Positions 1-64,000 of a DNA stretch of 64,000 nucleotides are shown piece by piece. The first letter of the stretch is position 1. Each line of letters begins with the position of its first letter. Location of the stretch: positions 535,897 through 599,896 of the forward strand of contig NZ_SSYA01000002.1 in assembly GCF_004917065.1 (NCBI RefSeq), read 5' to 3'. The position numbers and the translations under genes are program-made. Below the pieces are notes generated by a model that saw nothing but the letters and a program-made list of their open reading frames with translations, did no database searches and was not told the DNA's origin. This stretch comes from Geomonas ferrireducens. Lineage in GTDB: Bacteria; Desulfobacterota; Desulfuromonadia; Geobacterales; Geobacteraceae.

Positions 1-2
1 CA

Positions 3-734
3 GCCGCCGGAACAAGTCTGATTCTGCCTTTTTTCGCCGCTGCATGCGCCGCCTGCGCCTTCTTGCTGCTATTCACGTCCGGCCCTGGCGCAAGGCTGAA
101 CCTGTGGAACTTCAGGACCGGGTTCGCCATGATAAAAGCCGCCGGCTACATCGGTTTCGGCTGCGCCGTGCTCGCCCTGGCGTCCTCCGTCGTGTCGGTC
201 CGGCGGCGGCACTTCAAGGGGATCTTCATCTCCCTGCTGGCCCTCATCGTGGCGTTGTTCGCCTTCGCCATTCCGCTTTACTGGAATTTCCAGGCGCAAA
301 GCTACCCGCGCATCCACGACATCAGCACCGATCTCAGCAACCCGCCTCATTTCGTGGCCATCAGCAGCGCGCGTGGCGCTGGGGTCCGGTATGGGGGAAT
401 CGACGTAGCGACGCAGCAGTTGAAGGCCTATCCCGATCTTAAGACCGTGGTGCTGTCGATGCCTGCGGACGAGGCCTACAAAAGGGCGCTTTTGATCGCG
501 CGGGAGTTGAAGTGGACCGTGGTGGCCGAGCGTCCGGCGGAGTGGATCATCGAGGCAACCGACACGACGCGCTGGTTCGGGTTCAAGGACGATGTCGCGA
601 TAAGGATCGTACCGGCCGGCGACCGTTGCCTGCTCGACGTCCGCTCCGTTTCCAGGGTCGGCATCAGCGATGTCGGGACCAACGCGAAAAGGATCAGGAC
701 CTTTTTGGCGAAGATGGTTCCCGGGCGCACCTGA
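3..734 (+). CDS. DUF1499 family membrane protein, 5' partial
   Basis: The frame is open to the left edge of the window with no stop, so the true start is probably outside it. The first ~80 visible residues are hydrophobic, with about three membrane segments. The soluble C-terminal half (Tyr-Pro-Asp-Leu-Lys, then a stretch ending in Trp-Ile-Ile-Glu-Ala and later Phe-Gly-Phe-Lys-Asp-Asp-Val-Ala-Ile-Arg) has the pattern of DUF1499 proteins, which have no firmly known function. An internal TTG at 63 could be a start but has no clear ribosome site. Family assignment is from the pattern of the C-terminal half; membrane location is inferred. Confidence 0.75.
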   Translation, partial: AAGTSLILPFFAAACAACAFLLLFTSGPGARLNLWNFRTGFAMIKAAGYIGFGCAVLALASSVVSVRRRHFKGIFISLLALIVALFAFAIPLYWNFQAQSYPRIHDISTDLSNPPHFVAISSARGAGVRYGGIDVATQQLKAYPDLKTVVLSMPADEAYKRALLIARELKWTVVAERPAEWIIEATDTTRWFGFKDDVAIRIVPAGDRCLLDVRSVSRVGISDVGTNAKRIRTFLAKMVPGRT

Positions 735-781
735 GGGGACTGGTACTAGAAGAAACGCGCCATCCAGACGAAGGCGGGAGA

Positions 782-1057
782 GTGGAGTTGAAGTTGACTG
801 GAAGAGATTGGTTCATGGTGGCGGCTTGTTTGGGGCTGGTCGCCGTCCTGTCCATTGGGGTCGGTAAAGGTAAGGGAAAAGCCGTCCCGCGGGACGAGCG
901 GCATAAACCGCTTTACCTGGCGGTAAAGGGTGGGCAGGGACAGCCAAAAACCGAGGCTCTCTGCGCCACCTGTCATGGCCAAAGCATGAGGCCGCTGCCA
1001 AGAAACCACCCGCCGAAAGAGCAGTGTCTGATTTGTCACCCTATGCTGGCTAACTGA
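782..1057 (+). CDS. small di-heme c-type cytochrome
   Basis: A 91-residue exported protein starting at GTG 782, chosen because GGGAG lies just upstream and because the following residues form a signal peptide or anchor (WFMVAACLGLVAVLSIGVG). Two heme c attachment motifs follow, CATCH and CLICH, in the C-terminal half. It should sit in the periplasm or on the outer face of the inner membrane and carry electrons. The frame extends upstream but that part overlaps the preceding gene in another frame and is unlikely to be translated. No specific cytochrome family is recognised; the Pro-rich spacing between the two motifs resembles NapB-type small di-heme proteins only loosely. Confidence 0.8.
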   Translation: MELKLTGRDWFMVAACLGLVAVLSIGVGKGKGKAVPRDERHKPLYLAVKGGQGQPKTEALCATCHGQSMRPLPRNHPPKEQCLICHPMLAN

Positions 1058-1075
1058 GTCCTAACCCCACTTTGC

Positions 1076-1744
1076 CTAGTTCTCGGAATCGGCAAGGATC
1101 TCCTCGCCGTATTTCCCCGGGTGGTATCCCCCCTTGTTGGTCGACATCCTGCTCCTCTCTACCCTGATCGGTCTTACCTTGTCGCCTTTGACCTGCATCG
1201 AATATTCGATGTCGGTGTCGGCATCCCCGTAATAGATCCTCGCTCCGGTTTTCTCCAGGTACGGAGTTTTTGACTGCTCGTTGGTGCAAAAGACTTGCGA
1301 GCTGAGCGCGAACAGCCTGTTAAGGCGCTTCCGGATCACCTCCGCATCGTCGTCATAACAGTTACGCTTGGTGATGAAAACGATGGTGTCACCGCGACGC
1401 TTGTGCATGGCGATCAGCTCATCACCGGCTTTCTTCTTCATGCTGAACTTGTCCAGGTCCTGGTTCAGGTCCTTGCGGAATTGCGGGTTCGCAAGATAAT
1501 CGGAGCCGTAGCGGTTCGTCCCGCCGGGACCTTCCCCGTTGTTGGCCCCGTAGTAGTAGGCAGGGGTGGAAAAGAGCACGGTGTCGTCGATGTCGAAACC
1601 GGCGACGATGGGAGTGGACGGGAGGCTCTGTGCGAGACCCTCGAGGGTGATGTACTTAACCGGTAGGGAGCTTGTGCTTGGTCCGGCTGCGAGGCCGGCG
1701 CCTGCCGTCATGGTGAGTATAAGAATGGCAAGGACTGTTTTCAT
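1076..1744 (-). CDS. aphA: class B (AphA-like) acid phosphatase
   Basis: A 222-residue secreted HAD-superfamily phosphatase. A signal peptide covers about residues 1-20. HAD motif I is FDIDDTVLF (catalytic Asp at about 51 and 53), motif II is FITKR (about 123-127), and motif IV is YGDADTDI (about 172-179), the order and spacing of AphA, which hydrolyses phosphomonoesters in the periplasm. Motif II reads Thr-Lys-Arg where the enteric AphA has Thr-Gly-Arg. Length is close to the enteric enzyme (~237). It is convergent with the cytochrome gene, whose stop is 18 bases away. Confidence 0.85.
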   Translation of the reverse strand: MKTVLAILILTMTAGAGLAAGPSTSSLPVKYITLEGLAQSLPSTPIVAGFDIDDTVLFSTPAYYYGANNGEGPGGTNRYGSDYLANPQFRKDLNQDLDKFSMKKKAGDELIAMHKRRGDTIVFITKRNCYDDDAEVIRKRLNRLFALSSQVFCTNEQSKTPYLEKTGARIYYGDADTDIEYSMQVKGDKVRPIRVERSRMSTNKGGYHPGKYGEEILADSEN

Positions 1745-1771
1745 CTCCGGTCTCCGCTTTGCTGCAAGATG

Positions 1772-2149
1772 TTATCGGCCGCACAGCACGGTCTTGATGG
1801 TGTCGTAGATTTCTCTCGCTTCAAACGGTTTCTTTAGAACACCCTTCGCGCCAACCTTTAACACGGCCTGGGTGTCGCTGGCGCAGTCGGATGCGCTGCT
1901 TGTCAGGACATTCGCACCCCGGTCGATGGCGATGATCTCACGCGTGGCGTCGATGCCGTTTTTCTCAGGCATGTAGACGTCCATGATGGTGATGTGCGGT
2001 CGGTGGGTGAGGTATTGTCGCACCGCCTGTCTGCCATCTACCGCCTCCCCAACCACTGTGAAGCCGATTCTCTCGAGCGTCTCCCGCAGTGAATCACGGA
2101 AAAAGGATTCATCGTCAACGATGAGTATCCGCACGTCTTTCAAAGCCAT
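1772..2149 (-). CDS. single-domain response regulator (CheY-like)
   Basis: The ATG at 2149 is preferred over an in-frame start 8 codons upstream because GGAGG (complement of 2158-2162) is 8 bases from it. The 125-residue product is one receiver domain: acidic pair at residues 12-13, phospho-acceptor Asp57 in TIMDVYMP, Ser/Thr switch in LTSS and conserved Lys107 in LKKP. There is no output domain, so it acts through protein contact. No kinase gene is adjacent, so the partner is unknown. It is followed after 27 bases by the acid phosphatase gene on the same strand. Confidence 0.85.
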   Translation of the reverse strand: MALKDVRILIVDDESFFRDSLRETLERIGFTVVGEAVDGRQAVRQYLTHRPHITIMDVYMPEKNGIDATREIIAIDRGANVLTSSASDCASDTQAVLKVGAKGVLKKPFEAREIYDTIKTVLCGR

Positions 2150-2470
2150 GGCATATGCCTCCGTTCTGGACAATTGAAAACCGCAATATTTAGATGTGGT
2201 ATGGCTGGCCGGATGATAACACTTGGGTTAATGTGGAACAACGAAAAAGTTCAAAGAGAGTACTTCTGTGACCAAACTCCCTCCTAATCAAGGAGCGCTT
2301 CTGTCGCTGGACGACCCATTGTGCCGCTATTTTAAGCGCGCCGCATAATGCGAGGTCAGTTCCCGCCAAGACCTAGTGTTCCAAGTGGTACAACTGCGAT
2401 CCTACGAAAAATCTTGTACTTTCTGTTGCTTACAAAGTTGTCTGAGTCCGTATACCGAAGTCTCGCGTTC
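2150..2470. other. gene-free stretch between response regulator and nifV promoter
   Basis: About 320 bases between divergent genes. It must hold the promoter of the response regulator on the minus strand, but no convincing -35/-10 pair was found. A small inverted repeat CTCCT-AATCA-AGGAG lies at about 2281-2295. A short open frame at 2376-2591 overlaps the nifV promoter and leader and has no ribosome site, so it is not called. Confidence 0.5.
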
Positions 2471-2490
2471 GTCTGGCACAGCTCCTGCTG
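2471..2490 (+). promoter_or_regulatory. sigma-54 (-24/-12) promoter of nifV
   Basis: The sequence TGGCACAGCTCCTGCTG has GG at 2475-2476 and GC at 2487-2488, exactly 12 bases apart as required for RpoN. It matches the nifH and nifB promoters of this window (TGGCAC then TGCT). The start of transcription should fall near 2500, which gives a leader of about 84 bases. Confidence 0.8.
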
Positions 2491-2501
2491 AAGGCTTGCT
2501 C

Positions 2502-2583
2502 AGGCTGCGGGTGAAGCAGCTTCCGGGCAACGGCGCCCGTCACGCTTTAACAAGGGGGCGCATGTTCCCCGGAAGGAGGCGAC
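2502..2583 (+). promoter_or_regulatory. structured nifV leader, ANTAR-type hairpins with possible ribosome-site occlusion
   Basis: Starting at the predicted transcript 5' end are two adjacent hairpins: GCTGC/GCAGC (2504-2508 with 2516-2520, loop GGGTGAA) and CGGGC/GCCCG (2524-2528 with 2535-2539) with hexaloop AACGGC. The second hairpin has A at loop position 1 and G at position 4, the signature of ANTAR-protein RNA targets, and repeats the GGC-AANGNN-GCC motif of the nifH and nifB leaders. A competing 8-bp stem pairs CTTCCGGG (2520-2527) with CCCGGAAG (2568-2575), which runs into the Shine-Dalgarno AAGGAGG at 2573-2579. No U-tract follows, so control here may act on translation. Function is inferred. 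Confidence 0.55.
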
Positions 2584-3726
2584 ATGGGTGAGGAAGTGAA
2601 GGTACGTATCGGCGACACTACACTGCGCGACGGCGAGCAGACCGCGGGTGTTGTGTTCAGCGCTCGCGAGAAGATTGCCATCGCCCGGCATCTGGACGCC
2701 ATGGGGGTCCACGAACTGGAATGCGGCATTCCTGCAATGGGGGAAGAAGAGAGGGCGTCGATCAGGGCGCTCGTAGAACTGGGGCTGTCGGCGCGTCTCA
2801 TCACCTGGAACCGTGCTGTGATCCCGGACATCGAGGCGAGCATTGCCTGCGGTGTCGAAGCCGTCGACATCTCCCTTTCCGTCTCGGACATCATGATCGA
2901 GCACAAGATCAACAAATCCAGGGCGTGGGTGAAGGAGCAGTTGAAGCGGGCTCTAGATTTCGCCAAAGGAAAGGGGCTCTACGTCTGCGTGGGAGGAGAG
3001 GATGCAAGCCGCGCCGACGGTGATTTCCTGATCGAGCTTCTCTCCATCGCCCGTGCGCACGGCGCCGACCGATTCCGCTTTTGCGACACCCTCGGCGTCC
3101 TGGAACCGTTCGGGATGTACGAGAAGGTTGCGCGGCTCACGGCGGCGGTGCCGGAGCTGGAGATCGAGGTGCACACCCACAACGATCTGGGGCTTGCCAC
3201 CGCGAACGCCCTGGCCGGAGTTAGGGGGGGGGCGCGCAGCATCAGCACCACGGTGAACGGTCTCGGAGAGCGGGCGGGGAATGCCGCTTTAGAGGAGGTG
3301 GTGATGGCGCTTAAAGTCGCCTGCGGCATAGACGTCGGTATCGACACGAGACGCTTTCGTGGCGTCTCGCGGCTCGTCGGGCGCGCCTCGAACCGTGAGG
3401 TCCCGGCTTGGAAAGCGGTGGTGGGGGAGAAGGTGTTTGCGCACGAATCCGGGCTGCACGCGGACGGGGTTTTGAAGGATCCCCGAAACTACGAGCTCTT
3501 CGCACCAGAGGAGGTGGGGCTCACGCGGTACATCGTCGCCGGGAAACATTCCGGCACGAACGGGATCGTGGAGAGTTACCGCCAGATCGGCGTCCCGATT
3601 TCTAGGGAGGAGGCGCAGGAACTCATGGAACAGGTGCGCAGCACTGCGCAGCGCATCAAGGGCCCCCTGGCCCCCCGGGACCTGTTGAAGCTGCACGAGG
3701 GGCGCGCCGTCTCACTGGCGGCGTGA
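2584..3726 (+). CDS. nifV: homocitrate synthase NifV
   Basis: A 380-residue enzyme condensing acetyl-CoA with 2-oxoglutarate to (R)-homocitrate, the organic ligand of the nitrogenase FeMo-cofactor. The N-terminus carries the DmpG/HMGL-type TIM-barrel signature GDTTLRDGEQTAGV (about 9-22). The metal-binding HTHNDLGLATAN segment and HESGLHADG are present. It starts at ATG 2584 behind GGAAGGAGG. Length is typical of NifV (~380) and shorter than 2-isopropylmalate synthase, as the regulatory C-terminal domain is absent. It stands alone behind its own sigma-54 promoter, upstream of the nifHDK run, which supports NifV rather than the leucine or lysine pathway enzyme. Confidence 0.93.
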   Translation: MGEEVKVRIGDTTLRDGEQTAGVVFSAREKIAIARHLDAMGVHELECGIPAMGEEERASIRALVELGLSARLITWNRAVIPDIEASIACGVEAVDISLSVSDIMIEHKINKSRAWVKEQLKRALDFAKGKGLYVCVGGEDASRADGDFLIELLSIARAHGADRFRFCDTLGVLEPFGMYEKVARLTAAVPELEIEVHTHNDLGLATANALAGVRGGARSISTTVNGLGERAGNAALEEVVMALKVACGIDVGIDTRRFRGVSRLVGRASNREVPAWKAVVGEKVFAHESGLHADGVLKDPRNYELFAPEEVGLTRYIVAGKHSGTNGIVESYRQIGVPISREEAQELMEQVRSTAQRIKGPLAPRDLLKLHEGRAVSLAA

Positions 3727-3744
3727 CTGCTTGCAAGGTCGGAC

Positions 3745-3790
3745 CAAGGCAAATCCCCCCTGTCCCCCCTTCGCAAAGGGGGGAACGCCC
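3745..3790. repeat. dispersed C/G-rich palindromic element, copy A
   Basis: A block of the form CAAATCCCCCC-TGT-CCCCCCTTCGC-AAAGGGGGG-AACG just after nifV. The core CCCCCCTT-CGC-AAAGGGGGG can fold into a tight hairpin. Copy B (reverse orientation, 8296-8373) shares both flanks and copy C (19250-19275) shares the core and the AACG flank. No coding content. Confidence 0.7.
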
Positions 3791-3833
3791 GGTGCTTATG
3801 CCTCGCTTCGTAGGAGCAGCCCCCACTTACAGC

Positions 3834-3893
3834 AGTCCGAGAAGTCCGAGAAGTCCGAGAAGTCCGAGAAGTCCGAGAAGTCCGAGAAGTCGC
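3834..3893. repeat. 9-bp tandem repeat upstream of nifH
   Basis: Six perfect copies of AGTCCGAGA (3834-3887) followed by a partial copy. The gap between nifV and nifH is otherwise gene-free: it holds a dispersed palindrome, this repeat, and then the nifH promoter and leader. Short in-frame open stretches through the repeat are low-complexity artefacts. Confidence 0.9.
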
Positions 3894-4002
3894 CACCGAA
3901 GGGTGCACAATAGTTAGGCAGCTGCCCTGGTATACAACTTCGAAGTCAGCAGAAGAAGCACAAGGCAATCAGTAAAACCATGTAACAACTGATGGTTAGA
4001 GC

Positions 4003-4020
4003 TTGGCACGATAGCTGCTA
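4003..4020 (+). promoter_or_regulatory. sigma-54 (-24/-12) promoter of the nifH operon
   Basis: TTGGCACGATAGCTGCTA has GG at 4005-4006 and GC at 4017-4018, 12 bases apart. It is almost identical to the nifB promoter. Transcription should begin near 4030, leaving a leader of about 244 bases before nifH. No TGT-N10-ACA NifA site was found upstream, in line with Geobacter using other enhancer-binding proteins. Confidence 0.9.
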
Positions 4021-4044
4021 AGAGTAAGACAACAACCGAATAAA

Positions 4045-4087
4045 GGATACGACGTCGTATCCCGTCGAGAGTTTTGGCAAAGGCGCC
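4045..4087 (+). promoter_or_regulatory. ANTAR-type antitermination leader of nifH
   Basis: Hairpin P1 is the perfect 18-base palindrome GGATACGACGTCGTATCC (4045-4062), 6-bp stem with a hexaloop GACGTC. Hairpin P2 is GGC-AAAGGC-GCC (4076-4087) with A1 and G4 in its hexaloop. The 3' half of P2 overlaps the 5' arm of the terminator at 4080-4116, so P2 and the terminator cannot form together. That arrangement matches known ANTAR RNA targets. In G. sulfurreducens the ANTAR protein GnfR controls nif genes by antitermination; action of a GnfR orthologue here is inferred. P2 alone is weak (3 bp) and would need protein stabilisation. Confidence 0.7.
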
Positions 4088-4116
4088 CACGTTAGCAGTA
4101 ACGGAGCGCCTTTTTT
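4080..4116 (+). terminator. intrinsic terminator in the nifH leader (attenuator)
   Basis: AAGGCGC (4080-4086) pairs with GCGCCTT (4106-4112), with an inner stem CGTTA/TAACG closed by the loop GCAG, followed by TTTTTT. It lies between the sigma-54 promoter and nifH, with no gene before it, so it must be an attenuator of the nif operon and not an end-of-gene terminator. Confidence 0.85.
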
Positions 4117-4231
4117 ATTTAGGCCCCCGCAAATCAAACGAGCCCTGCACCGCAACCCGCCCCGAAAGGAGCATGCCAGGTGCCATGTTCGCCGGATAGG
4201 CCGGCGACGGTGACTAAGCGCTCCAGCCTGA

Positions 4232-5143
<912 letters not shown>

Positions 5144-5187
5144 TTCGGGAGGGGGCGGCCGGCGCCGCCCCTTAAAAGGAGCCAGAT

Positions 5188-6630
5188 ATGTCTGAGGAAA
5201 CAAAGAAGAAGTTAGACGGCATCACCATGGAGTCGACGCAGGCGATGATCGACGCCGCCATGGAGATCTATCCCGATAAGGCGAAGAAGAAGAGGGCGCC
5301 GCACTTGGCCCCGAACGCGGGGGAGGGGGCGTGCGTCAAGAGCAACCGCAAGACGGTCCCCGGCATCATGAGCGCCCGTGGCTGCGCCTATGCCGGCGCC
5401 AAGGGGGTCGTCTGGGGCCCGATCCGAGACATGGTGCACGTCTCGCACGGCCCGGTCGGCTGCGGCTGGTACTCCTGGGGAACGCGCAGAAACCTCGTCA
5501 CCGGCGTGAACGGCGTCTCCCAGTTCGCCATGCAGTTCACCTCCGACTTCCAGGAGAAGGACATCGTCTACGGCGGCGACAAGAAGCTCAGGACCCTTCT
5601 CGAGGAAGCCCACGAGCTCTTCCCGCTCGCCAAGGGGATCTCGGTCCTCTCCGAGTGCCCGGTAGGCCTCATCGGTGACGACATCAACTCGGTGGCGAAG
5701 ACTGCCTCGAAGGATCTCGACATCCCGGTCATCCCCTGCAACTGCGAGGGGTTCCGCGGCGTGTCCCAGTCGCTTGGCCACCACATCTCCAACGACACCA
5801 TCCGCGACCACATCATCGGCACCCGCGAGTTCCGCGAGCCGGCGAGCCCGTACGACATCGCCCTGATCGGCGACTACAACATCGGCGGCGACGTCTGGAG
5901 CGTTAAACCTCTGCTTGAGGAAATAGGGCTCAACGTCAAGGCGGTGTGGACTGGTGACGGCGAACTCGAAAAGATCGCGGCGACCCACACGGTGAAGCTG
6001 AACCTGATCCACTGCTACCGCTCCATGAACTACATGTGCCGCGTCATGGAAGAGAAGTACGGCATCCCCTGGGTCGAGTTCAACTTCTTCGGCCCGACCA
6101 AGATCCGCGAGAGCCTGAGAAAGATCGCCGAGTACTTCGACGACTACATCAAGGAGAGGGTGGAGGCGGTGATCGCCAAGTACGATCCGATCATGCAGGC
6201 GGTCATCGACGAGTACCGGCCGCGCCTGGAAGGTAAGACGGTAATGCTCTACGTCGGCGGCCTGCGCCCCCGCCACACCGTGAACGCCTACGCGGACCTC
6301 GGCATGACCGTGGTCGGCTCCGGTTACGAGTTCGCCCACGGCGACGACTACGAGAGGACCTCCCCCGAGATGCCCGAGGCGACCGTCATCTACGACGACG
6401 CCTCCGAACACGAACTCGAGCAGTTCGTAAACGAGCTGCGCCCCGACCTGGTCGGCTCCGGCATCAAGGAGAAGTACCTGTTCCAGAAGATGGGCATCCC
6501 GTTCCGCCAGATGCACTCCTGGGACTACTCAGGCCCGTACCATGCCTACAACGGCTTCCCGATCTTCGCCCGCGACATCGACATGGCGGTGAACAGCCCG
6601 ACCTGGAAGCTCGTCAACGCGCCTTTCTAG
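5188..6630 (+). CDS. nifD: nitrogenase molybdenum-iron protein alpha chain NifD
   Basis: A 480-residue alpha subunit carrying the FeMo-cofactor. P-cluster ligands are seen in [21 protein letters not shown] and SECPVG. The cofactor Cys is in [12 protein letters not shown] and the cofactor His in [12 protein letters not shown]. The QSLGHH segment (the equivalents of Gln191 and His195 near the cofactor) is intact. These mark the molybdenum enzyme and not the vanadium or iron-only alternatives; no anfG/vnfG is present. The start ATG 5188 follows AAAAGGAG. Confidence 0.97.
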
Positions 6631-6704
6631 TGCGTCCCGAACCTCAACCCTGTTTTTACTTCCGCCGTGTGACGGATTAGTCTCCGGCCGAAAGGAGCAA
6701 TACT

Positions 6705-8168
6705 ATGACTGCAGAAGCTGCCGTGAAATATGTCACCGAGATACCCGAAGAGGAAGTGACGCGGGTTTCCGAGTGGATCAATAGCGAGGAGTACAAGGAG
6801 AAGAACTTCGCCCGCCAGGCGCTGGTGATCAACCCGGCCCACGCCTGTCAGCCGCTGGGTGCGGAGCTTGCCGCGCACGGTTTCGAAGGGACGCTCCCCT
6901 TCGTGCACGGCTCCCAGGGGTGCGCCTCCTATTACCGCTCCACTTTCAACCGTCACTTCCGCGAGCCGGCGCCGGCCGTGTCCGATTCCATGACTGAGGA
7001 CGGCGCGGTGTTCGGGGGGCAGAACAACCTGCACGAAGGGCTGGAAAACGCCTACACCATCTATAAGCCGAAGATGATGGCGATCTTCACCTCGTGCATG
7101 CCGGAGGTCATCGGCGACGACCTGACCGCGTTCATCAAGAACGCGAGGAACAAGGGAATCGTGCCGCAGCACTACCCGCTCCCCTACGCAAACACCCCGA
7201 GCTTCAACGGCTCGCACGTTCACGGCTACGATGCCATGCTCCTTTCCATCCTGCAGACCCTCACCGAGGGTAAGAAGATCGAGGGGCGCTGCACCGGCAA
7301 GTTGAACCTCATCGCCGGGTTCGACGCCAACACCGGCAACTACCGCGAGTACAAGAGGATCCTTAAGGAGATCGGCATCCCGTACACGCTTCTTGCCGAC
7401 ATCTCCGAATCCTTCGATTCCCCGCTCGACGGCACCTATCGCGCATACCCGGGCGGCACGCCGCTCGAGGACGCGGCCGACTCCATCAACGGGAAGGTGA
7501 CCCTGACCGTCGCCCCCTACGCGAGCGCCAAGACCTTCAACTGGATCAAGGACAACTTCTCCGGCAAGCACATCTCCATGCCGACCCCGTTCGGCGTCGA
7601 GAAGACAGACCAGTTCCTGATGACCCTCGCCAAGGAATTCGGCAAGCCGATCCCCGAATCCCTGAAGGCGGAGAGGGGGCGCGCCGTCGACGCCATGACT
7701 GACGCGCACCAGTACATCCACGGCAAGAAGTTCGCCCTTTACGGCGACCCCGACTACCTGACCGGGTACGTCACCTTCCTCCTGGAGATGGGTGCGCGTC
7801 CGTACCACATCCTCTGCAGCAAGGGGACTAAGAAGCTCGAAAAAGAGCTGCAGGCGCTCCTCGACGGCTCCCCCTACGGCGCCGGGTGCAAGATCTACAT
7901 CAACAAGGACCTCTGGCACATGAGGAGCCTCCTCATGACCGATCCGGTTGACGCCGTCATCGGCGACACCCACGGCAAGTTCATGGCCCGCGATGCCAAG
8001 GTGCCGCTGTTCCGCTTCGGCTTCCCGATCTTCGATCGCGTGAACCTGCACCGTGCGCCGCTCATAGGCTATCAGGGCGCCATCAACATGCTGACCGCCA
8101 TCTGCAACAAGTTCATCGACATCCGTGATGAGACCTGTGACGACCGTAACTTCGAGATGATGAGGTAA
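6705..8168 (+). CDS. nifK: nitrogenase molybdenum-iron protein beta chain NifK
   Basis: A 487-residue beta subunit that pairs with NifD and shares the P-cluster. Its three Cys ligands are in HACQPLGAE, GSQGCASYY and FTSCMPEVIGDD. The N-terminal extension seen in Azotobacter NifK is short here, which gives a length below the ~520 residues of proteobacterial NifK. It starts at ATG 6705 behind GAAAGGAG, 74 bases after nifD. Confidence 0.97.
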   Translation: MTAEAAVKYVTEIPEEEVTRVSEWINSEEYKEKNFARQALVINPAHACQPLGAELAAHGFEGTLPFVHGSQGCASYYRSTFNRHFREPAPAVSDSMTEDGAVFGGQNNLHEGLENAYTIYKPKMMAIFTSCMPEVIGDDLTAFIKNARNKGIVPQHYPLPYANTPSFNGSHVHGYDAMLLSILQTLTEGKKIEGRCTGKLNLIAGFDANTGNYREYKRILKEIGIPYTLLADISESFDSPLDGTYRAYPGGTPLEDAADSINGKVTLTVAPYASAKTFNWIKDNFSGKHISMPTPFGVEKTDQFLMTLAKEFGKPIPESLKAERGRAVDAMTDAHQYIHGKKFALYGDPDYLTGYVTFLLEMGARPYHILCSKGTKKLEKELQALLDGSPYGAGCKIYINKDLWHMRSLLMTDPVDAVIGDTHGKFMARDAKVPLFRFGFPIFDRVNLHRAPLIGYQGAINMLTAICNKFIDIRDETCDDRNFEMMR

Positions 8169-8295
8169 CCAGGTATCTCTCCCGGCCCTCTCCCTTCAGT
8201 GGCCTGCGACAACGTTTCGGTTCGCGAAGGGAGGGGGCTTCAGGCAATTACGGGGAATGAGGATACAGCCGTCCATGAAGCTCTGAATGGGCCCC

Positions 8296-8373
8296 AACGT
8301 TACCCCCTTTGCGAAGGGGGAGCCTGCCCCCCGTAGCCTTGGCGAAGGGGGGACAGGGGGGATTTGCCTTGGT
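8296..8373. repeat. dispersed C/G-rich palindromic element, copy B (expanded)
   Basis: The reverse-orientation counterpart of copy A at 3745. It contains both flanks of copy A plus an extra internal unit of about 30 bases (a second CCCCC..TTGGCGAAGGGGGG block). It sits in the 257-base gap between nifK and nifEN. The gap also starts with a G-rich stretch and otherwise shows nothing beyond the nifEN ribosome site. Confidence 0.7.
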
Positions 8374-8425
8374 TGCACCACAACCACCCCGCACATCTCA
8401 AACCGCACACATAAAGGAGGCTCCA

Positions 8426-11182
8426 ATGGCGAAGCCGGATTGGTACGACACGACAGATTGCGAGACACACGACGCCGGGGCTCCCAAGTTCTGCAAGAAA
8501 TCCGAACCGGGCGAAGGGACCGAGCGCAGCTGCGCCTACGACGGTGCGCGCGTCGTCCTCATGCCCATAACTGATGTCATTCACCTGGTGCACGGCCCCA
8601 TCGCCTGCGCCGGAAACTCCTGGGACAACCGCGGCGCGCGTTCCTCCGACTCTCAGATCTACCGCCGCGGCTTCACCACAGAGATGCTGCAAAATGACGT
8701 GATCTTCGGCGGCGAGAAGAAGCTCTATCGCGCCATCCAGGAACTCGCGGCGCGCTACCCCGAGGCGAAGGCGATCTTCGTCTACGCTACCTGCGTTACC
8801 TCCATGACCGGCGATGACATCGAGGCGGTCTGCAAGGCGGCCCGCGACAAGGTGAGCGTACCGGTGATCCCGGTGAACACCCCCGGTTTCATCGGCGACA
8901 AGAACATCGGCAACCGCCTCGCGGGCGAGACACTCTTCAAATACGTGATCGGCACGGCTGAGCCCGAATACACCACCGACTACGACATAAACCTGATCGG
9001 CGAGTACAACATAGCCGGAGATCTCTGGGGCATGCTGCCGCTCTTCGAGCGGCTCGGCATCCGTGTCCTTTCCTGCATCAGCGGGGACGCCAAGTTCGAG
9101 GACCTGCGCTACGCACACCGTGCGAAGCTGAACGTCATCGTATGTTCGAAGAGCCTCACCAACCTAGCCAAGAAGATGCAGAAGAATTACGGCATCCCGT
9201 ACCTGGAAGAATCCTTTTACGGCATGACCGACGTGGCGAAGGCGCTGCGCGACATCGCCCGCGAACTGGACGACCAGGTGAACGGCCTGGAGAAGCGGGT
9301 CATGCAGGAGCGGGTCGAGGCGCTTATCGCCGAATGCGAGGAGGCCTGCCGCGCTGAATTGGCGCCATACCGCGAGCGGCTCGTCGGGAAGAGGGCGGTT
9401 CTCTTCACCGGCGGCGTTAAGACCTGGTCCATGGTTAACGCGCTGGCCGAACTTGGTGTCGACATCCTCGCGGCCGGAACGCAGAACTCCACGCTTGAGG
9501 ACTTCTACCGGATGAAGGCGCTCATGCACGAAGACGCCTCCATCATCGCGGACACCAGCACGGCGGGGCTTTTATCCGTCATGTACGACAAGCTTCCCGA
9601 CCTGATCGTGGCCGGAGGGAAGACCAAGTACCTGGCCCTCAAGACTAAGACGCCGTTTCTGGACATCAACCACGGTCGCAGCCACCCATACGCCGGTTAT
9701 TCAGGCATGGTCACCTTTGCAAAGCAGCTCGACCTGACCGTGAACAACCCGATCTGGTCCGCGCTGAACTTGAAGGCACCCTGGGAGAAGGATGCCGCCT
9801 CGCTTGAAGCGGATCTCGCGTTTGCCGCGGGACACGCAGCGCGTCTTGCCGGCCTCGACATGAAAGCTTCCCGCGTGAAGGTCCCGACGAAGCACGCGAC
9901 GGTGAACCCGCAGAAGAACTCTCCGGCCCTCGGCGCGACACTTGCCTACCTGGGCATCGACGGCATGCTGGGTCTTTTGCACGGCGCCCAGGGATGCTCA
10001 ACCTTCATAAGGCTGCAGCTCTCGCGTCACTTCAAGGAGTCCATCGCGCTCAACTCGACCAGCATGAGCGAGGAGGCCGCCATCTTCGGTGGGTGGGAGA
10101 ATCTGAAGCTGGGGCTGAACCGCGTCATGGAGAAGTTCAAGCCTGAGGTGGTCGGCGTGATGACCACCGGTCTCACCGAGACCATGGGGGATGACGTGAG
10201 AAGCGCGATCGTGAAGTTCCGCGAGGCGCATCCAGAGCACGATAACATCCCGGTGATCCACGCCTCCACGCCTGACTACTGCGGCTCGATGCAGGAGGGA
10301 TACGCCGCCGCGGTCGAGGCGATCCTCGCCACCATCCCGGAAGGGGATATCCCTGTACCTGGACAGGTAAGTATTCTGCCCGGGTGTCATCTGACACCGG
10401 CGGAAGTGGAGGAAATCGCAGAGTTGTGCCGGGCTTTCGGGCTCGACCCTATCGTCGTTCCCGACATCTCCAACGCGCTTGACGGACACATCGACGCGAC
10501 GGTCTCGGCCCTATCCGTAGGTGGGATCGCCGTCGAACGGATCAAGGCTGCGGGCAGAAGCCAAGCGACGCTCTATTTTGGAGATTCGCTGGCCGATGCC
10601 GCCGCAGTTCTGAAGGACAAGTATGGCATCCCGAGTTACGGCTTCACCTCGATTACGGGCCTCGTCGAGTCCGACCTCCTGATGGCGACGCTTGCCAAGG
10701 TTTCCGGGCGCCCCGTTCCCGAGAGGCTCAGGCGCTGGCGGAGCCGTCTCATGGACGCCATGGTCGACTGCCATTACCAGTTCGGTCAGAAGAAGATCGC
10801 TCTGGCGCTGGAGGCCGACCACCTGAAGGGGATGACCTCTTTCCTGGCGAGCCTTGGCTGCGACATCCAGGTGGCCATCGCCGCGACGAGGACGCGTGGG
10901 CTGGACCAGTTGCCAGTGGAGAATCTCTTCGTGGGAGATCTGGAGGATCTGGAAAAGAGTGCGGCCGGCGCAGACCTTCTGGTCGCGAACTCGAATGGCA
11001 GGCAGGCCGCGAAGAAACTGGGTATAGGGGCGCACCTGAGGACCGGGATGCCGGTGTTCGATCGGCTCGGCTCGCATCACAAGATGTGGGTCGGTTACCA
11101 GGGAACGCTGAACCTCATCTTCGAGCTTGCCAACATCTTCCAGGCAAATGCGAAAGAAGCGCAGAAGCTGGCGCACAACTAA
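8426..11182 (+). CDS. nifEN: fused FeMo-cofactor scaffold NifE-NifN
   Basis: A 918-residue protein in which NifE (about 1-450) is continuous with NifN (about 480-918). In most diazotrophs these are separate subunits of the heterotetramer on which the NifB-cofactor matures to FeMo-cofactor. NifE-half cluster cysteines are in HGPIACAGNSWDN and YATCVTSMTGDD. The NifN half has HGAQGCSTF and NSTSMSEEAAIFGG. Between them is a charged linker ending near VPTKHATVNPQKNSP. The ATG at 8426 is chosen because AAAGGAGG is 5 bases upstream; the frame runs 39 codons further up, but that part translates the dispersed repeat. Fusion of nifEN is known from Geobacter. Confidence 0.95.
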   Translation: MAKPDWYDTTDCETHDAGAPKFCKKSEPGEGTERSCAYDGARVVLMPITDVIHLVHGPIACAGNSWDNRGARSSDSQIYRRGFTTEMLQNDVIFGGEKKLYRAIQELAARYPEAKAIFVYATCVTSMTGDDIEAVCKAARDKVSVPVIPVNTPGFIGDKNIGNRLAGETLFKYVIGTAEPEYTTDYDINLIGEYNIAGDLWGMLPLFERLGIRVLSCISGDAKFEDLRYAHRAKLNVIVCSKSLTNLAKKMQKNYGIPYLEESFYGMTDVAKALRDIARELDDQVNGLEKRVMQERVEALIAECEEACRAELAPYRERLVGKRAVLFTGGVKTWSMVNALAELGVDILAAGTQNSTLEDFYRMKALMHEDASIIADTSTAGLLSVMYDKLPDLIVAGGKTKYLALKTKTPFLDINHGRSHPYAGYSGMVTFAKQLDLTVNNPIWSALNLKAPWEKDAASLEADLAFAAGHAARLAGLDMKASRVKVPTKHATVNPQKNSPALGATLAYLGIDGMLGLLHGAQGCSTFIRLQLSRHFKESIALNSTSMSEEAAIFGGWENLKLGLNRVMEKFKPEVVGVMTTGLTETMGDDVRSAIVKFREAHPEHDNIPVIHASTPDYCGSMQEGYAAAVEAILATIPEGDIPVPGQVSILPGCHLTPAEVEEIAELCRAFGLDPIVVPDISNALDGHIDATVSALSVGGIAVERIKAAGRSQATLYFGDSLADAAAVLKDKYGIPSYGFTSITGLVESDLLMATLAKVSGRPVPERLRRWRSRLMDAMVDCHYQFGQKKIALALEADHLKGMTSFLASLGCDIQVAIAATRTRGLDQLPVENLFVGDLEDLEKSAAGADLLVANSNGRQAAKKLGIGAHLRTGMPVFDRLGSHHKMWVGYQGTLNLIFELANIFQANAKEAQKLAHN

Positions 11183-11188
11183 AACAGT

Positions 11189-11265
11189 CCCCTCTCCCAC
11201 GGGCCTTCGACCACCGTAGGGCTCCGGTCCTCAGATGGGAGAGGGGGAGGGGGAGGGGGAGGGTG
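11189..11265. repeat. long inverted repeat and purine tract after nifEN
   Basis: CCCCTCTCCCA (11189-11199) is perfectly complementary to TGGGAGAGGGG (11236-11246), giving an 11-bp stem. It is followed by tandem GAGGGG units. There is no U-tract, so it is not a standard terminator; it may be a processing or mRNA-stability element inside the nif operon, or another dispersed repeat. Confidence 0.6.
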
Positions 11266-11308
11266 TCGGCAGATGCAAAATCCTGTATCGCCTTCAAAGG
11301 AGACCGCT

Positions 11309-11698
11309 ATGAAGATCGCTTTTACGAGTAAAACCGGTGAATCCATCGACATGCATTTCGGGCAGGCTGATTCGTTCCACGTGTGGGAAGTTGGGCCGGA
11401 CGAAGCGCACTACGTTCAGACCCTCACCGTCGGCGAAAGCGGCAGCGACGAGGAGGACCGCATCGCCGCGAGGGCGAATCTCCTCACCGACTGCGCCATC
11501 GTCTATACCATGCAGATCGGAGGACCGGCTGCGGCCAAGCTCGTCGCTAAACGCATCCATCCCATGAAGACCAACGTGGAGGTTGGGCTCAAGGAATCGA
11601 TCGAACGGATGCAAGAGGTGCTTAGGGGAAACCCGCCGCCCTGGTTGCGTAAGGCGATGAACAAGGACCTCGCGACTTCTTTCCTCGACGAAGAGTAG
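11309..11698 (+). CDS. nifX: NifX-type FeMo-cofactor carrier protein
   Basis: A 129-residue protein of the dinitrogenase iron-molybdenum cofactor biosynthesis family (NifX/NafY/NifB C-terminal fold). The signature opening KIAFTSKTGESIDMHFGQAD is followed by the TMQIGGPAAAKLV segment. Members bind NifB-cofactor or related clusters and hand them between NifB, NifEN and NifDK. The ATG 11309 is preferred to an upstream in-frame start because CAAAGGAG lies 6 bases ahead. The C-terminal ~25 residues (PPPWLRKAMNKD) are a NifX-like tail. It is the first of two NifX-like genes here. Confidence 0.9.
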   Translation: MKIAFTSKTGESIDMHFGQADSFHVWEVGPDEAHYVQTLTVGESGSDEEDRIAARANLLTDCAIVYTMQIGGPAAAKLVAKRIHPMKTNVEVGLKESIERMQEVLRGNPPPWLRKAMNKDLATSFLDEE

Positions 11699-11817
11699 CC
11701 AACTCCTCCCCCTGGGGGGGGAAGGGGAAGAAGTCATGGCGCCCTTGCAGGAGTATTAAAAGTTCAAGCAATGAATCGATAATCAGCAGTCAATATACCG
11801 AAAAAAGGAGATTTATC

Positions 11818-12081
11818 ATGGCTTACATCACCGGTTTGACCAAGAACAAGAAGGAGTGGACCCCGCAGTTCATCACCGCAATCGACGAAGAGACTTGCAT
11901 CGGCTGCGGTCGCTGTTTCAAGGTCTGCGCCCATGACGTGCTCAACTTCGAAGAGGTTGATGAGGACGATTCGGCCAAGATGTTCATGAAAGTCGAGAAT
12001 CCCGGCAACTGTATCGGCTGCCAGGCGTGCGGCAGAACCTGCTCGAAGAAGTGTTTCACCTTCGAGCCGGTGGTGGCGTAA
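11818..12081 (+). CDS. fdxB: nif-specific ferredoxin III (FdxB type)
   Basis: An 87-residue 2[4Fe-4S] ferredoxin. Cluster motifs are CIGCGRCFKVC (about 25-35) and CIGCQACGRTC (about 66-76), the latter followed by SKKCF. The opening region with Leu-Thr-Lys..Trp-Thr-Pro and the long acidic insert between motifs are typical of nif-linked FdxB/FdIII, which may supply electrons to NifB or NifEN or act on nitrogenase directly. ATG 11818 follows AAAAAAGGAG. The 119-base gap before it holds a C/G-rich palindrome (CCCCCTGGGGGGGG) and nothing else clear. Confidence 0.92.
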   Translation: MAYITGLTKNKKEWTPQFITAIDEETCIGCGRCFKVCAHDVLNFEEVDEDDSAKMFMKVENPGNCIGCQACGRTCSKKCFTFEPVVA

Positions 12082-12085
12082 GGGT

Positions 12086-12118
12086 AAGGGGACTGGCTCC
12101 GCAGGTGCCTGTCCCCTT
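12086..12118. repeat. intergenic hairpin between fdxB and the second nifX-like gene
   Basis: AAGGGGAC (12086-12093) pairs perfectly with GTCCCCTT (12111-12118), with an inner GGC/GCC pair. Only a short pyrimidine run follows, so it could be a weak terminator or an RNA-processing or stability site. Confidence 0.6.
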
Positions 12119-12160
12119 CTCGCGTGTGCCCCAAACCTAACCAGTCTTTAGGAGGTACCC

Positions 12161-12490
12161 ATGCTTTTTGCAGTCGCGTCCAGAGATGGCAAGGAAATCA
12201 ACCAGCACTTCGGGCATGTTGAGCGCTTCCTGATCTACCGCGTGGAGGACGATACGGTGAGTTTCGTAGAGGAGCGTCCGGTCGAGAAGTACTGCCGCTT
12301 CGACCCGGAGCACCCGCTCAGGGCTCACACGCTGAAGGACACCGCCGACGCCCTCAAAGGATGCCGCGCCGTGGTCTGTTCCATGATTGGTGAAGCCCCG
12401 AAGGGTGAGTTAGAGCGCCTCGGCGTCGAGCCGTACGTGATAGAAGGCGAGATAGAGCCTGTCTTGAAGGATCTTGCCAAAGTACTGTAG
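12161..12490 (+). CDS. second NifX/NifB C-terminal-like cofactor-binding protein
   Basis: A 109-residue protein of the same fold as NifX. It opens LFAVASRDGKEINQHFGHVE and has VVCSMIGEAPKGEL in the middle, closer to the C-terminal domain that is fused to NifB in Azotobacter and others. The nifB gene of this window lacks that domain, so this protein could provide it as a separate chain. ATG 12161 lies behind TAGGAGGTACCC. It ends 88 bases before draT. Confidence 0.85.
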   Translation: MLFAVASRDGKEINQHFGHVERFLIYRVEDDTVSFVEERPVEKYCRFDPEHPLRAHTLKDTADALKGCRAVVCSMIGEAPKGELERLGVEPYVIEGEIEPVLKDLAKVL

Positions 12491-12578
12491 AAAGCCCGTA
12501 CTTGCTGGAAACTCGGCAAGCCGTGTCGGCCCCACGATCTCATCCTCAACCTTAATCCGTAACACTAGTGGCGATTCA

Positions 12579-13370
12579 ATGGAGAATTCATTCAACCACT
12601 GCAACCTTCCCCCGTGGGTCATCGCTTCCCGCCACTTCAACGACCACCCGCAAACCCTCGAGATCCAGGGGGTGCGCGCGGTGAACCGTTTCCTCTTCGA
12701 CAAGCTCGACGGCATAGATTCCGCCGAAGAGCGCGCGTCAGTCTTCAACGACTACATGTCGGTGAAATTCCAGTTGCATCAATGGCAGCAGGAAACCGCT
12801 GTTGCGCGAAAGAGTCTCAAGAACAGCTACCTCCGCTTTCTCCGGGGGTGGATGATGGATTCCAACTCGGTGGAGGGGGCCGTGCTGAAAGGATGGGTGG
12901 AGAGCCGGATGGGGCTTGCGCCTACCTTCCACAACGTGCGCATCGCCGGTATCCACGACCAAAATTACCTGCAGTACGCCATCGACCGCACCAAGGGGAG
13001 TGCACGCACTTCTGCCATCAATTCTCAGCTGGACCTGCTCTACGAATACTGCCAGTACGAACTCGCCAAGCGCTATCCCGACCGCAAGCACCTCACCCTG
13101 TACCGCGGAACCTTCGAGCGCTCCGAACACGACAAACTCGAGACCGTCTCGAAGCGAGAAGAGATCGTGCGCCTCAACAACCTGAATTCGTTCACGACCG
13201 ACGAGGAACGGGCGTGGGAATTCGGCTTCATCGTTTGGGAGGTCCGGGTCCCACTCGCCAAGATCTTCTTTTTCAGTGAGCTTCTGCCCAATTCCATCTT
13301 GAAAGGTGAGGGAGAGTGCCTCGTAGTCGGCGGGGAGTTCCGGGTCAAACGGCTCATGTGTACCGTGTAG
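12579..13370 (+). CDS. draT: NAD+-dinitrogen-reductase ADP-ribosyltransferase DraT
   Basis: A 263-residue enzyme that inactivates NifH by ADP-ribosylating one arginine (Arg99 of the NifH here) when ammonium or darkness/energy loss is sensed. Recognised by CNLPPWVIASRHFNDHP near the N-terminus, the substrate stretch LTLYRGTFERSEH and the tail WEVRVPLAKIFFFSELLP followed by GEGECLVVGGE. The ATG 12579 is chosen as the family N-terminus; the frame is open 35 codons upstream but that part overlaps the end of the preceding region and lacks similarity. The ribosome site is weak. It is convergent with draG across a tandem repeat, whereas elsewhere draT and draG are usually co-directional. Confidence 0.93.
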   Translation: MENSFNHCNLPPWVIASRHFNDHPQTLEIQGVRAVNRFLFDKLDGIDSAEERASVFNDYMSVKFQLHQWQQETAVARKSLKNSYLRFLRGWMMDSNSVEGAVLKGWVESRMGLAPTFHNVRIAGIHDQNYLQYAIDRTKGSARTSAINSQLDLLYEYCQYELAKRYPDRKHLTLYRGTFERSEHDKLETVSKREEIVRLNNLNSFTTDEERAWEFGFIVWEVRVPLAKIFFFSELLPNSILKGEGECLVVGGEFRVKRLMCTV

Positions 13371-13418
13371 GTGTCTGAAGTACAGCCATAACTTCTCAAT
13401 CGTGATGCAGAAATTGGG

Positions 13419-13855
13419 GTGAGCGGTTCCGAAGTTTGGGAGAGCCGTTCTGAAGTTCGAGAGAGCCGTTCTGAAGTTCGGGAGAGCCGTTCTGAAGTTC
13501 GGGAGAGCCGTTCTGAAGTTCGGGAGAGCAGTTCAGAAGTTCGAAAGAGCAGTTCAGAAGTTCGAAAGAGCAGTTCAGAAGTTCGGAAGAGCAGTTCAGA
13601 AGTTCGGAAGAGCAGTTCAGAAGTTCGGAAGAGCAGTTCAGACGTTCGGGAGAGCGGTTCAGAAGTTCGGAAGAGCAGTTCAGAAGTTCGGGAGAGCGGT
13701 TCGGAAGTTCGGCATAGCAGTTCCGAAGTTTGGGAGAGCAGTGCGGAAGTTATGGAGAGCAGTTCTGAAGTTTGGAAGAGCGGTTCGGAAGTTCTGAAGA
13801 GCGGTTAGGAAGTTCTGAAGAGCGGTTAGGAAGTTCAGAAGAGCGGTTAAGAAGT
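13419..13855. repeat. 21-bp minisatellite between draT and draG
   Basis: About 21 imperfect copies of a 21-base unit of the type AGTTCGGAAGAGCAGTTCAG fill the gap between the convergent draT and draG genes and touch the 3' end of draG. Variants cluster: GAGAGCCGTTCTGA copies at the left, AAGAGCAGTTCAGA in the middle, AGAGCGGTT-AGGA at the right. As 21 is a multiple of three, all frames through it stay open on both strands and give low-complexity peptides, but no ribosome site or real protein was found. Confidence 0.95.
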
Positions 13856-14752
13856 TCGGAATAGCGACGAAAGCTGCACCAGCTGCTCGGACAGCTCCAT
13901 GATTTCGCTCGCAAGTCCCTTGGAAAGCTTCTTCTTCCACCGTGCCGGGATCGCTTCCTCGCCGTAGTAAGCACCGGCTAGTGCGCCGGCTATGGCGCCA
14001 GTCGTGTCGGCGTCTCCTCCCTGGTTTACCGTTTCCGTCACACATCCTTCGAAAGAACGCGATCTGAAGAAGCAGTGGAAGACGGTCTGCATAGTGTCGA
14101 CCACGTAGCCTGAGGCAAGCCCTTTGTACGGCTCGAAATTGAAATTCGGGTAGAGGGAAACCAGGTCGGCAGCTTCGCGTCTCATGCGCTGCATGGAACG
14201 GCCGGTAAGGGCCAGATGCAGCAAGCGGCCGAGGTAAAGGGTGGCCGCGTCGGAGAGAGGATGGTTATGGGTCAGATGGGCATGGTCGATGGTGCAGGTC
14301 TCGAGAAGGGTGGCGTCGCCAACGGTAAAGAGGGCGACGGGAAGGGTTCGCATAGCGGCGCCGTTGCCTCCGTCCCATTCGTTCGGCGGGGTCTCGGTCG
14401 TGCCATGCAGCATGTAGTTCCGAATGCCGCGGCGGCAGGTGTCTCCGACGTCTATCGGCTTGGACCTAAGCCAAGCGGCGAGGTTGTCGGCGGCATCCCT
14501 TAGGCTCCAACCTCCGGCACTGTTGATGGCTCGTGCGAGGCAGAGCGACATCTCCGTGTCGTCGGTCACTTGTCCCGGTTTGAGCCTAAGCCATCCGCCT
14601 CCCACCATTTCTCTTAAGACACCGTACTTCCCCTTTATCTCGCCACGTGTCATGAATTCCACCGGAGCCCCGAGCGCGTCACCGACCGCAAGACCAATGA
14701 AGGCCCCGCGTGCCCTGGACACTAACTCGCTATGGAAGGAATGGACGGTCAT
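13847..14752 (-). CDS. draG: ADP-ribosyl-[dinitrogen reductase] hydrolase DraG
   Basis: A 301-residue di-metal ADP-ribosylglycohydrolase that removes ADP-ribose from NifH and restores activity. Metal and substrate motifs: GLAVGDALGAPVEF (about 20-33), TDDTEMSLCLA (about 63-73), a central His-rich DHAHLTHNHPLSD, and GGDADTTGAIAGALAGAYYG near residue 250. The ATG at 14752 is taken as start; an in-frame TTG lies 24 codons upstream without family-like sequence. The last codons enter the 21-bp repeat. It is paired with draT and so closes the reversible NifH switch. Confidence 0.93.
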   Translation of the reverse strand: MTVHSFHSELVSRARGAFIGLAVGDALGAPVEFMTRGEIKGKYGVLREMVGGGWLRLKPGQVTDDTEMSLCLARAINSAGGWSLRDAADNLAAWLRSKPIDVGDTCRRGIRNYMLHGTTETPPNEWDGGNGAAMRTLPVALFTVGDATLLETCTIDHAHLTHNHPLSDAATLYLGRLLHLALTGRSMQRMRREAADLVSLYPNFNFEPYKGLASGYVVDTMQTVFHCFFRSRSFEGCVTETVNQGGDADTTGAIAGALAGAYYGEEAIPARWKKKLSKGLASEIMELSEQLVQLSSLFRTS

Positions 14753-15105
14753 GCAGGTTCCGCTGCAATATCCACTCCGGCTGTCTCGAAATCGCTCTTG
14801 CCGTGACAGAAGCGCGCGAAGCAACTGATTGAGCTTCCTTTCGACGCGAGTTCAAGACGGTCATGCCGCGCCCGCGTGCACAAAAAATAGTCTCATGGGT
14901 ACCTGATAGGCATCACAGCCTGCAGCCGACGTTGCAACCGCCCATTTACGACTGGCGCTGTCAGTCGCAATCAGGTGCTGTGGTGGCTATGAAGGACAAA
15001 AGCCCCTAAACCCTTTTGCCGCAATGGATGCGGAGGCGTTGAGGGCACTATGAACCGGCTTGGCCGCCGTGTCGTGAGGTTGTGTAGACGTGTTCAGTCC
15101 GGAAG
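14753..15105. other. gene-free region upstream of the nifB promoter
   Basis: About 350 bases without a supported gene. It contains a perfect inverted repeat CGACTG-GCGCTGT-CAGTCG (14949-14967), about 150 bases upstream of the sigma-54 promoter, a plausible enhancer or operator position, though no known activator site is recognised. The promoter of draG on the minus strand should also lie here but was not identified. Confidence 0.5.
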
Positions 15106-15123
15106 CTGGCACGCTAAATGCTA
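15106..15123 (+). promoter_or_regulatory. sigma-54 (-24/-12) promoter of nifB
   Basis: CTGGCACGCTAAATGCTA has GG at 15108-15109 and GC at 15120-15121, 12 bases apart. It is nearly the same as the nifH promoter. The predicted start is about 15133, giving a leader of about 117 bases. Confidence 0.9.
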
Positions 15124-15136
15124 AACGAGGATCAAC

Positions 15137-15175
15137 AGATACAAAGAGGTATCTCACATTGACGGCAACGATGCC
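15137..15175 (+). promoter_or_regulatory. ANTAR-type antitermination leader of nifB
   Basis: P1 is AGATAC-AAAGAG-GTATCT (15137-15154), a 6-bp stem with hexaloop A1/G4. P2 is GGC-AACGAT-GCC (15164-15175), again with A1/G4; a nearby longer alternative is CATTG/CGATG. The 3' part of P2 lies within the 5' arm of the terminator starting at 15170, so the two are mutually exclusive. This is the clearest of the three nif leaders for the two-hairpin ANTAR target. The regulator is inferred, as it is not encoded in the window. Confidence 0.8.
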
Positions 15176-15214
15176 CGGCGGAGAACATTATCCGACCGGG
15201 CATCTTTCGTTTTC
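15170..15214 (+). terminator. intrinsic terminator in the nifB leader (attenuator)
   Basis: GATGCCCGG (15170-15178) pairs with CCGGGCATC (15196-15204), a 9-bp perfect stem with a 17-base loop, followed by TTTCGTTTTC. It lies between the sigma-54 promoter and nifB with no gene in front of it. Confidence 0.85.
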
Positions 15215-15249
15215 AGGGCCAGCCTGGAGCGAGGATCAAGGAGGATATC

Positions 15250-16104
15250 ATGGCAACGGCGTGCAAAAAGATGGAGAAGATCCAGGGGCATCCCTGCTTT
15301 GGCGGCAACCACCACAAAAACGGCCGGATGCATCTCGCCGTGGCTCCAAAATGCAACATCAAGTGCGGTTACTGCACCAGGCGGCACGACTGCGCCAATG
15401 AATCGCGCCCCGGCGTGACCAGCCGGTTGCTTTCCCCCGAAGAGGCGATCGTCAGAGTGCGCGAGGTGATGGCGAGCCCCATCACCGGCCCGATCATCAA
15501 GGTGATCGGCATAGCCGGTCCGGGTGATCCGCTTTTCAACGATGAAACCTTCCGGACCTTCCAGCTCGTGGACCAGGAATTCCCGCACCTCATCAAGTGC
15601 ATGAGCACCAACGGTCTGCTGTTGCCTGATAAGATGCCGGTTCTGCATGCGCTTGGGCTGCACAGCCTCACCGTAACGCTCAATACCCTCGATCCCAAGG
15701 TGGGGGGCAGGATCTACTCTCATGTGCATTACAACGGCACCACCTACACAGGCGAAGAAGGTGGCGAGATCCTGGTGAGGAACCAGTTGGAGGGGATCAG
15801 GCTGGCGGCCGAACTCGGGATGACCATAAAGATCAACACGGTGCTCATCCCTGGAATAAATGACGAGCAGATACCGCTCATCTCAAAAAAGGTCAAGGAA
15901 CTCGGCGCCTTCGTGATGAACATCATGCCCCTCATACCGCAGGCCGACTTCGCCCACATCGAAGCCCCTTCGGTGGAAAGGCTCGATGCCTTGCGCCGCG
16001 ACAACGAGAAAACGATCGGGCAGTTCAAACACTGCAAGCAGTGCCGGGCCGACGCGGTCGGGCTCATCGGCGAGAACCTGCAGCTTGCCACGGCGCCCCT
16101 CTGA
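15250..16104 (+). CDS. nifB: NifB, radical-SAM FeMo-cofactor core synthase (short form)
   Basis: A 284-residue radical S-adenosylmethionine enzyme that fuses two [4Fe-4S] clusters around a carbide to give the NifB-cofactor, the precursor passed to NifEN. The SAM cluster motif is CNIKCGYC (Cys35, 39, 42). Other conserved parts are HPCFGGNHH near the N-terminus and CKQCRADAVG near the C-terminus. The NifX-like C-terminal domain of many proteobacterial NifB proteins is missing. The ATG 15250 follows AAGGAGGATATC. A GNAT gene follows after 2 bases. Confidence 0.96.
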   Translation: MATACKKMEKIQGHPCFGGNHHKNGRMHLAVAPKCNIKCGYCTRRHDCANESRPGVTSRLLSPEEAIVRVREVMASPITGPIIKVIGIAGPGDPLFNDETFRTFQLVDQEFPHLIKCMSTNGLLLPDKMPVLHALGLHSLTVTLNTLDPKVGGRIYSHVHYNGTTYTGEEGGEILVRNQLEGIRLAAELGMTIKINTVLIPGINDEQIPLISKKVKELGAFVMNIMPLIPQADFAHIEAPSVERLDALRRDNEKTIGQFKHCKQCRADAVGLIGENLQLATAPL

Positions 16105-16106
16105 CC

Positions 16107-16910
16107 ATGACAACACCTTTTCGCAACGAGGATATAGCCCCTTTTATCGCTTTGGCTACCGCCGAGGGGTGGATCTGCGGCGAATGGGAACTGAAGTTCC
16201 TGCTGCAGAGCTTCCCGCAGGGGTGTCTGGTGAAGCGGGACGGAAGCGAGGTTCTTGGTTATGTAACCTCGTTGCGCCACGCGGAAAGCGGCTGGATCGG
16301 CAACCTGCTCGTTGCCCCGCAACACCGCAGGCGCGGCATAGGGGTGGAGCTGATGCACGGCGCTATCGACGCGCTGCTTCATGCGGGTGTGAAAACGGTG
16401 TGGCTTACCGCCTCGGCGAAAGGTGTGGATCTTTACCGCAAGCTCGGTTTCGTGACCATCGATAGCATCAACCGCTGGGTGGGGGAGGGGGGTGTCGTGC
16501 GCACACCCTTTTCCGCAGCTCCCATTGACCGGAGTGTCATCGGGAAGGTGGATGCTTACGGCTGGGGTGACCGGCGCGAAGCCTTGCTCCAGGTAACCAG
16601 CAGCAGGGGGCGGGTGTTCTGTGGGGACTCCTCCTTTCTTTGCACGCAGCATTGGGAGGGGGGGATGCAAGTGGGACCGTGGGGTGCGCTCGGAGATGAG
16701 CAGGCGGCAGTTCTTTTTGAACTCGCTCTGTGTAGTACCGCCGAGCCTATCTTTCTGGATGTTCCAGCCGGCAATGTTGCGGCAGCCTCGCTGCTCGCAC
16801 GCAAAGGTTTCTCGATCCGGGGCAACAATACACTGATGTATCTTGGCGCCGTTCCCGCTTACCATCCTCAAGGCGTATATGCCTTGGCAAGTATGGGAAG
16901 TATGGGGTGA
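16107..16910 (+). CDS. GNAT-family N-acetyltransferase co-transcribed with nifB
   Basis: A 267-residue protein with an N-terminal GNAT domain. The acetyl-CoA-binding stretch is NLLVAPQHRRRGIGVELM (about 66-83), followed by LYRKLGF. The C-terminal half (from about 145) looks like the second domain of two-domain GNAT proteins such as the YitH type. The substrate is unknown. The ATG 16107 is 2 bases after the nifB stop with no good ribosome site of its own, so translation is probably coupled to nifB. A role in nitrogen fixation is only suggested by this linkage. Confidence 0.8.
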   Translation: MTTPFRNEDIAPFIALATAEGWICGEWELKFLLQSFPQGCLVKRDGSEVLGYVTSLRHAESGWIGNLLVAPQHRRRGIGVELMHGAIDALLHAGVKTVWLTASAKGVDLYRKLGFVTIDSINRWVGEGGVVRTPFSAAPIDRSVIGKVDAYGWGDRREALLQVTSSRGRVFCGDSSFLCTQHWEGGMQVGPWGALGDEQAAVLFELALCSTAEPIFLDVPAGNVAAASLLARKGFSIRGNNTLMYLGAVPAYHPQGVYALASMGSMG

Positions 16911-16947
16911 TTGGTGATACTTGGGTATAAGTTGGTAATTTGATATG

Positions 16948-16977
16948 TTGATACAGTTGTAAAGCGGTAAGTACAAT
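16948..16977 (+). promoter_or_regulatory. candidate sigma-70 promoter of the etf operon
   Basis: TTGATA (16948-16953) and TACAAT (16972-16977) are separated by 18 bases, 36 bases upstream of the etfB start. No -24/-12 element is present in this gap, so the etf genes are not obviously under RpoN. Confidence 0.5.
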
Positions 16978-17012
16978 GCTCAACCCGATGCTATGCCAAT
17001 AATGGAGGGCGT

Positions 17013-17825
17013 ATGATAGTCGTCGCCTGTATCAAGCAGGTTCCCGATACGACGCAGGTACAGATCGATCCGGTGACCAACACGCTGGTGAGAGACGGGA
17101 TTCCGTTCATCATCAACCCCTATGACGGTCACGCCCTGGAGGAGAGTCTGCGCCTCAAGGACAGCCATGGCTTCAAGGCGGTGGCGCTTTCCATGGGGCC
17201 GCCCAACGCGGAAGCCACACTCAGAAAGGCGCTCGCACTCGGAGCCGACCGGAGCATCCTTCTCTCCGACCGGGTCTTCGGCGGTGCGGATACCTTGTCC
17301 ACCAGCAACGTGCTTTCCGCTGCCATCGACAAGCTCCGTGAAGATGAAGAAGTGGGGATCGTTTTTTGCGGCAAGCAGACCATCGACGGTGACACCGCCC
17401 AGGTCGGCCCCGGTATCGCAGTGCGCCTTGGCTTTTCCCAGCTGACCCTTGTCGATCGGATCGAGAAGATAGATCTGGTGGAGAGGACGATCACGGTAAG
17501 GCGGAAGCTGGAGGGGCGCTACGAGATCGTGGAAGCGCGACTGCCGGCGATGATCACCGTGGTGCGGGAATTGAATCGCCCGCGTTACCCGACCGTCCCC
17601 ATGCGGCTTGCTTCAGCTAAGGCCGAAGTAGAGGTTTGGAGCAACGAGCAGTTGCAGCTCGATGTGAACAGCGTCGGACTCAAGGGCTCCCCCACCTGGG
17701 TAAGCCGGATCTTCTCTCCTGAGAGGAAAGAGGGGGAAATCGTCGGTGACGGCATGAACGACCCCGCGGGAGCCGCCCGCCTGCTGCTCGAGCGGCTGAT
17801 CGAGGGGGATATGCTGGCGGTGTGA
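17013..17825 (+). CDS. etfB: electron-transfer flavoprotein beta subunit
   Basis: A 270-residue EtfB/FixA-family subunit. It opens IVVACIKQVPDTTQVQID, then has GIPFIINPYDGHALEESLRL and the AMP/FAD-binding pattern GADRSILLSDRVFGGADT, with KQTIDGDTAQVGP further on. With EtfA it accepts electrons from acyl-CoA dehydrogenases or, in FixAB, bifurcates electrons toward ferredoxin. ATG 17013 lies behind TGGAGGG. Its position next to nifB invites the Fix reading, but no fixC or fixX is present and the third gene is of the membrane Fe-S oxidoreductase type. Confidence 0.92.
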   Translation: MIVVACIKQVPDTTQVQIDPVTNTLVRDGIPFIINPYDGHALEESLRLKDSHGFKAVALSMGPPNAEATLRKALALGADRSILLSDRVFGGADTLSTSNVLSAAIDKLREDEEVGIVFCGKQTIDGDTAQVGPGIAVRLGFSQLTLVDRIEKIDLVERTITVRRKLEGRYEIVEARLPAMITVVRELNRPRYPTVPMRLASAKAEVEVWSNEQLQLDVNSVGLKGSPTWVSRIFSPERKEGEIVGDGMNDPAGAARLLLERLIEGDMLAV

Positions 17826-17846
17826 CGACAGGCCGCTCGCTTCTAG

Positions 17847-17873
17847 GTCGGACCAGTCGGACCAGTCGGACTG
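17847..17873. repeat. 9-bp tandem repeat between etfB and etfA
   Basis: Three copies of GTCGGACCA-like units just after etfB. A single related GGTCGGACCA occurs after nifV at 3737-3746. This is a short low-complexity element with no clear function. Confidence 0.6.
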
Positions 17874-17898
17874 GCACTAAAACAAACAGGGCGAACCC

Positions 17899-19236
17899 AT
17901 GACTGAACCCCAAAAGTTAAAAAAACCGCGCGGCAAGGCGCGGGTGATAAGCGGCAAGTGCATCGCCTGCGGCGCACGCTGCCAGAGTGTTTGCCCGGTT
18001 AATGGCGTAGATATGAGCGAACAGGGCGAACCGATCATCTCTGCCGACAAATGCATCGGCTGCGTGAAGTGCGTTAAGGCGTGCCCGGCAGGCGCACTGG
18101 AGATGTTCTACACCCCGGAAGAGCTGGCCATCATCGCGAGCTTCGAGAAACACGGCGGCGAAGAGGTGGACGAGGAGGAACTCGAGCGCCGGCGCAGGAT
18201 CTCGGCCTACAAGGGAGTCTGGGTCTTCATCGAACAAAACGACGGCGAAGCGGCCAAGGTCTCCTGGGAACTCACCGGCGTCGGGCGAGAACTCGCAGAT
18301 AAGCTCGGCGTCCCGCTCTCGGCGGTGATCATCGGCAGCGGCATCCAGCCTCTTGCCGACCTCGCTTTCAGCTACGGGGCCGACCAAGCCTATCTCATCA
18401 ACGATCCCGTGTTCCGCCAGTACCGCACCGAGCCCTTCCTCGAGGCGATGTGCTACCTCATCGGCAAGCATAAGCCCGAGGTTGTGCTGATGGGGGCGAC
18501 CGGGATGGGACGTGATCTCGCAGGCGCCGTGGCGACACGGGTGAAGACCGGGCTCACCGCCGACTGCACCGGTCTTGGCATCGATCAGAAAGGGAACCTG
18601 ATGCAGACCCGCCCGGCCTTCGGCGGCAACATCATGGCCACCATCATGTGCGACCGATTCCGTCCTCAGATGGCGACGGTCCGTCCGCACGTGATGTCCA
18701 TGCCAGCGCAGCGCGCAGGCGCCACCGGAACCATCATCAAGGAGAGCTGTCCCGTATCGGAGGCGTCGATCTTCACGCGCGTACTCGAGGTCATAACAGA
18801 AAAGGGGGGCAAGGAGAGGGTGGACGTGGCGGGAGCGGAATTCATCGTCTCCGGCGGCCGCGGCCTCATGGCCAAGGAGAACTTCGCCATGCTCGAGGAA
18901 CTTGCCGATGAACTGGGTGGTGTGGTGGGGGGCTCGCGCAGCGCTGTCGACGCAGGTTGGCTCCCGCAAGACCGACAGGTTGGACAGACCGGGAAGACGG
19001 TGCGTCCGAAGATCTACATAGCCTGCGGCATCTCGGGCGCCATCCAACACCTGGTCGGGATGCAGGACTCAGACGTCATCATCGCCATCAACCGCGACGC
19101 CGAAGCGCCCATCTTCGAGGTGGCGACCTTCGGCATCGTCGGCGACCTCTTCGAAGTGGTGCCGGCACTCACCGCCGGGATTAGGGACATGAAAGGAAAT
19201 GCCGGGGAAGCATGTGCGCTAGTCTCAAAGCAGTGA
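17899..19236 (+). CDS. etfA: electron-transfer flavoprotein alpha subunit with N-terminal 2[4Fe-4S] ferredoxin domain
   Basis: A 445-residue fusion. The N-terminal ~75 residues carry two cluster motifs, [13 protein letters not shown] and [13 protein letters not shown] short linker leads to the EtfA/FixB domain, which ends in the FAD-binding signature: [11 protein letters not shown], then [18 protein letters not shown] and [21 protein letters not shown]. Ferredoxin-fused EtfA proteins are common in anaerobes. The added clusters offer an electron path between the flavin and another Fe-S partner, probably the next gene product. It starts 73 bases after etfB. Confidence 0.92.
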
Positions 19237-19249
19237 GCACGGCAGCACG

Positions 19250-19275
19250 CTCCCCCCTTCGCAAAGGGGGGAACG
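19250..19275. repeat. dispersed C/G-rich palindromic element, copy C
   Basis: The core CCCCCCTTCGCAAAGGGGGG plus AACG matches copy A, 14 bases after etfA. The rest of the 212-base gap to the next gene contains a second G/C-rich stretch (CTCCCGCTAGGGGAGGGGG) and nothing else recognised. Confidence 0.7.
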
Positions 19276-19448
19276 CGAGGTCAGCTGCGGCGCGTCGTGG
19301 GCAACCGCAGCCTCTCGGCGACGTACATGCTGAGGTCGAGGTCGTTTCCTTTTTCGCGATCCCCGGAATTTCCGTATGAACCTCCCGCTAGGGGAGGGGG
19401 CAAAGGCAGCATCTTCCAAATTCTTCCTGCAACTTTAACGGAGCACCC

Positions 19449-21422
19449 ATGGAACAGACTCTATTCATCTCCTTTTTGACTCTTTCCCTTGCCGCTTTCG
19501 CGGTGAGCTGTTATCGCCGCCTGGCGCTGGTCGCCGTCGGCGCCAGTGACAACCGCTTCGACCGGCCGGTCGCCCGCTTCAAGGAGATGCTCATCTACGC
19601 CGTGGGACAGAAACGAGTGGTGAGCCGCCCCTTCGGCGTGAACCACGGCGTCATCTTCTGGGCCTTCCTGGTTCTCGCTGCGGCCAACTTGGAGTTTCTC
19701 GTTTCCGGCGTTGTTCCCTCGCTCTCCTTCGACCTCTTCCCCGCGCCGTTCCATACCGCCCTGCTGTTTCTGTTCGACGTCTGCTCGCTCGCCGCGTTGG
19801 TCGCGGTGTCCCTGGCCGCGGTGCGCCGCACCGTGAACCCGCCCTTTGAAGGTGCCAGGACCTTCGAGGCGTACCTTATCCTTTCGATGATCGCGTCCCT
19901 GATGCTCGCTTATTTCGGCCTGAACGGCGTGCGCATCGCGCAGGGGGCACTTGCGACGTCCGCGGCAACACCCGTATCCAACCTCGCCGCGCACCTGCTC
20001 AGGATCTCGCCCCTGGCCGCCAAGCATGATCTCGCCGGGCGGCTATTCTGGTGGATCCACGCCGTGGTGCTGCTCGGCTTCATGAACTTCCTGCCGTACA
20101 GCAAGCACATGCACATACTTACCGCCATACCGAACGTCTTCTTGCGCACCATGGGGAAGAGCAACACCCAGGAGCGCGAGGAGTTCAGCGATAACGGCAG
20201 TTTTGGCGCCGCCACCGTGGACCGGCTTTCCTGGAAGGACCTGCTCGACTCCTTCTCCTGCACCGAGTGCGGGCGCTGCCAGCAGTCATGTCCAGCGGCG
20301 GCGACCGGCAAGGCGCTGAACCCGCGTGAGGTGATCCATGCCATCAAGGAGAACCTGCTGCGAAACGGCGCCGTTATGGAGAAACTTGCGGGCGATGCAG
20401 AAGCCGAGCGCTGCGTCTCGCTCATCGGGGCGAAGGGCAAGGATGCGACGAGCGAAGCCGCCCTCTGGAGTTGCACGTCTTGCGGCGCTTGCATGGAGGC
20501 GTGTCCGGTCTTCATCGAGCACCTGCCGAAGATCGTAAAGATGCGGCGTCACCTTGTGCAGATGGAGGCGCGGTTTCCGGAGGAATTGCTCAACCTCTTC
20601 GAGAACATGGAGCAGCGTTCGAACCCTTGGGGGATGGCCCCTTCGGAGCGGGGCAAGTGGAGTTCGCAGCTGGAGTTGCACCCGTTCGAAGCGGGAAAGA
20701 CGGAGTATCTTCTCTATGTCGGTTGCTCAGGGGCCTTCGATGCGCGCAACAAGCAGGTGAGCGTCGCACTCACCCGGGTGCTCGACGCGGCGGGCGTCTC
20801 CTACGGAGTGCTTGGTAGGGAGGAAAAATGCTGTGGTGACAGCGTGCGGCGCCTCGGCAACGAATACCTCTTCGACATGATGGCGCGGGAGAACGTCCAG
20901 CAGTTCCGGGAAAAGGGGGTCGTGAAGATCATCACCCAATGTCCGCACTGTTTCACCACGCTCAAGAACGACTATCGTCAGTACGGGATTGTGCTGGAGG
21001 TGATGCACCACAGCGAGCTGATCAGGGACCTCATACAGTGTGGAAGGCTCAACTTATCGCAGGCCGTCGATCTCGGGAAGGTGGTCTTCCACGACTCATG
21101 CTATCTCGGGCGTCACAACGACGTGTACGAGGCGCCGCGTGAGGTGCTGCGGGAAAGCACCGGAGCGGAGGTGGTGGAGATGGAGCGCAGCCGCGAGAAC
21201 GCCTTCTGCTGCGGCGCAGGTGGCGGTAGAATGTGGCTCGAAGAGCACGAGGGGACGCCGATCAACCGAAACAGGGTTGGGGAAGCGCTGGCGCAAAGCC
21301 CGGCTATCGTCTGTGTCAGTTGTCCGTTTTGCATGACCATGTTCGAGGACGGCATCAAGGAAGTCGCAGGAAGCACGACTCAGGTGAAGGACATCGCCGA
21401 GGTCGTCGCTCTTGCGCTTTAG
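19449..21422 (+). CDS. membrane Fe-S oxidoreductase, probable ETF:menaquinone oxidoreductase
   Basis: A 657-residue protein with three parts. The N-terminal ~235 residues hold about five membrane helices of the nitrate-reductase gamma/cytochrome b type (GVNHGVIFWAFLVLAAANLE; WWIHAVVLLGFMN). The middle has two [4Fe-4S] motifs, CTECGRCQQSCP and CTSCGACMEACP. The C-terminal half has two CCG domains of the HdrB/GlpC type (EKCCGD, CPHCFTTL; AFCCGAGGG, CVSCPFCMTMF). This layout is that of the ETF-linked (methyl)menaquinone oxidoreductases proposed for Geobacter acyl-CoA oxidation. Its place directly after etfBA supports electron exchange with ETF; direction of flow is inferred. Confidence 0.85.
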   Translation: MEQTLFISFLTLSLAAFAVSCYRRLALVAVGASDNRFDRPVARFKEMLIYAVGQKRVVSRPFGVNHGVIFWAFLVLAAANLEFLVSGVVPSLSFDLFPAPFHTALLFLFDVCSLAALVAVSLAAVRRTVNPPFEGARTFEAYLILSMIASLMLAYFGLNGVRIAQGALATSAATPVSNLAAHLLRISPLAAKHDLAGRLFWWIHAVVLLGFMNFLPYSKHMHILTAIPNVFLRTMGKSNTQEREEFSDNGSFGAATVDRLSWKDLLDSFSCTECGRCQQSCPAAATGKALNPREVIHAIKENLLRNGAVMEKLAGDAEAERCVSLIGAKGKDATSEAALWSCTSCGACMEACPVFIEHLPKIVKMRRHLVQMEARFPEELLNLFENMEQRSNPWGMAPSERGKWSSQLELHPFEAGKTEYLLYVGCSGAFDARNKQVSVALTRVLDAAGVSYGVLGREEKCCGDSVRRLGNEYLFDMMARENVQQFREKGVVKIITQCPHCFTTLKNDYRQYGIVLEVMHHSELIRDLIQCGRLNLSQAVDLGKVVFHDSCYLGRHNDVYEAPREVLRESTGAEVVEMERSRENAFCCGAGGGRMWLEEHEGTPINRNRVGEALAQSPAIVCVSCPFCMTMFEDGIKEVAGSTTQVKDIAEVVALAL

Positions 21423-21434
21423 TGCCCGAGGGTT

Positions 21435-22316
21435 TCATGTCGAAGGTTGTCGTCCTTCCTCGAGCCACTTCATAAGGGCGACCGCCTGCTCCTCAGTCAT
21501 GTGCAGGTTCGAATACAGGTATTCAGCCTCGGTCTCCGGGTGCACCAGCTTTCTTATGTCTGCGAATTCAGTCGCATTGAGCACCCGTACGATGCATGGC
21601 TGGAGCGTCGTTGGAGGGATGTCGTAGACCTGACTTGTGAAGGCGGAGACTTTCGTCGGTCTCGGGTAGAGGCGTGACTCTTCCCGTACCGTATCGACTA
21701 TGGTCTGGCAGGCGTCGCTGACTGCGGATCTAGCCAGCATCGTCGCGTATTTGTCCGTTACATGCACGTCGCAGTATAGGTAAAGTTCGCCGCTTGTGGA
21801 AGAGACCGTCTTTATGTCCCGGTAGTGCGCCTGTGTCTGCATCTCGTTCAGCATGGAGCAGACTTTCACCGGAGTGATCTCGGGGAACTGCGCGAACATG
21901 GCATTCAGTGGCGTGAGCGCCGTGGCGATGCGTGAATCTCGGCGGATCCTTTCCGCCATGGCGAACTTTACTTCCTCTAGTTGTCCCTTGGTCGCGGCAT
22001 CTTCGATGCTCATATGGGCGATCGAGTAGAAGAAGAGCTGCCCGGACGGGGTCAAAAGCGTGCGGATGTCACTGCAGAGCGGGTCGTGTGAGATGGATTC
22101 CAGAAGCGGGCGATGAAAGTCGGCGGGTAGATCCTGGGCGAGGACGGTCAGGATGTGTGAGGAAGTAAGAACGCCGTGCCTTTTGGAGTTTCGTCGGACA
22201 TTGTGAATCAGCTTTGCTTTTACCTCGGCGGCCTGTCCGGAGATAGAGGTACGATGAAACGCTTGCGCTGCGGGACTGTGGCTGTGGTTGCCCAGGAAAT
22301 CCTCGTGCATTGTCAT
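21435..22316 (-). CDS. unrecognised protein with three ~85-residue internal repeats
   Basis: A 293-residue soluble protein of unknown function. Three repeats can be aligned by eye: each has a helical stretch, then DIR-x-L or DIK-x-V, an S-G-x-L or equivalent, a YLYS/FFYS/YLYC strand, and H-M/V-T/S-x-E/D-x-A (SIAHMSIEDAA; DVHVTDKYATM; NLHMTEEQAVA). The ATG at 22316 is preferred to a GTG two codons upstream because GAGGT sits close before it. It is convergent with the Fe-S oxidoreductase gene. No known domain was recognised and no signal peptide is visible. Confidence 0.7.
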   Translation of the reverse strand: MTMHEDFLGNHSHSPAAQAFHRTSISGQAAEVKAKLIHNVRRNSKRHGVLTSSHILTVLAQDLPADFHRPLLESISHDPLCSDIRTLLTPSGQLFFYSIAHMSIEDAATKGQLEEVKFAMAERIRRDSRIATALTPLNAMFAQFPEITPVKVCSMLNEMQTQAHYRDIKTVSSTSGELYLYCDVHVTDKYATMLARSAVSDACQTIVDTVREESRLYPRPTKVSAFTSQVYDIPPTTLQPCIVRVLNATEFADIRKLVHPETEAEYLYSNLHMTEEQAVALMKWLEEGRQPST

Positions 22317-22476
22317 TGACACCTCGCAGTGAGATTGGCATTTAAAGGCAATGGCTATGATAGATGATTTTGTCCCTGTGTAAATGAGGGCTGTTAATTT
22401 TTTTTCATAGATACTCGGCCAGCCCGGGAACCCGCCCAGAACAGGAGGTCATGCGCCACATTAATGGTCGGCACTC

Positions 22477-22504
22477 TTGACATTAATTTGGACTAATATA
22501 TATT
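22477..22504 (+). promoter_or_regulatory. sigma-70 promoter
   Basis: TTGACA (22477-22482) and TATATT (22499-22504) with a 16-base spacer, about 40 bases upstream of the small membrane-protein gene. Both hexamers are close to consensus. Confidence 0.7.
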
Positions 22505-22544
22505 TGCCACGCTGGATCCTGAGATCACAACGAAGGAGGTCGGC

Positions 22545-22745
22545 GTGGGATATTCCGGGGTCATTCTGGTGCTTGGGTGCGTGCTCCCATGTCTGGGACT
22601 GGGACTGTTTTGTTACCTGTTCAAGTTGTACCTCGATTACCTGTCCGAATTGCGCGGGCTCTCCAAGACGGAACCTGAGTACGTTCGGGAAATCAACAAA
22701 AAGCTCTATATGAACAACGTCGAGACGGAACGCGATCTGCTGTAG
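22545..22745 (+). CDS. small single-span membrane protein
   Basis: A 66-residue protein starting at GTG 22545, supported by GAAGGAGG 6 bases upstream and a near-consensus promoter. One long hydrophobic segment (about residues 4-30) is followed by a charged cytoplasmic tail (SKTEPEYVREINKKLYMNN). No family is recognised. Its own promoter and strong ribosome site argue that it is a real gene. Confidence 0.7.
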   Translation: MGYSGVILVLGCVLPCLGLGLFCYLFKLYLDYLSELRGLSKTEPEYVREINKKLYMNNVETERDLL

Positions 22746-22824
22746 GGTGTTGCTTCTGTAGCGTTCCTCCTGTTAAACTGCCGCCTGCATTCTCCGCCGT
22801 GAGCGGATACAAGGCGGTCCTTCC

Positions 22825-23592
22825 ATGCTTCGAACCGGTTTATTCAACGTCATCCTTATCGTTTTTCTGAGTGCCGGCGCTGCCTTTGGCGATGCCCTCG
22901 ATGACTGCGGCGAGTACGCGGCCTTCGGCGTCCCCGGCCATTCCGGTGATCTACTGTGCCGCAAGGGGTACCTGTTGAGCCATGATGCCGGCAGGAAGAC
23001 CCCGGTCTGGGTCGCCGAGCGCATGACGCGTGAGCGCTTGCTTGCAAAGCTGAAAAGGGGAAACAACTTCCGGCCCGACGTCGATCTCCCGAGGGGGAGT
23101 CGCGCCGAGCTTTCCGATTACAAGGGTTCGGGGTACGACAGGGGGCACATGGCGCCTGCGGCGGATATGGCGTGGGACGAGCAGGCCATGTCCGAGAGTT
23201 TCTACCTCTCGAACATGGTGCCCCAGGCGGGTGAGGGGATGAATCGGGGCATCTGGGCTGAGCTGGAAGGGAAGGTGCGCGCGTGGGTCCAAAAGCGCGG
23301 CGAGCTTTTCATCTACAGCGGCCCGATCTATCCGGTTACCGGCGGAAAGACCATCGGTCGCAACCGGGTGGCGGTTCCAGAGGCGCTATACAAGGTCATT
23401 CTCGATCCGAAGCGGCACGAGGCGATCGCCGTCATCATGCCGAACGAGCCGCTCGAAACGGAGGACATGCCCAAGTATCTGGTCCCGGTGCGCGAGGTCG
23501 AGAAACGGACCGGGCTCGACTTCTTCTCGGTCCTGCCGCGTGAGGAGCAGGACCGGATCGAAACGGCGCAACCTACAGGGCTTTGGCAGTAG
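22825..23592 (+). CDS. secreted DNA/RNA non-specific endonuclease (NucA family)
   Basis: A 255-residue protein with a signal peptide (about 1-22) and the beta-beta-alpha metal nuclease motif YDRGHMAPAADM (about 106-117), where His is the general base. The Mg-binding Asn lies in ESFYLSNMVPQ..MNRGIWAELE. It should act in the periplasm or outside the cell on nucleic acids. A lone cysteine pair near the N-terminus (DDCGEYA, LLCRKGY) may form a disulfide. Confidence 0.9.
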   Translation: MLRTGLFNVILIVFLSAGAAFGDALDDCGEYAAFGVPGHSGDLLCRKGYLLSHDAGRKTPVWVAERMTRERLLAKLKRGNNFRPDVDLPRGSRAELSDYKGSGYDRGHMAPAADMAWDEQAMSESFYLSNMVPQAGEGMNRGIWAELEGKVRAWVQKRGELFIYSGPIYPVTGGKTIGRNRVAVPEALYKVILDPKRHEAIAVIMPNEPLETEDMPKYLVPVREVEKRTGLDFFSVLPREEQDRIETAQPTGLWQ

Positions 23593-23599
23593 AGGCGCT

Positions 23600-25123
23600 C
23601 TAGCGCTTCACGGCCGAGCCGATGAACTTCGCGGCGTCCTTTTTGAGCTGCGCCAGCGCTTCCGCCTCTAGGTACATCATGTGTCCCGAGCGGTAACGCC
23701 TGATGGTCACGTTCTCCCGCAATTTTTCGCCGATCCCCAGGTGGGACATGGTGTACTCGGCTGCGTAGTGCGGCGTGGCTAGGTCGAAGAGGCCGGAGGC
23801 GACCCAGACCTTCAGGTACGGATTCTTCACCATGGCGTTGCGCAGGTTTTCCGCCGTATCGGCATAGCTGTTCTTCGCCTCCCAATCCCACCGCCCGATA
23901 CCGCCCCCCAGGGTGAAATACTCCTGATCCGACTGGTAGCCGAGTTCCTCGCGCAGGTACGTATTGATCGCCGCGGTGAAGGGTGGGCGGATCGTGGTGA
24001 TCGTCGCATCGAAACCGGCAGATTTCGCCGGTTCGGGGTTCTCGGCGTTGAGCCTGCTGTCCATGAACCCGACCATCCGTCCCTCTTTGCGCAAAATTTC
24101 CCGCGCGAAATCCCTGTTGTCGATACGCAGGTTTCGGTTCAGTACGAATGCCGGATCCAGTCCGGTAAACCTGGCGAACTCCGTCGCCACCTTCTTTTTC
24201 CCTTCCGCGTCAAGCCGGTCGCCTCGTTCCAGCGCCTGCGCGTAATCCGTCGACGCCCAGTGCTCCGCCTGCGCGAGGGTCCGGTCCAGGTCAGCCATAA
24301 GCTCAGGTGCGAGCTTTTTGTGATAAAAGGCGGTTGCCGTGTAGCTCGGGAGGATGAGCTGGTAGGGGAGGTCGTTGCCGTAGTCGAAAGCGATGGTCTG
24401 AAAGTTCAGAATGCTGGAGATGAGGATGACGCCGTTTAGCGCTATGCCGTGCTCGACCAACAGGTCGGAGAGCCCGGCGCAGCGGAAGGTGCCGTAGCTT
24501 TCCCCGACCAGGAAGAGCGGTGCGCTCCACGCCTGGTTGCGGGTCAGGTAGAGCCTGATGAAGCGCTGCAGGGAGTCGATGTCCGGCTGTACCGCGGAGA
24601 ACTTCTTGGTGAGCTCCGGTTTGGTGCCGCGGCTGTAGCCGGTTCCTACCGGGTCCACGAAGACGAGATCGCCGAGGTCGAGCCAGCTTGAGGCGTTTTC
24701 GGTGAGTTTGAATGGAGGGGCCGGCATGTTGCCGTCGGGAAGCATTTGCACCCGTTTCGGCCCGAGCGCGCCGAGGTGCAGCCACACCGACGCGGCGCCG
24801 GGGCCGCCGTTGAAGATGAAGAGCAGTGGGCGTGGAGGTGCCGTTTTCGCCTGCGGGACGCGGTACGAGACGTAGAAGATCTCCGCTTCGGTTTCCCCCG
24901 CGTCGTTTTGCACCGGGAGTGTGCCGGCACTCGCCTCGTAGGCGATCTCCCTACCGTCGATGCGCACCTTGTGCTTGGTGACCACTGCGGTTGCGGCGGA
25001 GGGATGTTGTTGCGGCTCCTGGCGGGCTGCGGACTCCTGTTTGGTATCGGGTGCCGCCGCGGCGAAAGAGGGTACGGAGAGCGAGGCTGCAAACAGGGCA
25101 AAGAGAAGGACGAGCGGTTTCAT
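23600..25123 (-). CDS. secreted serine carboxypeptidase-like protein (peptidase S10)
   Basis: A 507-residue exported protein. The signal peptide MKPLVLLFALFAASLSVPSFA defines the ATG at 25123, with AAGGAGG 10 bases upstream; an earlier in-frame ATG lacks these. The S10 features are FIFNGGPGAASVWLHLG (oxyanion region), VGESYGTFR with the nucleophile Ser, the Asp in SGLFDLATP and the His in RSGHMMYLE. Bacterial S10 homologues are usually periplasmic and their substrates are not known. It is convergent with the nuclease gene, 7 bases apart. Confidence 0.88.
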   Translation of the reverse strand: MKPLVLLFALFAASLSVPSFAAAAPDTKQESAARQEPQQHPSAATAVVTKHKVRIDGREIAYEASAGTLPVQNDAGETEAEIFYVSYRVPQAKTAPPRPLLFIFNGGPGAASVWLHLGALGPKRVQMLPDGNMPAPPFKLTENASSWLDLGDLVFVDPVGTGYSRGTKPELTKKFSAVQPDIDSLQRFIRLYLTRNQAWSAPLFLVGESYGTFRCAGLSDLLVEHGIALNGVILISSILNFQTIAFDYGNDLPYQLILPSYTATAFYHKKLAPELMADLDRTLAQAEHWASTDYAQALERGDRLDAEGKKKVATEFARFTGLDPAFVLNRNLRIDNRDFAREILRKEGRMVGFMDSRLNAENPEPAKSAGFDATITTIRPPFTAAINTYLREELGYQSDQEYFTLGGGIGRWDWEAKNSYADTAENLRNAMVKNPYLKVWVASGLFDLATPHYAAEYTMSHLGIGEKLRENVTIRRYRSGHMMYLEAEALAQLKKDAAKFIGSAVKR

Positions 25124-25281
25124 TTGGGGAGCGCCTCCTTGACGGCAAATACATGACATCACAAGGAGTCATAGTAGCGGAAGGCGCTCGAAGGGTCAAA
25201 CGCGCATTTAGACTGTCGGAGACTCAGACCCTAATAATCATTCGCCTACGGGGGGCAGTGTGCCTTGGGTCCTCATCTTCC

Positions 25282-25312
25282 AGCCGCCCCTCCTTTCGGG
25301 GGAAGGGCGGCT
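25282..25312 (-). terminator. inverted repeat after the DUF3443 gene
   Basis: AGCCGCCC (25282-25289) pairs with GGGCGGCT (25305-25312), an 8-bp GC-rich stem placed 11 bases after the DUF3443 stop on the minus strand. No U-tract follows, so it may be a weak terminator or a stability hairpin. Confidence 0.45.
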
Positions 25313-25322
25313 TCTAGATTTC

Positions 25323-26777
25323 TCAATATGCGACATATGGGCCGATGCCGAGCGGCGAGGTCTCGCTCTCGATGCCGAAGGCGACGCTGCGGCCCATGAA
25401 GAATGGAAGTCCCCAGTCGAAGCCGAAACTTGATGGACCGCCGATGTCGACGAAAACGTTATTCGATGTGTTGAGCAGCGTTTCAAGACTGGAGATGCTG
25501 AAATTGACGGTAGAGGAGGGTGAGCCGGTCGCCGCGGTGTTGGTCGCGGAAAGCGTCCTGGTTGCCGGTGGGCAGTACCAGTCCGTGTTCGGGGAGGGGC
25601 AGACCGGCAGCAGCGACGAGTCCGGGTTTGGGAAGAACAGCGCATTGGAGCCGGTATCGAAGAAACCAAAGGAACTGATGCTGTCGATCACTGTGGTCAC
25701 GTCCCCGGTGGAATCGGTACGCAGCACGGTCGGGGAGGTGAGCGTGTTGTTGCTCCTGGTGCCGATCCCGAGGATGAGCGAACCGTCGATGGAGGAGGCG
25801 CCGCCAAGCGGTACCGACGGTAGTTGGACGATAACACCGTTGCCGTCAGTGGACAGGGCGGCCACCGGGTTTTGCACCTGGTCCGAGAGCGGTACCGCAG
25901 CGCCGGTGCAGGATGTCCCGATGCAGCTGTAGTAGACCCCGTTTGCGGCGGTAAAGGCACAGTCGAGACCGCTGTCCTCCTTGAAGAGGCCGACCCCGAG
26001 GATGCCGGTGAAGCCGGAAGATACCGGCGTGGGGTCAGCGTTGGAGCAGGGGAGGGGGAGCGACCCGAAGCTGGAGTTGATTACCTGGATCGGCACTGAG
26101 ACGTACGGCTCGTCGCCAAGTTTCACCATCGCCCTGCGGATCGGTCCCCAAAGCGAGCTCCCGTCAGCAAATTCTACGCATCCGGTGAGGGCTCCTTCGC
26201 CGCTTGCGACCGGCGGCAGGGTGAGTGTTGGGATGGCCTGCTGGAAAATGCGCAGACCGAAGCTGCCTGTGTCGAGCAGGATGTCGTTCACGGTCTGACA
26301 TGCGGAGAGGTCGGGGTTGCAGATGGTGACGCTGACGCAGGGCTTGTTGATGTAGCTTCCGGCGGCACAGAGCGATCCGTTCACCGTAACCTTCATGACG
26401 TTTGCCGCATTGGCGGATGGTATCGTAGTGAGTGCGGTGGAATCGGAAACATCCCCAAGCGACGCGGTGATGGTTACCGCCCCTTGGGAGATGACGGTGA
26501 CCACCCCCTTGCTCCCCTGCGTGTTGCTTACCGTCGCCGTGCCTGCGGCAGACGAACTCCAGGTAACGTCGTTTGTGATGTTCCTGGTGCTGTCGTCGGA
26601 ATAGGTGCCTGTCGCGGTGAGCTGTGTTGTTGAGCCGACGGTGAGCGTGGAGGCGTCAGGCGTGATCGTGATTGAGGTCAGGGAGGGGTGCGAACCACCG
26701 CCACCCCCGCCGCCGCACCCGGTCATGATGAAGAGGTAACAGATGGTGAGCAACGCCGATAGGTTAACGTATCTCAT
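25323..26777 (-). CDS. DUF3443 family lipoprotein with bacterial Ig-like (BIG2) domain
   Basis: A 484-residue lipoprotein. The lipobox is FIMTGC (Cys at 21), followed by a poly-Gly spacer. A BIG2-like domain covers about 30-118 (SLTSITITPDASTLTVGSTT; VTWSSSAAGTATVS). The rest matches DUF3443, with a pepsin-like flavour: LLDTGSFGLRIF near 170 and FFDTGSNALFFP near 375, each resembling the DTGS motif of aspartic proteases. It overlaps the upstream DUF2844 gene by 14 bases, and these two families are usually paired. Function unknown. Confidence 0.85.
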   Translation of the reverse strand: MRYVNLSALLTICYLFIMTGCGGGGGGGSHPSLTSITITPDASTLTVGSTTQLTATGTYSDDSTRNITNDVTWSSSAAGTATVSNTQGSKGVVTVISQGAVTITASLGDVSDSTALTTIPSANAANVMKVTVNGSLCAAGSYINKPCVSVTICNPDLSACQTVNDILLDTGSFGLRIFQQAIPTLTLPPVASGEGALTGCVEFADGSSLWGPIRRAMVKLGDEPYVSVPIQVINSSFGSLPLPCSNADPTPVSSGFTGILGVGLFKEDSGLDCAFTAANGVYYSCIGTSCTGAAVPLSDQVQNPVAALSTDGNGVIVQLPSVPLGGASSIDGSLILGIGTRSNNTLTSPTVLRTDSTGDVTTVIDSISSFGFFDTGSNALFFPNPDSSLLPVCPSPNTDWYCPPATRTLSATNTAATGSPSSTVNFSISSLETLLNTSNNVFVDIGGPSSFGFDWGLPFFMGRSVAFGIESETSPLGIGPYVAY

Positions 26778-27231
26778 CGATCTTCACTCCTTCGGGGAGC
26801 AGTGCCGGAAGGTATGCCCGCCCTTGCAGATTGCGCATGTGTCCCCACGTCTCCACGACCAGCCGTTTCGACGCTAGTTTCATCTCCCTGCGCCCAGGAT
26901 TGCGAGTCCGGCGCGAGAGCGCCTTTCGGTAGTCGTCGTGGTAGGAGCCGAGTAGCACCTTGAGATCCGGGTGAACGAGTCCGTTCCAAGCCACCGCGAA
27001 GACGACGCCGGTGGGAGACACGTACTCCCTTATCGCGGTCCTGGTCGTTCCGGATGCCAATTGCTGCACCCGGAAACGCGCGCTGCTGAATGACTTTTGG
27101 GACACAGCCGCCAACGCCTTTTTGTCCTTTGCGATCGTGTCGGCCGGCTCACCGAGAGTTGCTTCTGCCCGGCCGTGACAGAAGCAGATGGTGGCCGCAA
27201 GGCAGAGCGGCATGAGGCAACGCAGGTTCAT
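26764..27231 (-). CDS. DUF2844 family exported protein
   Basis: A 155-residue protein with a signal peptide (about 1-24, ending near RAEATLGE). The core FRVQQLASGTTRTAIREYVS..GVVFAVAWNGLVHPDLKVLLG matches the DUF2844 pattern. The ribosome site is AAGGGGGG before ATG 27231. It is the first gene of a two-gene unit with the DUF3443 lipoprotein; the 14-base overlap implies coupled translation. Function unknown. Confidence 0.85.
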   Translation of the reverse strand: MNLRCLMPLCLAATICFCHGRAEATLGEPADTIAKDKKALAAVSQKSFSSARFRVQQLASGTTRTAIREYVSPTGVVFAVAWNGLVHPDLKVLLGSYHDDYRKALSRRTRNPGRREMKLASKRLVVETWGHMRNLQGRAYLPALLPEGVKIDEIR

Positions 27232-27371
27232 GATTTCCCCCCTTTATGTCGTGGAAATTCCTTCCTGACGCAAACAAGGGGGGATTCTATCATGCATGGG
27301 GGAGGTTTGTTGGAATTTGTTAATTTTTTGCAAACTGAAGGGGGGGATGCAGAACGCTAGGGAGGCGGGAC

Positions 27372-27408
27372 AAAAAAAGAGCCGCCCCTTTGGTAAAGTG
27401 GGACGGCT
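27372..27408 (-). terminator. intrinsic terminator of the OmpH/Skp gene
   Basis: Read on the minus strand, AGCCGTCCC pairs with GGGGCGGCT across one mismatch (arms at 27400-27408 and 27380-27388), followed by a run of seven T (complement of 27372-27378). It lies 25 bases after the stop of the gene at 27433. Confidence 0.85.
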
Positions 27409-27432
27409 CGTGTTTCTCGTATGAAATGCGGG

Positions 27433-28053
27433 TTACTTGGACTTAGCCATGAAGGCTATGATCTCGTCAGTGAGGTCCTTCGGTTTCACCTTGTCGTCGA
27501 GGAAGAGCACGGCTTTCTCCTCGGCAACGAGAAGGTACCCGTTCGCCTTGGCGTAGTCGGATGCCGCCTTCTTGATGACCCCGCCGACCTCCTTGGTCAG
27601 CCTGTCCTGCAGTTTGTTCACCTCGAGCTCGCTGGCGCGCACCGTTTTCTGGTACTCGTCGACTTTTTTCTCGAACTCCTTCCCTTTGGCGGCACGCTCT
27701 TTCGGAGTCATGCTCGGAAGCTTCGCCTGGATGGCCTCTTTCTGCTTCTCCAACTGCTTCTGCTGAGCCTCGATCTTCTTACGGAGCTTCTCGGACTTCG
27801 TCTTCAACGCGTTGGTGGCGGCTTTTCCCTCTGCACTTTCCTCTGCGATCTTGCTCATGTCGACGAAGCCGATTTTGATTGCTGCCAGGGGGGCATCGAC
27901 AGATGCTGCGGGAGCGGCAGGAGCGACGGCGGCCGGAGCGGCAGGTGTTGCAGCGGGCTTTGCCGCTTCAGGTGCGGACTCGGCGGCGAAACCATAGGCG
28001 GCGACAAGCGAGCTGAGGGCGGAGCCGATGAGTAACGTTGCGAACCTGTTCAT
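27433..28053 (-). CDS. OmpH/Skp-family periplasmic chaperone-like protein
   Basis: A 206-residue exported protein. A signal peptide (about 1-23) is followed by an Ala/Pro-rich linker (about 24-58), then the OmpH core: IGFVDMSKIAEESAEGKAA, a long charged coiled coil (about 85-165) and the end YLLVAEEKAVLFLDDKV. Skp binds unfolded outer-membrane proteins in the periplasm. It is not next to bamA or lpxD as the main skp usually is, so it may be a second, specialised copy. It has its own terminator. Confidence 0.85.
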   Translation of the reverse strand: MNRFATLLIGSALSSLVAAYGFAAESAPEAAKPAATPAAPAAVAPAAPAASVDAPLAAIKIGFVDMSKIAEESAEGKAATNALKTKSEKLRKKIEAQQKQLEKQKEAIQAKLPSMTPKERAAKGKEFEKKVDEYQKTVRASELEVNKLQDRLTKEVGGVIKKAASDYAKANGYLLVAEEKAVLFLDDKVKPKDLTDEIIAFMAKSK

Positions 28054-28203
28054 GTAATCGTCCTTTTATCTGTGTAGTGGTGACTGCGATGGGAGAGCAT
28101 AGAACCTTTATCGCGGTTTGGCAATTAAAAGAAACGCTCTTATTATGCGTGGAAAGACCCATTAAGCTGTGAAAACAGCAGCCCCGTGTGCAGATAAAGG
28201 CTG

Positions 28204-28232
28204 TTGACTCGTATACGGCACGCTGCTAGGAT
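28204..28232 (+). promoter_or_regulatory. sigma-70 promoter of the four-gene YhaV unit
   Basis: TTGACT (28204-28209) and TAGGAT (28227-28232) with a 17-base spacer, 24 bases before the gene at 28257 (ribosome site AAGAGGAG). It is the only clear promoter seen ahead of the run ending in the toxin-like gene. Confidence 0.7.
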
Positions 28233-28256
28233 GCCTCCACTCAAGAGGAGCGATCC

Positions 28257-28547
28257 ATGACCGATATACTACAGAAGCTGCAGTCGGCGATCGAAAGTCA
28301 AAGCGCAGAGACGGAGTTGTTGCAGGAGGCACTGCAGGAGATCCGTGAGCTGAGAGAGCAAAGGGATGCCCTTGAGGAGATCCTCATACTGCTTGCCCGC
28401 ACCAAGCTTCCCTGGGATGACGAAGAGGACCCCGCCGAGACTCTGCCGCACTTCAAGGAGCGTTACCTGAACGCGATGCACGAAGCGTCCAGGCTGCTCG
28501 GTCTCGACGTGCGCAGCACCATCACCAGGACCGAACCAAAGACCTGA
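28257..28547 (+). CDS. small coiled-coil protein
   Basis: A 96-residue acidic protein. Residues 1-50 form a predicted coiled coil (EALQEIRELREQRDALEEIL), followed by a short region with DDEEDPAETLPHFKERY. No known family. It is the first gene after a good promoter, 40 bases ahead of the zinc-ribbon membrane protein gene, and may belong to the unit ending in the YhaV-like gene. Confidence 0.65.
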   Translation: MTDILQKLQSAIESQSAETELLQEALQEIRELREQRDALEEILILLARTKLPWDDEEDPAETLPHFKERYLNAMHEASRLLGLDVRSTITRTEPKT

Positions 28548-28587
28548 CGCCGCCGGTACGGAAAGGCGGCCACCATACGGAGCAGAC

Positions 28588-28854
28588 ATGCCTAAAGAGA
28601 TCATGGAGTGGGGCTACATCGGCGTCTTTTTCCTGTTGCCCGGGCTTATCGGTGCCTGGGTCGCCTACACCAAGGGGAGAAACCCCCTTCTGTGGTTCCT
28701 GCTTAACTTCTGCTTTCCCCCCACCGTGATGGTGACCTTCTTCCAGCGCCCGCTGCGCCCGGTAGACGGGCACTATCGCCAGTGCCCGAAGTGCCGCGAG
28801 TTCTCCAAATGGCGCGAGACCTCGTGCCGTTTCTGCGGCACCGAGCTTTCCTGA
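28588..28854 (+). CDS. small membrane protein with C-terminal zinc ribbon
   Basis: An 88-residue protein with two hydrophobic segments (about 8-27 and 34-52), then a four-cysteine zinc ribbon QCPKCREFSKWRETSCRFCG (about 65-84). The start is ATG 28588 behind CGGAG. Function is unknown; such proteins often recruit or sense partners at the membrane. It ends 7 bases before the next gene. Confidence 0.7.
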   Translation: MPKEIMEWGYIGVFFLLPGLIGAWVAYTKGRNPLLWFLLNFCFPPTVMVTFFQRPLRPVDGHYRQCPKCREFSKWRETSCRFCGTELS

Positions 28855-28861
28855 GTTCTAC

Positions 28862-29728
28862 ATGCTCTTCTGGAAACAGCCTGATTTTGCCCAGTTGCTC
28901 CGCGAGCTGGGGGGCTTCACCCGTCGGGACGTCACCCAAGGGCTGAAGCTTGCCCGGTATCGGAAGGCGGCGCATTCCCTGCTCAAGAAGGACCCGGTCT
29001 CGGCGCATGCCCTCCTCGGCATGGTTGCCTGTCTCGAACATAACATCGAGGCGATGACGGCCGAATACGCCCAGGCTATCGAGCTTTCCCCGTCCCACCT
29101 GGGCCTCATGTATTACGCCTTCTCCCTCGAAACGTCCTGCCTGTGGAACGAGTCTGCCAAGTACACCCTGTTAGCGCTCGACCGTGCGCCGAAAGACCAG
29201 AAGCTTCTGAACGCGGCGATCGGAATCGCACCGCTCACCGGCCGCTTTTCCCTCTTGAACAAGCTCCTCTCCCAGTGGCAGGAAAGCCACGAGGGGGTGC
29301 ACCACCCTAGGCAGGGTGACTTCGAGAGGGTGACGGCGATACTAGCCGCCCAAGGGCTCGCGGAACAGGACCTCAAGGTCGTTTTGGCAGCGATAGGCGC
29401 AGCATTTTCAGAGACCGACGTGATCCTGTCCAGCTACCGTTACGAACTGGTCACCGGCAGGGCTTCCTCCTTCATTCATTATCGATTCGTGCTTCCGGAC
29501 AACCTGGTCGCCACCTATTACGAGGATCTGATCGCCGAGAGGCTCGCGACCGTTGCCTGTCATCCCCGCATTTTCGATGTCTTCTCCTTCTCCGTCGAGA
29601 ACGGGACCATATACGAGCTCTATGACTACATGGAGCGTGAGCTGGCCGGCAGCGCCGACAACATTAAGGTGCCGGACCCGGACAAGATGAAGCTGATCGA
29701 GGAACTGGTGCGGGGCGTGGAGGTCTGA
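28862..29728 (+). CDS. helical-repeat (TPR-like) protein, possible partner or antitoxin of the YhaV-like protein
   Basis: A 288-residue protein. The N-terminal ~150 residues look like TPR units (AHSLLKKDPVSAHALLGMVA; AEYAQAIELSPSHLGLMYYA; AKYTLLALDRAPKDQKLLNA). The C-terminal half (VLSSYRYELVTGR; YRFVLPDNLVATYYEDLIAE; FSFSVENGTIYELYDYMERE) is unrecognised. Its stop is 1 base from the start of the YhaV-like gene, so the two are translationally coupled, which is the layout of antitoxin-toxin pairs. It is not the usual AbrB-type PrlF antitoxin and is much larger. The antitoxin role is inference only. Confidence 0.6.
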   Translation: MLFWKQPDFAQLLRELGGFTRRDVTQGLKLARYRKAAHSLLKKDPVSAHALLGMVACLEHNIEAMTAEYAQAIELSPSHLGLMYYAFSLETSCLWNESAKYTLLALDRAPKDQKLLNAAIGIAPLTGRFSLLNKLLSQWQESHEGVHHPRQGDFERVTAILAAQGLAEQDLKVVLAAIGAAFSETDVILSSYRYELVTGRASSFIHYRFVLPDNLVATYYEDLIAERLATVACHPRIFDVFSFSVENGTIYELYDYMERELAGSADNIKVPDPDKMKLIEELVRGVEV

Positions 29729-29729
29729 C

Positions 29730-30113
29730 ATGGTGAGCAACGAGTCGCGCATCCGGTTTCACGCCGCGTTCGAGCAGGTGCTGGATGAGCTGATAAACGT
29801 GGTGGCGAAGGAGCGGGAGAGGAACCCGCAAACGTACATGAATTCGCCGCAGGCGAAGCTTCTGGCGCGGGTCTATCGGGCGATCAAGGACGAGATACCG
29901 GCGGACCCGCAGCACGCCTCATATTACCAGGGTGAGGCGGAGGGGCATGCCTACCGGCAGTGGCGCAGGGCGAAGCCGACCAAGGAGCACCGGCTCTTCT
30001 TCAAGTGGGACAAGGAGACCAACGCGATCATCTACGCGTGGCTGAACAGCGAGGTGAGCCTCACCAAGTACAAGAGCCACATGGATGCGTACCGGGCGTT
30101 CAGGATGAAGTAG
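29730..30113 (+). CDS. YhaV-family toxin-like endoribonuclease
   Basis: A 127-residue protein resembling E. coli YhaV (RelE superfamily). Conserved stretches are NPQTYMNSPQAKLLARVYRA, the WRRAKPTKEHRLFFKW strand and NAIIYAWLNSEVSLTKYK, then DAYRAF. YhaV cleaves mRNA on ribosomes and is normally neutralised by PrlF. No prlF gene is visible; the gene 1 base upstream encodes a large TPR-like protein instead. The C-terminal tail present in enteric YhaV (~154 residues) is missing. The last 14 bases overlap the 3' end of the convergent phosphopantetheinyl transferase gene. Confidence 0.75.
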   Translation: MVSNESRIRFHAAFEQVLDELINVVAKERERNPQTYMNSPQAKLLARVYRAIKDEIPADPQHASYYQGEAEGHAYRQWRRAKPTKEHRLFFKWDKETNAIIYAWLNSEVSLTKYKSHMDAYRAFRMK

Positions 30114-30807
30114 AGGGGGAAGGAGAAAAGACCGCCAGCGCGGCGCAGTAGCCGGGACCGGCGTCGAGATCGACGATGCTCCATCTTTGAACCTCTCCCG
30201 GATCCCCACGATGCCCCAGCAGGGCCGGCGGCGCGCCGGGAAGAAGCGAGACGTCGAAACCGGTGGAAGGCTGCGAAAAGCCGCTTCCAGTCCCCTTCAT
30301 GTACGCTTCCTTCCTGGTCCAGCAGCGGTAGAAGGCCTCCAACTGCTCCGCGGGGTCCAGCCCAAAAAGCTCCTCTTTCTCCCGCAAAGAAAAATAGCGC
30401 TCCGCCATAGGGCGAAACGCCAGATCCTCCCTGATCTCTTCCAGGTCGACGCCGATCTCGCAGCTGCGAGTTGCCGCTAAAAGCAGCTTTCCACCTGAGT
30501 GCGAAGCGTTGAAGCGCAGCCCGTCTTGAAGCTCCTCCTGCCCGCGCAGGTACGGCTTCCCGAACTCTCCTTCGCAAAACTCGACTGCACGCGGCTCCAC
30601 GCACAGAAGCTCCGCAAGCACTTCCCGGACCAAGCCGCGCCCGACCATGAACTCATCACGTTTTACAGTGTCCAGAAGCCTCGAACCGCGGCGCAACTCC
30701 GCATCGGACAGAAAGCTTTCCAGACGCGCCCGCTCGGCCGCCGTGCGTTCGAGGGAAAGAAGACGGTAGCTTACCTCCGCGCCTTCCAGTCCCGCTACCT
30801 CTCTCAC
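30100..30807 (-). CDS. 4'-phosphopantetheinyl transferase (Sfp type)
   Basis: A 235-residue enzyme that moves 4'-phosphopantetheine from CoA to carrier-protein serines. Motifs are GVDLEEIRED (about 118-127), FYRCWTRKEAYMKGTG (Trp-Thr-Arg-Lys-Glu) and an N-terminal KPYL..LRFNASHSGG. It overlaps the end of oleD by 4 bases (ATGA) and is the last gene of the pfa-ole run, so its obvious targets are the five tandem ACP domains of PfaA. This takes the place of pfaE in PUFA clusters. Confidence 0.92.
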   Translation of the reverse strand: MREVAGLEGAEVSYRLLSLERTAAERARLESFLSDAELRRGSRLLDTVKRDEFMVGRGLVREVLAELLCVEPRAVEFCEGEFGKPYLRGQEELQDGLRFNASHSGGKLLLAATRSCEIGVDLEEIREDLAFRPMAERYFSLREKEELFGLDPAEQLEAFYRCWTRKEAYMKGTGSGFSQPSTGFDVSLLPGAPPALLGHRGDPGEVQRWSIVDLDAGPGYCAALAVFSPSPSTSS

Positions 30808-31796
30808 CGTCCGCTCCCGAAGGAGCGGCGCAGAAGCTCCATTCCCTCGTCGATGCTCACGCGCGGGACGTAGCCAAGATCCCTGCGTGCGGCGGAGATG
30901 TCGAACCAGTGCGCGGTGGTGAGTTCCTTCGCGACGAACCGGGTCATGGGTGGTTCACCGGAGAGCTTCAGGTTTTTCCAGAGGAACTCGCAGACAACAC
31001 CAGCCGCGTAGGCCACGGCGGAAGGTATGGTGCGGGTCACCGGGGGGACGCCTGCGGCGTCGAGGATGCGGTTCACCATGTCCCAAAGCGGGATCGGTTC
31101 GCCGTTGGAGATGAAATAGGCCTTTCCTGAGAGGGGAGCGCCGGGGGCGAGGCGGTCGGCGGCGTTCAGGTGCGCCTCGGCTGCGTTCTCAACGAAGACG
31201 GTGTCTACGAGGCAGGGCCTCTTGCCGATGCGCCGGAGGGCGCCTGCGCGCCCCTTGGCAACGATGCGGGGCACAAGATGGTTGTCGCCGGGGCCCCAGA
31301 TCAGGTGCGGGCGCAAAGAGACGGTCGCTAGTTCAGGGGAGTTGGCGGCCAGCACGGCTCTCTCGGCGAGCGCCTTGGTCTGAGGGTAGGGGGCCTCGAA
31401 GTGGGCGGGGTAGGGGAGCGCTTCGTCCGCACCCTCGACGTCCGAGCCGTCGAAGACCACGCTCGGCGAGCTGGTGTAGACAAGGCGCCTGATGCCGAGC
31501 GCGCGGCAGGCGGCGATGACGTTCTCCGTCCCGGTCACATTGGCGCGGAAATATTCGTCGAAATTGCCCCAGATCCCGGCCTTGGCGGCTACGTGGAAGA
31601 CGATGTCGCACCCGGCGGCGGCCTGCAAAACGGCCTGCGCGTCGGCCAAATCGCCGTGACGCTGCTCGACGCCCAGCTCAGCGAGCTCGGGATAGTCGCC
31701 ACGCGAGAAGCTGATCACCTCGTCGCCGCGGGCGCGCAGTTGCCGAACGATGGCCGAGCCGAGAAACCCGCCTCCGCCGGTGACTAATGCGCGCAT
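30804..31796 (-). CDS. oleD: OleD-like NAD(P)-dependent 2-alkyl-3-ketoalkanoate reductase
   Basis: A 330-residue short-chain dehydrogenase of the extended (3-beta-HSD) type. The Rossmann motif is GGGGFLGSAIVRQL (about 7-20), YTSSPSVVF precedes the active site, and the catalytic YxxxK is YPQTK (about 139). OleD reduces the beta-ketoacid made by OleA to a beta-hydroxy acid in head-to-head hydrocarbon synthesis. Its start overlaps the end of oleC by 13 bases and its stop overlaps the transferase gene, so the genes are co-translated. The order oleABCD is canonical. Confidence 0.9.
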   Translation of the reverse strand: MRALVTGGGGFLGSAIVRQLRARGDEVISFSRGDYPELAELGVEQRHGDLADAQAVLQAAAGCDIVFHVAAKAGIWGNFDEYFRANVTGTENVIAACRALGIRRLVYTSSPSVVFDGSDVEGADEALPYPAHFEAPYPQTKALAERAVLAANSPELATVSLRPHLIWGPGDNHLVPRIVAKGRAGALRRIGKRPCLVDTVFVENAAEAHLNAADRLAPGAPLSGKAYFISNGEPIPLWDMVNRILDAAGVPPVTRTIPSAVAYAAGVVCEFLWKNLKLSGEPPMTRFVAKELTTAHWFDISAARRDLGYVPRVSIDEGMELLRRSFGSGR

Positions 31797-33433
31797 TTAA
31801 GCCTCAAAGCGGCCCAGACCGCGAGCTTCTCGCGGAAGATCTTCGCGTTGTGTCGGATGTCCACCGGGAAGGCGGGGTGGAAGAGGAAGGTGTCGATGGA
31901 GCTCGTGTGGATGTGTTCCTGCGCAAGCTCCTCGAGCTCCTTGCGCACCTTTTCCTGGTCGACCTGGAGCCCTTTCTCAAGCTCGATACAGATGACCGGA
32001 CGCTGGCTGCCGGGCTCGCCCACGCCGACGAGCGCGCTCCTGAAGACGGCCGGGTGCGTGTTGAAGACCGCCTCGCATGGGATGGTGTAGATGGGGCCGG
32101 TTTCGGTCTCGACGCGGTGCGCCTTGCGGCCGCAGAACCAGACACGTCCCTCCTCGTCCATCCCGCCCAGATCCCCCATGCGGTGGAAGAAGGAATCGGT
32201 GGCCGGGTCGGCAATCTTCGAGATGTGGTCAGATTCCGGGCGGTTGTAGTAGCCGCGCGTCACCTGTTCGCCCTGCACGACGATCTCACCGATCGTCCCG
32301 GTTGGCACGCGCAGCGATTCGTCCCAGCCGCAGATCGGGTTGTCGGTGATCTGGACGATCTCGAGGCGGATACCCTCGACCGGACGTCCCACGCAGACCC
32401 CGCCCCCTGCATCGGTGATCTGGCGCGTCTCCTCGAGAATCTCCCTGCTGCCGATGGAGCAGACCGGGAGCGCCTCGGTGGCGCCGTAGGGGGTGAAGAC
32501 CTGGACGCCCGGGTTCAGCATGCTGGTGAAGCGCTCGAGTACCGAGGCGGGAACCGGTGCTCCTGCAGAGATGGCGCGGCGCAGGGTCGGCAGCTTCACC
32601 CCGTGCTCGACGCCGTAGCGTCCGACGCGGTTGATGAGGGCCGGGGAGCCGAACATGGTGGTCACGCCGTACTCGTTGATCGGTCCCACGATCTTTCTCG
32701 GATTGACGGAACCGGGGCGGGTGAAGTCCATCTCCGGGATCACCGCGGTCATGCCGAGTGCTGGGGCGAAGAGGGCGAAGAGTGGGAAGGTCGGCAGGTC
32801 GATCTCGCCCGGCTCGATGCCGTAGACCTGTTTGAGCGCCTGCACCTGGGCGGCGAAGTTGCCGTGGCTGTAGACGGCCCCCTTGGGGACGCCGGTGCTG
32901 CCGCTCGTGAAGAGGATCGCGGCGACGTCCTCTTTCATGGTCGGCGCCAGGGTGAAGGGGGAATCGTCCTTTTGTCCCTCGATGATGGCGGCGAGCGTGG
33001 TCCCCTCCCAGAAGAGGCGCGGCCCGACGGTGATGCAGGTGCGGATGGTTTCCTTGCCCCAGGAGAAGAGTTTTCGGGCAACGTGCGCCTTCGGGATGCC
33101 GATGAAGGCGTGCGGCTGCGCCTCGGCGAAGCACTGCTTGAGGTTCTTGATCCCCAGCCCCGGGTCGATGAGCACCGGCACCGCGCCCACCTTGAAGAGG
33201 GCGAAGGTGAGGGCGAAAAACTCTGGGCTTGGCGTCACCATGAGCACGGTGCGCACGCCGCGGCAGATGCCGTTTTCGAGCAGACCGCGTGCGATCCGGT
33301 CGCTCAGCCGGTTCAGCTCCGAGAAGGAAAGGCTGCGCTTTCCCTTCGGAAAGATGATCGCCCTGGTATCGGGCTGGCGGCGGGACATCTCCGGCAGGTG
33401 CGCGGCGATATTGACGAGTTCGGTCTCTGCCAT
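31784..33433 (-). CDS. oleC: OleC-like beta-lactone synthetase (AMP-dependent ligase fold)
   Basis: A 549-residue adenylate-forming enzyme. The ATP/AMP motif AAILFTSGSTGVPKGAVYSH lies at about 170-190, TPYGATEALP is the A5-type motif and MGDLGGMDEEGRVWFCGRK the hinge region. OleC proteins are described as converting the 2-alkyl-3-hydroxy acid to a cis-beta-lactone. It is placed between oleB and oleD as in Shewanella and Xanthomonas clusters, which distinguishes it from a generic fatty acyl-CoA ligase. Confidence 0.9.
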   Translation of the reverse strand: MAETELVNIAAHLPEMSRRQPDTRAIIFPKGKRSLSFSELNRLSDRIARGLLENGICRGVRTVLMVTPSPEFFALTFALFKVGAVPVLIDPGLGIKNLKQCFAEAQPHAFIGIPKAHVARKLFSWGKETIRTCITVGPRLFWEGTTLAAIIEGQKDDSPFTLAPTMKEDVAAILFTSGSTGVPKGAVYSHGNFAAQVQALKQVYGIEPGEIDLPTFPLFALFAPALGMTAVIPEMDFTRPGSVNPRKIVGPINEYGVTTMFGSPALINRVGRYGVEHGVKLPTLRRAISAGAPVPASVLERFTSMLNPGVQVFTPYGATEALPVCSIGSREILEETRQITDAGGGVCVGRPVEGIRLEIVQITDNPICGWDESLRVPTGTIGEIVVQGEQVTRGYYNRPESDHISKIADPATDSFFHRMGDLGGMDEEGRVWFCGRKAHRVETETGPIYTIPCEAVFNTHPAVFRSALVGVGEPGSQRPVICIELEKGLQVDQEKVRKELEELAQEHIHTSSIDTFLFHPAFPVDIRHNAKIFREKLAVWAALRLKCAH

Positions 33434-33453
33434 GGTCTCAGGTGCTCTCCGGG

Positions 33454-34338
33454 TCAGGTGCGTTTCAGGAAGTCGGCGATGAGCGGCACCACCTCATCCT
33501 TCATGTCTTCGAGGATGTAGTGTCCGGCGTCGGGGTAGCTGTGTAACTCGGCTTTCGGAAAACGGCGCTGCCACTCGGCCAGGAAGGTCGTGTCGAAGAC
33601 GAAATCTAGCTCACCCCAGAAGATCGCCATCGGGATGTCGGCGAAGCGCGGCAGGCCGTCCGCGATCTCGCTCACGAGCGCGTAGTTGCGGTCGCCGGGT
33701 GCGAGTGGGATGTCCTGCACGAAGCGCAGCGTCGCGATGCGGTTCGCCCAGGAGTCGTACGGCGCGCGGTACGCCTGCATCAGCTCGTTCGACATCGGGT
33801 TCTTCTTGCACCCGACGATGGAGGCGCCGACGCTGAAGGCGTTGAAGCCGCGCACGAGCAGGGTTCCGAGCAGGGTGTCGCGGCAGATCTTGAGCCCGAG
33901 CGGGAAGGTCTTCTCCTTGGGGAGATGGAAGGCCGCCGTGTTGAGGATGACGATGCGGCCGATGCGCTCCGGGTGGCGGCTCGCGTAACCCATGCCGATC
34001 ATCCCGCCCCAGTCGTGCACCACGAGGTTGATCTTCCCCTCGAGGTTGAGGGAGTCGATCAGGCGCTCGAGGTCGTCGATGCGGCGCGAGAGGGTGTAGT
34101 CGTAGCGGTCGTCGCCGGGCTTGTCCGAGAAGCCGCAGCCGATGTGGTCCGGAACGATGCAGCGGTAGCGGTCCCTGAGCGCGAGGACGAGGTTTCGGTA
34201 ATAGAAGGACCACGACGGGTTGCCGTGCACCATGACCACCGGCTCGCCGGTACCCTCGTCGAGGTAGTGGTAGGAGAGTCCGTCGAGGTTGAGGGTGCGG
34301 CCGGTGAAGGGGTAGTGCTTGCTCACTTCGTCTCTCAC
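33454..34338 (-). CDS. oleB: OleB-like alpha/beta hydrolase (beta-lactone decarboxylase)
   Basis: A 294-residue alpha/beta-hydrolase of the haloalkane-dehalogenase subfamily. HGNPSWSFYYRNLV is the oxyanion region, VVHDWGGMIG contains the nucleophilic Asp, and the C-terminal His is in YPDAGHYILED. OleB releases CO2 from the beta-lactone made by OleC to give the cis-olefin. The start overlaps the oleA stop by 4 bases (ATGA). Alone it could be taken for a dehalogenase; the neighbourhood decides. Confidence 0.9.
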   Translation of the reverse strand: MRDEVSKHYPFTGRTLNLDGLSYHYLDEGTGEPVVMVHGNPSWSFYYRNLVLALRDRYRCIVPDHIGCGFSDKPGDDRYDYTLSRRIDDLERLIDSLNLEGKINLVVHDWGGMIGMGYASRHPERIGRIVILNTAAFHLPKEKTFPLGLKICRDTLLGTLLVRGFNAFSVGASIVGCKKNPMSNELMQAYRAPYDSWANRIATLRFVQDIPLAPGDRNYALVSEIADGLPRFADIPMAIFWGELDFVFDTTFLAEWQRRFPKAELHSYPDAGHYILEDMKDEVVPLIADFLKRT

Positions 34339-35378
34339 CAGTCGACCCCCAGCATGAGGCAGTTCAGGCCGCTGCCGATTCCGAGAAGGGCGACCCGGTC
34401 ACCGGCGGAGAGGACGTCGCGCTCGTCGGCCAGTGCCGCGGTGAGCGGCAGGGAGACAGTCCCCATGTTGCCGAGGAATTCGTAAGTGGTGAAGTCCTTG
34501 TGCAGCGGGATGCCGAGCGTTTTGAGGATGGCGCTTTGGTGCGCGCTCCCGACCTGGTGGCAGACAACACGGTCGACGTCGCTCTCGCGCCAACCCACCT
34601 CGGGGAGGAATTCTTCCCAGGTGCGGCGCCCGAGGTCGACGCCGTAGTTCATCACGCTTACCGCGTCGGTGCTCATGGACTGCTCGTAGCCACCCTTGCC
34701 GTCCGGTGTGACGCCCCAGAGACAGAGCGCGTGGTGTTCCGGTGCGGCATGGGTGATGCCGCCGCGCAGCCTCCTGCGGCCGGATTTGGAGAAGGAGCCG
34801 TCGGTGAGAAGCACCGCCACCGCGCCGGAGCCGCCGGTGAGGGTCGCAAGAGAGCTCGCGAAGTTCTCCATGCTGCGATCCTCGAGCATCTTCTTGATCA
34901 TAATGTCGTTGATGTCGCGCGCGCTCTCGCAGGAGACCACGAGGCCCGCCCTGATCTGGCCGAGTTCGATGCGGTTCGCCACCTCGAGGATGCCGTTCAA
35001 GACGCCAAGGCAGGCGTTGGAGAGGTCGAAGACCGCGGCGTTTCCGGACACGCCCAGCCCTGCCGCGACGCGGCATGCCGTGGCCGGTTCGAAGCGCTCG
35101 CGGCAGACCCCGGTGTAGAGAAGGGCGCCTAGGTCGCCGGCGGAGATGCCGGCAGCGGAGAGGGCCTTCTTGCCTGCAGCGATGGCCCCCTTGGAGAGCT
35201 GGAAGCCCGGCTCCCACCAGCGGCGTTCACGGATACCGGTCAGCGCCTGGAGTTGTCCGGGGGAGAAGTGCAGCGTCTTGTAGAGCGGCTCGAGGCGCGC
35301 TTCAAGTTCGTCGGAAGTGACTACAACCGGGGCGAGCTCATAGCCGAAAGATTCGATGTATACCTTGGAATACTTCAT
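34335..35378 (-). CDS. oleA: OleA-like thiolase, head-to-head acyl condensing enzyme
   Basis: A 347-residue KAS III-like enzyme that condenses two fatty acyl-CoA molecules (or one acyl-ACP) in a non-decarboxylative Claisen step. The nucleophile is Cys123 in DLSNACLGVLNG, the catalytic His lies in VVCHQVGSAHQ, and the third motif is FLGNMGTVSLPL. The ribosome site is AAGGTG before ATG 35378. It is preceded by a 183-base gap after pfaC, the only sizeable gap in the pfa-ole run. Co-location with a PUFA synthase points to polyunsaturated substrates. Confidence 0.92.
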   Translation of the reverse strand: MKYSKVYIESFGYELAPVVVTSDELEARLEPLYKTLHFSPGQLQALTGIRERRWWEPGFQLSKGAIAAGKKALSAAGISAGDLGALLYTGVCRERFEPATACRVAAGLGVSGNAAVFDLSNACLGVLNGILEVANRIELGQIRAGLVVSCESARDINDIMIKKMLEDRSMENFASSLATLTGGSGAVAVLLTDGSFSKSGRRRLRGGITHAAPEHHALCLWGVTPDGKGGYEQSMSTDAVSVMNYGVDLGRRTWEEFLPEVGWRESDVDRVVCHQVGSAHQSAILKTLGIPLHKDFTTYEFLGNMGTVSLPLTAALADERDVLSAGDRVALLGIGSGLNCLMLGVDW

Positions 35379-35561
35379 CTATCACCTTAAGTTGGGATGC
35401 TTGTAAATCTTTAAAAGCGGAACACGGAGGACACCGAGGTCCACAGAGGGCACGGAGGAAATCTGCACACTCATCATCTGGAAAACCTTCGCCCTGTACG
35501 TCCCCTCCCCTGGAGGGGGAGGAGCGATTCAAAACGTCTAACGTTGAACGTTGAACGGCAG
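35379..35561. other. pfaC-oleA spacer with hairpin and short repeats
   Basis: This 183-base gap contains a 7-bp stem CCTCCCC/GGGGAGG (35504-35510 with 35516-35522), tandem AACGTTG units (35541-35556), and a purine-rich stretch with repeated CACGGAGG-type words (35421-35460). No U-tract follows the hairpin on the minus strand. It could partly uncouple ole from pfa expression, or be an inserted dispersed repeat. No gene. Confidence 0.55.
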
Positions 35562-38500
35562 TTAAGCCGTGACCTGGACGGTGAAATCTTCCATCTGGTA
35601 GATGGCGCGGCCGTCCACGTAGAGATAACCGGCGGCAGTCAGGATGCGCCTTTCTTCGTCGACTGCGGTGATCCAGGCCAGGACGGTGACTTCCTTGTCG
35701 GTCGGCACCACCTGACCGCGGTAGAGCCAGCGGTGTTTGTGCCCGAGTGCTACGGCGGCGAGGGTGTCCCCCTGGTGCCATCCCCAGCGCTGCACGGCGG
35801 CGAACTTAACCAGCTGCAGGAACGACTCGAGCCCGAGCGACCCAGGCGTGACCGGGTCCTCGTAGAAGTGCGCCTTGAAGTACCAGTCCTCGGCGACGAC
35901 CCTCTTGGTCCCCTTCAGGTAGCCAAGCCCGGCAGGGCCGCCGTCGGTGACGTACAGTTCGATCCGGTCGATCATGCGGAGCGACTTCTCCGGGAAGGGG
36001 TGGGACTCGGGATAGGGGAGCGAACGCCCGCGCGACACCTCGGCCGCCGTGGGCTGGTACGGTGCGGCTTCGCGTATCCCGACCTGGTTCGCCAGCGCCT
36101 CCTTGGCGAAGAACCCGAACATGGTCTCCCCCTCGTAGATGACGCCCTGACGGTCCGATACCGAGAAGTCGAACTCCTGGATGATCATGCCGCCCGAGGT
36201 GGCCGCCTTGGTAAGCTTCGCGGTGGCGGTTAGCGTGCCGCTTTGCGGGGTGACCGGGCGGTGCTGCACCGCCGTACCGCCAAGGTTGCGAAAGGAGATG
36301 TCGGTCGGGCTCACGAGCGCGGAGCCAACGTAGGCGGCGAGCCAGCCGCAGGGCTGCAGAGCGGCTTCGAGCAGCACGCAGAAGGGCATGCGCGGCTGGC
36401 GGTCGGCCGCGAAGTACCACTCGTCCACAGGGATGTCGTACTGTGCCTCGGCCATGGCGCCCGGTGCCATCACCCACGGTTCTCCCGCAACGGCGGTGAC
36501 CCGGTCCATGAACTGGAAGGGAGGACCTGGCAGACGGGCGATCTTTCTCTCGCTGTCGAACACCTTGTAGCGGTCGCCGAACCCTTCGGACGGCTTGCCG
36601 TTACTGTAGGCGAGGATCTGCTCTTTTGTGTAAATTGCGGGTCTGCGGTCGTAGTCCGCCGCCGGTGCTGCCGCGTGGAGCGCTGCGGCGGGAGTTCCCC
36701 CTTGCCAGAGACGCTGCAGCGTCTGCTGATCGGTGCCGGTGAGGCGGGCCGACATGTTGGTGATCTCCACAATCGGCTTGCCGTCGGCGTACATGAGCGC
36801 GTCGACGATAGCGTAGGGCTCGGGGCGGTACCCAAGTTCGCGCACCGTCACCTCGTAGGTGACCACCTTGGTCGTTTCGAGTACCTGACCGCGGCAGCAG
36901 AGCTGGCTTGCCACGCCGGGAACCGGCTGCCATGCCGCGCCATCGGCCTCGGCGACCCACCCCAGGCGGAGCAGGAAGATGCGCAGCGTATGCATGCAGC
37001 ACTCGTACATGAGCGTGCCGGGCATGACGCGGTCGTCGACGAAGTGGCAGGTGATGAACCAGTCGTCCGGGTGGATGTCCGCCTCGGCCCTGATGAAGCC
37101 GAGCCCGCAGCGTCCGCCGTCCGGGGAAAGCTCGGTGACGCGGTGCACGAGTTCCATGCGTCCCCCGGGGATGGTGAGCGGGCGCTTGATCGGCAGACCG
37201 GCGAAGAGCGGCCCGAAGCAGCCGGCAAGGTCGCCGCGCCTGAGGGCGTCCAAGTGCGCCGCGCTGAAGGAAGAGGGCTGCATCGGCAAGAGGTAACGCC
37301 AATCAGCGGGGAGCTTCCCGGTGCGGGGGCGCAGGTCGACCGCACCGCGCACGATCCCTTTGCCGGCGTCGAGCTCCTCCTGGGTGAAGAACCCGGCGCA
37401 GCCGTTGCGCATGGAGAGAAGCGGCTCCCCGTTCACCGTTGCCTCGAAGTGGAAACGGAACAGGTAGGTTTCCCCCTGCCTGAAGAAACGCTCGATGTGG
37501 ATGTCGTAGTTGATGGTCTCGCCTGGCACCGGAAGTTCGCGGTGGAAGGTCACCACGGCGTCGAGGAGCCGGTAGACGGCGAGCCCCTTGGTGATGAAGT
37601 CAATGCCGAGGTAGCCGGAAAGGAACAGGTCCGCCTGGCCCGCTTCGACGGCGATGCAGGTCGGGATGCGGCCGCCGTCCAGGTACCAGGCGCCGGGGTG
37701 CACGTCGTGCTGGGTGACCACCCGGCCGTGCGTCATCGATTTCGGCTCGCCCTCGAGGGCGACGATGCGGTGCACGAGCTGCAGCGGCACGTCCGGCAGT
37801 CTTACCCTGGTCGGATAGCTGTCGATCTCGGCGAACTCGGGGCCGAGCATCTTGGCGGCGGAACCTACCGCGAACTCCAGGCACGCCTCGTAGTCGTATA
37901 GGGCCGGGAGTGCACCAGGGTAGGGAGCCGGTGCGGTGAGAGGGGAGGTGGACGGCTGAGCCGCTAGGCCCGGCGTCAACGAACCCGGCGCGGCTGCGAA
38001 TGTCGCAGCATCTACCGGAATCCCGGCAGCGAGCATTTGCTGCTGGAGCGAGAACTGCATCGCTAGGGTCTGCGCGATGGAGCGGTTGAGATCGTCGGCG
38101 ATACGCAGGTAGGCCTCGTGGGCCTGGCGGCCCGCGTCCTGCGCCTGGGCGAACTGGCGCAGCAGCGGTTCGGTAACCTGCACGACTTCGGGTTGAAGGG
38201 CCGCCGCGGCGGGCCTTGGTTGAGCTTCCGGCTGCCTCATCTGCGACTCCGTTACCGGTGCCTGTGCCGCATATGAAGCGATCGGCGCAGCAGGTATAGG
38301 TTGTGTAAGCGCCTGTGGCTTAGAAGGAATTTGCCGGGTAAGTATCGGCGCATCTGTGTGTTGCTTTATCTGTGACGCCGTACCGTAAGCGTGAACCGCA
38401 GCCGGCTCTTTTGCGGCGGACGCGGCGCTTGAACCAAGCGGGGCGCTGGACGGCGCGGCGGCAGGCGCCGGCTCCGGCTGTGCCGGTTGCGGCTGCACGG

Positions 38501-41500
38501 GTCGAGCAGGTTGCGGAGCAGTCGGTGCGAACGGGGTTCCGCCGGTGGTGAAGCGGAGCCCTTTTTTCGCCGCGGACGGCAGGACGGTCGCAGTTGCGGT
38601 CGCGGCGAAGAGCGGTTCCAGGTCAACCGGGACCCTCTCGGCGGTTAGCTGCGCCAGTAGCCTCAAGAGTCCCGAGTTGGCGTCGGTGCCGGGCTGGCAG
38701 ACGGAGCGGGCCACGTGGGGGCGGTTCCCGAGGATGCGCCCGATCATGCGGCTGCACGAAGCGCCCGGCCCCATCTCGATGAAATAACGCACCCCTTCGG
38801 CATAGGCCGCTTCGATCACCTTAGGGTAGTCGATCCCCTCGACCGCCTGGGCCAGGATGGACTCCGCGGCGCTGCGGCGGTTCACCTGGTAGGCGCTGCC
38901 GGCTGCGCCGCTGTAGAAGGTGACCCCGGCGGGCGGGTTGGTGTTGAATACGTGCAGGTCGCGGTAGGCGTTGCCGACCTCGCGCGCCACCTCGCAGTGC
39001 ACCGTGGTAACCCCCTGCAGCGCGAAGAAACGGCAGCCCAGCATGGCGACCAGGTGCTTCACCCACTTGACGTCCCCGCCGATGACGCACTCGTCCGGCG
39101 TGTTCACGATGAGGAGGTAGACGCGGGAGGTTTTCTTCAGCGCGCGGCGCACCTCGCGCTCCGGCGCGTCGACGACGCCGATGCACCAGTTGATCTCCTT
39201 CCCCTCGGGCTCGCCCCACGCCATGCGCGCGGCGCGGCATTCTCCGGCGAGGTCGCGGGTGAAGAGGGTGGAGGCCTTCATGCGGGTGAGCATGAGGTCG
39301 CGCTCGGTCCAGGTCCGGGTGCCGAAGAGGCCGGCCGATTCGCCGAGGCTGTAGCTGATCACCGCGTTCGGCTTGATCCCGAAGCGCTGCACCACGTCGG
39401 TTACGGCGCATCCCGTCGCCACCTGGCCGAAGATGACCGCGAGGTGGTTTTCATTGACGCTCTCGAGCGAAGCGCCGTTCCAGAAATGCTCTGGCTGGAA
39501 CTGGTCGCGCAGGTAGAGGTTCTCCGCGTCCTGGCGCCGGTAGACCTCAGGCCAGCGCGCCGAGAGCTCCATCCCCATGCCGACGAAATGGTTCCCGGAA
39601 CCGGGATAGACGAAGCCGATTTTCGACGCGGCGCCCATCGGGTCCGCGCTGAAGAAGAGCCGGTCACGCAGCGACGGGTGCAGCACCGCGTCGGCGTAGG
39701 CGGCGTCTTCACCAAGCATCCGCTCCCCCTGCAGGCAAAGCGATGCCAGCTCGGAGGCGCTCCGAGCCACGAGCGCCACGGCAAGGCGCATCTCGGCGCG
39801 GTCCTTGGCGTCAGAGCAGGTCTTCCGGGAGAGGGCGGCGAGGTCAGGGGCGGGCTTTGCTTCCACCGCTTCCCGCAACTGCTGCAGCCTTTCGGAGAGT
39901 TCCTGACGATCGGAACCGGTGAGGCAGAAGAGGAACTCGTCCCAAGCGCCAAGCGGCGCAACGCGCTCCTGTGCGGCGCGTTCCGGTACCTTCTCGTAAC
40001 CCTTCAGCACCACGTGACTTACGCTGCCGTCTACCCCGAAGACGCTGACGCCTGCGTGGCGTGGGCCTTCACTGCGGTTTCTGAGCCAGTAGCGCGACCC
40101 GGCGGGGAGGAAGAGGGCGCCGGAGCCGGAGAGGGCGCCCAGTGGGCGTTCGCCCGTGCGGGCACCGGGGATGATCTCCTGGTAGAGGGCGAGGCAGCCG
40201 CGCACGAGCGAGGCGAGGCCGGAGGCGGCGCCGGTGTGGCCGATGTCCCCCTTTACGCTCGCGACGGCGAGACGGCGCGGCTTGGCCAAGGCGCCGGGCT
40301 CGTCGAAGAACGCGCTCAGGGCGGCTGCTTCCATGCGGTCTTCACCGGCGTAGCCGCTGCCGTGGGCCTCGATGAAGTCGACGCTCTGCTGCGTCAAACC
40401 TGCTTCGCCGTAGGCACGCTCCAGGGCGTGGCGGTAGGCGTCGGCGCCGGGGAGGATCACTTCGCCGCTGGCGGCGCCGACCCCCTCGATTACGGCGTAG
40501 ATGCGGTCGCCGTCGCGCTCCGCGTCCTCGAGTCGCTTGAGGACCACGGTGGCGGCCCCCTCGCCGATGACGGTGCCGTCGGCGGACTGGTCGAACGGGG
40601 TGGCGCTCCCGAAGGCGGAGTACGGGCGGTTCAGGTGTTGCGCGATGACGGCCCTCAGGTCGCCCGCGAGGTCTACGGCGCCCACGATGGCGCGGTCGAT
40701 GTCCTCGGACTGCAGCTGGCGTACCGCGGTCTCCAGGGCGCGCAGGCCGGAGCTTTCCTCGCTCGACATGGTGAAGCTCGGGCCGCCGCAGCGGAACTCG
40801 CGCGCGACGCGGCTCGCCACCACGCTCCCGAGGGCGCCCATGGTGCGGTTCGCCGTCAAAGCAGGCCCGCTCTGGTCGCGCAGCTCGGCGATCCACGCCT
40901 CAATCTCGGCGTCGGAGAGTTCCAGGCCAAGCCCTTTCGCCCATTCCCGTGCCTTTTCGGCGATGGACCAGCGGAAGGCGAAGTTGGTGCTGTTCAGGTC
41001 GAGTGCTATGCCGACGAAGACGCCGGCGCGCAGGTTGTCGCTGTTGTCGAGCCCCGCGTCCTTCATCGCGGCCGCCGCCGATTGCAGCATGAGAAGCTGC
41101 TGCGGGAGCATCTCCTCCATCTCGCGCGGCGGGATGCGGAACTGGTCCGTCCCCTGGGCGAACTCGTCCAGGAAATAGCCGGTGAAAGGGGTCTCCTTGA
41201 ACTTTTCGCGATCGAACCAGGCGCACTTTTCGGCACCCCACCAGTCGGTCGGACGGGAAGGCTTCGAAGCCTCGTCGCCGCCGAGCACGCGGGTCCGGAA
41301 GGAGGCAAGATCCTGCCACTTGCCGAAGCGGGCATCGAGGCCGACCACGGCCACCGCTCCAACCTGCTTCGGGGGTACTGCTGACGCGGCTTTGTTTTCC
41401 GGGAGCCACTCCTCGACGAGGAGGTGGGCGTTGATGCCGCCGAAGCCGAAGGCTGAGACCGCGGCGCGGCGCGGTACGCCGTCGGCGCGCCGCTTCCACG

Positions 41501-42743
41501 GCTGCGCCTTGGTCAGGACCCGGAACGGGCTTTCCTCGAGCCGGAACGTTTCTGGCGCCTGGCTGAAGTTGGCAGTGGGGGGGAGCGTCTCCTCGTTCAT
41601 CGCGAGAAGCACCTTGGTGAGCGCTGCGGAACCGGCGGCGGTGAGGAGATGGCCTATGTTCGATTTAACGGACCCTATCACGCACGGCTTCCCCGAGATC
41701 TCGCCCCATAGCTCCCTGAGGCTCGCGACTTCGGTTGCGTCCCCCACCGGGGTACCGGTAGCGTGGCACTCGATAAGGTCGACGTCCTGCGGCGTCCAGC
41801 CGGCCTTCACGTAGGCCGCACGCATGGCGCGCAACTGGCCGTCGGCCATCGGGGCGAGCAGGCTTCCCCCGACGTCGTTGGAGAGGCCGATCCCCCTGAT
41901 CACGCCGTAGATCCTGTCGCCTTGGGCGAGGGCGTCGTCGAGCCGCTTCAGGACGAAGATGCCGGCACCTTCGCCTACGACCAGGCCGTCGCCGGAGGCG
42001 TCGAACGGCGAGCAGATGCCGCGGCGCGAGAGGGCGCGTAACTGCGAGAAGCCCATCTGGGTGAAGAGGGGATCGGGGCGTGAGAGGCCGCCGGTGAGCA
42101 TGGCGTCGGCGCGTCCGGCAAGCAGTTCGTCGCAGGCGAGCTTGATGGCGTAGAGCGACGAGGCGCAGGCGGCGTCCAGGGTGCAGCAGCCGCCGCCAAG
42201 GCCGAGGGCGGAGGCTAGAAGCCCGGCGGGAAGCCCGGCAACGTAGCGGTTCAGCGGGTTGGGGATCGGGTCGCTGCCCGCGTGCCCCAGGAGCTTTTCC
42301 TTGAAGGAGCGCCCGAGGAGGGCGCGGGAGAGTTGCGCCGACGATTCGGAGGGCAGTGCGAGGTTGCCGATGATGACGCCGATGCGGGAACGGTCGAGTT
42401 TTGCGGTGACCGCGCTGTCGAAGGCCCTTTTCCCGGCGTTCAGCAGGAGGTGAAACGCGGGATCAAGCCCGTCGGCGAGTTTCGGGTCCAGTTGCAGGCC
42501 CGAAAGCTCGGAAGCGTGGGGGATCGCCTCGATGAAGCAGCCGCGCCTGGAATAGACGTGGTCCGGCTTCCCCGCCTCCGGGTCGAAGGCGGTATCGGCG
42601 GAAACGGCCCAGCGCCCCTGCGGGACCTCGCGGGCGGCGCTTTTGCCGTTGCGGATATTATCCCAAAAGACTGTCAGTTCCGGCGCGTCGGGGAATATTC
42701 CGCCGATGCCGACGATTGCTACGGATGGGGACTGCTGCTTCAT
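35562..42743 (-). CDS. pfaC: PfaC-type PUFA synthase subunit with built-in acyltransferase (KS-KS/CLF-AT-DH-DH)
   Basis: A 2393-residue multidomain synthase. KS1 (about 5-450) has the active Cys in TLDAACASS and EChATGTPVGD. KS2 (about 458-900) keeps EAHGSGYAGED and GDIGHTGAASG but has SSEESSG where the Cys motif belongs, so it is a chain-length-factor-like partner. An AT domain (about 1040-1370) has YPGSGNHFVGMG and SYSLGESAG, the PfaB type. A Pro/Ala/Gln-rich linker (about 1380-1610) leads to four hot-dog units forming two FabA-like dehydratases (FVDDRVMPGTLMYE; HFYEDPVTPGSLGLES). The ATG at 42743 is 2 bases after the pfaA stop. In Shewanella the AT is a separate pfaB. Confidence 0.93.
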   Translation of the reverse strand: MKQQSPSVAIVGIGGIFPDAPELTVFWDNIRNGKSAAREVPQGRWAVSADTAFDPEAGKPDHVYSRRGCFIEAIPHASELSGLQLDPKLADGLDPAFHLLLNAGKRAFDSAVTAKLDRSRIGVIIGNLALPSESSAQLSRALLGRSFKEKLLGHAGSDPIPNPLNRYVAGLPAGLLASALGLGGGCCTLDAACASSLYAIKLACDELLAGRADAMLTGGLSRPDPLFTQMGFSQLRALSRRGICSPFDASGDGLVVGEGAGIFVLKRLDDALAQGDRIYGVIRGIGLSNDVGGSLLAPMADGQLRAMRAAYVKAGWTPQDVDLIECHATGTPVGDATEVASLRELWGEISGKPCVIGSVKSNIGHLLTAAGSAALTKVLLAMNEETLPPTANFSQAPETFRLEESPFRVLTKAQPWKRRADGVPRRAAVSAFGFGGINAHLLVEEWLPENKAASAVPPKQVGAVAVVGLDARFGKWQDLASFRTRVLGGDEASKPSRPTDWWGAEKCAWFDREKFKETPFTGYFLDEFAQGTDQFRIPPREMEEMLPQQLLMLQSAAAAMKDAGLDNSDNLRAGVFVGIALDLNSTNFAFRWSIAEKAREWAKGLGLELSDAEIEAWIAELRDQSGPALTANRTMGALGSVVASRVAREFRCGGPSFTMSSEESSGLRALETAVRQLQSEDIDRAIVGAVDLAGDLRAVIAQHLNRPYSAFGSATPFDQSADGTVIGEGAATVVLKRLEDAERDGDRIYAVIEGVGAASGEVILPGADAYRHALERAYGEAGLTQQSVDFIEAHGSGYAGEDRMEAAALSAFFDEPGALAKPRRLAVASVKGDIGHTGAASGLASLVRGCLALYQEIIPGARTGERPLGALSGSGALFLPAGSRYWLRNRSEGPRHAGVSVFGVDGSVSHVVLKGYEKVPERAAQERVAPLGAWDEFLFCLTGSDRQELSERLQQLREAVEAKPAPDLAALSRKTCSDAKDRAEMRLAVALVARSASELASLCLQGERMLGEDAAYADAVLHPSLRDRLFFSADPMGAASKIGFVYPGSGNHFVGMGMELSARWPEVYRRQDAENLYLRDQFQPEHFWNGASLESVNENHLAVIFGQVATGCAVTDVVQRFGIKPNAVISYSLGESAGLFGTRTWTERDLMLTRMKASTLFTRDLAGECRAARMAWGEPEGKEINWCIGVVDAPEREVRRALKKTSRVYLLIVNTPDECVIGGDVKWVKHLVAMLGCRFFALQGVTTVHCEVAREVGNAYRDLHVFNTNPPAGVTFYSGAAGSAYQVNRRSAAESILAQAVEGIDYPKVIEAAYAEGVRYFIEMGPGASCSRMIGRILGNRPHVARSVCQPGTDANSGLLRLLAQLTAERVPVDLEPLFAATATATVLPSAAKKGLRFTTGGTPFAPTAPQPARPVQPQPAQPEPAPAAAPSSAPLGSSAASAAKEPAAVHAYGTASQIKQHTDAPILTRQIPSKPQALTQPIPAAPIASYAAQAPVTESQMRQPEAQPRPAAAALQPEVVQVTEPLLRQFAQAQDAGRQAHEAYLRIADDLNRSIAQTLAMQFSLQQQMLAAGIPVDAATFAAAPGSLTPGLAAQPSTSPLTAPAPYPGALPALYDYEACLEFAVGSAAKMLGPEFAEIDSYPTRVRLPDVPLQLVHRIVALEGEPKSMTHGRVVTQHDVHPGAWYLDGGRIPTCIAVEAGQADLFLSGYLGIDFITKGLAVYRLLDAVVTFHRELPVPGETINYDIHIERFFRQGETYLFRFHFEATVNGEPLLSMRNGCAGFFTQEELDAGKGIVRGAVDLRPRTGKLPADWRYLLPMQPSSFSAAHLDALRRGDLAGCFGPLFAGLPIKRPLTIPGGRMELVHRVTELSPDGGRCGLGFIRAEADIHPDDWFITCHFVDDRVMPGTLMYECCMHTLRIFLLRLGWVAEADGAAWQPVPGVASQLCCRGQVLETTKVVTYEVTVRELGYRPEPYAIVDALMYADGKPIVEITNMSARLTGTDQQTLQRLWQGGTPAAALHAAAPAADYDRRPAIYTKEQILAYSNGKPSEGFGDRYKVFDSERKIARLPGPPFQFMDRVTAVAGEPWVMAPGAMAEAQYDIPVDEWYFAADRQPRMPFCVLLEAALQPCGWLAAYVGSALVSPTDISFRNLGGTAVQHRPVTPQSGTLTATAKLTKAATSGGMIIQEFDFSVSDRQGVIYEGETMFGFFAKEALANQVGIREAAPYQPTAAEVSRGRSLPYPESHPFPEKSLRMIDRIELYVTDGGPAGLGYLKGTKRVVAEDWYFKAHFYEDPVTPGSLGLESFLQLVKFAAVQRWGWHQGDTLAAVALGHKHRWLYRGQVVPTDKEVTVLAWITAVDEERRILTAAGYLYVDGRAIYQMEDFTVQVTA

Positions 42744-42745
42744 GC

Positions 42746-45700
42746 CTATGCCGCCCCCACGACCGTCACGGTGCGCAGCTTGTTGCGCTGGAAGGCCTGT
42801 TTGAGGGACGGGTCGATGACGCACTCATAACCTTCGAGGCGCGCCACGAGTTTGCCGCTGGCGCGGTCGAGGAACTCCATGTCGGCGCTGGCGCCGTGGG
42901 CGCTCTCCTGGGTGACGCGAATCACCGCCTGCACCCCTTCACGCGGGAAAGATTCCTGGAACTGGCGGTAGCGTGCCGCGAAGCATGGCAGCGAGCCTGA
43001 GCCGAAGCGCTCGAAGCTCCAAAGGATCATCAACTGGAAGGCGCTGTCGAGAACGAGCGGATCGGTGATCCAGGCGCTTCGCAGCGGTCGCCTGATCCAT
43101 TTCCCGGGTGCCGGGGCTCCCTTCACCGTAGCGGCGATTCCCTTCGCGGAGCAGCCGACCACCTGCTCAATGCCGTGCAGGTCGGGGCCGTGGAAGAGGC
43201 GCTCGTTGTTGTAGATCACCCCTTCGAGCGGCTGATAGGTGGTGCTCGGGATCTCGGTGATGGAGCGGATACCCTCCGGGTGTTTCGTCGCGAGGACGAT
43301 CTCGGCGCGGGCGTGGAGTACGGTCTTGCCGTTCACACCCGGGCTGCAGAGCTCGACGGGGACGAGCCAGAAGGACTCGCGTTTCTCGGCGCGCCCGGCC
43401 ATCACGTTCACCGTGAAGGGGGTGTTGTCCTCGAAGACGACCCCTTTGCAGATGCGCAGGTCGTTGAAGCCGTGGAAGCGGAAGCCCGGGTTGCCGTGCA
43501 GCGCGCCATGGGCGAGCCACTCGACGATCACCGCCATGGGGAGGACCGCCTTGCCGTCGAGCACGTGGGAGCGCAGGAAAGGGTACTCGGGCACGGTGAG
43601 GGTGAGCGCGAAGGCCTCGGAGAGGTTCTGTGCCCTTGTCTGTGCGGGGGGCGTGACGCTTGCCTGCTCCGGAAGGTCGGCGATGGCGACGATTTCCACC
43701 GGCGCGTCGTTGGCTGCGATCTCGCGGGCCAGGAAGGAGCCCCCCTCGGTGAGACCGATCACGCCGATCCCTTCGGAAGCGAACACCTTCTTGAGGGCAG
43801 GGGTAACCATGCCGCCGTCCCAGGGACCCCAGTTGATGCTGACGCAGCGGCAGCCGGTGCGGCGACGCGCTTCGACCTGGGCGGTCTTGTTGAGCACCTC
43901 GTTGGCCACCGCGTAGTCCACCTGGCCGACGCGGCCGAAGCGACCGGTCGAGGAGGAGAAGAGGGCGATGGCCTTCAGCTCGTCGTTGCGGGTTGCATGC
44001 AGGAGGGAGCGGAGGCCGTGCACCTTGGTGCTGTAGACCTGCTCGAACTGCTCCGCAGTTTTGTCGACGATTAGGCGGTCGGCGAGGACCCCGGCGCCGT
44101 GGACGATGCCGCGGATCGGGCCGTGGGCGCGGCGCACCTCACCCAGAAGAAGTTCCATGGCGCTCTGGTCGCGGATATCGACCGAGCGGTAGATGGCCTG
44201 GGCGCCGGTGGCGGCGATGCTTTCCAGGGTGGCGCGCAGCTCGCGGCCGGCCACCACGGAGCGGTAGCGTTCCTCGATCTCGCGCGGGTGCAGCTTGCCG
44301 GTTGCGTTCTGCATGATGGCCCGCTTGATCTCCGCCTCTTCGGTGAGGCCTGCGAGATAGGCGGGCTCTTCCTGCGGTTCGGGCGAACGACCCAAAAGGA
44401 CCAAGAAGGGGTGGTACTCGTTTGCCAGTGCCAGGGCGGATACCGCGGTGACGCCGCGTCCGCCGCCGGTGATCACGACCACGTCGCCCTTTTCGAGAGC
44501 CGCGCGCTCCGGTGCGGGAGCCGCCGGGAGTACGGTGGTCTGCAGTGCGAAGCGCCCTTCGGGGGTGAGGCCGATTTCGCTCGGGCCGCGGCGCAGCATC
44601 TCAATGGCGACGGCACCGGCCGCTGTGGCGGGGTGTGCGAACTCTCCGAGGTCGATCGCTTTGCAGGAGACTTCAGGCCACTCGTAACCGGCGGTCTTGG
44701 CGAGGCCTGCGAGGCCTCCGGAGAGCGGGTCCTTGAGGGGTTTGTCGGAGCCGAAACCGAATGCCCCGTCAAGGCGGGAGACGGTGACAAAAACGGCACC
44801 TTCGGCTTGGGCGGACTCGACGAGTGCCGCTGCCGCGTCTTTCGCGAGGAGGAAGGCGTTCTCCAGGAATTGGTCGTCGGTGCCGGTTACCGGAGCGCAG
44901 ATGACCAGGCCGGAAAGCTTGCCTGCCGGCGCGATCTGGCCTGCCTGTGTGGCGTTTACCTTGCGGACCGAGCAACCATGCTCGAGCAGGATGCCGCAGA
45001 GTTCCGCCGCGAAGGCGGAGCCGTCGTCGGTAACCCAGATTTCGCCGTCGTTGGCGAGGGTGATGGTGTCGGCATCGTCGTTCTCGGTGAGGAGCATGGG
45101 GACGACGGTGCTGCGCTGGATGTTTTGCGGTGCGGCCTGTACCGGCTCGGCGACGGGTGCCGGGATTGTTTCTGCGGCGGGTGTCGCGGGCTGAGCGGCG
45201 GGGGCGGCAGCTTTAGTAGGAGCGGCGAGGTAATCGGCGATGTCGCCCAAGGTGCGCAGGGTGCCTAAGTGCTCGGGGCCGATGGTCGGGCACTCGGGGA
45301 GGCGCTCTTGCAGGGTGGAGAGGATCTCCACGCGCTTGATGCTGTCGATGCCGAGGTCAGAGTCCATGCCCATGGTGAGTTCGAGCATTTCTGCGGGGTA
45401 GCCGGTTTTATCGCTCACTACCGCAAGGAGGGTTTCGGTGACCTTGGCGGCGTCGATGGTAGACGCGGTGGATGTCGTGGACCCGGTGGACGCAGGGGGT
45501 GCGGCAACTGCTACTGGAGCCGCTGAGGCGGCGCCTGCGGCGAGGTGACCGGCGATGTCGCCCAAGGTGCGCAGGGTGCCCAGGTGTTCGGGACCGATGG
45601 TCGGGCACTCGGGGAGGCGCTCCTGCAGGGTTGAGAGGATCTCCACGCGCTTGATGCTGTCGATGCCGAGGTCGGAGTCCATACCCATGGTGAGTTCGAG

Positions 45701-48700
45701 CATTTCGGCGGGGTAGCCGGTTTTGTCGCTCACTACCGCGAGGAGGGTTTCGGTGATCTGGGCGGCGCTGATGGCGGACACCGCGGACGTTGTGGACGCG
45801 ACGGCCCCGACGGGCGCGGCAACTGTTGCTGGGGCCGCCGAGGCGGCGCCTGCAGCGAGGTGACCGGCGATGTCGCCCAAGGTGCGCAGGGTGCCTAAGT
45901 GCTCTGGACCGATGGTCGGGCACTCGGGGAGGCGCTCCTGAAGCGTGGAGAGGATCTCTACGCGCTTGATGCTGTCGATGCCGAGGTCTGAGTCCATGCC
46001 CATGGTGAGTTCGAGCATTTCTGCCGGGTAGCCGGTTTTCTCGCTCACTACCGCGAGGAGGGTCTCGGTTACCTGGGCTGCACTGGTGGTCGACGCGCTG
46101 GGCGTTGTGGACGCGATGGACCCGGTCGACGCGGCAACCGCTACTGCGGGCGCTGAGGCGACGCCTTCGGCGAGGTGACCGGCGATGTCGCCCAGGGTGC
46201 GCAGGGTACCTAAGTGCTCGGGGCCGATCACCGGGGCGCCGGGGAGACGCTCCTGCAGGGTGGAAAGGATCTCTACACGCTTGATGCTGTCGATGCCGAG
46301 GTCGGAGTCCATCCCCATGTCGAGTTCGAGCATTTCCATCGGATAGCCGGTTTTTTCGCTCACCACGGAGAGAAGGGTCTCGGTGACTTTGGCGGCACCA
46401 GCGGTGGACGCTGCTGCGCTAGGCGCGGTGGCAGCGGGTGCTGCAACCGGGGCTGCGGCTGCGGAACCTGCAGTGAGGTGGCCGGCGATGTCGCCCAAGG
46501 TGCGCAGGGTGCCTAGATGCTCGGGGCCGATCACGGGGCTGCCGGGCAGACGCTCTTGCAGCGCGGACAGGATCTCAACGCGCTTGATGCTGTCGATGCC
46601 GAGATCGGAATCCATGCCCATGTCGAGTTCCAGCATCTCGACGGGATAGCCGGTTTTTTCGGCGATCACGGTAAGCAGGGCCTGGGTGATGTGCTCATTG
46701 TCGGCAGCGGGCTTGGCAGATGCTACGGGTGCTGCCTGTGCCGCGACGGACGCTGCCTGAATAGCTGCCGCGGGCCGCGAGACTGCTGCCGGTGCAGCGG
46801 CAGGTGCCGACGGCACGGGTTGGGCGACGGCTGCCGGGGTATAGGCGGGTGCGGGCGCGACAAATGCTGCGGCTTGTACCGGTGCTGCGGGCGTAACTTG
46901 AGGCGCGACGGTAGCTGAAGGGGCTCTCATGCCGCCCATGACGAGCTGTTGTTGCTGCTCGAGAAGTGACTGGAAGGTTTTGGCAGCGACTTCCTGCCCC
47001 TCGAGGAAACGTCGGTGCAACTGGGCGGTGTCTTCCTGCATCTTCTGCAGTACCGCCATCCCTTCACGTGCCAGACGCAACGACTCGCTGAGCGACTCCT
47101 GGCCTGCTGCCTGTACGGGCGCAAAGCTCTGCTGCGCCACGGGCGCTACCGGTGCCGCAACCTGCTGGGGCGCCTGGGGACGCTGCGCCGCATGCTGAAC
47201 CGGAGCGGCGGCCTGGCTTGTATTTGCGGGAACCGCCTGGAACGGGGCAACGGACGCCGCGACAGGCTTGGGCGGAACCGGCGGTTTCTTCTGCTTCGGT
47301 TTCACGTAGTTCGCGCCGCTGATCGGGATGCTGAGGGCCGGTTTCTTGCCGGTGACGGGGGCAGGGCGGTGGCCTTCGTCCCAGAGGGCGAGGTTGACGC
47401 CGTAGCCGAGCACGCTCAACTGAGCCAGCACGCGGGCAAGATCGGCGATGCCGGAACGCTTGCCGGAAGAGGCGTCGAGGGCTACCGCGAGGTGCGGACG
47501 CTCGGAGAGGATCGCCTGGGTGAGACCGGTAAGCCTGTTGCCGGGGCCGACTTCGACGAAGGTGGTGACACCTGCCGCGTACATAGCCTCGATCTCCGCT
47601 ACGAACTCGACCGGTTTGGCCAGTTGCGCGGCAAGCTGCGCCTTCGCCTGGGCCGTGTCGGCCGGGTAGAGGGCGGCGGTGGTGTTGGCGTAGACCGGGA
47701 TCCGGCCCTGCGGCATGTCGATCTTTTCAAGAGCGGTTAGGAACGGCTTCGACGCGTCGGCGACGAGCGAGCTGTGGAACGCTGCCGCTACCGGCAGTTC
47801 CTTGCAGGTGAGCCCGCGCTCCTTGAAGATGGCGACGGCGCGCTTGATCTCGGCGGTGGCGCCGGAAAGGACGGCCTGGGTCGGGGCGTTCTTGTTGGCG
47901 ATCACCAGGTCGAGCTTCTCGGCTGCTACCACCTCGGCAATCTTCGCGAGCGGTGCGGAGACGGCCAGCATGCTCCCCTTGTCCCCGTCGCCTGCGCCCA
48001 TGAGCTTGCCGCGCAGGCGGGAGAGCTCGTGGAAGGCGCCTTCGTCGAGCCTTCCGGCGGCGCAGAGCGCGGTCAGTTCGCCGTAGCTGTGACCGGCGAC
48101 CGCTTCCGGGGCGACGCTGAAGGCCTGGAGCAGACGCAGCGCACCGAGGCTCGTCGCACCAATGGCGGGCTGTGCGGCCTGGGTGGCGCGAAGCGCTTCT
48201 TCCTGGCCCACGCGTGTTGCCTCGTCATAGGCGGACGGCGGATAGATGAGGTCGGATAGCCGCGACCCGGTTTCGGAGAGGAAACCTGCATCGGCTGTGA
48301 CGAGGGCGTCGAGCACCTGCGGGAAACTGCAGGCGAGATCGTTCAGCATCCCGTTGTACTGCGAACCCTGCCCCGGGAAGAGGACGCCGAGCTTGCCGGG
48401 TACGCCACCGCAGGCGAAATAGGCGCCGTCTGGGGTCTGCCAGGCCGACTTGTCGTTCTTTGCCAGCATGGCTCGGGCGTTCTTAACCAGAGCGGCCATG
48501 TTCGTCTTGTCGTGTTCCACAACGAGCGCGAGGCGGCAAGGTGCCTTGGCGTCGAACGAGGAACGGGAGGCGAGGGCGAAATCCCTCACCGCGGTCCATG
48601 CCGAAGGGGCTTCCGCGCTCCCTGCCGGGACGGTGTCGAGCTGTGCCGTGATGGCGGCCGCGTCAGCGCCGGCAAGGGTAATGATCTGGGTGTTGCCGTC

Positions 48701-50137
48701 CCAGTCGGCCGCCTCTTTCTCCGGACGGTACTCCTCGAGCACGACATGGAAGTTCGATCCGCCGAAGCCGAATGCAGAGACGCCGGCGCGGCGCGGCGCG
48801 TCGGGACGCGGGAACCAGGGACGCTTGGCCGCCGGGAGATAGAACGGAGAGTTGTCGGCCACCACCTCTTTCTGCGGAGTCTGCACCTTGATGGTGGGGG
48901 GGATCACCTTGTTGTGTAGGGCGAGGGCGGCCTTGATGAGGCCTGCGGAGCCCGCCGCAGCCTTGGCGTGGCCGATCTGCGACTTCACCGAACCCAGGGC
49001 GCACCACGGCGCATCAGACTTCCCGTACACCTCGCGCAGCGCGCTCACTTCTACCGCGTCGCCCACTTTGGTGCCGGTGCCGTGCGCTTCCAGGAGCCCG
49101 ATGCTCTCCGGCGTGACGTCGGCGTTTTTGTAGGCGTCGAGAAGCGCTTTCTTCTGCCCTGCGGCGCTCGGCGCGTAGATCGCGTCTCCCTTGCCGTCGC
49201 TGGAGGAGCCTACGCCGCGGACGACTGCATAGATCCTGTCGCCGTCGCGCTCGGCGTCGGCAAGCCGCTTCAGCACCACGAGGCCGAGTCCCTCGCCTAG
49301 GATGGTCCCGTCCGCGGAGACGTCGAAGGGTTTCGCGTTACCGCTGGGGGAGAGTGCGGGGGTCTTGCTGAAGCACATGTACATGAAGATGTCGTTGAAG
49401 GTGTCGATACCACCGGTCACGACGATGTCGGATTTACCGGAGTTCAGCTCCATGGAAGCGAGATGCAGCGCGCTTAAGGAACTGGCGCAGGCGGCGTCGA
49501 CGACGCAGTTCGTTCCACCCAGGTCGTACTGTTTGCTGATCCTGCCTGCGACGACGTTGCCGAGAAGCCCCGGGAAGGAGTTTTCCTGCCAGGAGACGTA
49601 GGAGTCGGAGATGCGCTCGACCACGTCCTTGGCGGTTTCTTCGTCCACACCCGCGTCCTTAAGGGCGGAGCGCCAGATCGGGTGCCCGAGCCGTGCTCCC
49701 AGCGGGATGACCAGCTCCAGCGTACCGGTGACCCCGAGGATGACGGAAACGTTACTCTTGTCCCAGGCGCGCTCCGGGCCGTAACCCGCGTCCTTTAGAG
49801 CCTGGCCGGCCGCGATGAGACCCAGAAGCTGCGAGGTGTCGATCGCCTCGAGCACGTTGGGAGGGATGTTGAACTCCATCGGGTTGAAATCGACCGGAGA
49901 AAGGAAGCCGCCGCGACGACCGTAGGTATGGTCCGGGCTCCTCTTGTCCTCGTCGAAATAGGCGTCCACCGGCCAGTGTGTGGGGGGGACTTCTGTGATC
50001 GCGTCGACCCCGTCGGTGATGTTCGCCCAGTAGGCGTCCTTGTCACCGGCCTTCGGGAAGAGGCAACCGATGCCTATGATGGCGAGCTGATTTCCGTTGC
50101 TGGAAGTGGCGGGCTTCAGATCATCAGTTTTCAACAA
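42746..50137 (-). CDS. pfaA: PfaA-type PUFA synthase subunit (KS-AT-5xACP-KR-DH)
   Basis: A 2463-residue iterative synthase. KS (about 10-460; VDAACASSLSALH, EAHGTGTKVGD), malonyl-AT (about 575-895; FPGQGSQYNG, GHSYGELTAL), Ala/Pro/Gln-rich linker, five ACP domains of ~105-residue period centred near 1186, 1286, 1392, 1497 and 1601, each with LGIDSIKR where Ser takes phosphopantetheine, a KR with a structural half (about 1670-2130; ITGGGRGVTAVSA) and a PKS-type DH (about 2175-2440; FLRSHVLDGKAVLPM, DSAFQ). It overlaps pfaD by 7 bases upstream. Products should be long polyunsaturated acyl chains. Confidence 0.95.
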   Translation of the reverse strand: MLKTDDLKPATSSNGNQLAIIGIGCLFPKAGDKDAYWANITDGVDAITEVPPTHWPVDAYFDEDKRSPDHTYGRRGGFLSPVDFNPMEFNIPPNVLEAIDTSQLLGLIAAGQALKDAGYGPERAWDKSNVSVILGVTGTLELVIPLGARLGHPIWRSALKDAGVDEETAKDVVERISDSYVSWQENSFPGLLGNVVAGRISKQYDLGGTNCVVDAACASSLSALHLASMELNSGKSDIVVTGGIDTFNDIFMYMCFSKTPALSPSGNAKPFDVSADGTILGEGLGLVVLKRLADAERDGDRIYAVVRGVGSSSDGKGDAIYAPSAAGQKKALLDAYKNADVTPESIGLLEAHGTGTKVGDAVEVSALREVYGKSDAPWCALGSVKSQIGHAKAAAGSAGLIKAALALHNKVIPPTIKVQTPQKEVVADNSPFYLPAAKRPWFPRPDAPRRAGVSAFGFGGSNFHVVLEEYRPEKEAADWDGNTQIITLAGADAAAITAQLDTVPAGSAEAPSAWTAVRDFALASRSSFDAKAPCRLALVVEHDKTNMAALVKNARAMLAKNDKSAWQTPDGAYFACGGVPGKLGVLFPGQGSQYNGMLNDLACSFPQVLDALVTADAGFLSETGSRLSDLIYPPSAYDEATRVGQEEALRATQAAQPAIGATSLGALRLLQAFSVAPEAVAGHSYGELTALCAAGRLDEGAFHELSRLRGKLMGAGDGDKGSMLAVSAPLAKIAEVVAAEKLDLVIANKNAPTQAVLSGATAEIKRAVAIFKERGLTCKELPVAAAFHSSLVADASKPFLTALEKIDMPQGRIPVYANTTAALYPADTAQAKAQLAAQLAKPVEFVAEIEAMYAAGVTTFVEVGPGNRLTGLTQAILSERPHLAVALDASSGKRSGIADLARVLAQLSVLGYGVNLALWDEGHRPAPVTGKKPALSIPISGANYVKPKQKKPPVPPKPVAASVAPFQAVPANTSQAAAPVQHAAQRPQAPQQVAAPVAPVAQQSFAPVQAAGQESLSESLRLAREGMAVLQKMQEDTAQLHRRFLEGQEVAAKTFQSLLEQQQQLVMGGMRAPSATVAPQVTPAAPVQAAAFVAPAPAYTPAAVAQPVPSAPAAAPAAVSRPAAAIQAASVAAQAAPVASAKPAADNEHITQALLTVIAEKTGYPVEMLELDMGMDSDLGIDSIKRVEILSALQERLPGSPVIGPEHLGTLRTLGDIAGHLTAGSAAAAPVAAPAATAPSAAASTAGAAKVTETLLSVVSEKTGYPMEMLELDMGMDSDLGIDSIKRVEILSTLQERLPGAPVIGPEHLGTLRTLGDIAGHLAEGVASAPAVAVAASTGSIASTTPSASTTSAAQVTETLLAVVSEKTGYPAEMLELTMGMDSDLGIDSIKRVEILSTLQERLPECPTIGPEHLGTLRTLGDIAGHLAAGAASAAPATVAAPVGAVASTTSAVSAISAAQITETLLAVVSDKTGYPAEMLELTMGMDSDLGIDSIKRVEILSTLQERLPECPTIGPEHLGTLRTLGDIAGHLAAGAASAAPVAVAAPPASTGSTTSTASTIDAAKVTETLLAVVSDKTGYPAEMLELTMGMDSDLGIDSIKRVEILSTLQERLPECPTIGPEHLGTLRTLGDIADYLAAPTKAAAPAAQPATPAAETIPAPVAEPVQAAPQNIQRSTVVPMLLTENDDADTITLANDGEIWVTDDGSAFAAELCGILLEHGCSVRKVNATQAGQIAPAGKLSGLVICAPVTGTDDQFLENAFLLAKDAAAALVESAQAEGAVFVTVSRLDGAFGFGSDKPLKDPLSGGLAGLAKTAGYEWPEVSCKAIDLGEFAHPATAAGAVAIEMLRRGPSEIGLTPEGRFALQTTVLPAAPAPERAALEKGDVVVITGGGRGVTAVSALALANEYHPFLVLLGRSPEPQEEPAYLAGLTEEAEIKRAIMQNATGKLHPREIEERYRSVVAGRELRATLESIAATGAQAIYRSVDIRDQSAMELLLGEVRRAHGPIRGIVHGAGVLADRLIVDKTAEQFEQVYSTKVHGLRSLLHATRNDELKAIALFSSSTGRFGRVGQVDYAVANEVLNKTAQVEARRRTGCRCVSINWGPWDGGMVTPALKKVFASEGIGVIGLTEGGSFLAREIAANDAPVEIVAIADLPEQASVTPPAQTRAQNLSEAFALTLTVPEYPFLRSHVLDGKAVLPMAVIVEWLAHGALHGNPGFRFHGFNDLRICKGVVFEDNTPFTVNVMAGRAEKRESFWLVPVELCSPGVNGKTVLHARAEIVLATKHPEGIRSITEIPSTTYQPLEGVIYNNERLFHGPDLHGIEQVVGCSAKGIAATVKGAPAPGKWIRRPLRSAWITDPLVLDSAFQLMILWSFERFGSGSLPCFAARYRQFQESFPREGVQAVIRVTQESAHGASADMEFLDRASGKLVARLEGYECVIDPSLKQAFQRNKLRTVTVVGAA
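45235..46660. repeat. tandem ACP-coding repeats in pfaA
   Basis: Five DNA repeats of about 305-315 bases encode the ACP domains. The three at the 3' side of the gene (DNA 45235-46100) are almost identical in the ACP core and share LPECPTIGPEHLGTLRTLGD, while the first two read LPGSPVIG and LPGAPVIG. Ala/Ser/Thr-rich spacers between them vary. Such arrays commonly change copy number by recombination. Confidence 0.9.
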
Positions 50138-51744
50138 AGGTACTCCTTGATTTGTGCGATATCGAGAGGTTGCGGTGCGATCTCTTCCTGCCTGAGGTCG
50201 ATCCCCTGGGCGCGCAGGAAGTTGGCGCGGGTGAGGTGCGCCGCACCGTGCAGGATGTTGAGCGCTACCGTGACGATCCTACGTTCGGCGGGCGTCTCCA
50301 GGAAGGTGCCCGCGGCCCATTCGTTGAAGGCCCCCATGGCGGGGCCGCACCAAACCTGGTAGTCCATCTTGCGGTTTTCCACGCCGTCTTTCGCCCAGTG
50401 GGCGCCCATGCCGAGGTACCAGCGGAAGACGAGCGCCATCTTGTGCTTGGGGTCGCGCTCGCTGCGCTCGACCTGGGACGGGTCGCGCTTCAGGAAGTAG
50501 TCGCGGGTGCCGCGCCAGATATCCTCAAGCGGCGCGAGGAACATGGTTTTTTCCAGTTTCTCGCGTTCCGCGGCCGGGATCTCATCGATGCTGCCGTAGG
50601 CGCGGTAGATCTCGTAGAGCTTCGCGGCACGCATCGGGAACATGGTCCCACGTTTGAGGACCTGCACGGTGACCCCCATCTCGAACATGTCGGCAGCGGG
50701 GGCCATGGTGACGTCGGCCTGGCGGGTGCCGGCCAGAAGCGCGCGCACCGTGTCGGAGGTGCCGGACTCGACGCAGGCCTGGTTGACGGAACCGGTCATG
50801 ACGTAGGCGGCTCCCATGGCGAACGCTGCGGCGCAGGAGGCCGGGGTCGAGATGCCTCCGCCGAGGCCGACGCGCAGCCTGCAGTCGTAGCCGTACTGGC
50901 GCTCGAGGCGCGCGGCGAGCGAGAGGATGGTCGGGAAAAGCGCCATGGCGGGGCGGTTGTCGGTATGCCCGCCGGAATCCGCCTCGGCGGTTACGTCTTG
51001 GGCGAGGGGGACGTGGGCTGCGAGCTCGGCCTGCTCCGGCGTGATGGAGCCGTTCTCCACCAGTGCGCGCAGGAGCTTTTCCGGGGCGGGGGCGAAGAAC
51101 TTGGCGGCGAGTTCTTCACGCGACACCTTGGCGACGATACGGTTCGGCGTGACGATGCTGCCGTCCGCGGCGCGGCTTATGCCGTGCAGGCGGTAGCGCA
51201 CCAGGGGAAGGGTGAGGCCTAGGAATGCGGATGCCTCGATGATGCGCACCCCTTTACGGATGTAAAGCTCGGCCAGTTCCTTCTCGAGCTCGGGCTCGTG
51301 CGGAGAATGGATCAGGTTGAAGCCGTACGGGATGTCGCCCAGGGAGGCTTTCAGGCGGTCTGCCGTTTCGGCGACCTTCGCTATCGGGAGCCCGGCGGCG
51401 CCGAAGAAGCCGAGCATGCCGGCGCGCCCAAGTTCCTCGGCCATTGCGGCGGAACTGATCCCCTTGGCCATGGAGCCGCCAAGGTAGGGGTAGCGGATGC
51501 CGAGTTCGCGGCAAAAGGAGGGGTCGCCCAGGTTTTCCGGGAGGCACGCGGGGGCGTATCCGGCGAAGGAAGCCAGTCCCGCGGCATCCCCAAGGTGGGG
51601 AACGAGGGCACCGTCTTTCTTCTGCAGGTACAGGGGATGGCGTATCTCACGAAGCGCCTCTTGGAGGCTCATAGCGTCAGGCTCGAAACTGTCGGGTCTG
51701 GCAGAGCGAACGCTCGCATCGCCCTGAAGTGAAAATAGATCCAA
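50131..51744 (-). CDS. pfaD: PfaD-type trans-acting enoyl reductase of PUFA synthase
   Basis: A 537-residue FMN-dependent TIM-barrel reductase (2-nitropropane dioxygenase fold) that saturates selected double bonds during chain building. Seen: YPYLGGSMAKGISSAAMAEE, LGFFGAAGLP near the N-terminus, GLGGGISTPASCAAAFAMGAAYVMTGSVNQ in the FMN site, and the PfaD tail WYLGMGAHWAKDGVENRKMD. The start is TTG 51744 behind CAGGAGA; an in-frame ATG 24 codons later has no ribosome site. It is the first gene of the run pfaD-pfaA-pfaC-oleABCD-transferase. Confidence 0.93.
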   Translation of the reverse strand: MDLFSLQGDASVRSARPDSFEPDAMSLQEALREIRHPLYLQKKDGALVPHLGDAAGLASFAGYAPACLPENLGDPSFCRELGIRYPYLGGSMAKGISSAAMAEELGRAGMLGFFGAAGLPIAKVAETADRLKASLGDIPYGFNLIHSPHEPELEKELAELYIRKGVRIIEASAFLGLTLPLVRYRLHGISRAADGSIVTPNRIVAKVSREELAAKFFAPAPEKLLRALVENGSITPEQAELAAHVPLAQDVTAEADSGGHTDNRPAMALFPTILSLAARLERQYGYDCRLRVGLGGGISTPASCAAAFAMGAAYVMTGSVNQACVESGTSDTVRALLAGTRQADVTMAPAADMFEMGVTVQVLKRGTMFPMRAAKLYEIYRAYGSIDEIPAAEREKLEKTMFLAPLEDIWRGTRDYFLKRDPSQVERSERDPKHKMALVFRWYLGMGAHWAKDGVENRKMDYQVWCGPAMGAFNEWAAGTFLETPAERRIVTVALNILHGAAHLTRANFLRAQGIDLRQEEIAPQPLDIAQIKEYLC

Positions 51745-51955
51745 ACGGGATTCTCCTGTTGCCAGCGAATCAGCAGCGGAATTGCGATGGCGTTAAGGTG
51801 ATGAATCGGCAGAAGGACAAGAGTCGGGAGTTGAAGAGACTGGTCCACCGACTGTAAGCAAAGATGCCCAGTTTAACAGAGCATCTGTACATTAAATCGA
51901 GCGAAAAAGCAAGAGAAGACGCGGGTTCAGACAACTTTTAGCCGCTTCCGAATGG
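51745..51955. other. pfaD upstream region
   Basis: A 211-base gap that should hold the promoter of the pfa-ole run on the minus strand. A 5-6 bp hairpin GATGC-CCAGTTTAACAGA-GCATC lies at 51867-51889. No convincing -35/-10 or -24/-12 pair was found. Confidence 0.4.
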
Positions 51956-52627
51956 TCAGCGCCGCGTCTTCTGACTTATCGCCTTGGTGACGTAGGGGTA
52001 GATGGTTTCGGTTACGATGGCGTACCCCTTGCCGGTCGGATGGACGCCGTCTGAGAGGTTGAGACCTTCCTTGCCGGCGACCTTGTCCAGGAAAAACGGG
52101 ATCAGGATGGTCTTGTGCTCCTTGGCGACGCGGCGGTACACCTCGGCGAACTTGCTCGTGTAGGCAGGACCCAGGTTTTTCAGCATGCGCATTCCGGCGA
52201 GTACTACGACCACGTTTTTGGACTGGAGCTTTGTGATGATGCTGTCGAGGTTCTTCCGGGTGAGCTCCGGGTCCTGACCGCGCAAGCCGTCGTTGGCGCC
52301 GGTTTCCAGGATGACGATGTCGGGCTTGAGCTTCATGACCCAGTCGACGCGGGCAAGCGCTCCGGAGCTTGTTTCACCGCTGATCCCGGCGTTGATCACG
52401 GTCCATTGAAGCCCGGCCTGGTGCAGCTTGCGCTGCAATTGTGCTGGGTAAGAGTCGCTTTCGGCCACGCCGTAGCCGGCCGTGAGGCTGTCGCCGAAGG
52501 CTACTATGGTGCCCTGGGAGGAGCTTGTCGCGGGCTTCGCGGTACCGGCGGCGATGGCCGGACCGGCGGTGATGGCCGAGCAGAGGGTTAGGGCGAAGAG
52601 GGTGAGAAGCTTGCGGGAGGGGGGCAT
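51956..52627 (-). CDS. tesA: TesA-like SGNH esterase/thioesterase I
   Basis: A 223-residue exported SGNH hydrolase. Signal peptide about 1-26. Block I is AFGDSLTAGYG (catalytic Ser), block II ISGETSSG, block III ILETGANDGLRG, and block V DGVHPTGKGY with catalytic Asp and His. This is the TesA/arylesterase pattern; TesA hydrolyses acyl-CoA and lysophospholipid esters in the periplasm. It lies upstream of pfaD on the same strand but is separated by 211 bases; a link with lipid synthesis is only suggestive. The ribosome site is AAGGAG before ATG 52627. Confidence 0.9.
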   Translation of the reverse strand: MPPSRKLLTLFALTLCSAITAGPAIAAGTAKPATSSSQGTIVAFGDSLTAGYGVAESDSYPAQLQRKLHQAGLQWTVINAGISGETSSGALARVDWVMKLKPDIVILETGANDGLRGQDPELTRKNLDSIITKLQSKNVVVVLAGMRMLKNLGPAYTSKFAEVYRRVAKEHKTILIPFFLDKVAGKEGLNLSDGVHPTGKGYAIVTETIYPYVTKAISQKTRR

Positions 52628-52705
52628 GGAGGCTCCTTTGAAAGATTGGATGGGAATTATGGGAATGATGGGAGGCCTGGGAATTATGGGAAAGCTTTTG
52701 AACGA

Positions 52706-55204
52706 CTATTCATCGGTTTGCTCGCGGAGGAAGATTACCGGCTTTTGACGGACCAGGGGGATGGTCACTGATAAGGCGACCAGCTCTACCAGCGCGGTGG
52801 TCGCGACCACCAACAAGAGGCTGTCGACGGGGTAGGGGGCATAGGTCATGTCCAGCCCCTTCGTGCAGATCAGCCGGCTCGCAACCTGGGACATCAACAG
52901 GGCGATGAACCCGCTTACACTGCCGATCACGAGGTTCTCCACGGCAAATACGCCGAGCACGAACCGCCTCCTTGCTCCCAAAACGGTGAAATAAACGGCT
53001 TCCTGTATGCGCGCATATCGTGTGGCGAAAACCGATCCTACCACGATAAGCACCCCGGCGACGATGCTGAACGAGGTGAAAAAACGGACGATGGTGGAGA
53101 ACTTCCCCATGATCCTGCCGAAGAGCTGGGCGGTTTCGGTGAGATCGATCACGTTGACGTTGGGAAAACGTGCCACCACCTGGTTCTGCAACGCTGAAAT
53201 CTTCCGTTTGTCCACGCGCACCGCGGCGAAGATTGTGTGCGGCGCGTCGGAGAGCGCCTGCTCGGGAAAGACGAAATAAAAAAACGGGGTGAAGCCGCTG
53301 CTGGTGCGGGTCCTGATGCTGGCAACCCGTGCGGTCATCGGCACCCCCTGGATCCGGAAGGTGATGCTGTCGCCCACCTTCATCTCGTGCATCTTGAGCA
53401 CCGTGTCCAGCACGGAGACCTGCAGGGCGTCGCCCCAGTCTTTCCTGAAGAGGGTCATACCGGAAACGATCATTTCATCGGTGATAAGCCCGTTCCGGTA
53501 GGTCAGGTTCATCTCGCGGCCGAGGTTGTCTCCCCGCGACTGCCGCTCCTTTTCCGGATCGATGACCGCTCCGTTGATGGCGCTTACCGTCCCCTTGACG
53601 ATGGGGTAGTAAGTGGCGCCCGGGCCGAGGAGACCGGCGACCTCTTCCTTCTGTCCGGGCTGGATGTCGATCAGGAAGACGTTTGGCGCCCCTGGGGGAA
53701 ACGATTCGATGAAGGAGGTGTCGAGGTTCTTCTCCACCAGGGTGATCGAGAAGATGACCCCAAGCGCCGCCGATAGCGTCACCATGATGGATAGGGTCGC
53801 GTTGTGCGGCCGGAAAAGCCCCTTCAACGCCTGCCGCAGCACGAGATTTCCGGGAGCGCTCCTTCTGAGAAGGTGCAGCGCCAGACGGGCAAGCAGGTAG
53901 GAAACGAGAATGAGGAGCACCAGCGCAGCCATGAAGTAGAGACCCGTCTTCAGGTCGCGCAGCCGCAACAGCACCATGCCGAGGAAGAAGATGGTTCCCG
54001 CACCGGCGATGAGCCAGGTGGAACGGCTCCAGAGGGCGGTCGTCTCCTCCTGGCCGAAGATGGCGCGTGGCTTCACTTCCTTCAGGCGGTACAGGGGGAG
54101 GGCGGTGAAGAGCAATACCGCCATGAGACCGATGGACATCCCCTGCCAGACGGCGTTGGACGAGATCTGCAGCGTCACCCGCGCCGGGATGAGGCCGCTG
54201 AACAGTGCGGGAAGGAGGTGCTGCAGGAATACGCTGCCCCCTAGCCCCAGCAGCGTCCCGATGAGGCCGAGCGCTAGGGTCAGGGCGAGGAAATGGCCGA
54301 TGATGAAGCGGCTCCCGGCCCCCAGGGCCTTCATCACCGCGATGGTCTTCTCTTGTTCCTTCAGTAGCGCGAAAAGCGTGCTCTGGATCCCGAAGCCGGA
54401 GAGGAGCAGGGTGAAGATGCCGCTCAGGTTCAGGAAGAAAAGGAGGTTGTCGAAGAAGCGCTTCACCCGCGAACCGGCGTTCCGGTAGGTCTCCACGCGC
54501 ACCCGCGACTGGTCGGCCAGTTTGCCCAGACGCTCTGCCGTCGCATCGAGCTTTCCCTGGTCCGGAAGCTGCAAAAGGGTCACGTGATCGACCCGGCTGC
54601 CAAGCCCGATCAATCCGAGCGCCTCACGATCGGCAGCGGCGACGAAAACACGCGGACCAAGCGAGAAGAAGTTCACCGGCCGGTCCGGTTCGGCGAGCAC
54701 CACGTCGCGCACGACGAGCGTCGCGTTGCCCACCTTCACGGCATCCCCGACGCGCACCCGCAAACGGTCCAGGAACTGCTGCTCGACGACCACGCTCCCG
54801 GCTTTCAGCACCTCTTTGAGGGGGCGGCCGGAGCGAAGCGTCACCTGCCCGTAAAAGGGGTACGCGGGCTCCGCCACTTTCAGATCGCACAGCAGCGATC
54901 CTTCATCCTTTGCTTTCTGGACCACCGTGTAAAAGTCCCAGTAGCGGGCAGTTTTTACTTCGCCTGTCCGGACGAGCCGCGCGATTTCATTCTCGAGCGG
55001 AGCGGGTAGGGGGGCGTGGGATCTGACGATGATGTCGCCTGCGTGCAGCGACTGGGCGTCGCGTAAGAGCGAGCGGTCAACGCTTTCCCTGAAGCTGCCT
55101 AAGGAGACGAGGGTGACCATGGAGAGGGCGACGCAGAGGATGAAGACCGCGCACTGGCGTTTCGCGCCGGTCATCTGGCGCAGGATGAAGCGGGTGTTAA
55201 CCAT
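52706..55204 (-). CDS. ABC transporter permease, FtsX/LolC-like, large two-module type
   Basis: An 832-residue inner-membrane protein with about 10 membrane helices in two FtsX-type modules: an N-terminal helix and long periplasmic domain, a first cluster of helices (about 260-420), a second periplasmic domain, and three C-terminal helices (about 700-832). It is the YbbP-like architecture that pairs with a YbbA-like ATPase. The ATG at 55204 overlaps the ATPase stop by 8 bases. In E. coli YbbA is linked to tesA; here tesA is also the next gene downstream, 78 bases away, which supports this assignment. Confidence 0.85.
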   Translation of the reverse strand: MVNTRFILRQMTGAKRQCAVFILCVALSMVTLVSLGSFRESVDRSLLRDAQSLHAGDIIVRSHAPLPAPLENEIARLVRTGEVKTARYWDFYTVVQKAKDEGSLLCDLKVAEPAYPFYGQVTLRSGRPLKEVLKAGSVVVEQQFLDRLRVRVGDAVKVGNATLVVRDVVLAEPDRPVNFFSLGPRVFVAAADREALGLIGLGSRVDHVTLLQLPDQGKLDATAERLGKLADQSRVRVETYRNAGSRVKRFFDNLLFFLNLSGIFTLLLSGFGIQSTLFALLKEQEKTIAVMKALGAGSRFIIGHFLALTLALGLIGTLLGLGGSVFLQHLLPALFSGLIPARVTLQISSNAVWQGMSIGLMAVLLFTALPLYRLKEVKPRAIFGQEETTALWSRSTWLIAGAGTIFFLGMVLLRLRDLKTGLYFMAALVLLILVSYLLARLALHLLRRSAPGNLVLRQALKGLFRPHNATLSIMVTLSAALGVIFSITLVEKNLDTSFIESFPPGAPNVFLIDIQPGQKEEVAGLLGPGATYYPIVKGTVSAINGAVIDPEKERQSRGDNLGREMNLTYRNGLITDEMIVSGMTLFRKDWGDALQVSVLDTVLKMHEMKVGDSITFRIQGVPMTARVASIRTRTSSGFTPFFYFVFPEQALSDAPHTIFAAVRVDKRKISALQNQVVARFPNVNVIDLTETAQLFGRIMGKFSTIVRFFTSFSIVAGVLIVVGSVFATRYARIQEAVYFTVLGARRRFVLGVFAVENLVIGSVSGFIALLMSQVASRLICTKGLDMTYAPYPVDSLLLVVATTALVELVALSVTIPLVRQKPVIFLREQTDE

Positions 55205-55877
55205 GGTCGGCGCCCGTGACGATCCGGCCGTCTTTAAGCGTGATGACCCGGTCGGCACTCCCGGCTATTTCCGGGCTGTGGGTGACGAGGATCATGGTGG
55301 TGCCGTGCTCGCGCTGAAGTTCCAGCAGCAGGGCGAGGATCGCCTCGCCGTTCACCGAATCGAGGTTGCCGGTCGGTTCGTCGGCGAAGATGATGCGCGG
55401 GTCGTTGATCAGCGCCCGGCAGATGGCGCAGCGCTGCTTCTCCCCTCCCGAGAGCTGGTGCGGGAAACTGGCGACCCGGTGAGAAAGGCCTACCCGGTCC
55501 AAAAGGGCAAGAGCCTTGGTGCGCGCCGCCTTGTCCCCCTTGAGCTCGGCCGGGAACATGACGTTTTCCAGCGCGCTAAGTGAGGGGACCAGGTGGAAGG
55601 ACTGGAACACGAAGCCGAAGGTGCTGTTTCTTAGCGGAGCGAGGGCATCTTCCTCCAGGTCGGTGATGTCGCGCCCCTCGATGGAGATGCGCCCGCGGTC
55701 CGGGCGGTCCAGGCCGGAGAGGATGGTGAGGAGCGTCGACTTGCCGCTGCCGCTCTCACCCTTAACCACCAGGAATTCTCCTTGGGCTACCTCCAGGGTG
55801 ACGCTGTCGAGGACGGTGATGTCCCGGTTGCCGATGCGGTACTGCTTTGTGATCTCGTTGGCCTGCAGGATGGTCAT
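55197..55877 (-). CDS. ABC transporter ATPase (LolD/YbbA-like)
   Basis: A 226-residue nucleotide-binding subunit. Walker A GESGSGKST (about 42-50), Q-loop FQSFHLVPSL, signature LSGGEKQR, Walker B IIFADEPTGNLD and H-loop VTHSPE. The ATG at 55877 is chosen because the Walker A spacing then matches LolD/MacB proteins; the frame is open for 95 more codons upstream without similarity and overlapping the divergent small gene. The permease follows with an 8-base overlap and then tesA, the order seen in ybbA-ybbP-tesA groupings. Confidence 0.92.
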   Translation of the reverse strand: MTILQANEITKQYRIGNRDITVLDSVTLEVAQGEFLVVKGESGSGKSTLLTILSGLDRPDRGRISIEGRDITDLEEDALAPLRNSTFGFVFQSFHLVPSLSALENVMFPAELKGDKAARTKALALLDRVGLSHRVASFPHQLSGGEKQRCAICRALINDPRIIFADEPTGNLDSVNGEAILALLLELQREHGTTMILVTHSPEIAGSADRVITLKDGRIVTGADHG

Positions 55878-55929
55878 CTGGTGTGGTTCCGGTGCCGTGC
55901 ACTCTTCCCGGGCTTTTTTACAGACCGGG

Positions 55930-55957
55930 TTTACAGTTAAAGATTTTTTATTATACT
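55930..55957 (+). promoter_or_regulatory. candidate sigma-70 promoter of the Cys-rich mini-protein
   Basis: TTTACA (55930-55935) and TATACT (55952-55957) with a 16-base T-rich spacer, about 30 bases before ATG 55989. Confidence 0.6.
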
Positions 55958-55988
55958 CTCCCGCACTATGCAACCAGGAGAGGGTGCC

Positions 55989-56249
55989 ATGGCCATTGTC
56001 AAAAGTCGATGCCGAAAAAGAGGTGACTGCTACGGCGACTGCAGGACCAGCAGTGTCGGCGCCGTAATGCCCGGTCTCGGCAAGGAGCTTTATTATTGCT
56101 GCCTTGACGAGGCCGAGTGCGGCTACGCCCTGCCGGTCGGCTATGACGTAGTCTGCAAACATCCGGAGTCTGAGCGGTTCCAGGAGCAGCCCACTGTGAG
56201 ACCGTCACGCCGCAGCGAAACAGGTCTCAAAAAGAAGAGCAGGTCATAA
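55989..56249 (+). CDS. small cysteine-rich protein
   Basis: An 86-residue protein starting at ATG 55989 behind CAGGAGAGGG. Seven cysteines occur in the first ~57 residues (RCRKRGDCYGDC, YYCCLDEAECGY, VVCKHPE), followed by a basic tail ending KKKSRS. The spacing suggests metal or cluster binding but fits no family known to me. No signal peptide. A promoter-like sequence precedes it. Confidence 0.65.
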   Translation: MAIVKSRCRKRGDCYGDCRTSSVGAVMPGLGKELYYCCLDEAECGYALPVGYDVVCKHPESERFQEQPTVRPSRRSETGLKKKSRS

Positions 56250-56293
56250 GACCTGCTCCGCAGGTTGTTCGTCCAGACGCTCCGTTTTCTTTG

Positions 56294-56467
56294 TCAGTGT
56301 GGTTCTTCCGCCAGGGGTTCGAAAAAGCTCTTGGCCGCCTCGCATACCGGGCAGTGCCAGTCAGGGAGCAGTTCCTCGAAGGATACGTCCGGCGGGACAT
56401 CGTTGACAGGATCACCTTCGGCAGGATCGTAGACGTACTGACAGATGGTACAGATCCATCTCTGCAT
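56294..56467 (-). CDS. rubredoxin
   Basis: A 57-residue rubredoxin. The two iron-binding pairs are CTICQYVYDP (Cys6 and Cys9) and CPVCEA (Cys39 and Cys42), with the typical acidic stretch and LPDWHCPVC between. The ATG at 56467 is preferred over one two codons upstream because GGGAG is 7 bases from it. It is a one-electron carrier, often used in anaerobes for oxygen or superoxide reduction. It sits 25 bases after the universal stress protein gene on the same strand, suggesting a small stress unit. Confidence 0.93.
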   Translation of the reverse strand: MQRWICTICQYVYDPAEGDPVNDVPPDVSFEELLPDWHCPVCEAAKSFFEPLAEEPH

Positions 56468-56492
56468 GGGCATTCTCCCGTTGCCTCCGCGA

Positions 56493-56975
56493 CTACCACT
56501 CCACCGATTCGGGCTCGCGCTTTATGAGCAGGATGCTGCAAGGCATCCTGCGCAGGACGGCGTCGTTGTCCCTTCCGAAGAGCATGTGCTCTATGCGTCC
56601 CTCCTCGTGGGAAAGGAGTACCATCAGGTCGATCCGCTCGTCTTTCACCGTCTGCACGATCTCGTCTACCGGTTTGCCTTCCTTGATGATCACCTTGATC
56701 GGCAGCCCGGCCCGGATTTCCTGTCCGATCATCTGCTCAAGCTCTTCCTTTGCCCGCTCCTGAATGCTCGCGTAGTTCTTCACCTCGTCCGGAATGGCAC
56801 TCGGGGCGTTCAGCGCACCCCCCGCCATGCTCATGGTCCCCTCCGGGTTGGTGGCGATATGCAGAACCATGAGCTCCGAGCCGTACTTCCTGGCGATCGA
56901 GATCCCTGCCTGGACCGCATCCCGACAGTACTCACTCATCCTGTTTACCACGAGAACGCGTTTGTAATTTTCCAT
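56493..56975 (-). CDS. universal stress protein (UspA family)
   Basis: A 160-residue USP domain. It starts KRVLVVNRMSEYCRDAVQAG, has VLHIA after the first helix, then PIKVIIKEGKPVDEIVQTVK and LMVLLSHEEGRIEHMLFGRDNDAVLRRMPCSILL. The ATP-binding G-x2-G-x9-G-(S/T) motif is modified (HEEGRIEHMLFGRDNDAVL), so it may not bind ATP. ATG 56975 follows AGGAGGCAAGGCG. The rubredoxin gene is next. Confidence 0.88.
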   Translation of the reverse strand: MENYKRVLVVNRMSEYCRDAVQAGISIARKYGSELMVLHIATNPEGTMSMAGGALNAPSAIPDEVKNYASIQERAKEELEQMIGQEIRAGLPIKVIIKEGKPVDEIVQTVKDERIDLMVLLSHEEGRIEHMLFGRDNDAVLRRMPCSILLIKREPESVEW

Positions 56976-57153
56976 CGCCTTGCCTCCTGATTTAGTGGAT
57001 GTGGCCCCGGGTCCGGGCTTTCGGCCGAGAGACCCACCCAGTATATACGATTGCCAACCCGCGGCAACTTGGTATAAGTATTCGGGTCTTCTGCCCGGGC
57101 ACCTGATGAGCCGCCGTAATCACGCAACTTCAGCCTGTTGTCGGAGGTGTCAC

Positions 57154-57783
57154 ATGCGTAACCTGTTCAGGATAGCCGTCCTTATTTGCCTTACCGCCAT
57201 GCTTTGCTCCTGTGCTTCGGTCTCGATGGTCGATACCTGGCGCAACCCGTCGCTGCGCGGCGAAGGGATCCACAAGGTGCTGGTGGTCGGGTTCTCCCCG
57301 AAACAGTCGAGCCGCGTGGTGTACGAGGACACCCTGGTGAGCGAATTGAGCCGCCACGGAGTCGAGGGGGTCGCGAGCTACTCGGTCATCCAGGGGAGTG
57401 CGCTTCCCGACTGGTACGCGCTGGACCGCGCCGTCAGACGGGTCGGTGCGCAGGCCGTCCTTACCGTGCAGACCATCAAGGTCGAGCGCCAGACCACGGT
57501 GCAGCCGAGCGCCGTCGCCACGCCGTACCCCGGCTACTGGTACCCGCCCGCCTTCCCGGACTGGGATTTCCCCGGTTACTACCGCTCCATGGCCATGTAC
57601 GGGCCGACCTACGTGACCACTTACGACATCGCCACCATGCAGGTGAACCTCTTCGACGCACGTTCGGACAAACTGCTATGGGCCGGGACCGTCGAGGCGA
57701 CCGAACCGGAGAAGGTGACCCGCGTCGGCAAGGAACTGGCTAGTAAGGTGGTCAAGGCGCTCCGCAAGGAAGGTGTTCTTTAG
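57154..57783 (+). CDS. lipoprotein, DUF4136-like
   Basis: A 209-residue lipoprotein with signal peptide and lipobox AMLCSC (Cys at about 18). The core VLVVGFSPKQSSRVVYEDTL followed by SELSRHGVEGVASYSVI and a Tyr/Pro-rich loop (PYPGYWYPPAFPDWDFPGYY) resembles DUF4136-type envelope lipoproteins, whose role is unknown. The ATG 57154 behind CGGAGGTGT is chosen; the frame is open far upstream without similarity. The stop abuts the GTG start of the DNA glycosylase gene. Confidence 0.75.
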   Translation: MRNLFRIAVLICLTAMLCSCASVSMVDTWRNPSLRGEGIHKVLVVGFSPKQSSRVVYEDTLVSELSRHGVEGVASYSVIQGSALPDWYALDRAVRRVGAQAVLTVQTIKVERQTTVQPSAVATPYPGYWYPPAFPDWDFPGYYRSMAMYGPTYVTTYDIATMQVNLFDARSDKLLWAGTVEATEPEKVTRVGKELASKVVKALRKEGVL

Positions 57784-58356
57784 GTGCGGCGATGCTCCCT
57801 GCCTTTGACACCGCTGCCGCGCTCCTTCTACGATCGGGACACGGTAACCGTCGCACACGAGCTTTTAGGAGCCTACCTCGTCCATGATGTTGCCGGAGAG
57901 ACGCGGGTGGGGAAGATCGTCGAAGTCGAGGCCTACCTGGGGGAGGAGGATCTTGCCGCTCACTCCTCCAGGGGGCTCACCCCGCGCACCCGCATCCTCT
58001 TCGGTCCACCCGGCTTTGCCTACGTCTACCTCATCTATGGCATTCACTGCTGCTTGAACGTGGTCACCGAGCGTGAAGGAAACGCCTGTGCCGTGCTGCT
58101 GCGCGCCCTCGAACCGGTGCGAAACGTAAACGAGCGAACCTGCGGTCCGGGGCTTCTCTGTCGCGCCATGGGCATCGATTTGCGCTGTAACGGTCACGAC
58201 CTTTTGAGCGGAGACCTCTTCATCGCGGCATGCAGAGACGAAGAGGAGAGGCGCATCGTTGCGCGTCCGCGCATCGGCGTTGCCTACGCCGGTGATTGGG
58301 CCGCCAAGCCGCTTCGCTTCTACCTTGCCGAAAATCCGCATGTATCAAAACGCTGA
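57784..58356 (+). CDS. 3-methyladenine DNA glycosylase (AAG/MPG family)
   Basis: A 190-residue monofunctional glycosylase removing alkylated purines. Typical parts are FYDRDTVTVAHELLGAYLVH, the catalytic IVEVEAYLGEEDLAAHSSRG, the nucleotide-flipping FGPPGFAYVYLIYGIHCCLN and LRALEP near the middle, with CGPG before the C-terminal half. The GTG at 57784 directly follows the TAG of the lipoprotein gene and has AAGGAAGG 15 bases upstream, so translation is probably coupled. Confidence 0.93.
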   Translation: MRRCSLPLTPLPRSFYDRDTVTVAHELLGAYLVHDVAGETRVGKIVEVEAYLGEEDLAAHSSRGLTPRTRILFGPPGFAYVYLIYGIHCCLNVVTEREGNACAVLLRALEPVRNVNERTCGPGLLCRAMGIDLRCNGHDLLSGDLFIAACRDEEERRIVARPRIGVAYAGDWAAKPLRFYLAENPHVSKR

Positions 58357-58553
58357 CACCCGCTACACGCCTCCATCAAGACCACACCATCGCCAACTAT
58401 GCCAGTACGATGTACGCTCCCGCACGCATCCGTTGCCACGGCTAGGGCAGCCGCCACTCAGGCTTGCTAAAGCGCAATACCCGTTGTGAAACATTGGTGC
58501 AAACTAATAACTCTCCGCTATACTCTTCTGCGTTTGCCTAGGGAGAGGCCATC

Positions 58554-59702
58554 ATGGACATGGAACAGGCCGAACAACTCTACCGACTGATGTTCACCAA
58601 CATGAGAGAAGGGCTGGCCATCCTGCGCCTGGACGTTAGAGACCCGGAGGCAATGCCCCTCATCATCGAGATGAACCCGGCAGCCGTAAAACTATGTCAA
58701 TGCCGGTCCTTCAACTTCGGCAATTGCAGGGTCACCGATTGCTTCCCCGGCTGGCTCGAGGCGGAGGGGTTCCGTGAGACCTGTCACCGGATCGCGGCCT
58801 TCGGCGGTTCCCAGGAACTGGGCGAGGTAAGCTACGAAGGGCACTTCTACCGGATCAGGGTCTTCGCCCTCACCGAGGAGCATCTGGGCTTCGTGATCAG
58901 CGATTGCACGAAGTACCGGCAGGAGGAGGAGAAAATAGCGCAACTGAACGCGCGCCTGGAATACGAGGCCGCCACCTTGGAGCGCCGCGTCGCCGAGCGT
59001 ACCTCGCAGCTCGAGGAGATCAACGAGGAGCTCGACACTTTCGCCTTCTCGGTCTCCCACGACCTGCGCGCTCCCATTCGTGCCATGCACGCCTTCGCGG
59101 AAATCCTGCTCGACGATGAATTCCAGTCCCCAGCCGAGCGAAACGCCTACCTGGTGCGCATCAAGACGGCAGCCCAGGGGATGGACCGGCTGATCCAGGA
59201 TCTTCTTGCCTATAGCCGTGTGAGCCGCCAGGAGATCACCCTGGAGCCGGTGAGCCTGCAACAGGCGGTCCGGGATGCCTCTCAGCAGTTGGAGCTCGCC
59301 AGCGGCGGCAAGGGGTACCGCATTGAGGTCGCAGGAGATCTCCCCGATGTGATCGCGCACCACACGGTGCTTGTGCAGGTGCTGCTGAACCTGATGACCA
59401 ACGGCATCAAGTTCGTGCCGAAAGGGGTGGTACCGCTGCTGCGCATCTGGGCTGAGGACTCCGGTGAATACTGCCGCCTCTACATCCAGGACAACGGCAT
59501 CGGCATCGGCATCCCGCCTCAGCATCAGGAGAGGATCTTCAAGATCTTCGAGCGGCTGCACAGTATCGAGAGTTACCCGGGTACCGGGGTTGGGCTCGCC
59601 ATCGTCCGGAAGGCCGTGCAGCGGCTGGGGGGGCACATCGGGCTTGAATCGCAGGAGGGGGAGGGGAGCAGGTTCTGGATCGAACTTAAGAAGGAGCAGT
59701 AG
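58554..59702 (+). CDS. cytoplasmic PAS-domain sensor histidine kinase
   Basis: A 382-residue kinase without membrane helices. A PAS-like input (about 5-115) has five cysteines in KLCQCRSFNFGNCRVTDC, a possible metal or redox site. A coiled coil (about 125-160) leads to HisKA with the phospho-acceptor His169 in FSVSHDLRAPIRAM, then the ATPase domain: NLMTNGIKF, DNGIGIGIPP, IFKIFERL and GTGVGLAIV. ATG 58554 follows GGGAGAGG. A receiver-only regulator gene follows after 12 bases. The kinase is close to phytochrome-type HWE-like/bacteriophytochrome kinases that pair with Rcp1-like regulators. Confidence 0.9.
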   Translation: MDMEQAEQLYRLMFTNMREGLAILRLDVRDPEAMPLIIEMNPAAVKLCQCRSFNFGNCRVTDCFPGWLEAEGFRETCHRIAAFGGSQELGEVSYEGHFYRIRVFALTEEHLGFVISDCTKYRQEEEKIAQLNARLEYEAATLERRVAERTSQLEEINEELDTFAFSVSHDLRAPIRAMHAFAEILLDDEFQSPAERNAYLVRIKTAAQGMDRLIQDLLAYSRVSRQEITLEPVSLQQAVRDASQQLELASGGKGYRIEVAGDLPDVIAHHTVLVQVLLNLMTNGIKFVPKGVVPLLRIWAEDSGEYCRLYIQDNGIGIGIPPQHQERIFKIFERLHSIESYPGTGVGLAIVRKAVQRLGGHIGLESQEGEGSRFWIELKKEQ

Positions 59703-59714
59703 GGAGGCTTCGCC

Positions 59715-60203
59715 ATGAGCTACGTGCACCACACCGTTCTTCTTGTCGACAGCGACTCCGACCAGGCGCATTTCACGCGACTGGCCCTGCAACGCGTCGG
59801 TGTGATCACGCCGGTGCAACTGGCGCGCGATGGCGAGGAGGCCATCGCCTACCTAAGCGGCGCCGGAGACTTCGGTGATCGTGAACTGCATCCCCTGCCT
59901 ATGCTGATGCTGCTCGACCTCAAGTTGCCGCACATCTCGGGGGTGGGGCTTCTCTCCTGGCTGCGCGAACAGCAGGCGCTCAGGCGGCTTCCCGTCGTGG
60001 TGCTCACCGTCCCCGTCCCTGCCGCTGACTTGAACCGCGCCTACGAACTCGGCTGCAACTCCTTTCTTATCAAACCCAATTCTTTCAATGCCCTCCTTGT
60101 GCTGATGCAGGGGGTGGCGCAGTACTGGCTTGGCTTCAACGTTACTCCCGGGGTTGGCGCGGAAGCTGCGGAGGTCGGTGGGCAGTACGGCCCGGCCGCC
60201 TAG
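59715..60203 (+). CDS. Rcp1-like single-domain response regulator
   Basis: A 162-residue receiver. VLLVDSDSDQ holds the acidic pair, the phospho-acceptor is Asp in LMLLDLKLPHISG (about residue 64), VVVLTVPV the Thr switch and FLIKPNSF the Lys. The LDLKLP form and the longer insertions are those of Rcp1-type regulators for phytochrome-like kinases. It lies 12 bases after the kinase gene, its likely partner. There is no output domain; a C-terminal extension (~25 residues) is unremarkable. Confidence 0.9.
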   Translation: MSYVHHTVLLVDSDSDQAHFTRLALQRVGVITPVQLARDGEEAIAYLSGAGDFGDRELHPLPMLMLLDLKLPHISGVGLLSWLREQQALRRLPVVVLTVPVPAADLNRAYELGCNSFLIKPNSFNALLVLMQGVAQYWLGFNVTPGVGAEAAEVGGQYGPAA

Positions 60204-60269
60204 ACGGCGCCTGGAACCCGCCCCGACGGCGCCTGTCCGCGCTCCCCGGGGTACCCCTGCGAGGTTGCC

Positions 60270-62309
60270 ATGGGAGATGCGGTACCGAGACTTCATGTCG
60301 TTCCCTCCGATGCGGAGAGTCCTGCCACCGGCAAGAGTGTCAGCCGCAGCTATCTGGTGAACCGTCTGAACTACATCAACTTCCAGAACCAGTCCATCCT
60401 GGTGGCGCTCAGGCACGTAGCGTACGACGAGTCGATCTTCCTGAAAGCCATGCCTCTTCCCTGCGCGGGTGAGAGGCTTGACTGCCTATGGGAGGACGTG
60501 CCGAGCCTCAGGGAGCTCCTCAAGAGCTACCGCTTCGATTTCCTGCTCATCGCCGACGGAAGGAAATACCTGGTGGTAAATCCAGAGCCGCTCACCATTG
60601 ACGACTGCGGCTTTGCCCTCATGCTCCCACCAGCATGTCGCGAATTCCAGGCACGCAGGATACGGCGGCACCTCTCCGACGGCGTGTCCGCCCAGATCAT
60701 GCAGAACGGAGTCCTCTTCGACGGCAGCCTGGTCGACTACACCCCGGTATCGCTGCGCATCTCCGGTACCTGGGAAAAACCGGAAACGCTGCGCTGGATC
60801 AACACGGAAGAGCCGGTGCATTTGCGCCTGTTTCGCGGCGAAACCATGCTCTATTCGGGTGTCTTCGACGTCCATGCCATGGAGTCCGCCGGCGGCTCCT
60901 GCTCTTTTGTTCTTAGCCTGCGACACAGCTCGATACGACGCTTCAAGCCGAAGAAATATCGCAACTTCCGCCAGGAACTCGTCCCGACGCCGAACGTCGT
61001 CTTCAATCACCCCCTGATCGGCAAGCGCGTCAACCTGATGGTCACCGACATGTCCGGCACCGGCTTCTCGATTCAGGAGAGCGAGGGGGATTCTTTGCTC
61101 ATGCCCGGCCTGATGATCCCGGGTCTCAAGATCACCTTCGGTCACGGCATGAGCCTTTGTTGTCTTGCCCAGGTGCTTTCCCGCAACCCGTCAGGCGAAA
61201 AGGGGGACGAGAAGCTCGTGCGCTGCGGCCTCGCCATTTTGGACATGGCAATCGGCGACCACGTGAAACTCCTCTCGCTGCTGCACCAGGTGACGAACCG
61301 CAAGTCCTACGTCGACACCGAGGTCGATCTCGACGACCTCTGGGATTTCTTCTTCCAGACCGGGTTCATCTACCCGGAGAAGTACGCCCATTTTCAGGAG
61401 AACAAGGAGAAGATCAAGGAGACCTACGCGCGGCTTTACAGTGGCAATCCCCAGATCGCACGGCACTTCATCTACCTGGACCACGGCGTCATTTTGGGGC
61501 ACCTGGCCATGGTCCGCTTCTACAGCAATTCATGGCTCATACATCACCACGCGGCGCGCAAGTCGGCGGCCAAGGCGGGGATCGCCGTACTGGACCAGGT
61601 GAGCCACTACCTGAGCGAACTGGAAAGTTTCGCCTTCGCGCGACTGCGCTACGCCTTTTGTTACTACCGTCCCGACAACCGTTTTCCGGCGCGTGTCTTC
61701 GGCGGCTTCGCGGCAAAGCATGCGGATCAGCGCAGTTGCTCGCTAGACCTGTTCGCCTATTTTCACTACCAAAACGAGGGGGGCGGCGAAGACCTTCCGC
61801 CGCAATGGGAGCTCTCCAAAAGTAGCGCCTTTGATCTCTCCGAGATGGGGAGCTTCTACCGGCATGTCTCCGGCGGCGCTCTCATCGAGGCCTTCGACCT
61901 ATGCCCGGGGGGCAACGGCGACAAGGGGCTTGCGCGCGAATACAACGAGCTCGGCTTTCGTAAGGAGGTCCACCTTTACTCCCTGCGCCGCAAGGGGAGC
62001 CTTAAGGCCTTCTTTCTCGTCAACTGCACCGACGCCGGTTTCAACATGGCGGAACTCACCAACTGCGTGACCATCTTCGTGATCGATTACAGCGTGCCGC
62101 GCGCGTTGGTCGAGATGTCGCTGCGCCATGTGAGCCGGCACTACGAGGGTGGGGCGATGCCGGCCCTGGTGTTCCCGCACTCGTATGCCGTCGAAAAGGC
62201 CTTTCCGGTCGAAAAGACCTACCTGCTCTGGATCCTCGACATGCGTTACACGGACCATTTTCTGCACTACTGCGACGGGCTCCTCAAGGGGCCGCGCAAG
62301 GCGCAGTGA
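60270..62309 (+). CDS. PilZ-domain protein with GNAT-like C-terminal region
   Basis: A 679-residue cytoplasmic protein. The region about 80-340 contains a PilZ c-di-GMP-binding domain: KKYRNFRQE provides the RxxxR-type motif and VTDMSGTGFSI the DxSxxG motif (about 266-276). The C-terminal half (about 345-679) has a possible acyltransferase fold (DHGVILGHLAMVRFYSNSWL; SVPRALVEMSLRHV) but no clean acetyl-CoA motif. It lies 66 bases after the Rcp1-like regulator and 14 bases before the next kinase. Role: c-di-GMP-responsive effector, inferred. Confidence 0.75.
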   Translation: MGDAVPRLHVVPSDAESPATGKSVSRSYLVNRLNYINFQNQSILVALRHVAYDESIFLKAMPLPCAGERLDCLWEDVPSLRELLKSYRFDFLLIADGRKYLVVNPEPLTIDDCGFALMLPPACREFQARRIRRHLSDGVSAQIMQNGVLFDGSLVDYTPVSLRISGTWEKPETLRWINTEEPVHLRLFRGETMLYSGVFDVHAMESAGGSCSFVLSLRHSSIRRFKPKKYRNFRQELVPTPNVVFNHPLIGKRVNLMVTDMSGTGFSIQESEGDSLLMPGLMIPGLKITFGHGMSLCCLAQVLSRNPSGEKGDEKLVRCGLAILDMAIGDHVKLLSLLHQVTNRKSYVDTEVDLDDLWDFFFQTGFIYPEKYAHFQENKEKIKETYARLYSGNPQIARHFIYLDHGVILGHLAMVRFYSNSWLIHHHAARKSAAKAGIAVLDQVSHYLSELESFAFARLRYAFCYYRPDNRFPARVFGGFAAKHADQRSCSLDLFAYFHYQNEGGGEDLPPQWELSKSSAFDLSEMGSFYRHVSGGALIEAFDLCPGGNGDKGLAREYNELGFRKEVHLYSLRRKGSLKAFFLVNCTDAGFNMAELTNCVTIFVIDYSVPRALVEMSLRHVSRHYEGGAMPALVFPHSYAVEKAFPVEKTYLLWILDMRYTDHFLHYCDGLLKGPRKAQ

Positions 62310-62323
62310 TCGCCGGAGCCGAC

Positions 62324-64000
62324 ATGGAAGCTTCCCAGCGCGACAAGCCGCTATATAACAGCAGGATCATCAATTCCTTCATCCTGCTCATAAAGCACAA
62401 GTACAGCCACGTCGACATCGCCGAGCTCCTGGAGTACGCGGGGATGAAGGAGTACGAGGTGGCCGACCAGGCGCACTGGTTCACCCAGAGCCAGGTGGAT
62501 CGCTTCTATGAAAAGCTCCTGCAGATGACGGGCAACCCGCGCATCGCAAGGGAGGCCGGACGCTACGCCGCCTCTCCCGACGTGCTGGGCGCCATGCGCC
62601 AGTACATCCTCGGGCTCGTGGACGCCTCGAGCACCTTCGAGATCATCAGCAAGGCGACCGCTAACTTCACCAGAAGTACGAGCTACCGGTCGCGCCGCCT
62701 CGCCTCCAACTCGGTCGAGATCACGGTCACTCCGGTGGACGGGGGGATGGAACAGCAGTACCAGTGCGAAAACCGCATCGGCTTTTTCGAGGCGATCGTC
62801 CTCATGTTCAACCACAAGCTTACCGACCTGCAGTACTTCCCTGAGATCAGGCACCTCCCCACCATCCAGCAGCCCGAGTGCATCTTCCGCGGCGACCCGG
62901 TTTGCCGCTACGTGGTGACCTGGGAGAAGAGCGCCTACACCTACCTGAAGAAGCTGCGCAACACCCTGGTGCCGACCCTGGCGCTGGCGAACATCGTCCT
63001 TGCCGCCGTCGGCATGGCATCGGGATACGCCCTGCTCGGGTCGCTGGTCCTGCTGCTCCTGGTGGCGCTGGCCGCCGAGTCGAGCGAGAAGCGGGCCGTA
63101 AAGGACAGCCTGAGCAGCACCAAGGACTCCATCGACAACCTTCTGGAACTGATCGATTTGAACTACAACACCGCGATGCTTACCAACGAGATAGGGCAGC
63201 GGCTCGGCAATTTTACGCGCATCGAGGAGATGCTCATCGATGTCGCCGACATCATGCAGCGCCGGCTCGAATACGACCGTGGCGCCATCTTCCTCGCCGA
63301 CGGCAACAGCGGGAGACTCGAACTGCGGGCCTCGTACGGCTACGGCGCGCGGGAGCTGGAATGTCTGAACGGGCTGTCGCTTCCCCTTGACCAAAACGGT
63401 TCCGGTCGCGACGTCTACGTCGCCTGCTTCAACGAAAAACGCCCCTTTCTCGTCAACGACCTCGAACGTGAGCAGGAGACCCTCGGCAGACGCACCCTGG
63501 CCTGCGCCGTCAAAAACGGCACGAGGTCGTTCATCTGCTGTCCCATCACCTCTGAGGGGATGTCCATCGGGGTTCTGACCGCGGAGAACGTGAGGAGCAA
63601 GCGCCCTCTTGTGGAGCGTGACGTGAGCCTCATGATGGGCACCGCGTCGGTCATCGGCATCAGCTACCGCAACTGCGAGCTCATCGGTGCCCTGGAGCAG
63701 GCAAAGGAGGATCTGGAGGCCCGGGTAGCCGAGCGGACCGCCGATCTTGAGTTGAGCCGGAAGAAGGTGGAAATGCAGCACGAGGAGCTTTCTCGGACCC
63801 TTTTCGAACTTGAGGAGGAGACCGCGCAGAGGATGCAGGCACTTGAGGAGTTGGGCGAAAAGGAGCGCATGCTGCTGCAGCAAAGCCGTCTGGCTGCGCT
63901 TGGGGAGATGATCAGCAACATCGCGCACCAGTGGCGCCAGCCGTTGAACGAGCTTGGTCTCATCGTGCAGGAACTGCCGGTCATGTACGACCACGGCAGT
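62324..64000 (+). CDS. membrane GAF sensor histidine kinase, 3' partial
   Basis: Open from ATG 62324 to the window edge, 559 codons without a stop; the kinase ATPase domain lies beyond. The N-terminal ~200 residues resemble the V4R/heme-NO-binding-associated sensor type, ending CIFRGDPVCRYVVTWEKS. Two membrane helices follow (about 208-255), then a GAF domain (about 295-445), a coiled coil (about 455-525) and the HisKA box with phospho-acceptor His in ISNIAHQWRQPLNEL (about 535). The His box is of the HisKA subtype common in Geobacter. It is the last gene of the signalling run and overlaps no other real gene; a long antisense open frame across it is a GC-bias shadow. Confidence 0.9.
   Translation, partial: MEASQRDKPLYNSRIINSFILLIKHKYSHVDIAELLEYAGMKEYEVADQAHWFTQSQVDRFYEKLLQMTGNPRIAREAGRYAASPDVLGAMRQYILGLVDASSTFEIISKATANFTRSTSYRSRRLASNSVEITVTPVDGGMEQQYQCENRIGFFEAIVLMFNHKLTDLQYFPEIRHLPTIQQPECIFRGDPVCRYVVTWEKSAYTYLKKLRNTLVPTLALANIVLAAVGMASGYALLGSLVLLLLVALAAESSEKRAVKDSLSSTKDSIDNLLELIDLNYNTAMLTNEIGQRLGNFTRIEEMLIDVADIMQRRLEYDRGAIFLADGNSGRLELRASYGYGARELECLNGLSLPLDQNGSGRDVYVACFNEKRPFLVNDLEREQETLGRRTLACAVKNGTRSFICCPITSEGMSIGVLTAENVRSKRPLVERDVSLMMGTASVIGISYRNCELIGALEQAKEDLEARVAERTADLELSRKKVEMQHEELSRTLFELEEETAQRMQALEELGEKERMLLQQSRLAALGEMISNIAHQWRQPLNELGLIVQELPVMYDHGS

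Follow-up and report, generated by a model that had tools for sequence, protein, structure and literature searches.

A stretch of 64,000 nucleotides from Geomonas ferrireducens, referred to below as the window, contains on its minus strand (30100-51744) a row of eight open reading frames encoding PfaD, PfaA, a fused PfaC, OleA, OleB, OleC, OleD and a phosphopantetheinyl transferase (PPTase). We predict, with considerable confidence, that this row is dedicated to making a polyunsaturated head-to-head olefin; the likeliest product is hentriacontanonaene (C31:9). The data presented here directly support the genes, with their motifs, order and co-inheritance. The gene row is real and conserved and the pathway reading is very probably right, and both have already been published for a close relative. 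A 2016 review, citing Sukovich 2010, describes pfaD, A, B, C, oleA, B, C, D and pfaE in tandem in G. bemidjiensis, which makes C31:9 (PMC4882568). The route is not new, because it has been proposed in print for the G. bemidjiensis row (PMC4882568) and for the Type I clusters described below (PMC3098273).

Genes, domains and motifs

The features of the row, from 51744 down to 30100, are as follows.

50131..51744, minus strand: pfaD, enoyl reductase, 537 aa; TIGR02814 at 628 bits (cut-off 449)
42746..50137, minus strand: pfaA; TIGR02813 at 1907 bits (cut-off 1010); KS, MAT, five ACPs, KR and a C-terminal DH-like region
35562..42743, minus strand: pfaC with a built-in PfaB-like AT; KS, a second KS (CLF), AT and four FabA-like stretches
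35379..35561, minus strand: pfaC-oleA spacer, 183 bp, with pieces of three dispersed repeats
34335..35378, minus strand: oleA, thiolase-type condensing enzyme; NF006720 ('3-oxoacyl-ACP synthase III') at 501 bits (cut-off 285)
33454..34338, minus strand: oleB, alpha/beta hydrolase, probable beta-lactone decarboxylase; HDWGG at 108 and AGH at 271
31784..33433, minus strand: oleC, AMP-binding enzyme, probable beta-lactone synthetase; PRK09274 at 797 bits (cut-off 478); TSGSTGVPK at 176
30804..31796, minus strand: oleD, probable 2-alkyl-3-oxoalkanoate reductase; NF042422; GGGGFLG at 7 and YPQTK at 137
30100..30807, minus strand: PPTase (pfaE); PF01648 at 57 bits (cut-off 25); P1a and P1b motifs

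The sequence-only reading of this DNA had already named these eight same-strand genes, and it is confirmed, all eight open reading frames lying where it placed them. It is uncertain whether pfaD and pfaA begin at their TTG codons, and for pfaD the alternative is Met25 at 51672. PfaA has the KS motif DAACASS at 214, the MAT motif GHSYG at 682 and five ACPs, each with the motif DSDLGIDSI and its DSL-type serine (at 1176, 1277, 1382, 1487 and 1592); its C-terminal PKS-type DH-like region is a weak match, below cut-off. Numbered from the GTG at 42824, PfaC has the KS motif DAACASS at 217, a CLF that reads TMSSEESSG at 685 and is without the active Cys, and the AT motif SYSLGE at 1157; two of its four FabA-like stretches carry HFxxDxxxPG (at 1927 and 2319). 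The PfaB-family match lies inside PfaC at 994-1406 (97 bits, E 1e-27), below the model cut-off of 144. The row thus holds the domains described for Pfa synthases (PMC3098273, PMC4882568), with KS-MAT-ACP(n)-KR in PfaA, KS-CLF-DH in PfaC and the ER in PfaD. This is the content of the Shewanella synthase, whose PfaA has KS, MAT, ACPs, KR and a PKS-like DH (PMC4882568), except that the AT of PfaB has moved into PfaC in the window.

The four Ole proteins differ in how well the family models name them. The best solved relatives of OleA are 3fk5 and 3row, which are annotated as 3-oxoacyl-ACP synthase III and which we take to be the X. campestris OleA. Glu97, Cys123, His274 and Asn304, presumably the catalytic residues, are present in OleA and are invariant in 17 aligned sequences; the motif residues of OleB, OleC and OleD are likewise assumed to be catalytic. 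The catalytic Cys of OleA is also named in PMC6463001. OleB is recognized only as haloalkane-dehalogenase-like, below cut-off, and the oleB name, which is probable, comes from the hydrolase family and the position of the gene. The NCBIfam models named OleC rank high yet stay under their cut-offs (692 of 850 and 690 of 900 bits), and NF042422, at 482 bits, is the top match of OleD among all families but is under its cut-off of 580. These equivalog cut-offs exist for the purposes of NCBI naming, and membership of the pathway is not defined by them; we read the low scores as probable distance within the family, and the names OleB, OleC and OleD are assigned, as probable ones, from rank, gene order and co-conservation.

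The PPTase has FGKP at 82 and FNASH at 99, which agree with the P1a, x(G/D)xP, and P1b, (F/S)NxSH, motifs of lipid-synthase PPTases; its VREVLA fits five of the six positions of P0 (hRxhLS), the final Ser being replaced by Ala (motif definitions from PMC3098273).

Junctions and neighboring genes

Most of the genes had been said to overlap by 4-13 bases. With the starts given by the ORF caller, four of the seven junctions do overlap (by 7, 4, 13 and 4 bp), but the other three do not follow this description. The pfaA and pfaC genes are 2 bp apart if pfaC begins at its first ATG (42743), or overlap by 79 bp if it begins at the GTG at 42824, and oleB and oleC are separated by 20 bp. The third exception, the 183-bp gap between pfaC and oleA, is absent from the earlier reading.

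Pieces of three short, dispersed repeats are located in this spacer at spacer positions of about 1-29, 40-64 and 101-148. A search of the genome with the spacer gave at least 47 matches on three parts of it, including the spacer itself; this is a lower bound, as 40 of the 86 candidates were scored. No terminator-like site was found in the 183 bp. A promoter scan also found none, a result of little weight because 0.7 would be expected by chance, and the window has no Rfam RNA at gathering scores.

The spacing between pfaC and oleA could be measured in 25 of 28 related loci (L082-L109), and it is 18 bp or less in 21 of them, which places the gene row beyond chance. The four longer gaps are in three Geomonas loci (57 bp in L082, 148 bp in L086 and 408 bp in L083) and in Pelotalea (138 bp). 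The three Geomonas gaps, together with the 183 bp of the window, could be taken to mean that pfaD-pfaA-pfaC and oleABCD-PPTase are two separately controlled transcription units with a promoter in the spacer. Such an arrangement would be compatible with the predicted pathway, but we consider it unlikely, because the spacer is without a terminator-like site and contains repeats that are dispersed across the genome, and because the junction is tight in most of the relatives measured. The likeliest reading is that the junction was once tight and was then widened by the dispersed repeats, and a single transcript over the whole row is likely.

The genes next to the row display some patterns of their own. 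Upstream of pfaD on the same strand (51956-56162) are genes for a TesA-like GDSL esterase, an FtsX-type permease and an ABC ATPase. In 20 family genomes examined, out of the 32 with PfaD, all three are present in 10 of 10 from the genus of the window; outside of the genus, two of 10 genomes have TesA alone beside pfaD (L172 and L173, from two other genera) and eight have no match to any of the trio. Considered as further pathway genes, they were rejected, since they look like a genus-level neighborhood rather than part of the pathway. At the other end, a gene for a YhaV-family toxin (PF11663; 29730-30113) lies head-on to the PPTase gene and shares 14 bp with it at the 3' ends. This toxin gene and the 288-aa open reading frame that precedes it are matched at the same place in L082, L083, L084 and L086 and have no match in the remaining 37 of the loci compared (L082-L122, of which many are short on that side).

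The oleB-oleC junction has inserts of 0.6-4.6 kb in eight relatives (L085, L091, L093, L095, L096, L102, L103 and L147), with the rest of the row mostly kept. When these inserts were considered as a possible missing pathway gene, they were found, by eye, to be unlike each other (a PAS/GAF sensor, an MFS transporter, toxin-antitoxin-like genes and others), and none of them looked like such a gene.

Co-inheritance of OleA and the Pfa genes

OleA is present in 32 of the 48 genomes of the family, and PfaD is present in the identical 32 (E 1e-40 or better; Fisher p 4e-13, a value that ignores relatedness). All 19 of the genomes examined from the genus of the window, its own included, have both. The two proteins are encoded on different contigs in three of the family genomes (G007, G031 and G032); an in-frame stop interrupts the PfaD match of G003, and in G032 the OleA match is split into two pieces. 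G033 encodes a further PfaD, a distant one (45% identity), away from the pfa-ole row (G033:C1:3670991-3672340), perhaps as part of a second lipid or polyketide cluster.

In a sample of 297 genomes from the phylum, 30 have a match to OleA and 24 have a match to PfaD. All 15 genomes with an OleA of at least 53% identity also have PfaD, whereas only four of the 15 with an OleA-like protein of 48% identity or less do. Five genomes in the sample have PfaD and no OleA match, which implies that Pfa genes also serve other ends. The linkage can be loose as well: G118 and G125 have no PfaC beside oleA in the stretches examined, and in G207 pfaC is beside oleA with pfaD more than 1 Mb away from it.

A wider comparison used named loci, which are the best 80 of at least 582 confirmed relatives and are therefore biased to OleAs resembling that of the window; some of their phylum names come from metagenome-bin titles and may be wrong. 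Among the matches listed, from which records very close to the window may be missing, Geomonas edaphica Red53 has the named OleA closest to that of the window (99%), followed by G. diazotrophica (95%). All 80 genomes have pfa genes, 66 of them by a PfaA, PfaC or PfaD match near oleA and 14, Shewanella oncorhynchi included, by a PfaD elsewhere in the genome. At least 1 kb of upstream sequence is available for 76 loci; the end of pfaC is on the same strand within 500 bp upstream of oleA in 56 of these and within 5 kb in 61. In the remaining 20 it is not within 500 bp, and so the linkage is not universal. In L126 oleA and oleBCD are on opposite strands about 6-9 kb apart in a genome with PfaD, a rearranged form of the pathway. 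A survey of genomes for the pfa-ole-transferase order, which had been suggested as a check, found the order repeatedly: sequence reaching at least 9 kb upstream and 6 kb downstream of oleA is available for 35 loci, and in 24 of them pfaA and pfaC lie upstream of oleA, with oleB, oleC and oleD downstream of it, all in the same orientation; a PPTase is also present downstream in 16 of the 24 (again within the best 80 of at least 582).

The OleA phylogeny displays a similar association. From 137 extracted OleAs, 118 were placed with 3fk5 in a quick tree (119 rows; 19 near-copies from the family were left out), and 52 rows were picked by hand for a careful tree, which thinned the near-copies. In the careful tree, the OleA of the window and 39 others fall together on one side of a branch supported at 100/100, and all of these are from genomes with pfa genes, as assigned by hand to each row from the genome searches. 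The Shewanella OleA is inside this clade and 3fk5 is outside of it; the rows outside are from one phylum sample plus 3fk5. The quick tree has the same split (103 versus 16 rows). Both trees have long branches that come together at the root, which leaves the order outside of the clade unsure. Three of the 12 outside rows (L057, L059 and L060) are from genomes with PfaD; therefore, having pfa genes does not imply having the OleA of the clade. These results, a correlation in a biased sample, suggest an OleA lineage that goes with Pfa chains even in genomes whose pfa and ole genes are unlinked.

A bolder proposal, which we offer tentatively and think somewhat doubtful, is that this is a distinct OleA lineage in about nine phyla, found so far only in genomes with pfa genes, that would be specialized for Pfa polyenes and would take the chain directly from the carrier domains of PfaA. 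Among the products of Pfa synthases, the polyene hydrocarbon would then be older and more widespread than EPA or DHA. It has been suggested that pfa genes make primarily such hydrocarbons (PMC4882568).

The predicted product and its significance

We predict the following series of reactions. The PPTase would load phosphopantetheine onto the five ACPs of PfaA, and PfaA, PfaC and PfaD would assemble an acyl chain with methylene-interrupted cis double bonds, a C16 tetraene by analogy. OleA would condense two of these chains to a beta-keto acid, which OleD would reduce; OleC would then close a beta-lactone and OleB would decarboxylate it to the cis olefin. The three last enzymes act in the order OleD, OleC, OleB. 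The C16 tetraene and C31:9 assignments are carried over from papers on Shewanella and G. bemidjiensis (PMC6463001, PMC4882568) and should be read as analogies; we also infer the product in the present strain, the chain length, co-transcription and a membrane or antioxidant role.

The sequence-only reading had proposed this route, from a Pfa polyene through OleABCD to a polyunsaturated olefin, with a possible direct hand-over of acyl chains from PfaA to OleA. The co-occurrence of the genes agrees with it and the route is published for the G. bemidjiensis row, but the published link is itself still speculative; in the review, Pfa chains feeding Ole in G. bemidjiensis are called probable and are speculated upon (PMC4882568). 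Geobacter bemidjiensis Bem, a close relative, has, according to the description in that review, the same gene content, order and terminal PPTase as the row in the window; the review names both pfaB and pfaC, whereas the AT of the window lies inside pfaC. G. bemidjiensis has been assigned to Geomonas (PMC6773877), a placement also found where Citrifermentans is treated as a later synonym (PMC8516083), and its NCBI taxonomy name is Citrifermentans bemidjiense. Therefore, it belongs to the same genus as the window or to a near one, depending on the authority.

Other known systems resemble the row in part. In the proposal of Shulse and Allen (2011), the precursors of olefins come from Type I clusters, to which ole genes are often linked (PMC3098273). 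The window shares with these secondary lipid synthase clusters the fused pfaBC, the taxonomic group and the suggested ole link; the Type I clusters were typed by KS phylogeny and domain order (PMC3098273), and the window was matched to them by its fused pfaBC. Shewanella has the same kinds of enzymes, an OleA in the same clade and, from the literature, C31:9 (PMC6463001). Its pfa and ole genes had been described as separate, and they are apart in the one genome examined (oleA about 9 kb into its contig, pfaD at C12:142966), with pfaB a separate gene by the literature, whereas the window has everything in one row. That OleA links the Pfa and Ole pathways has been shown for Shewanella genes and in E. 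coli, and oleABCD can cluster with pfa (PMC6463001). Photobacterium profundum SS9 has adjacent pfa and ole genes as in the window, but with pfaT between them, and C31:9 was undetectable there in one study (PMC6463001), which counts against the prediction; the 183-bp spacer of the window is too short for a pfaT gene. Judged by titles and the starts of abstracts, none of the open-access papers found puts a pfa-ole cluster of Geomonas or Geobacter to an experimental test, and a survey of hybrid Pfa clusters (JACS Au 2026) does not contain oleA, olefin, hydrocarbon, Geobacter or Desulfo.

Two other products have to be weighed. The synthase sets the chain length, which is unreadable from the present data, and E. 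coli with pfaA-E and, of the ole genes, oleA alone produced a 31:8 ketone (PMC6463001). The same pathway might end in a hydrocarbon that differs in chain length or in the number of its double bonds, or in an intermediate such as the ketone or beta-lactone. We consider this improbable, because all four ole genes are present together with open frames, the presence of OleB pointing to an olefin rather than a beta-lactone, and because G. bemidjiensis makes C31:9 (PMC4882568).

It is less probable still that the Pfa proteins make a membrane polyunsaturated fatty acid and the Ole proteins condense ordinary FASII chains, the neighborhood being only a regulatory convenience. Type A and B pfa clusters do make EPA or DHA (PMC3098273). 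However, a published fatty acid table for eight Geomonas strains, which gives only contents above 1%, has no polyunsaturated acid (PMC8859169); the table would fit a polyene destined for hydrocarbon, although routine fatty acid profiling could miss polyenes. The co-occurrence of oleA and pfaD, the grouping of the window OleA with that of Shewanella and not with 3fk5, and the C31:9 reported in G. bemidjiensis (PMC4882568) also argue against a membrane fatty acid.

In conclusion, the polyunsaturated olefin remains the product that we predict, and the window would be a compact, conserved example of a pathway found in strict anaerobes, some of which make C31:9 but not long-chain polyunsaturated fatty acids (PMC4882568). 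The published guess for its role in these organisms is protection from oxidative stress (PMC4882568). Because the OleA lineage is inherited together with the pfa genes, a direct hand-over of the acyl chain could be tested here in a natural one-operon system.
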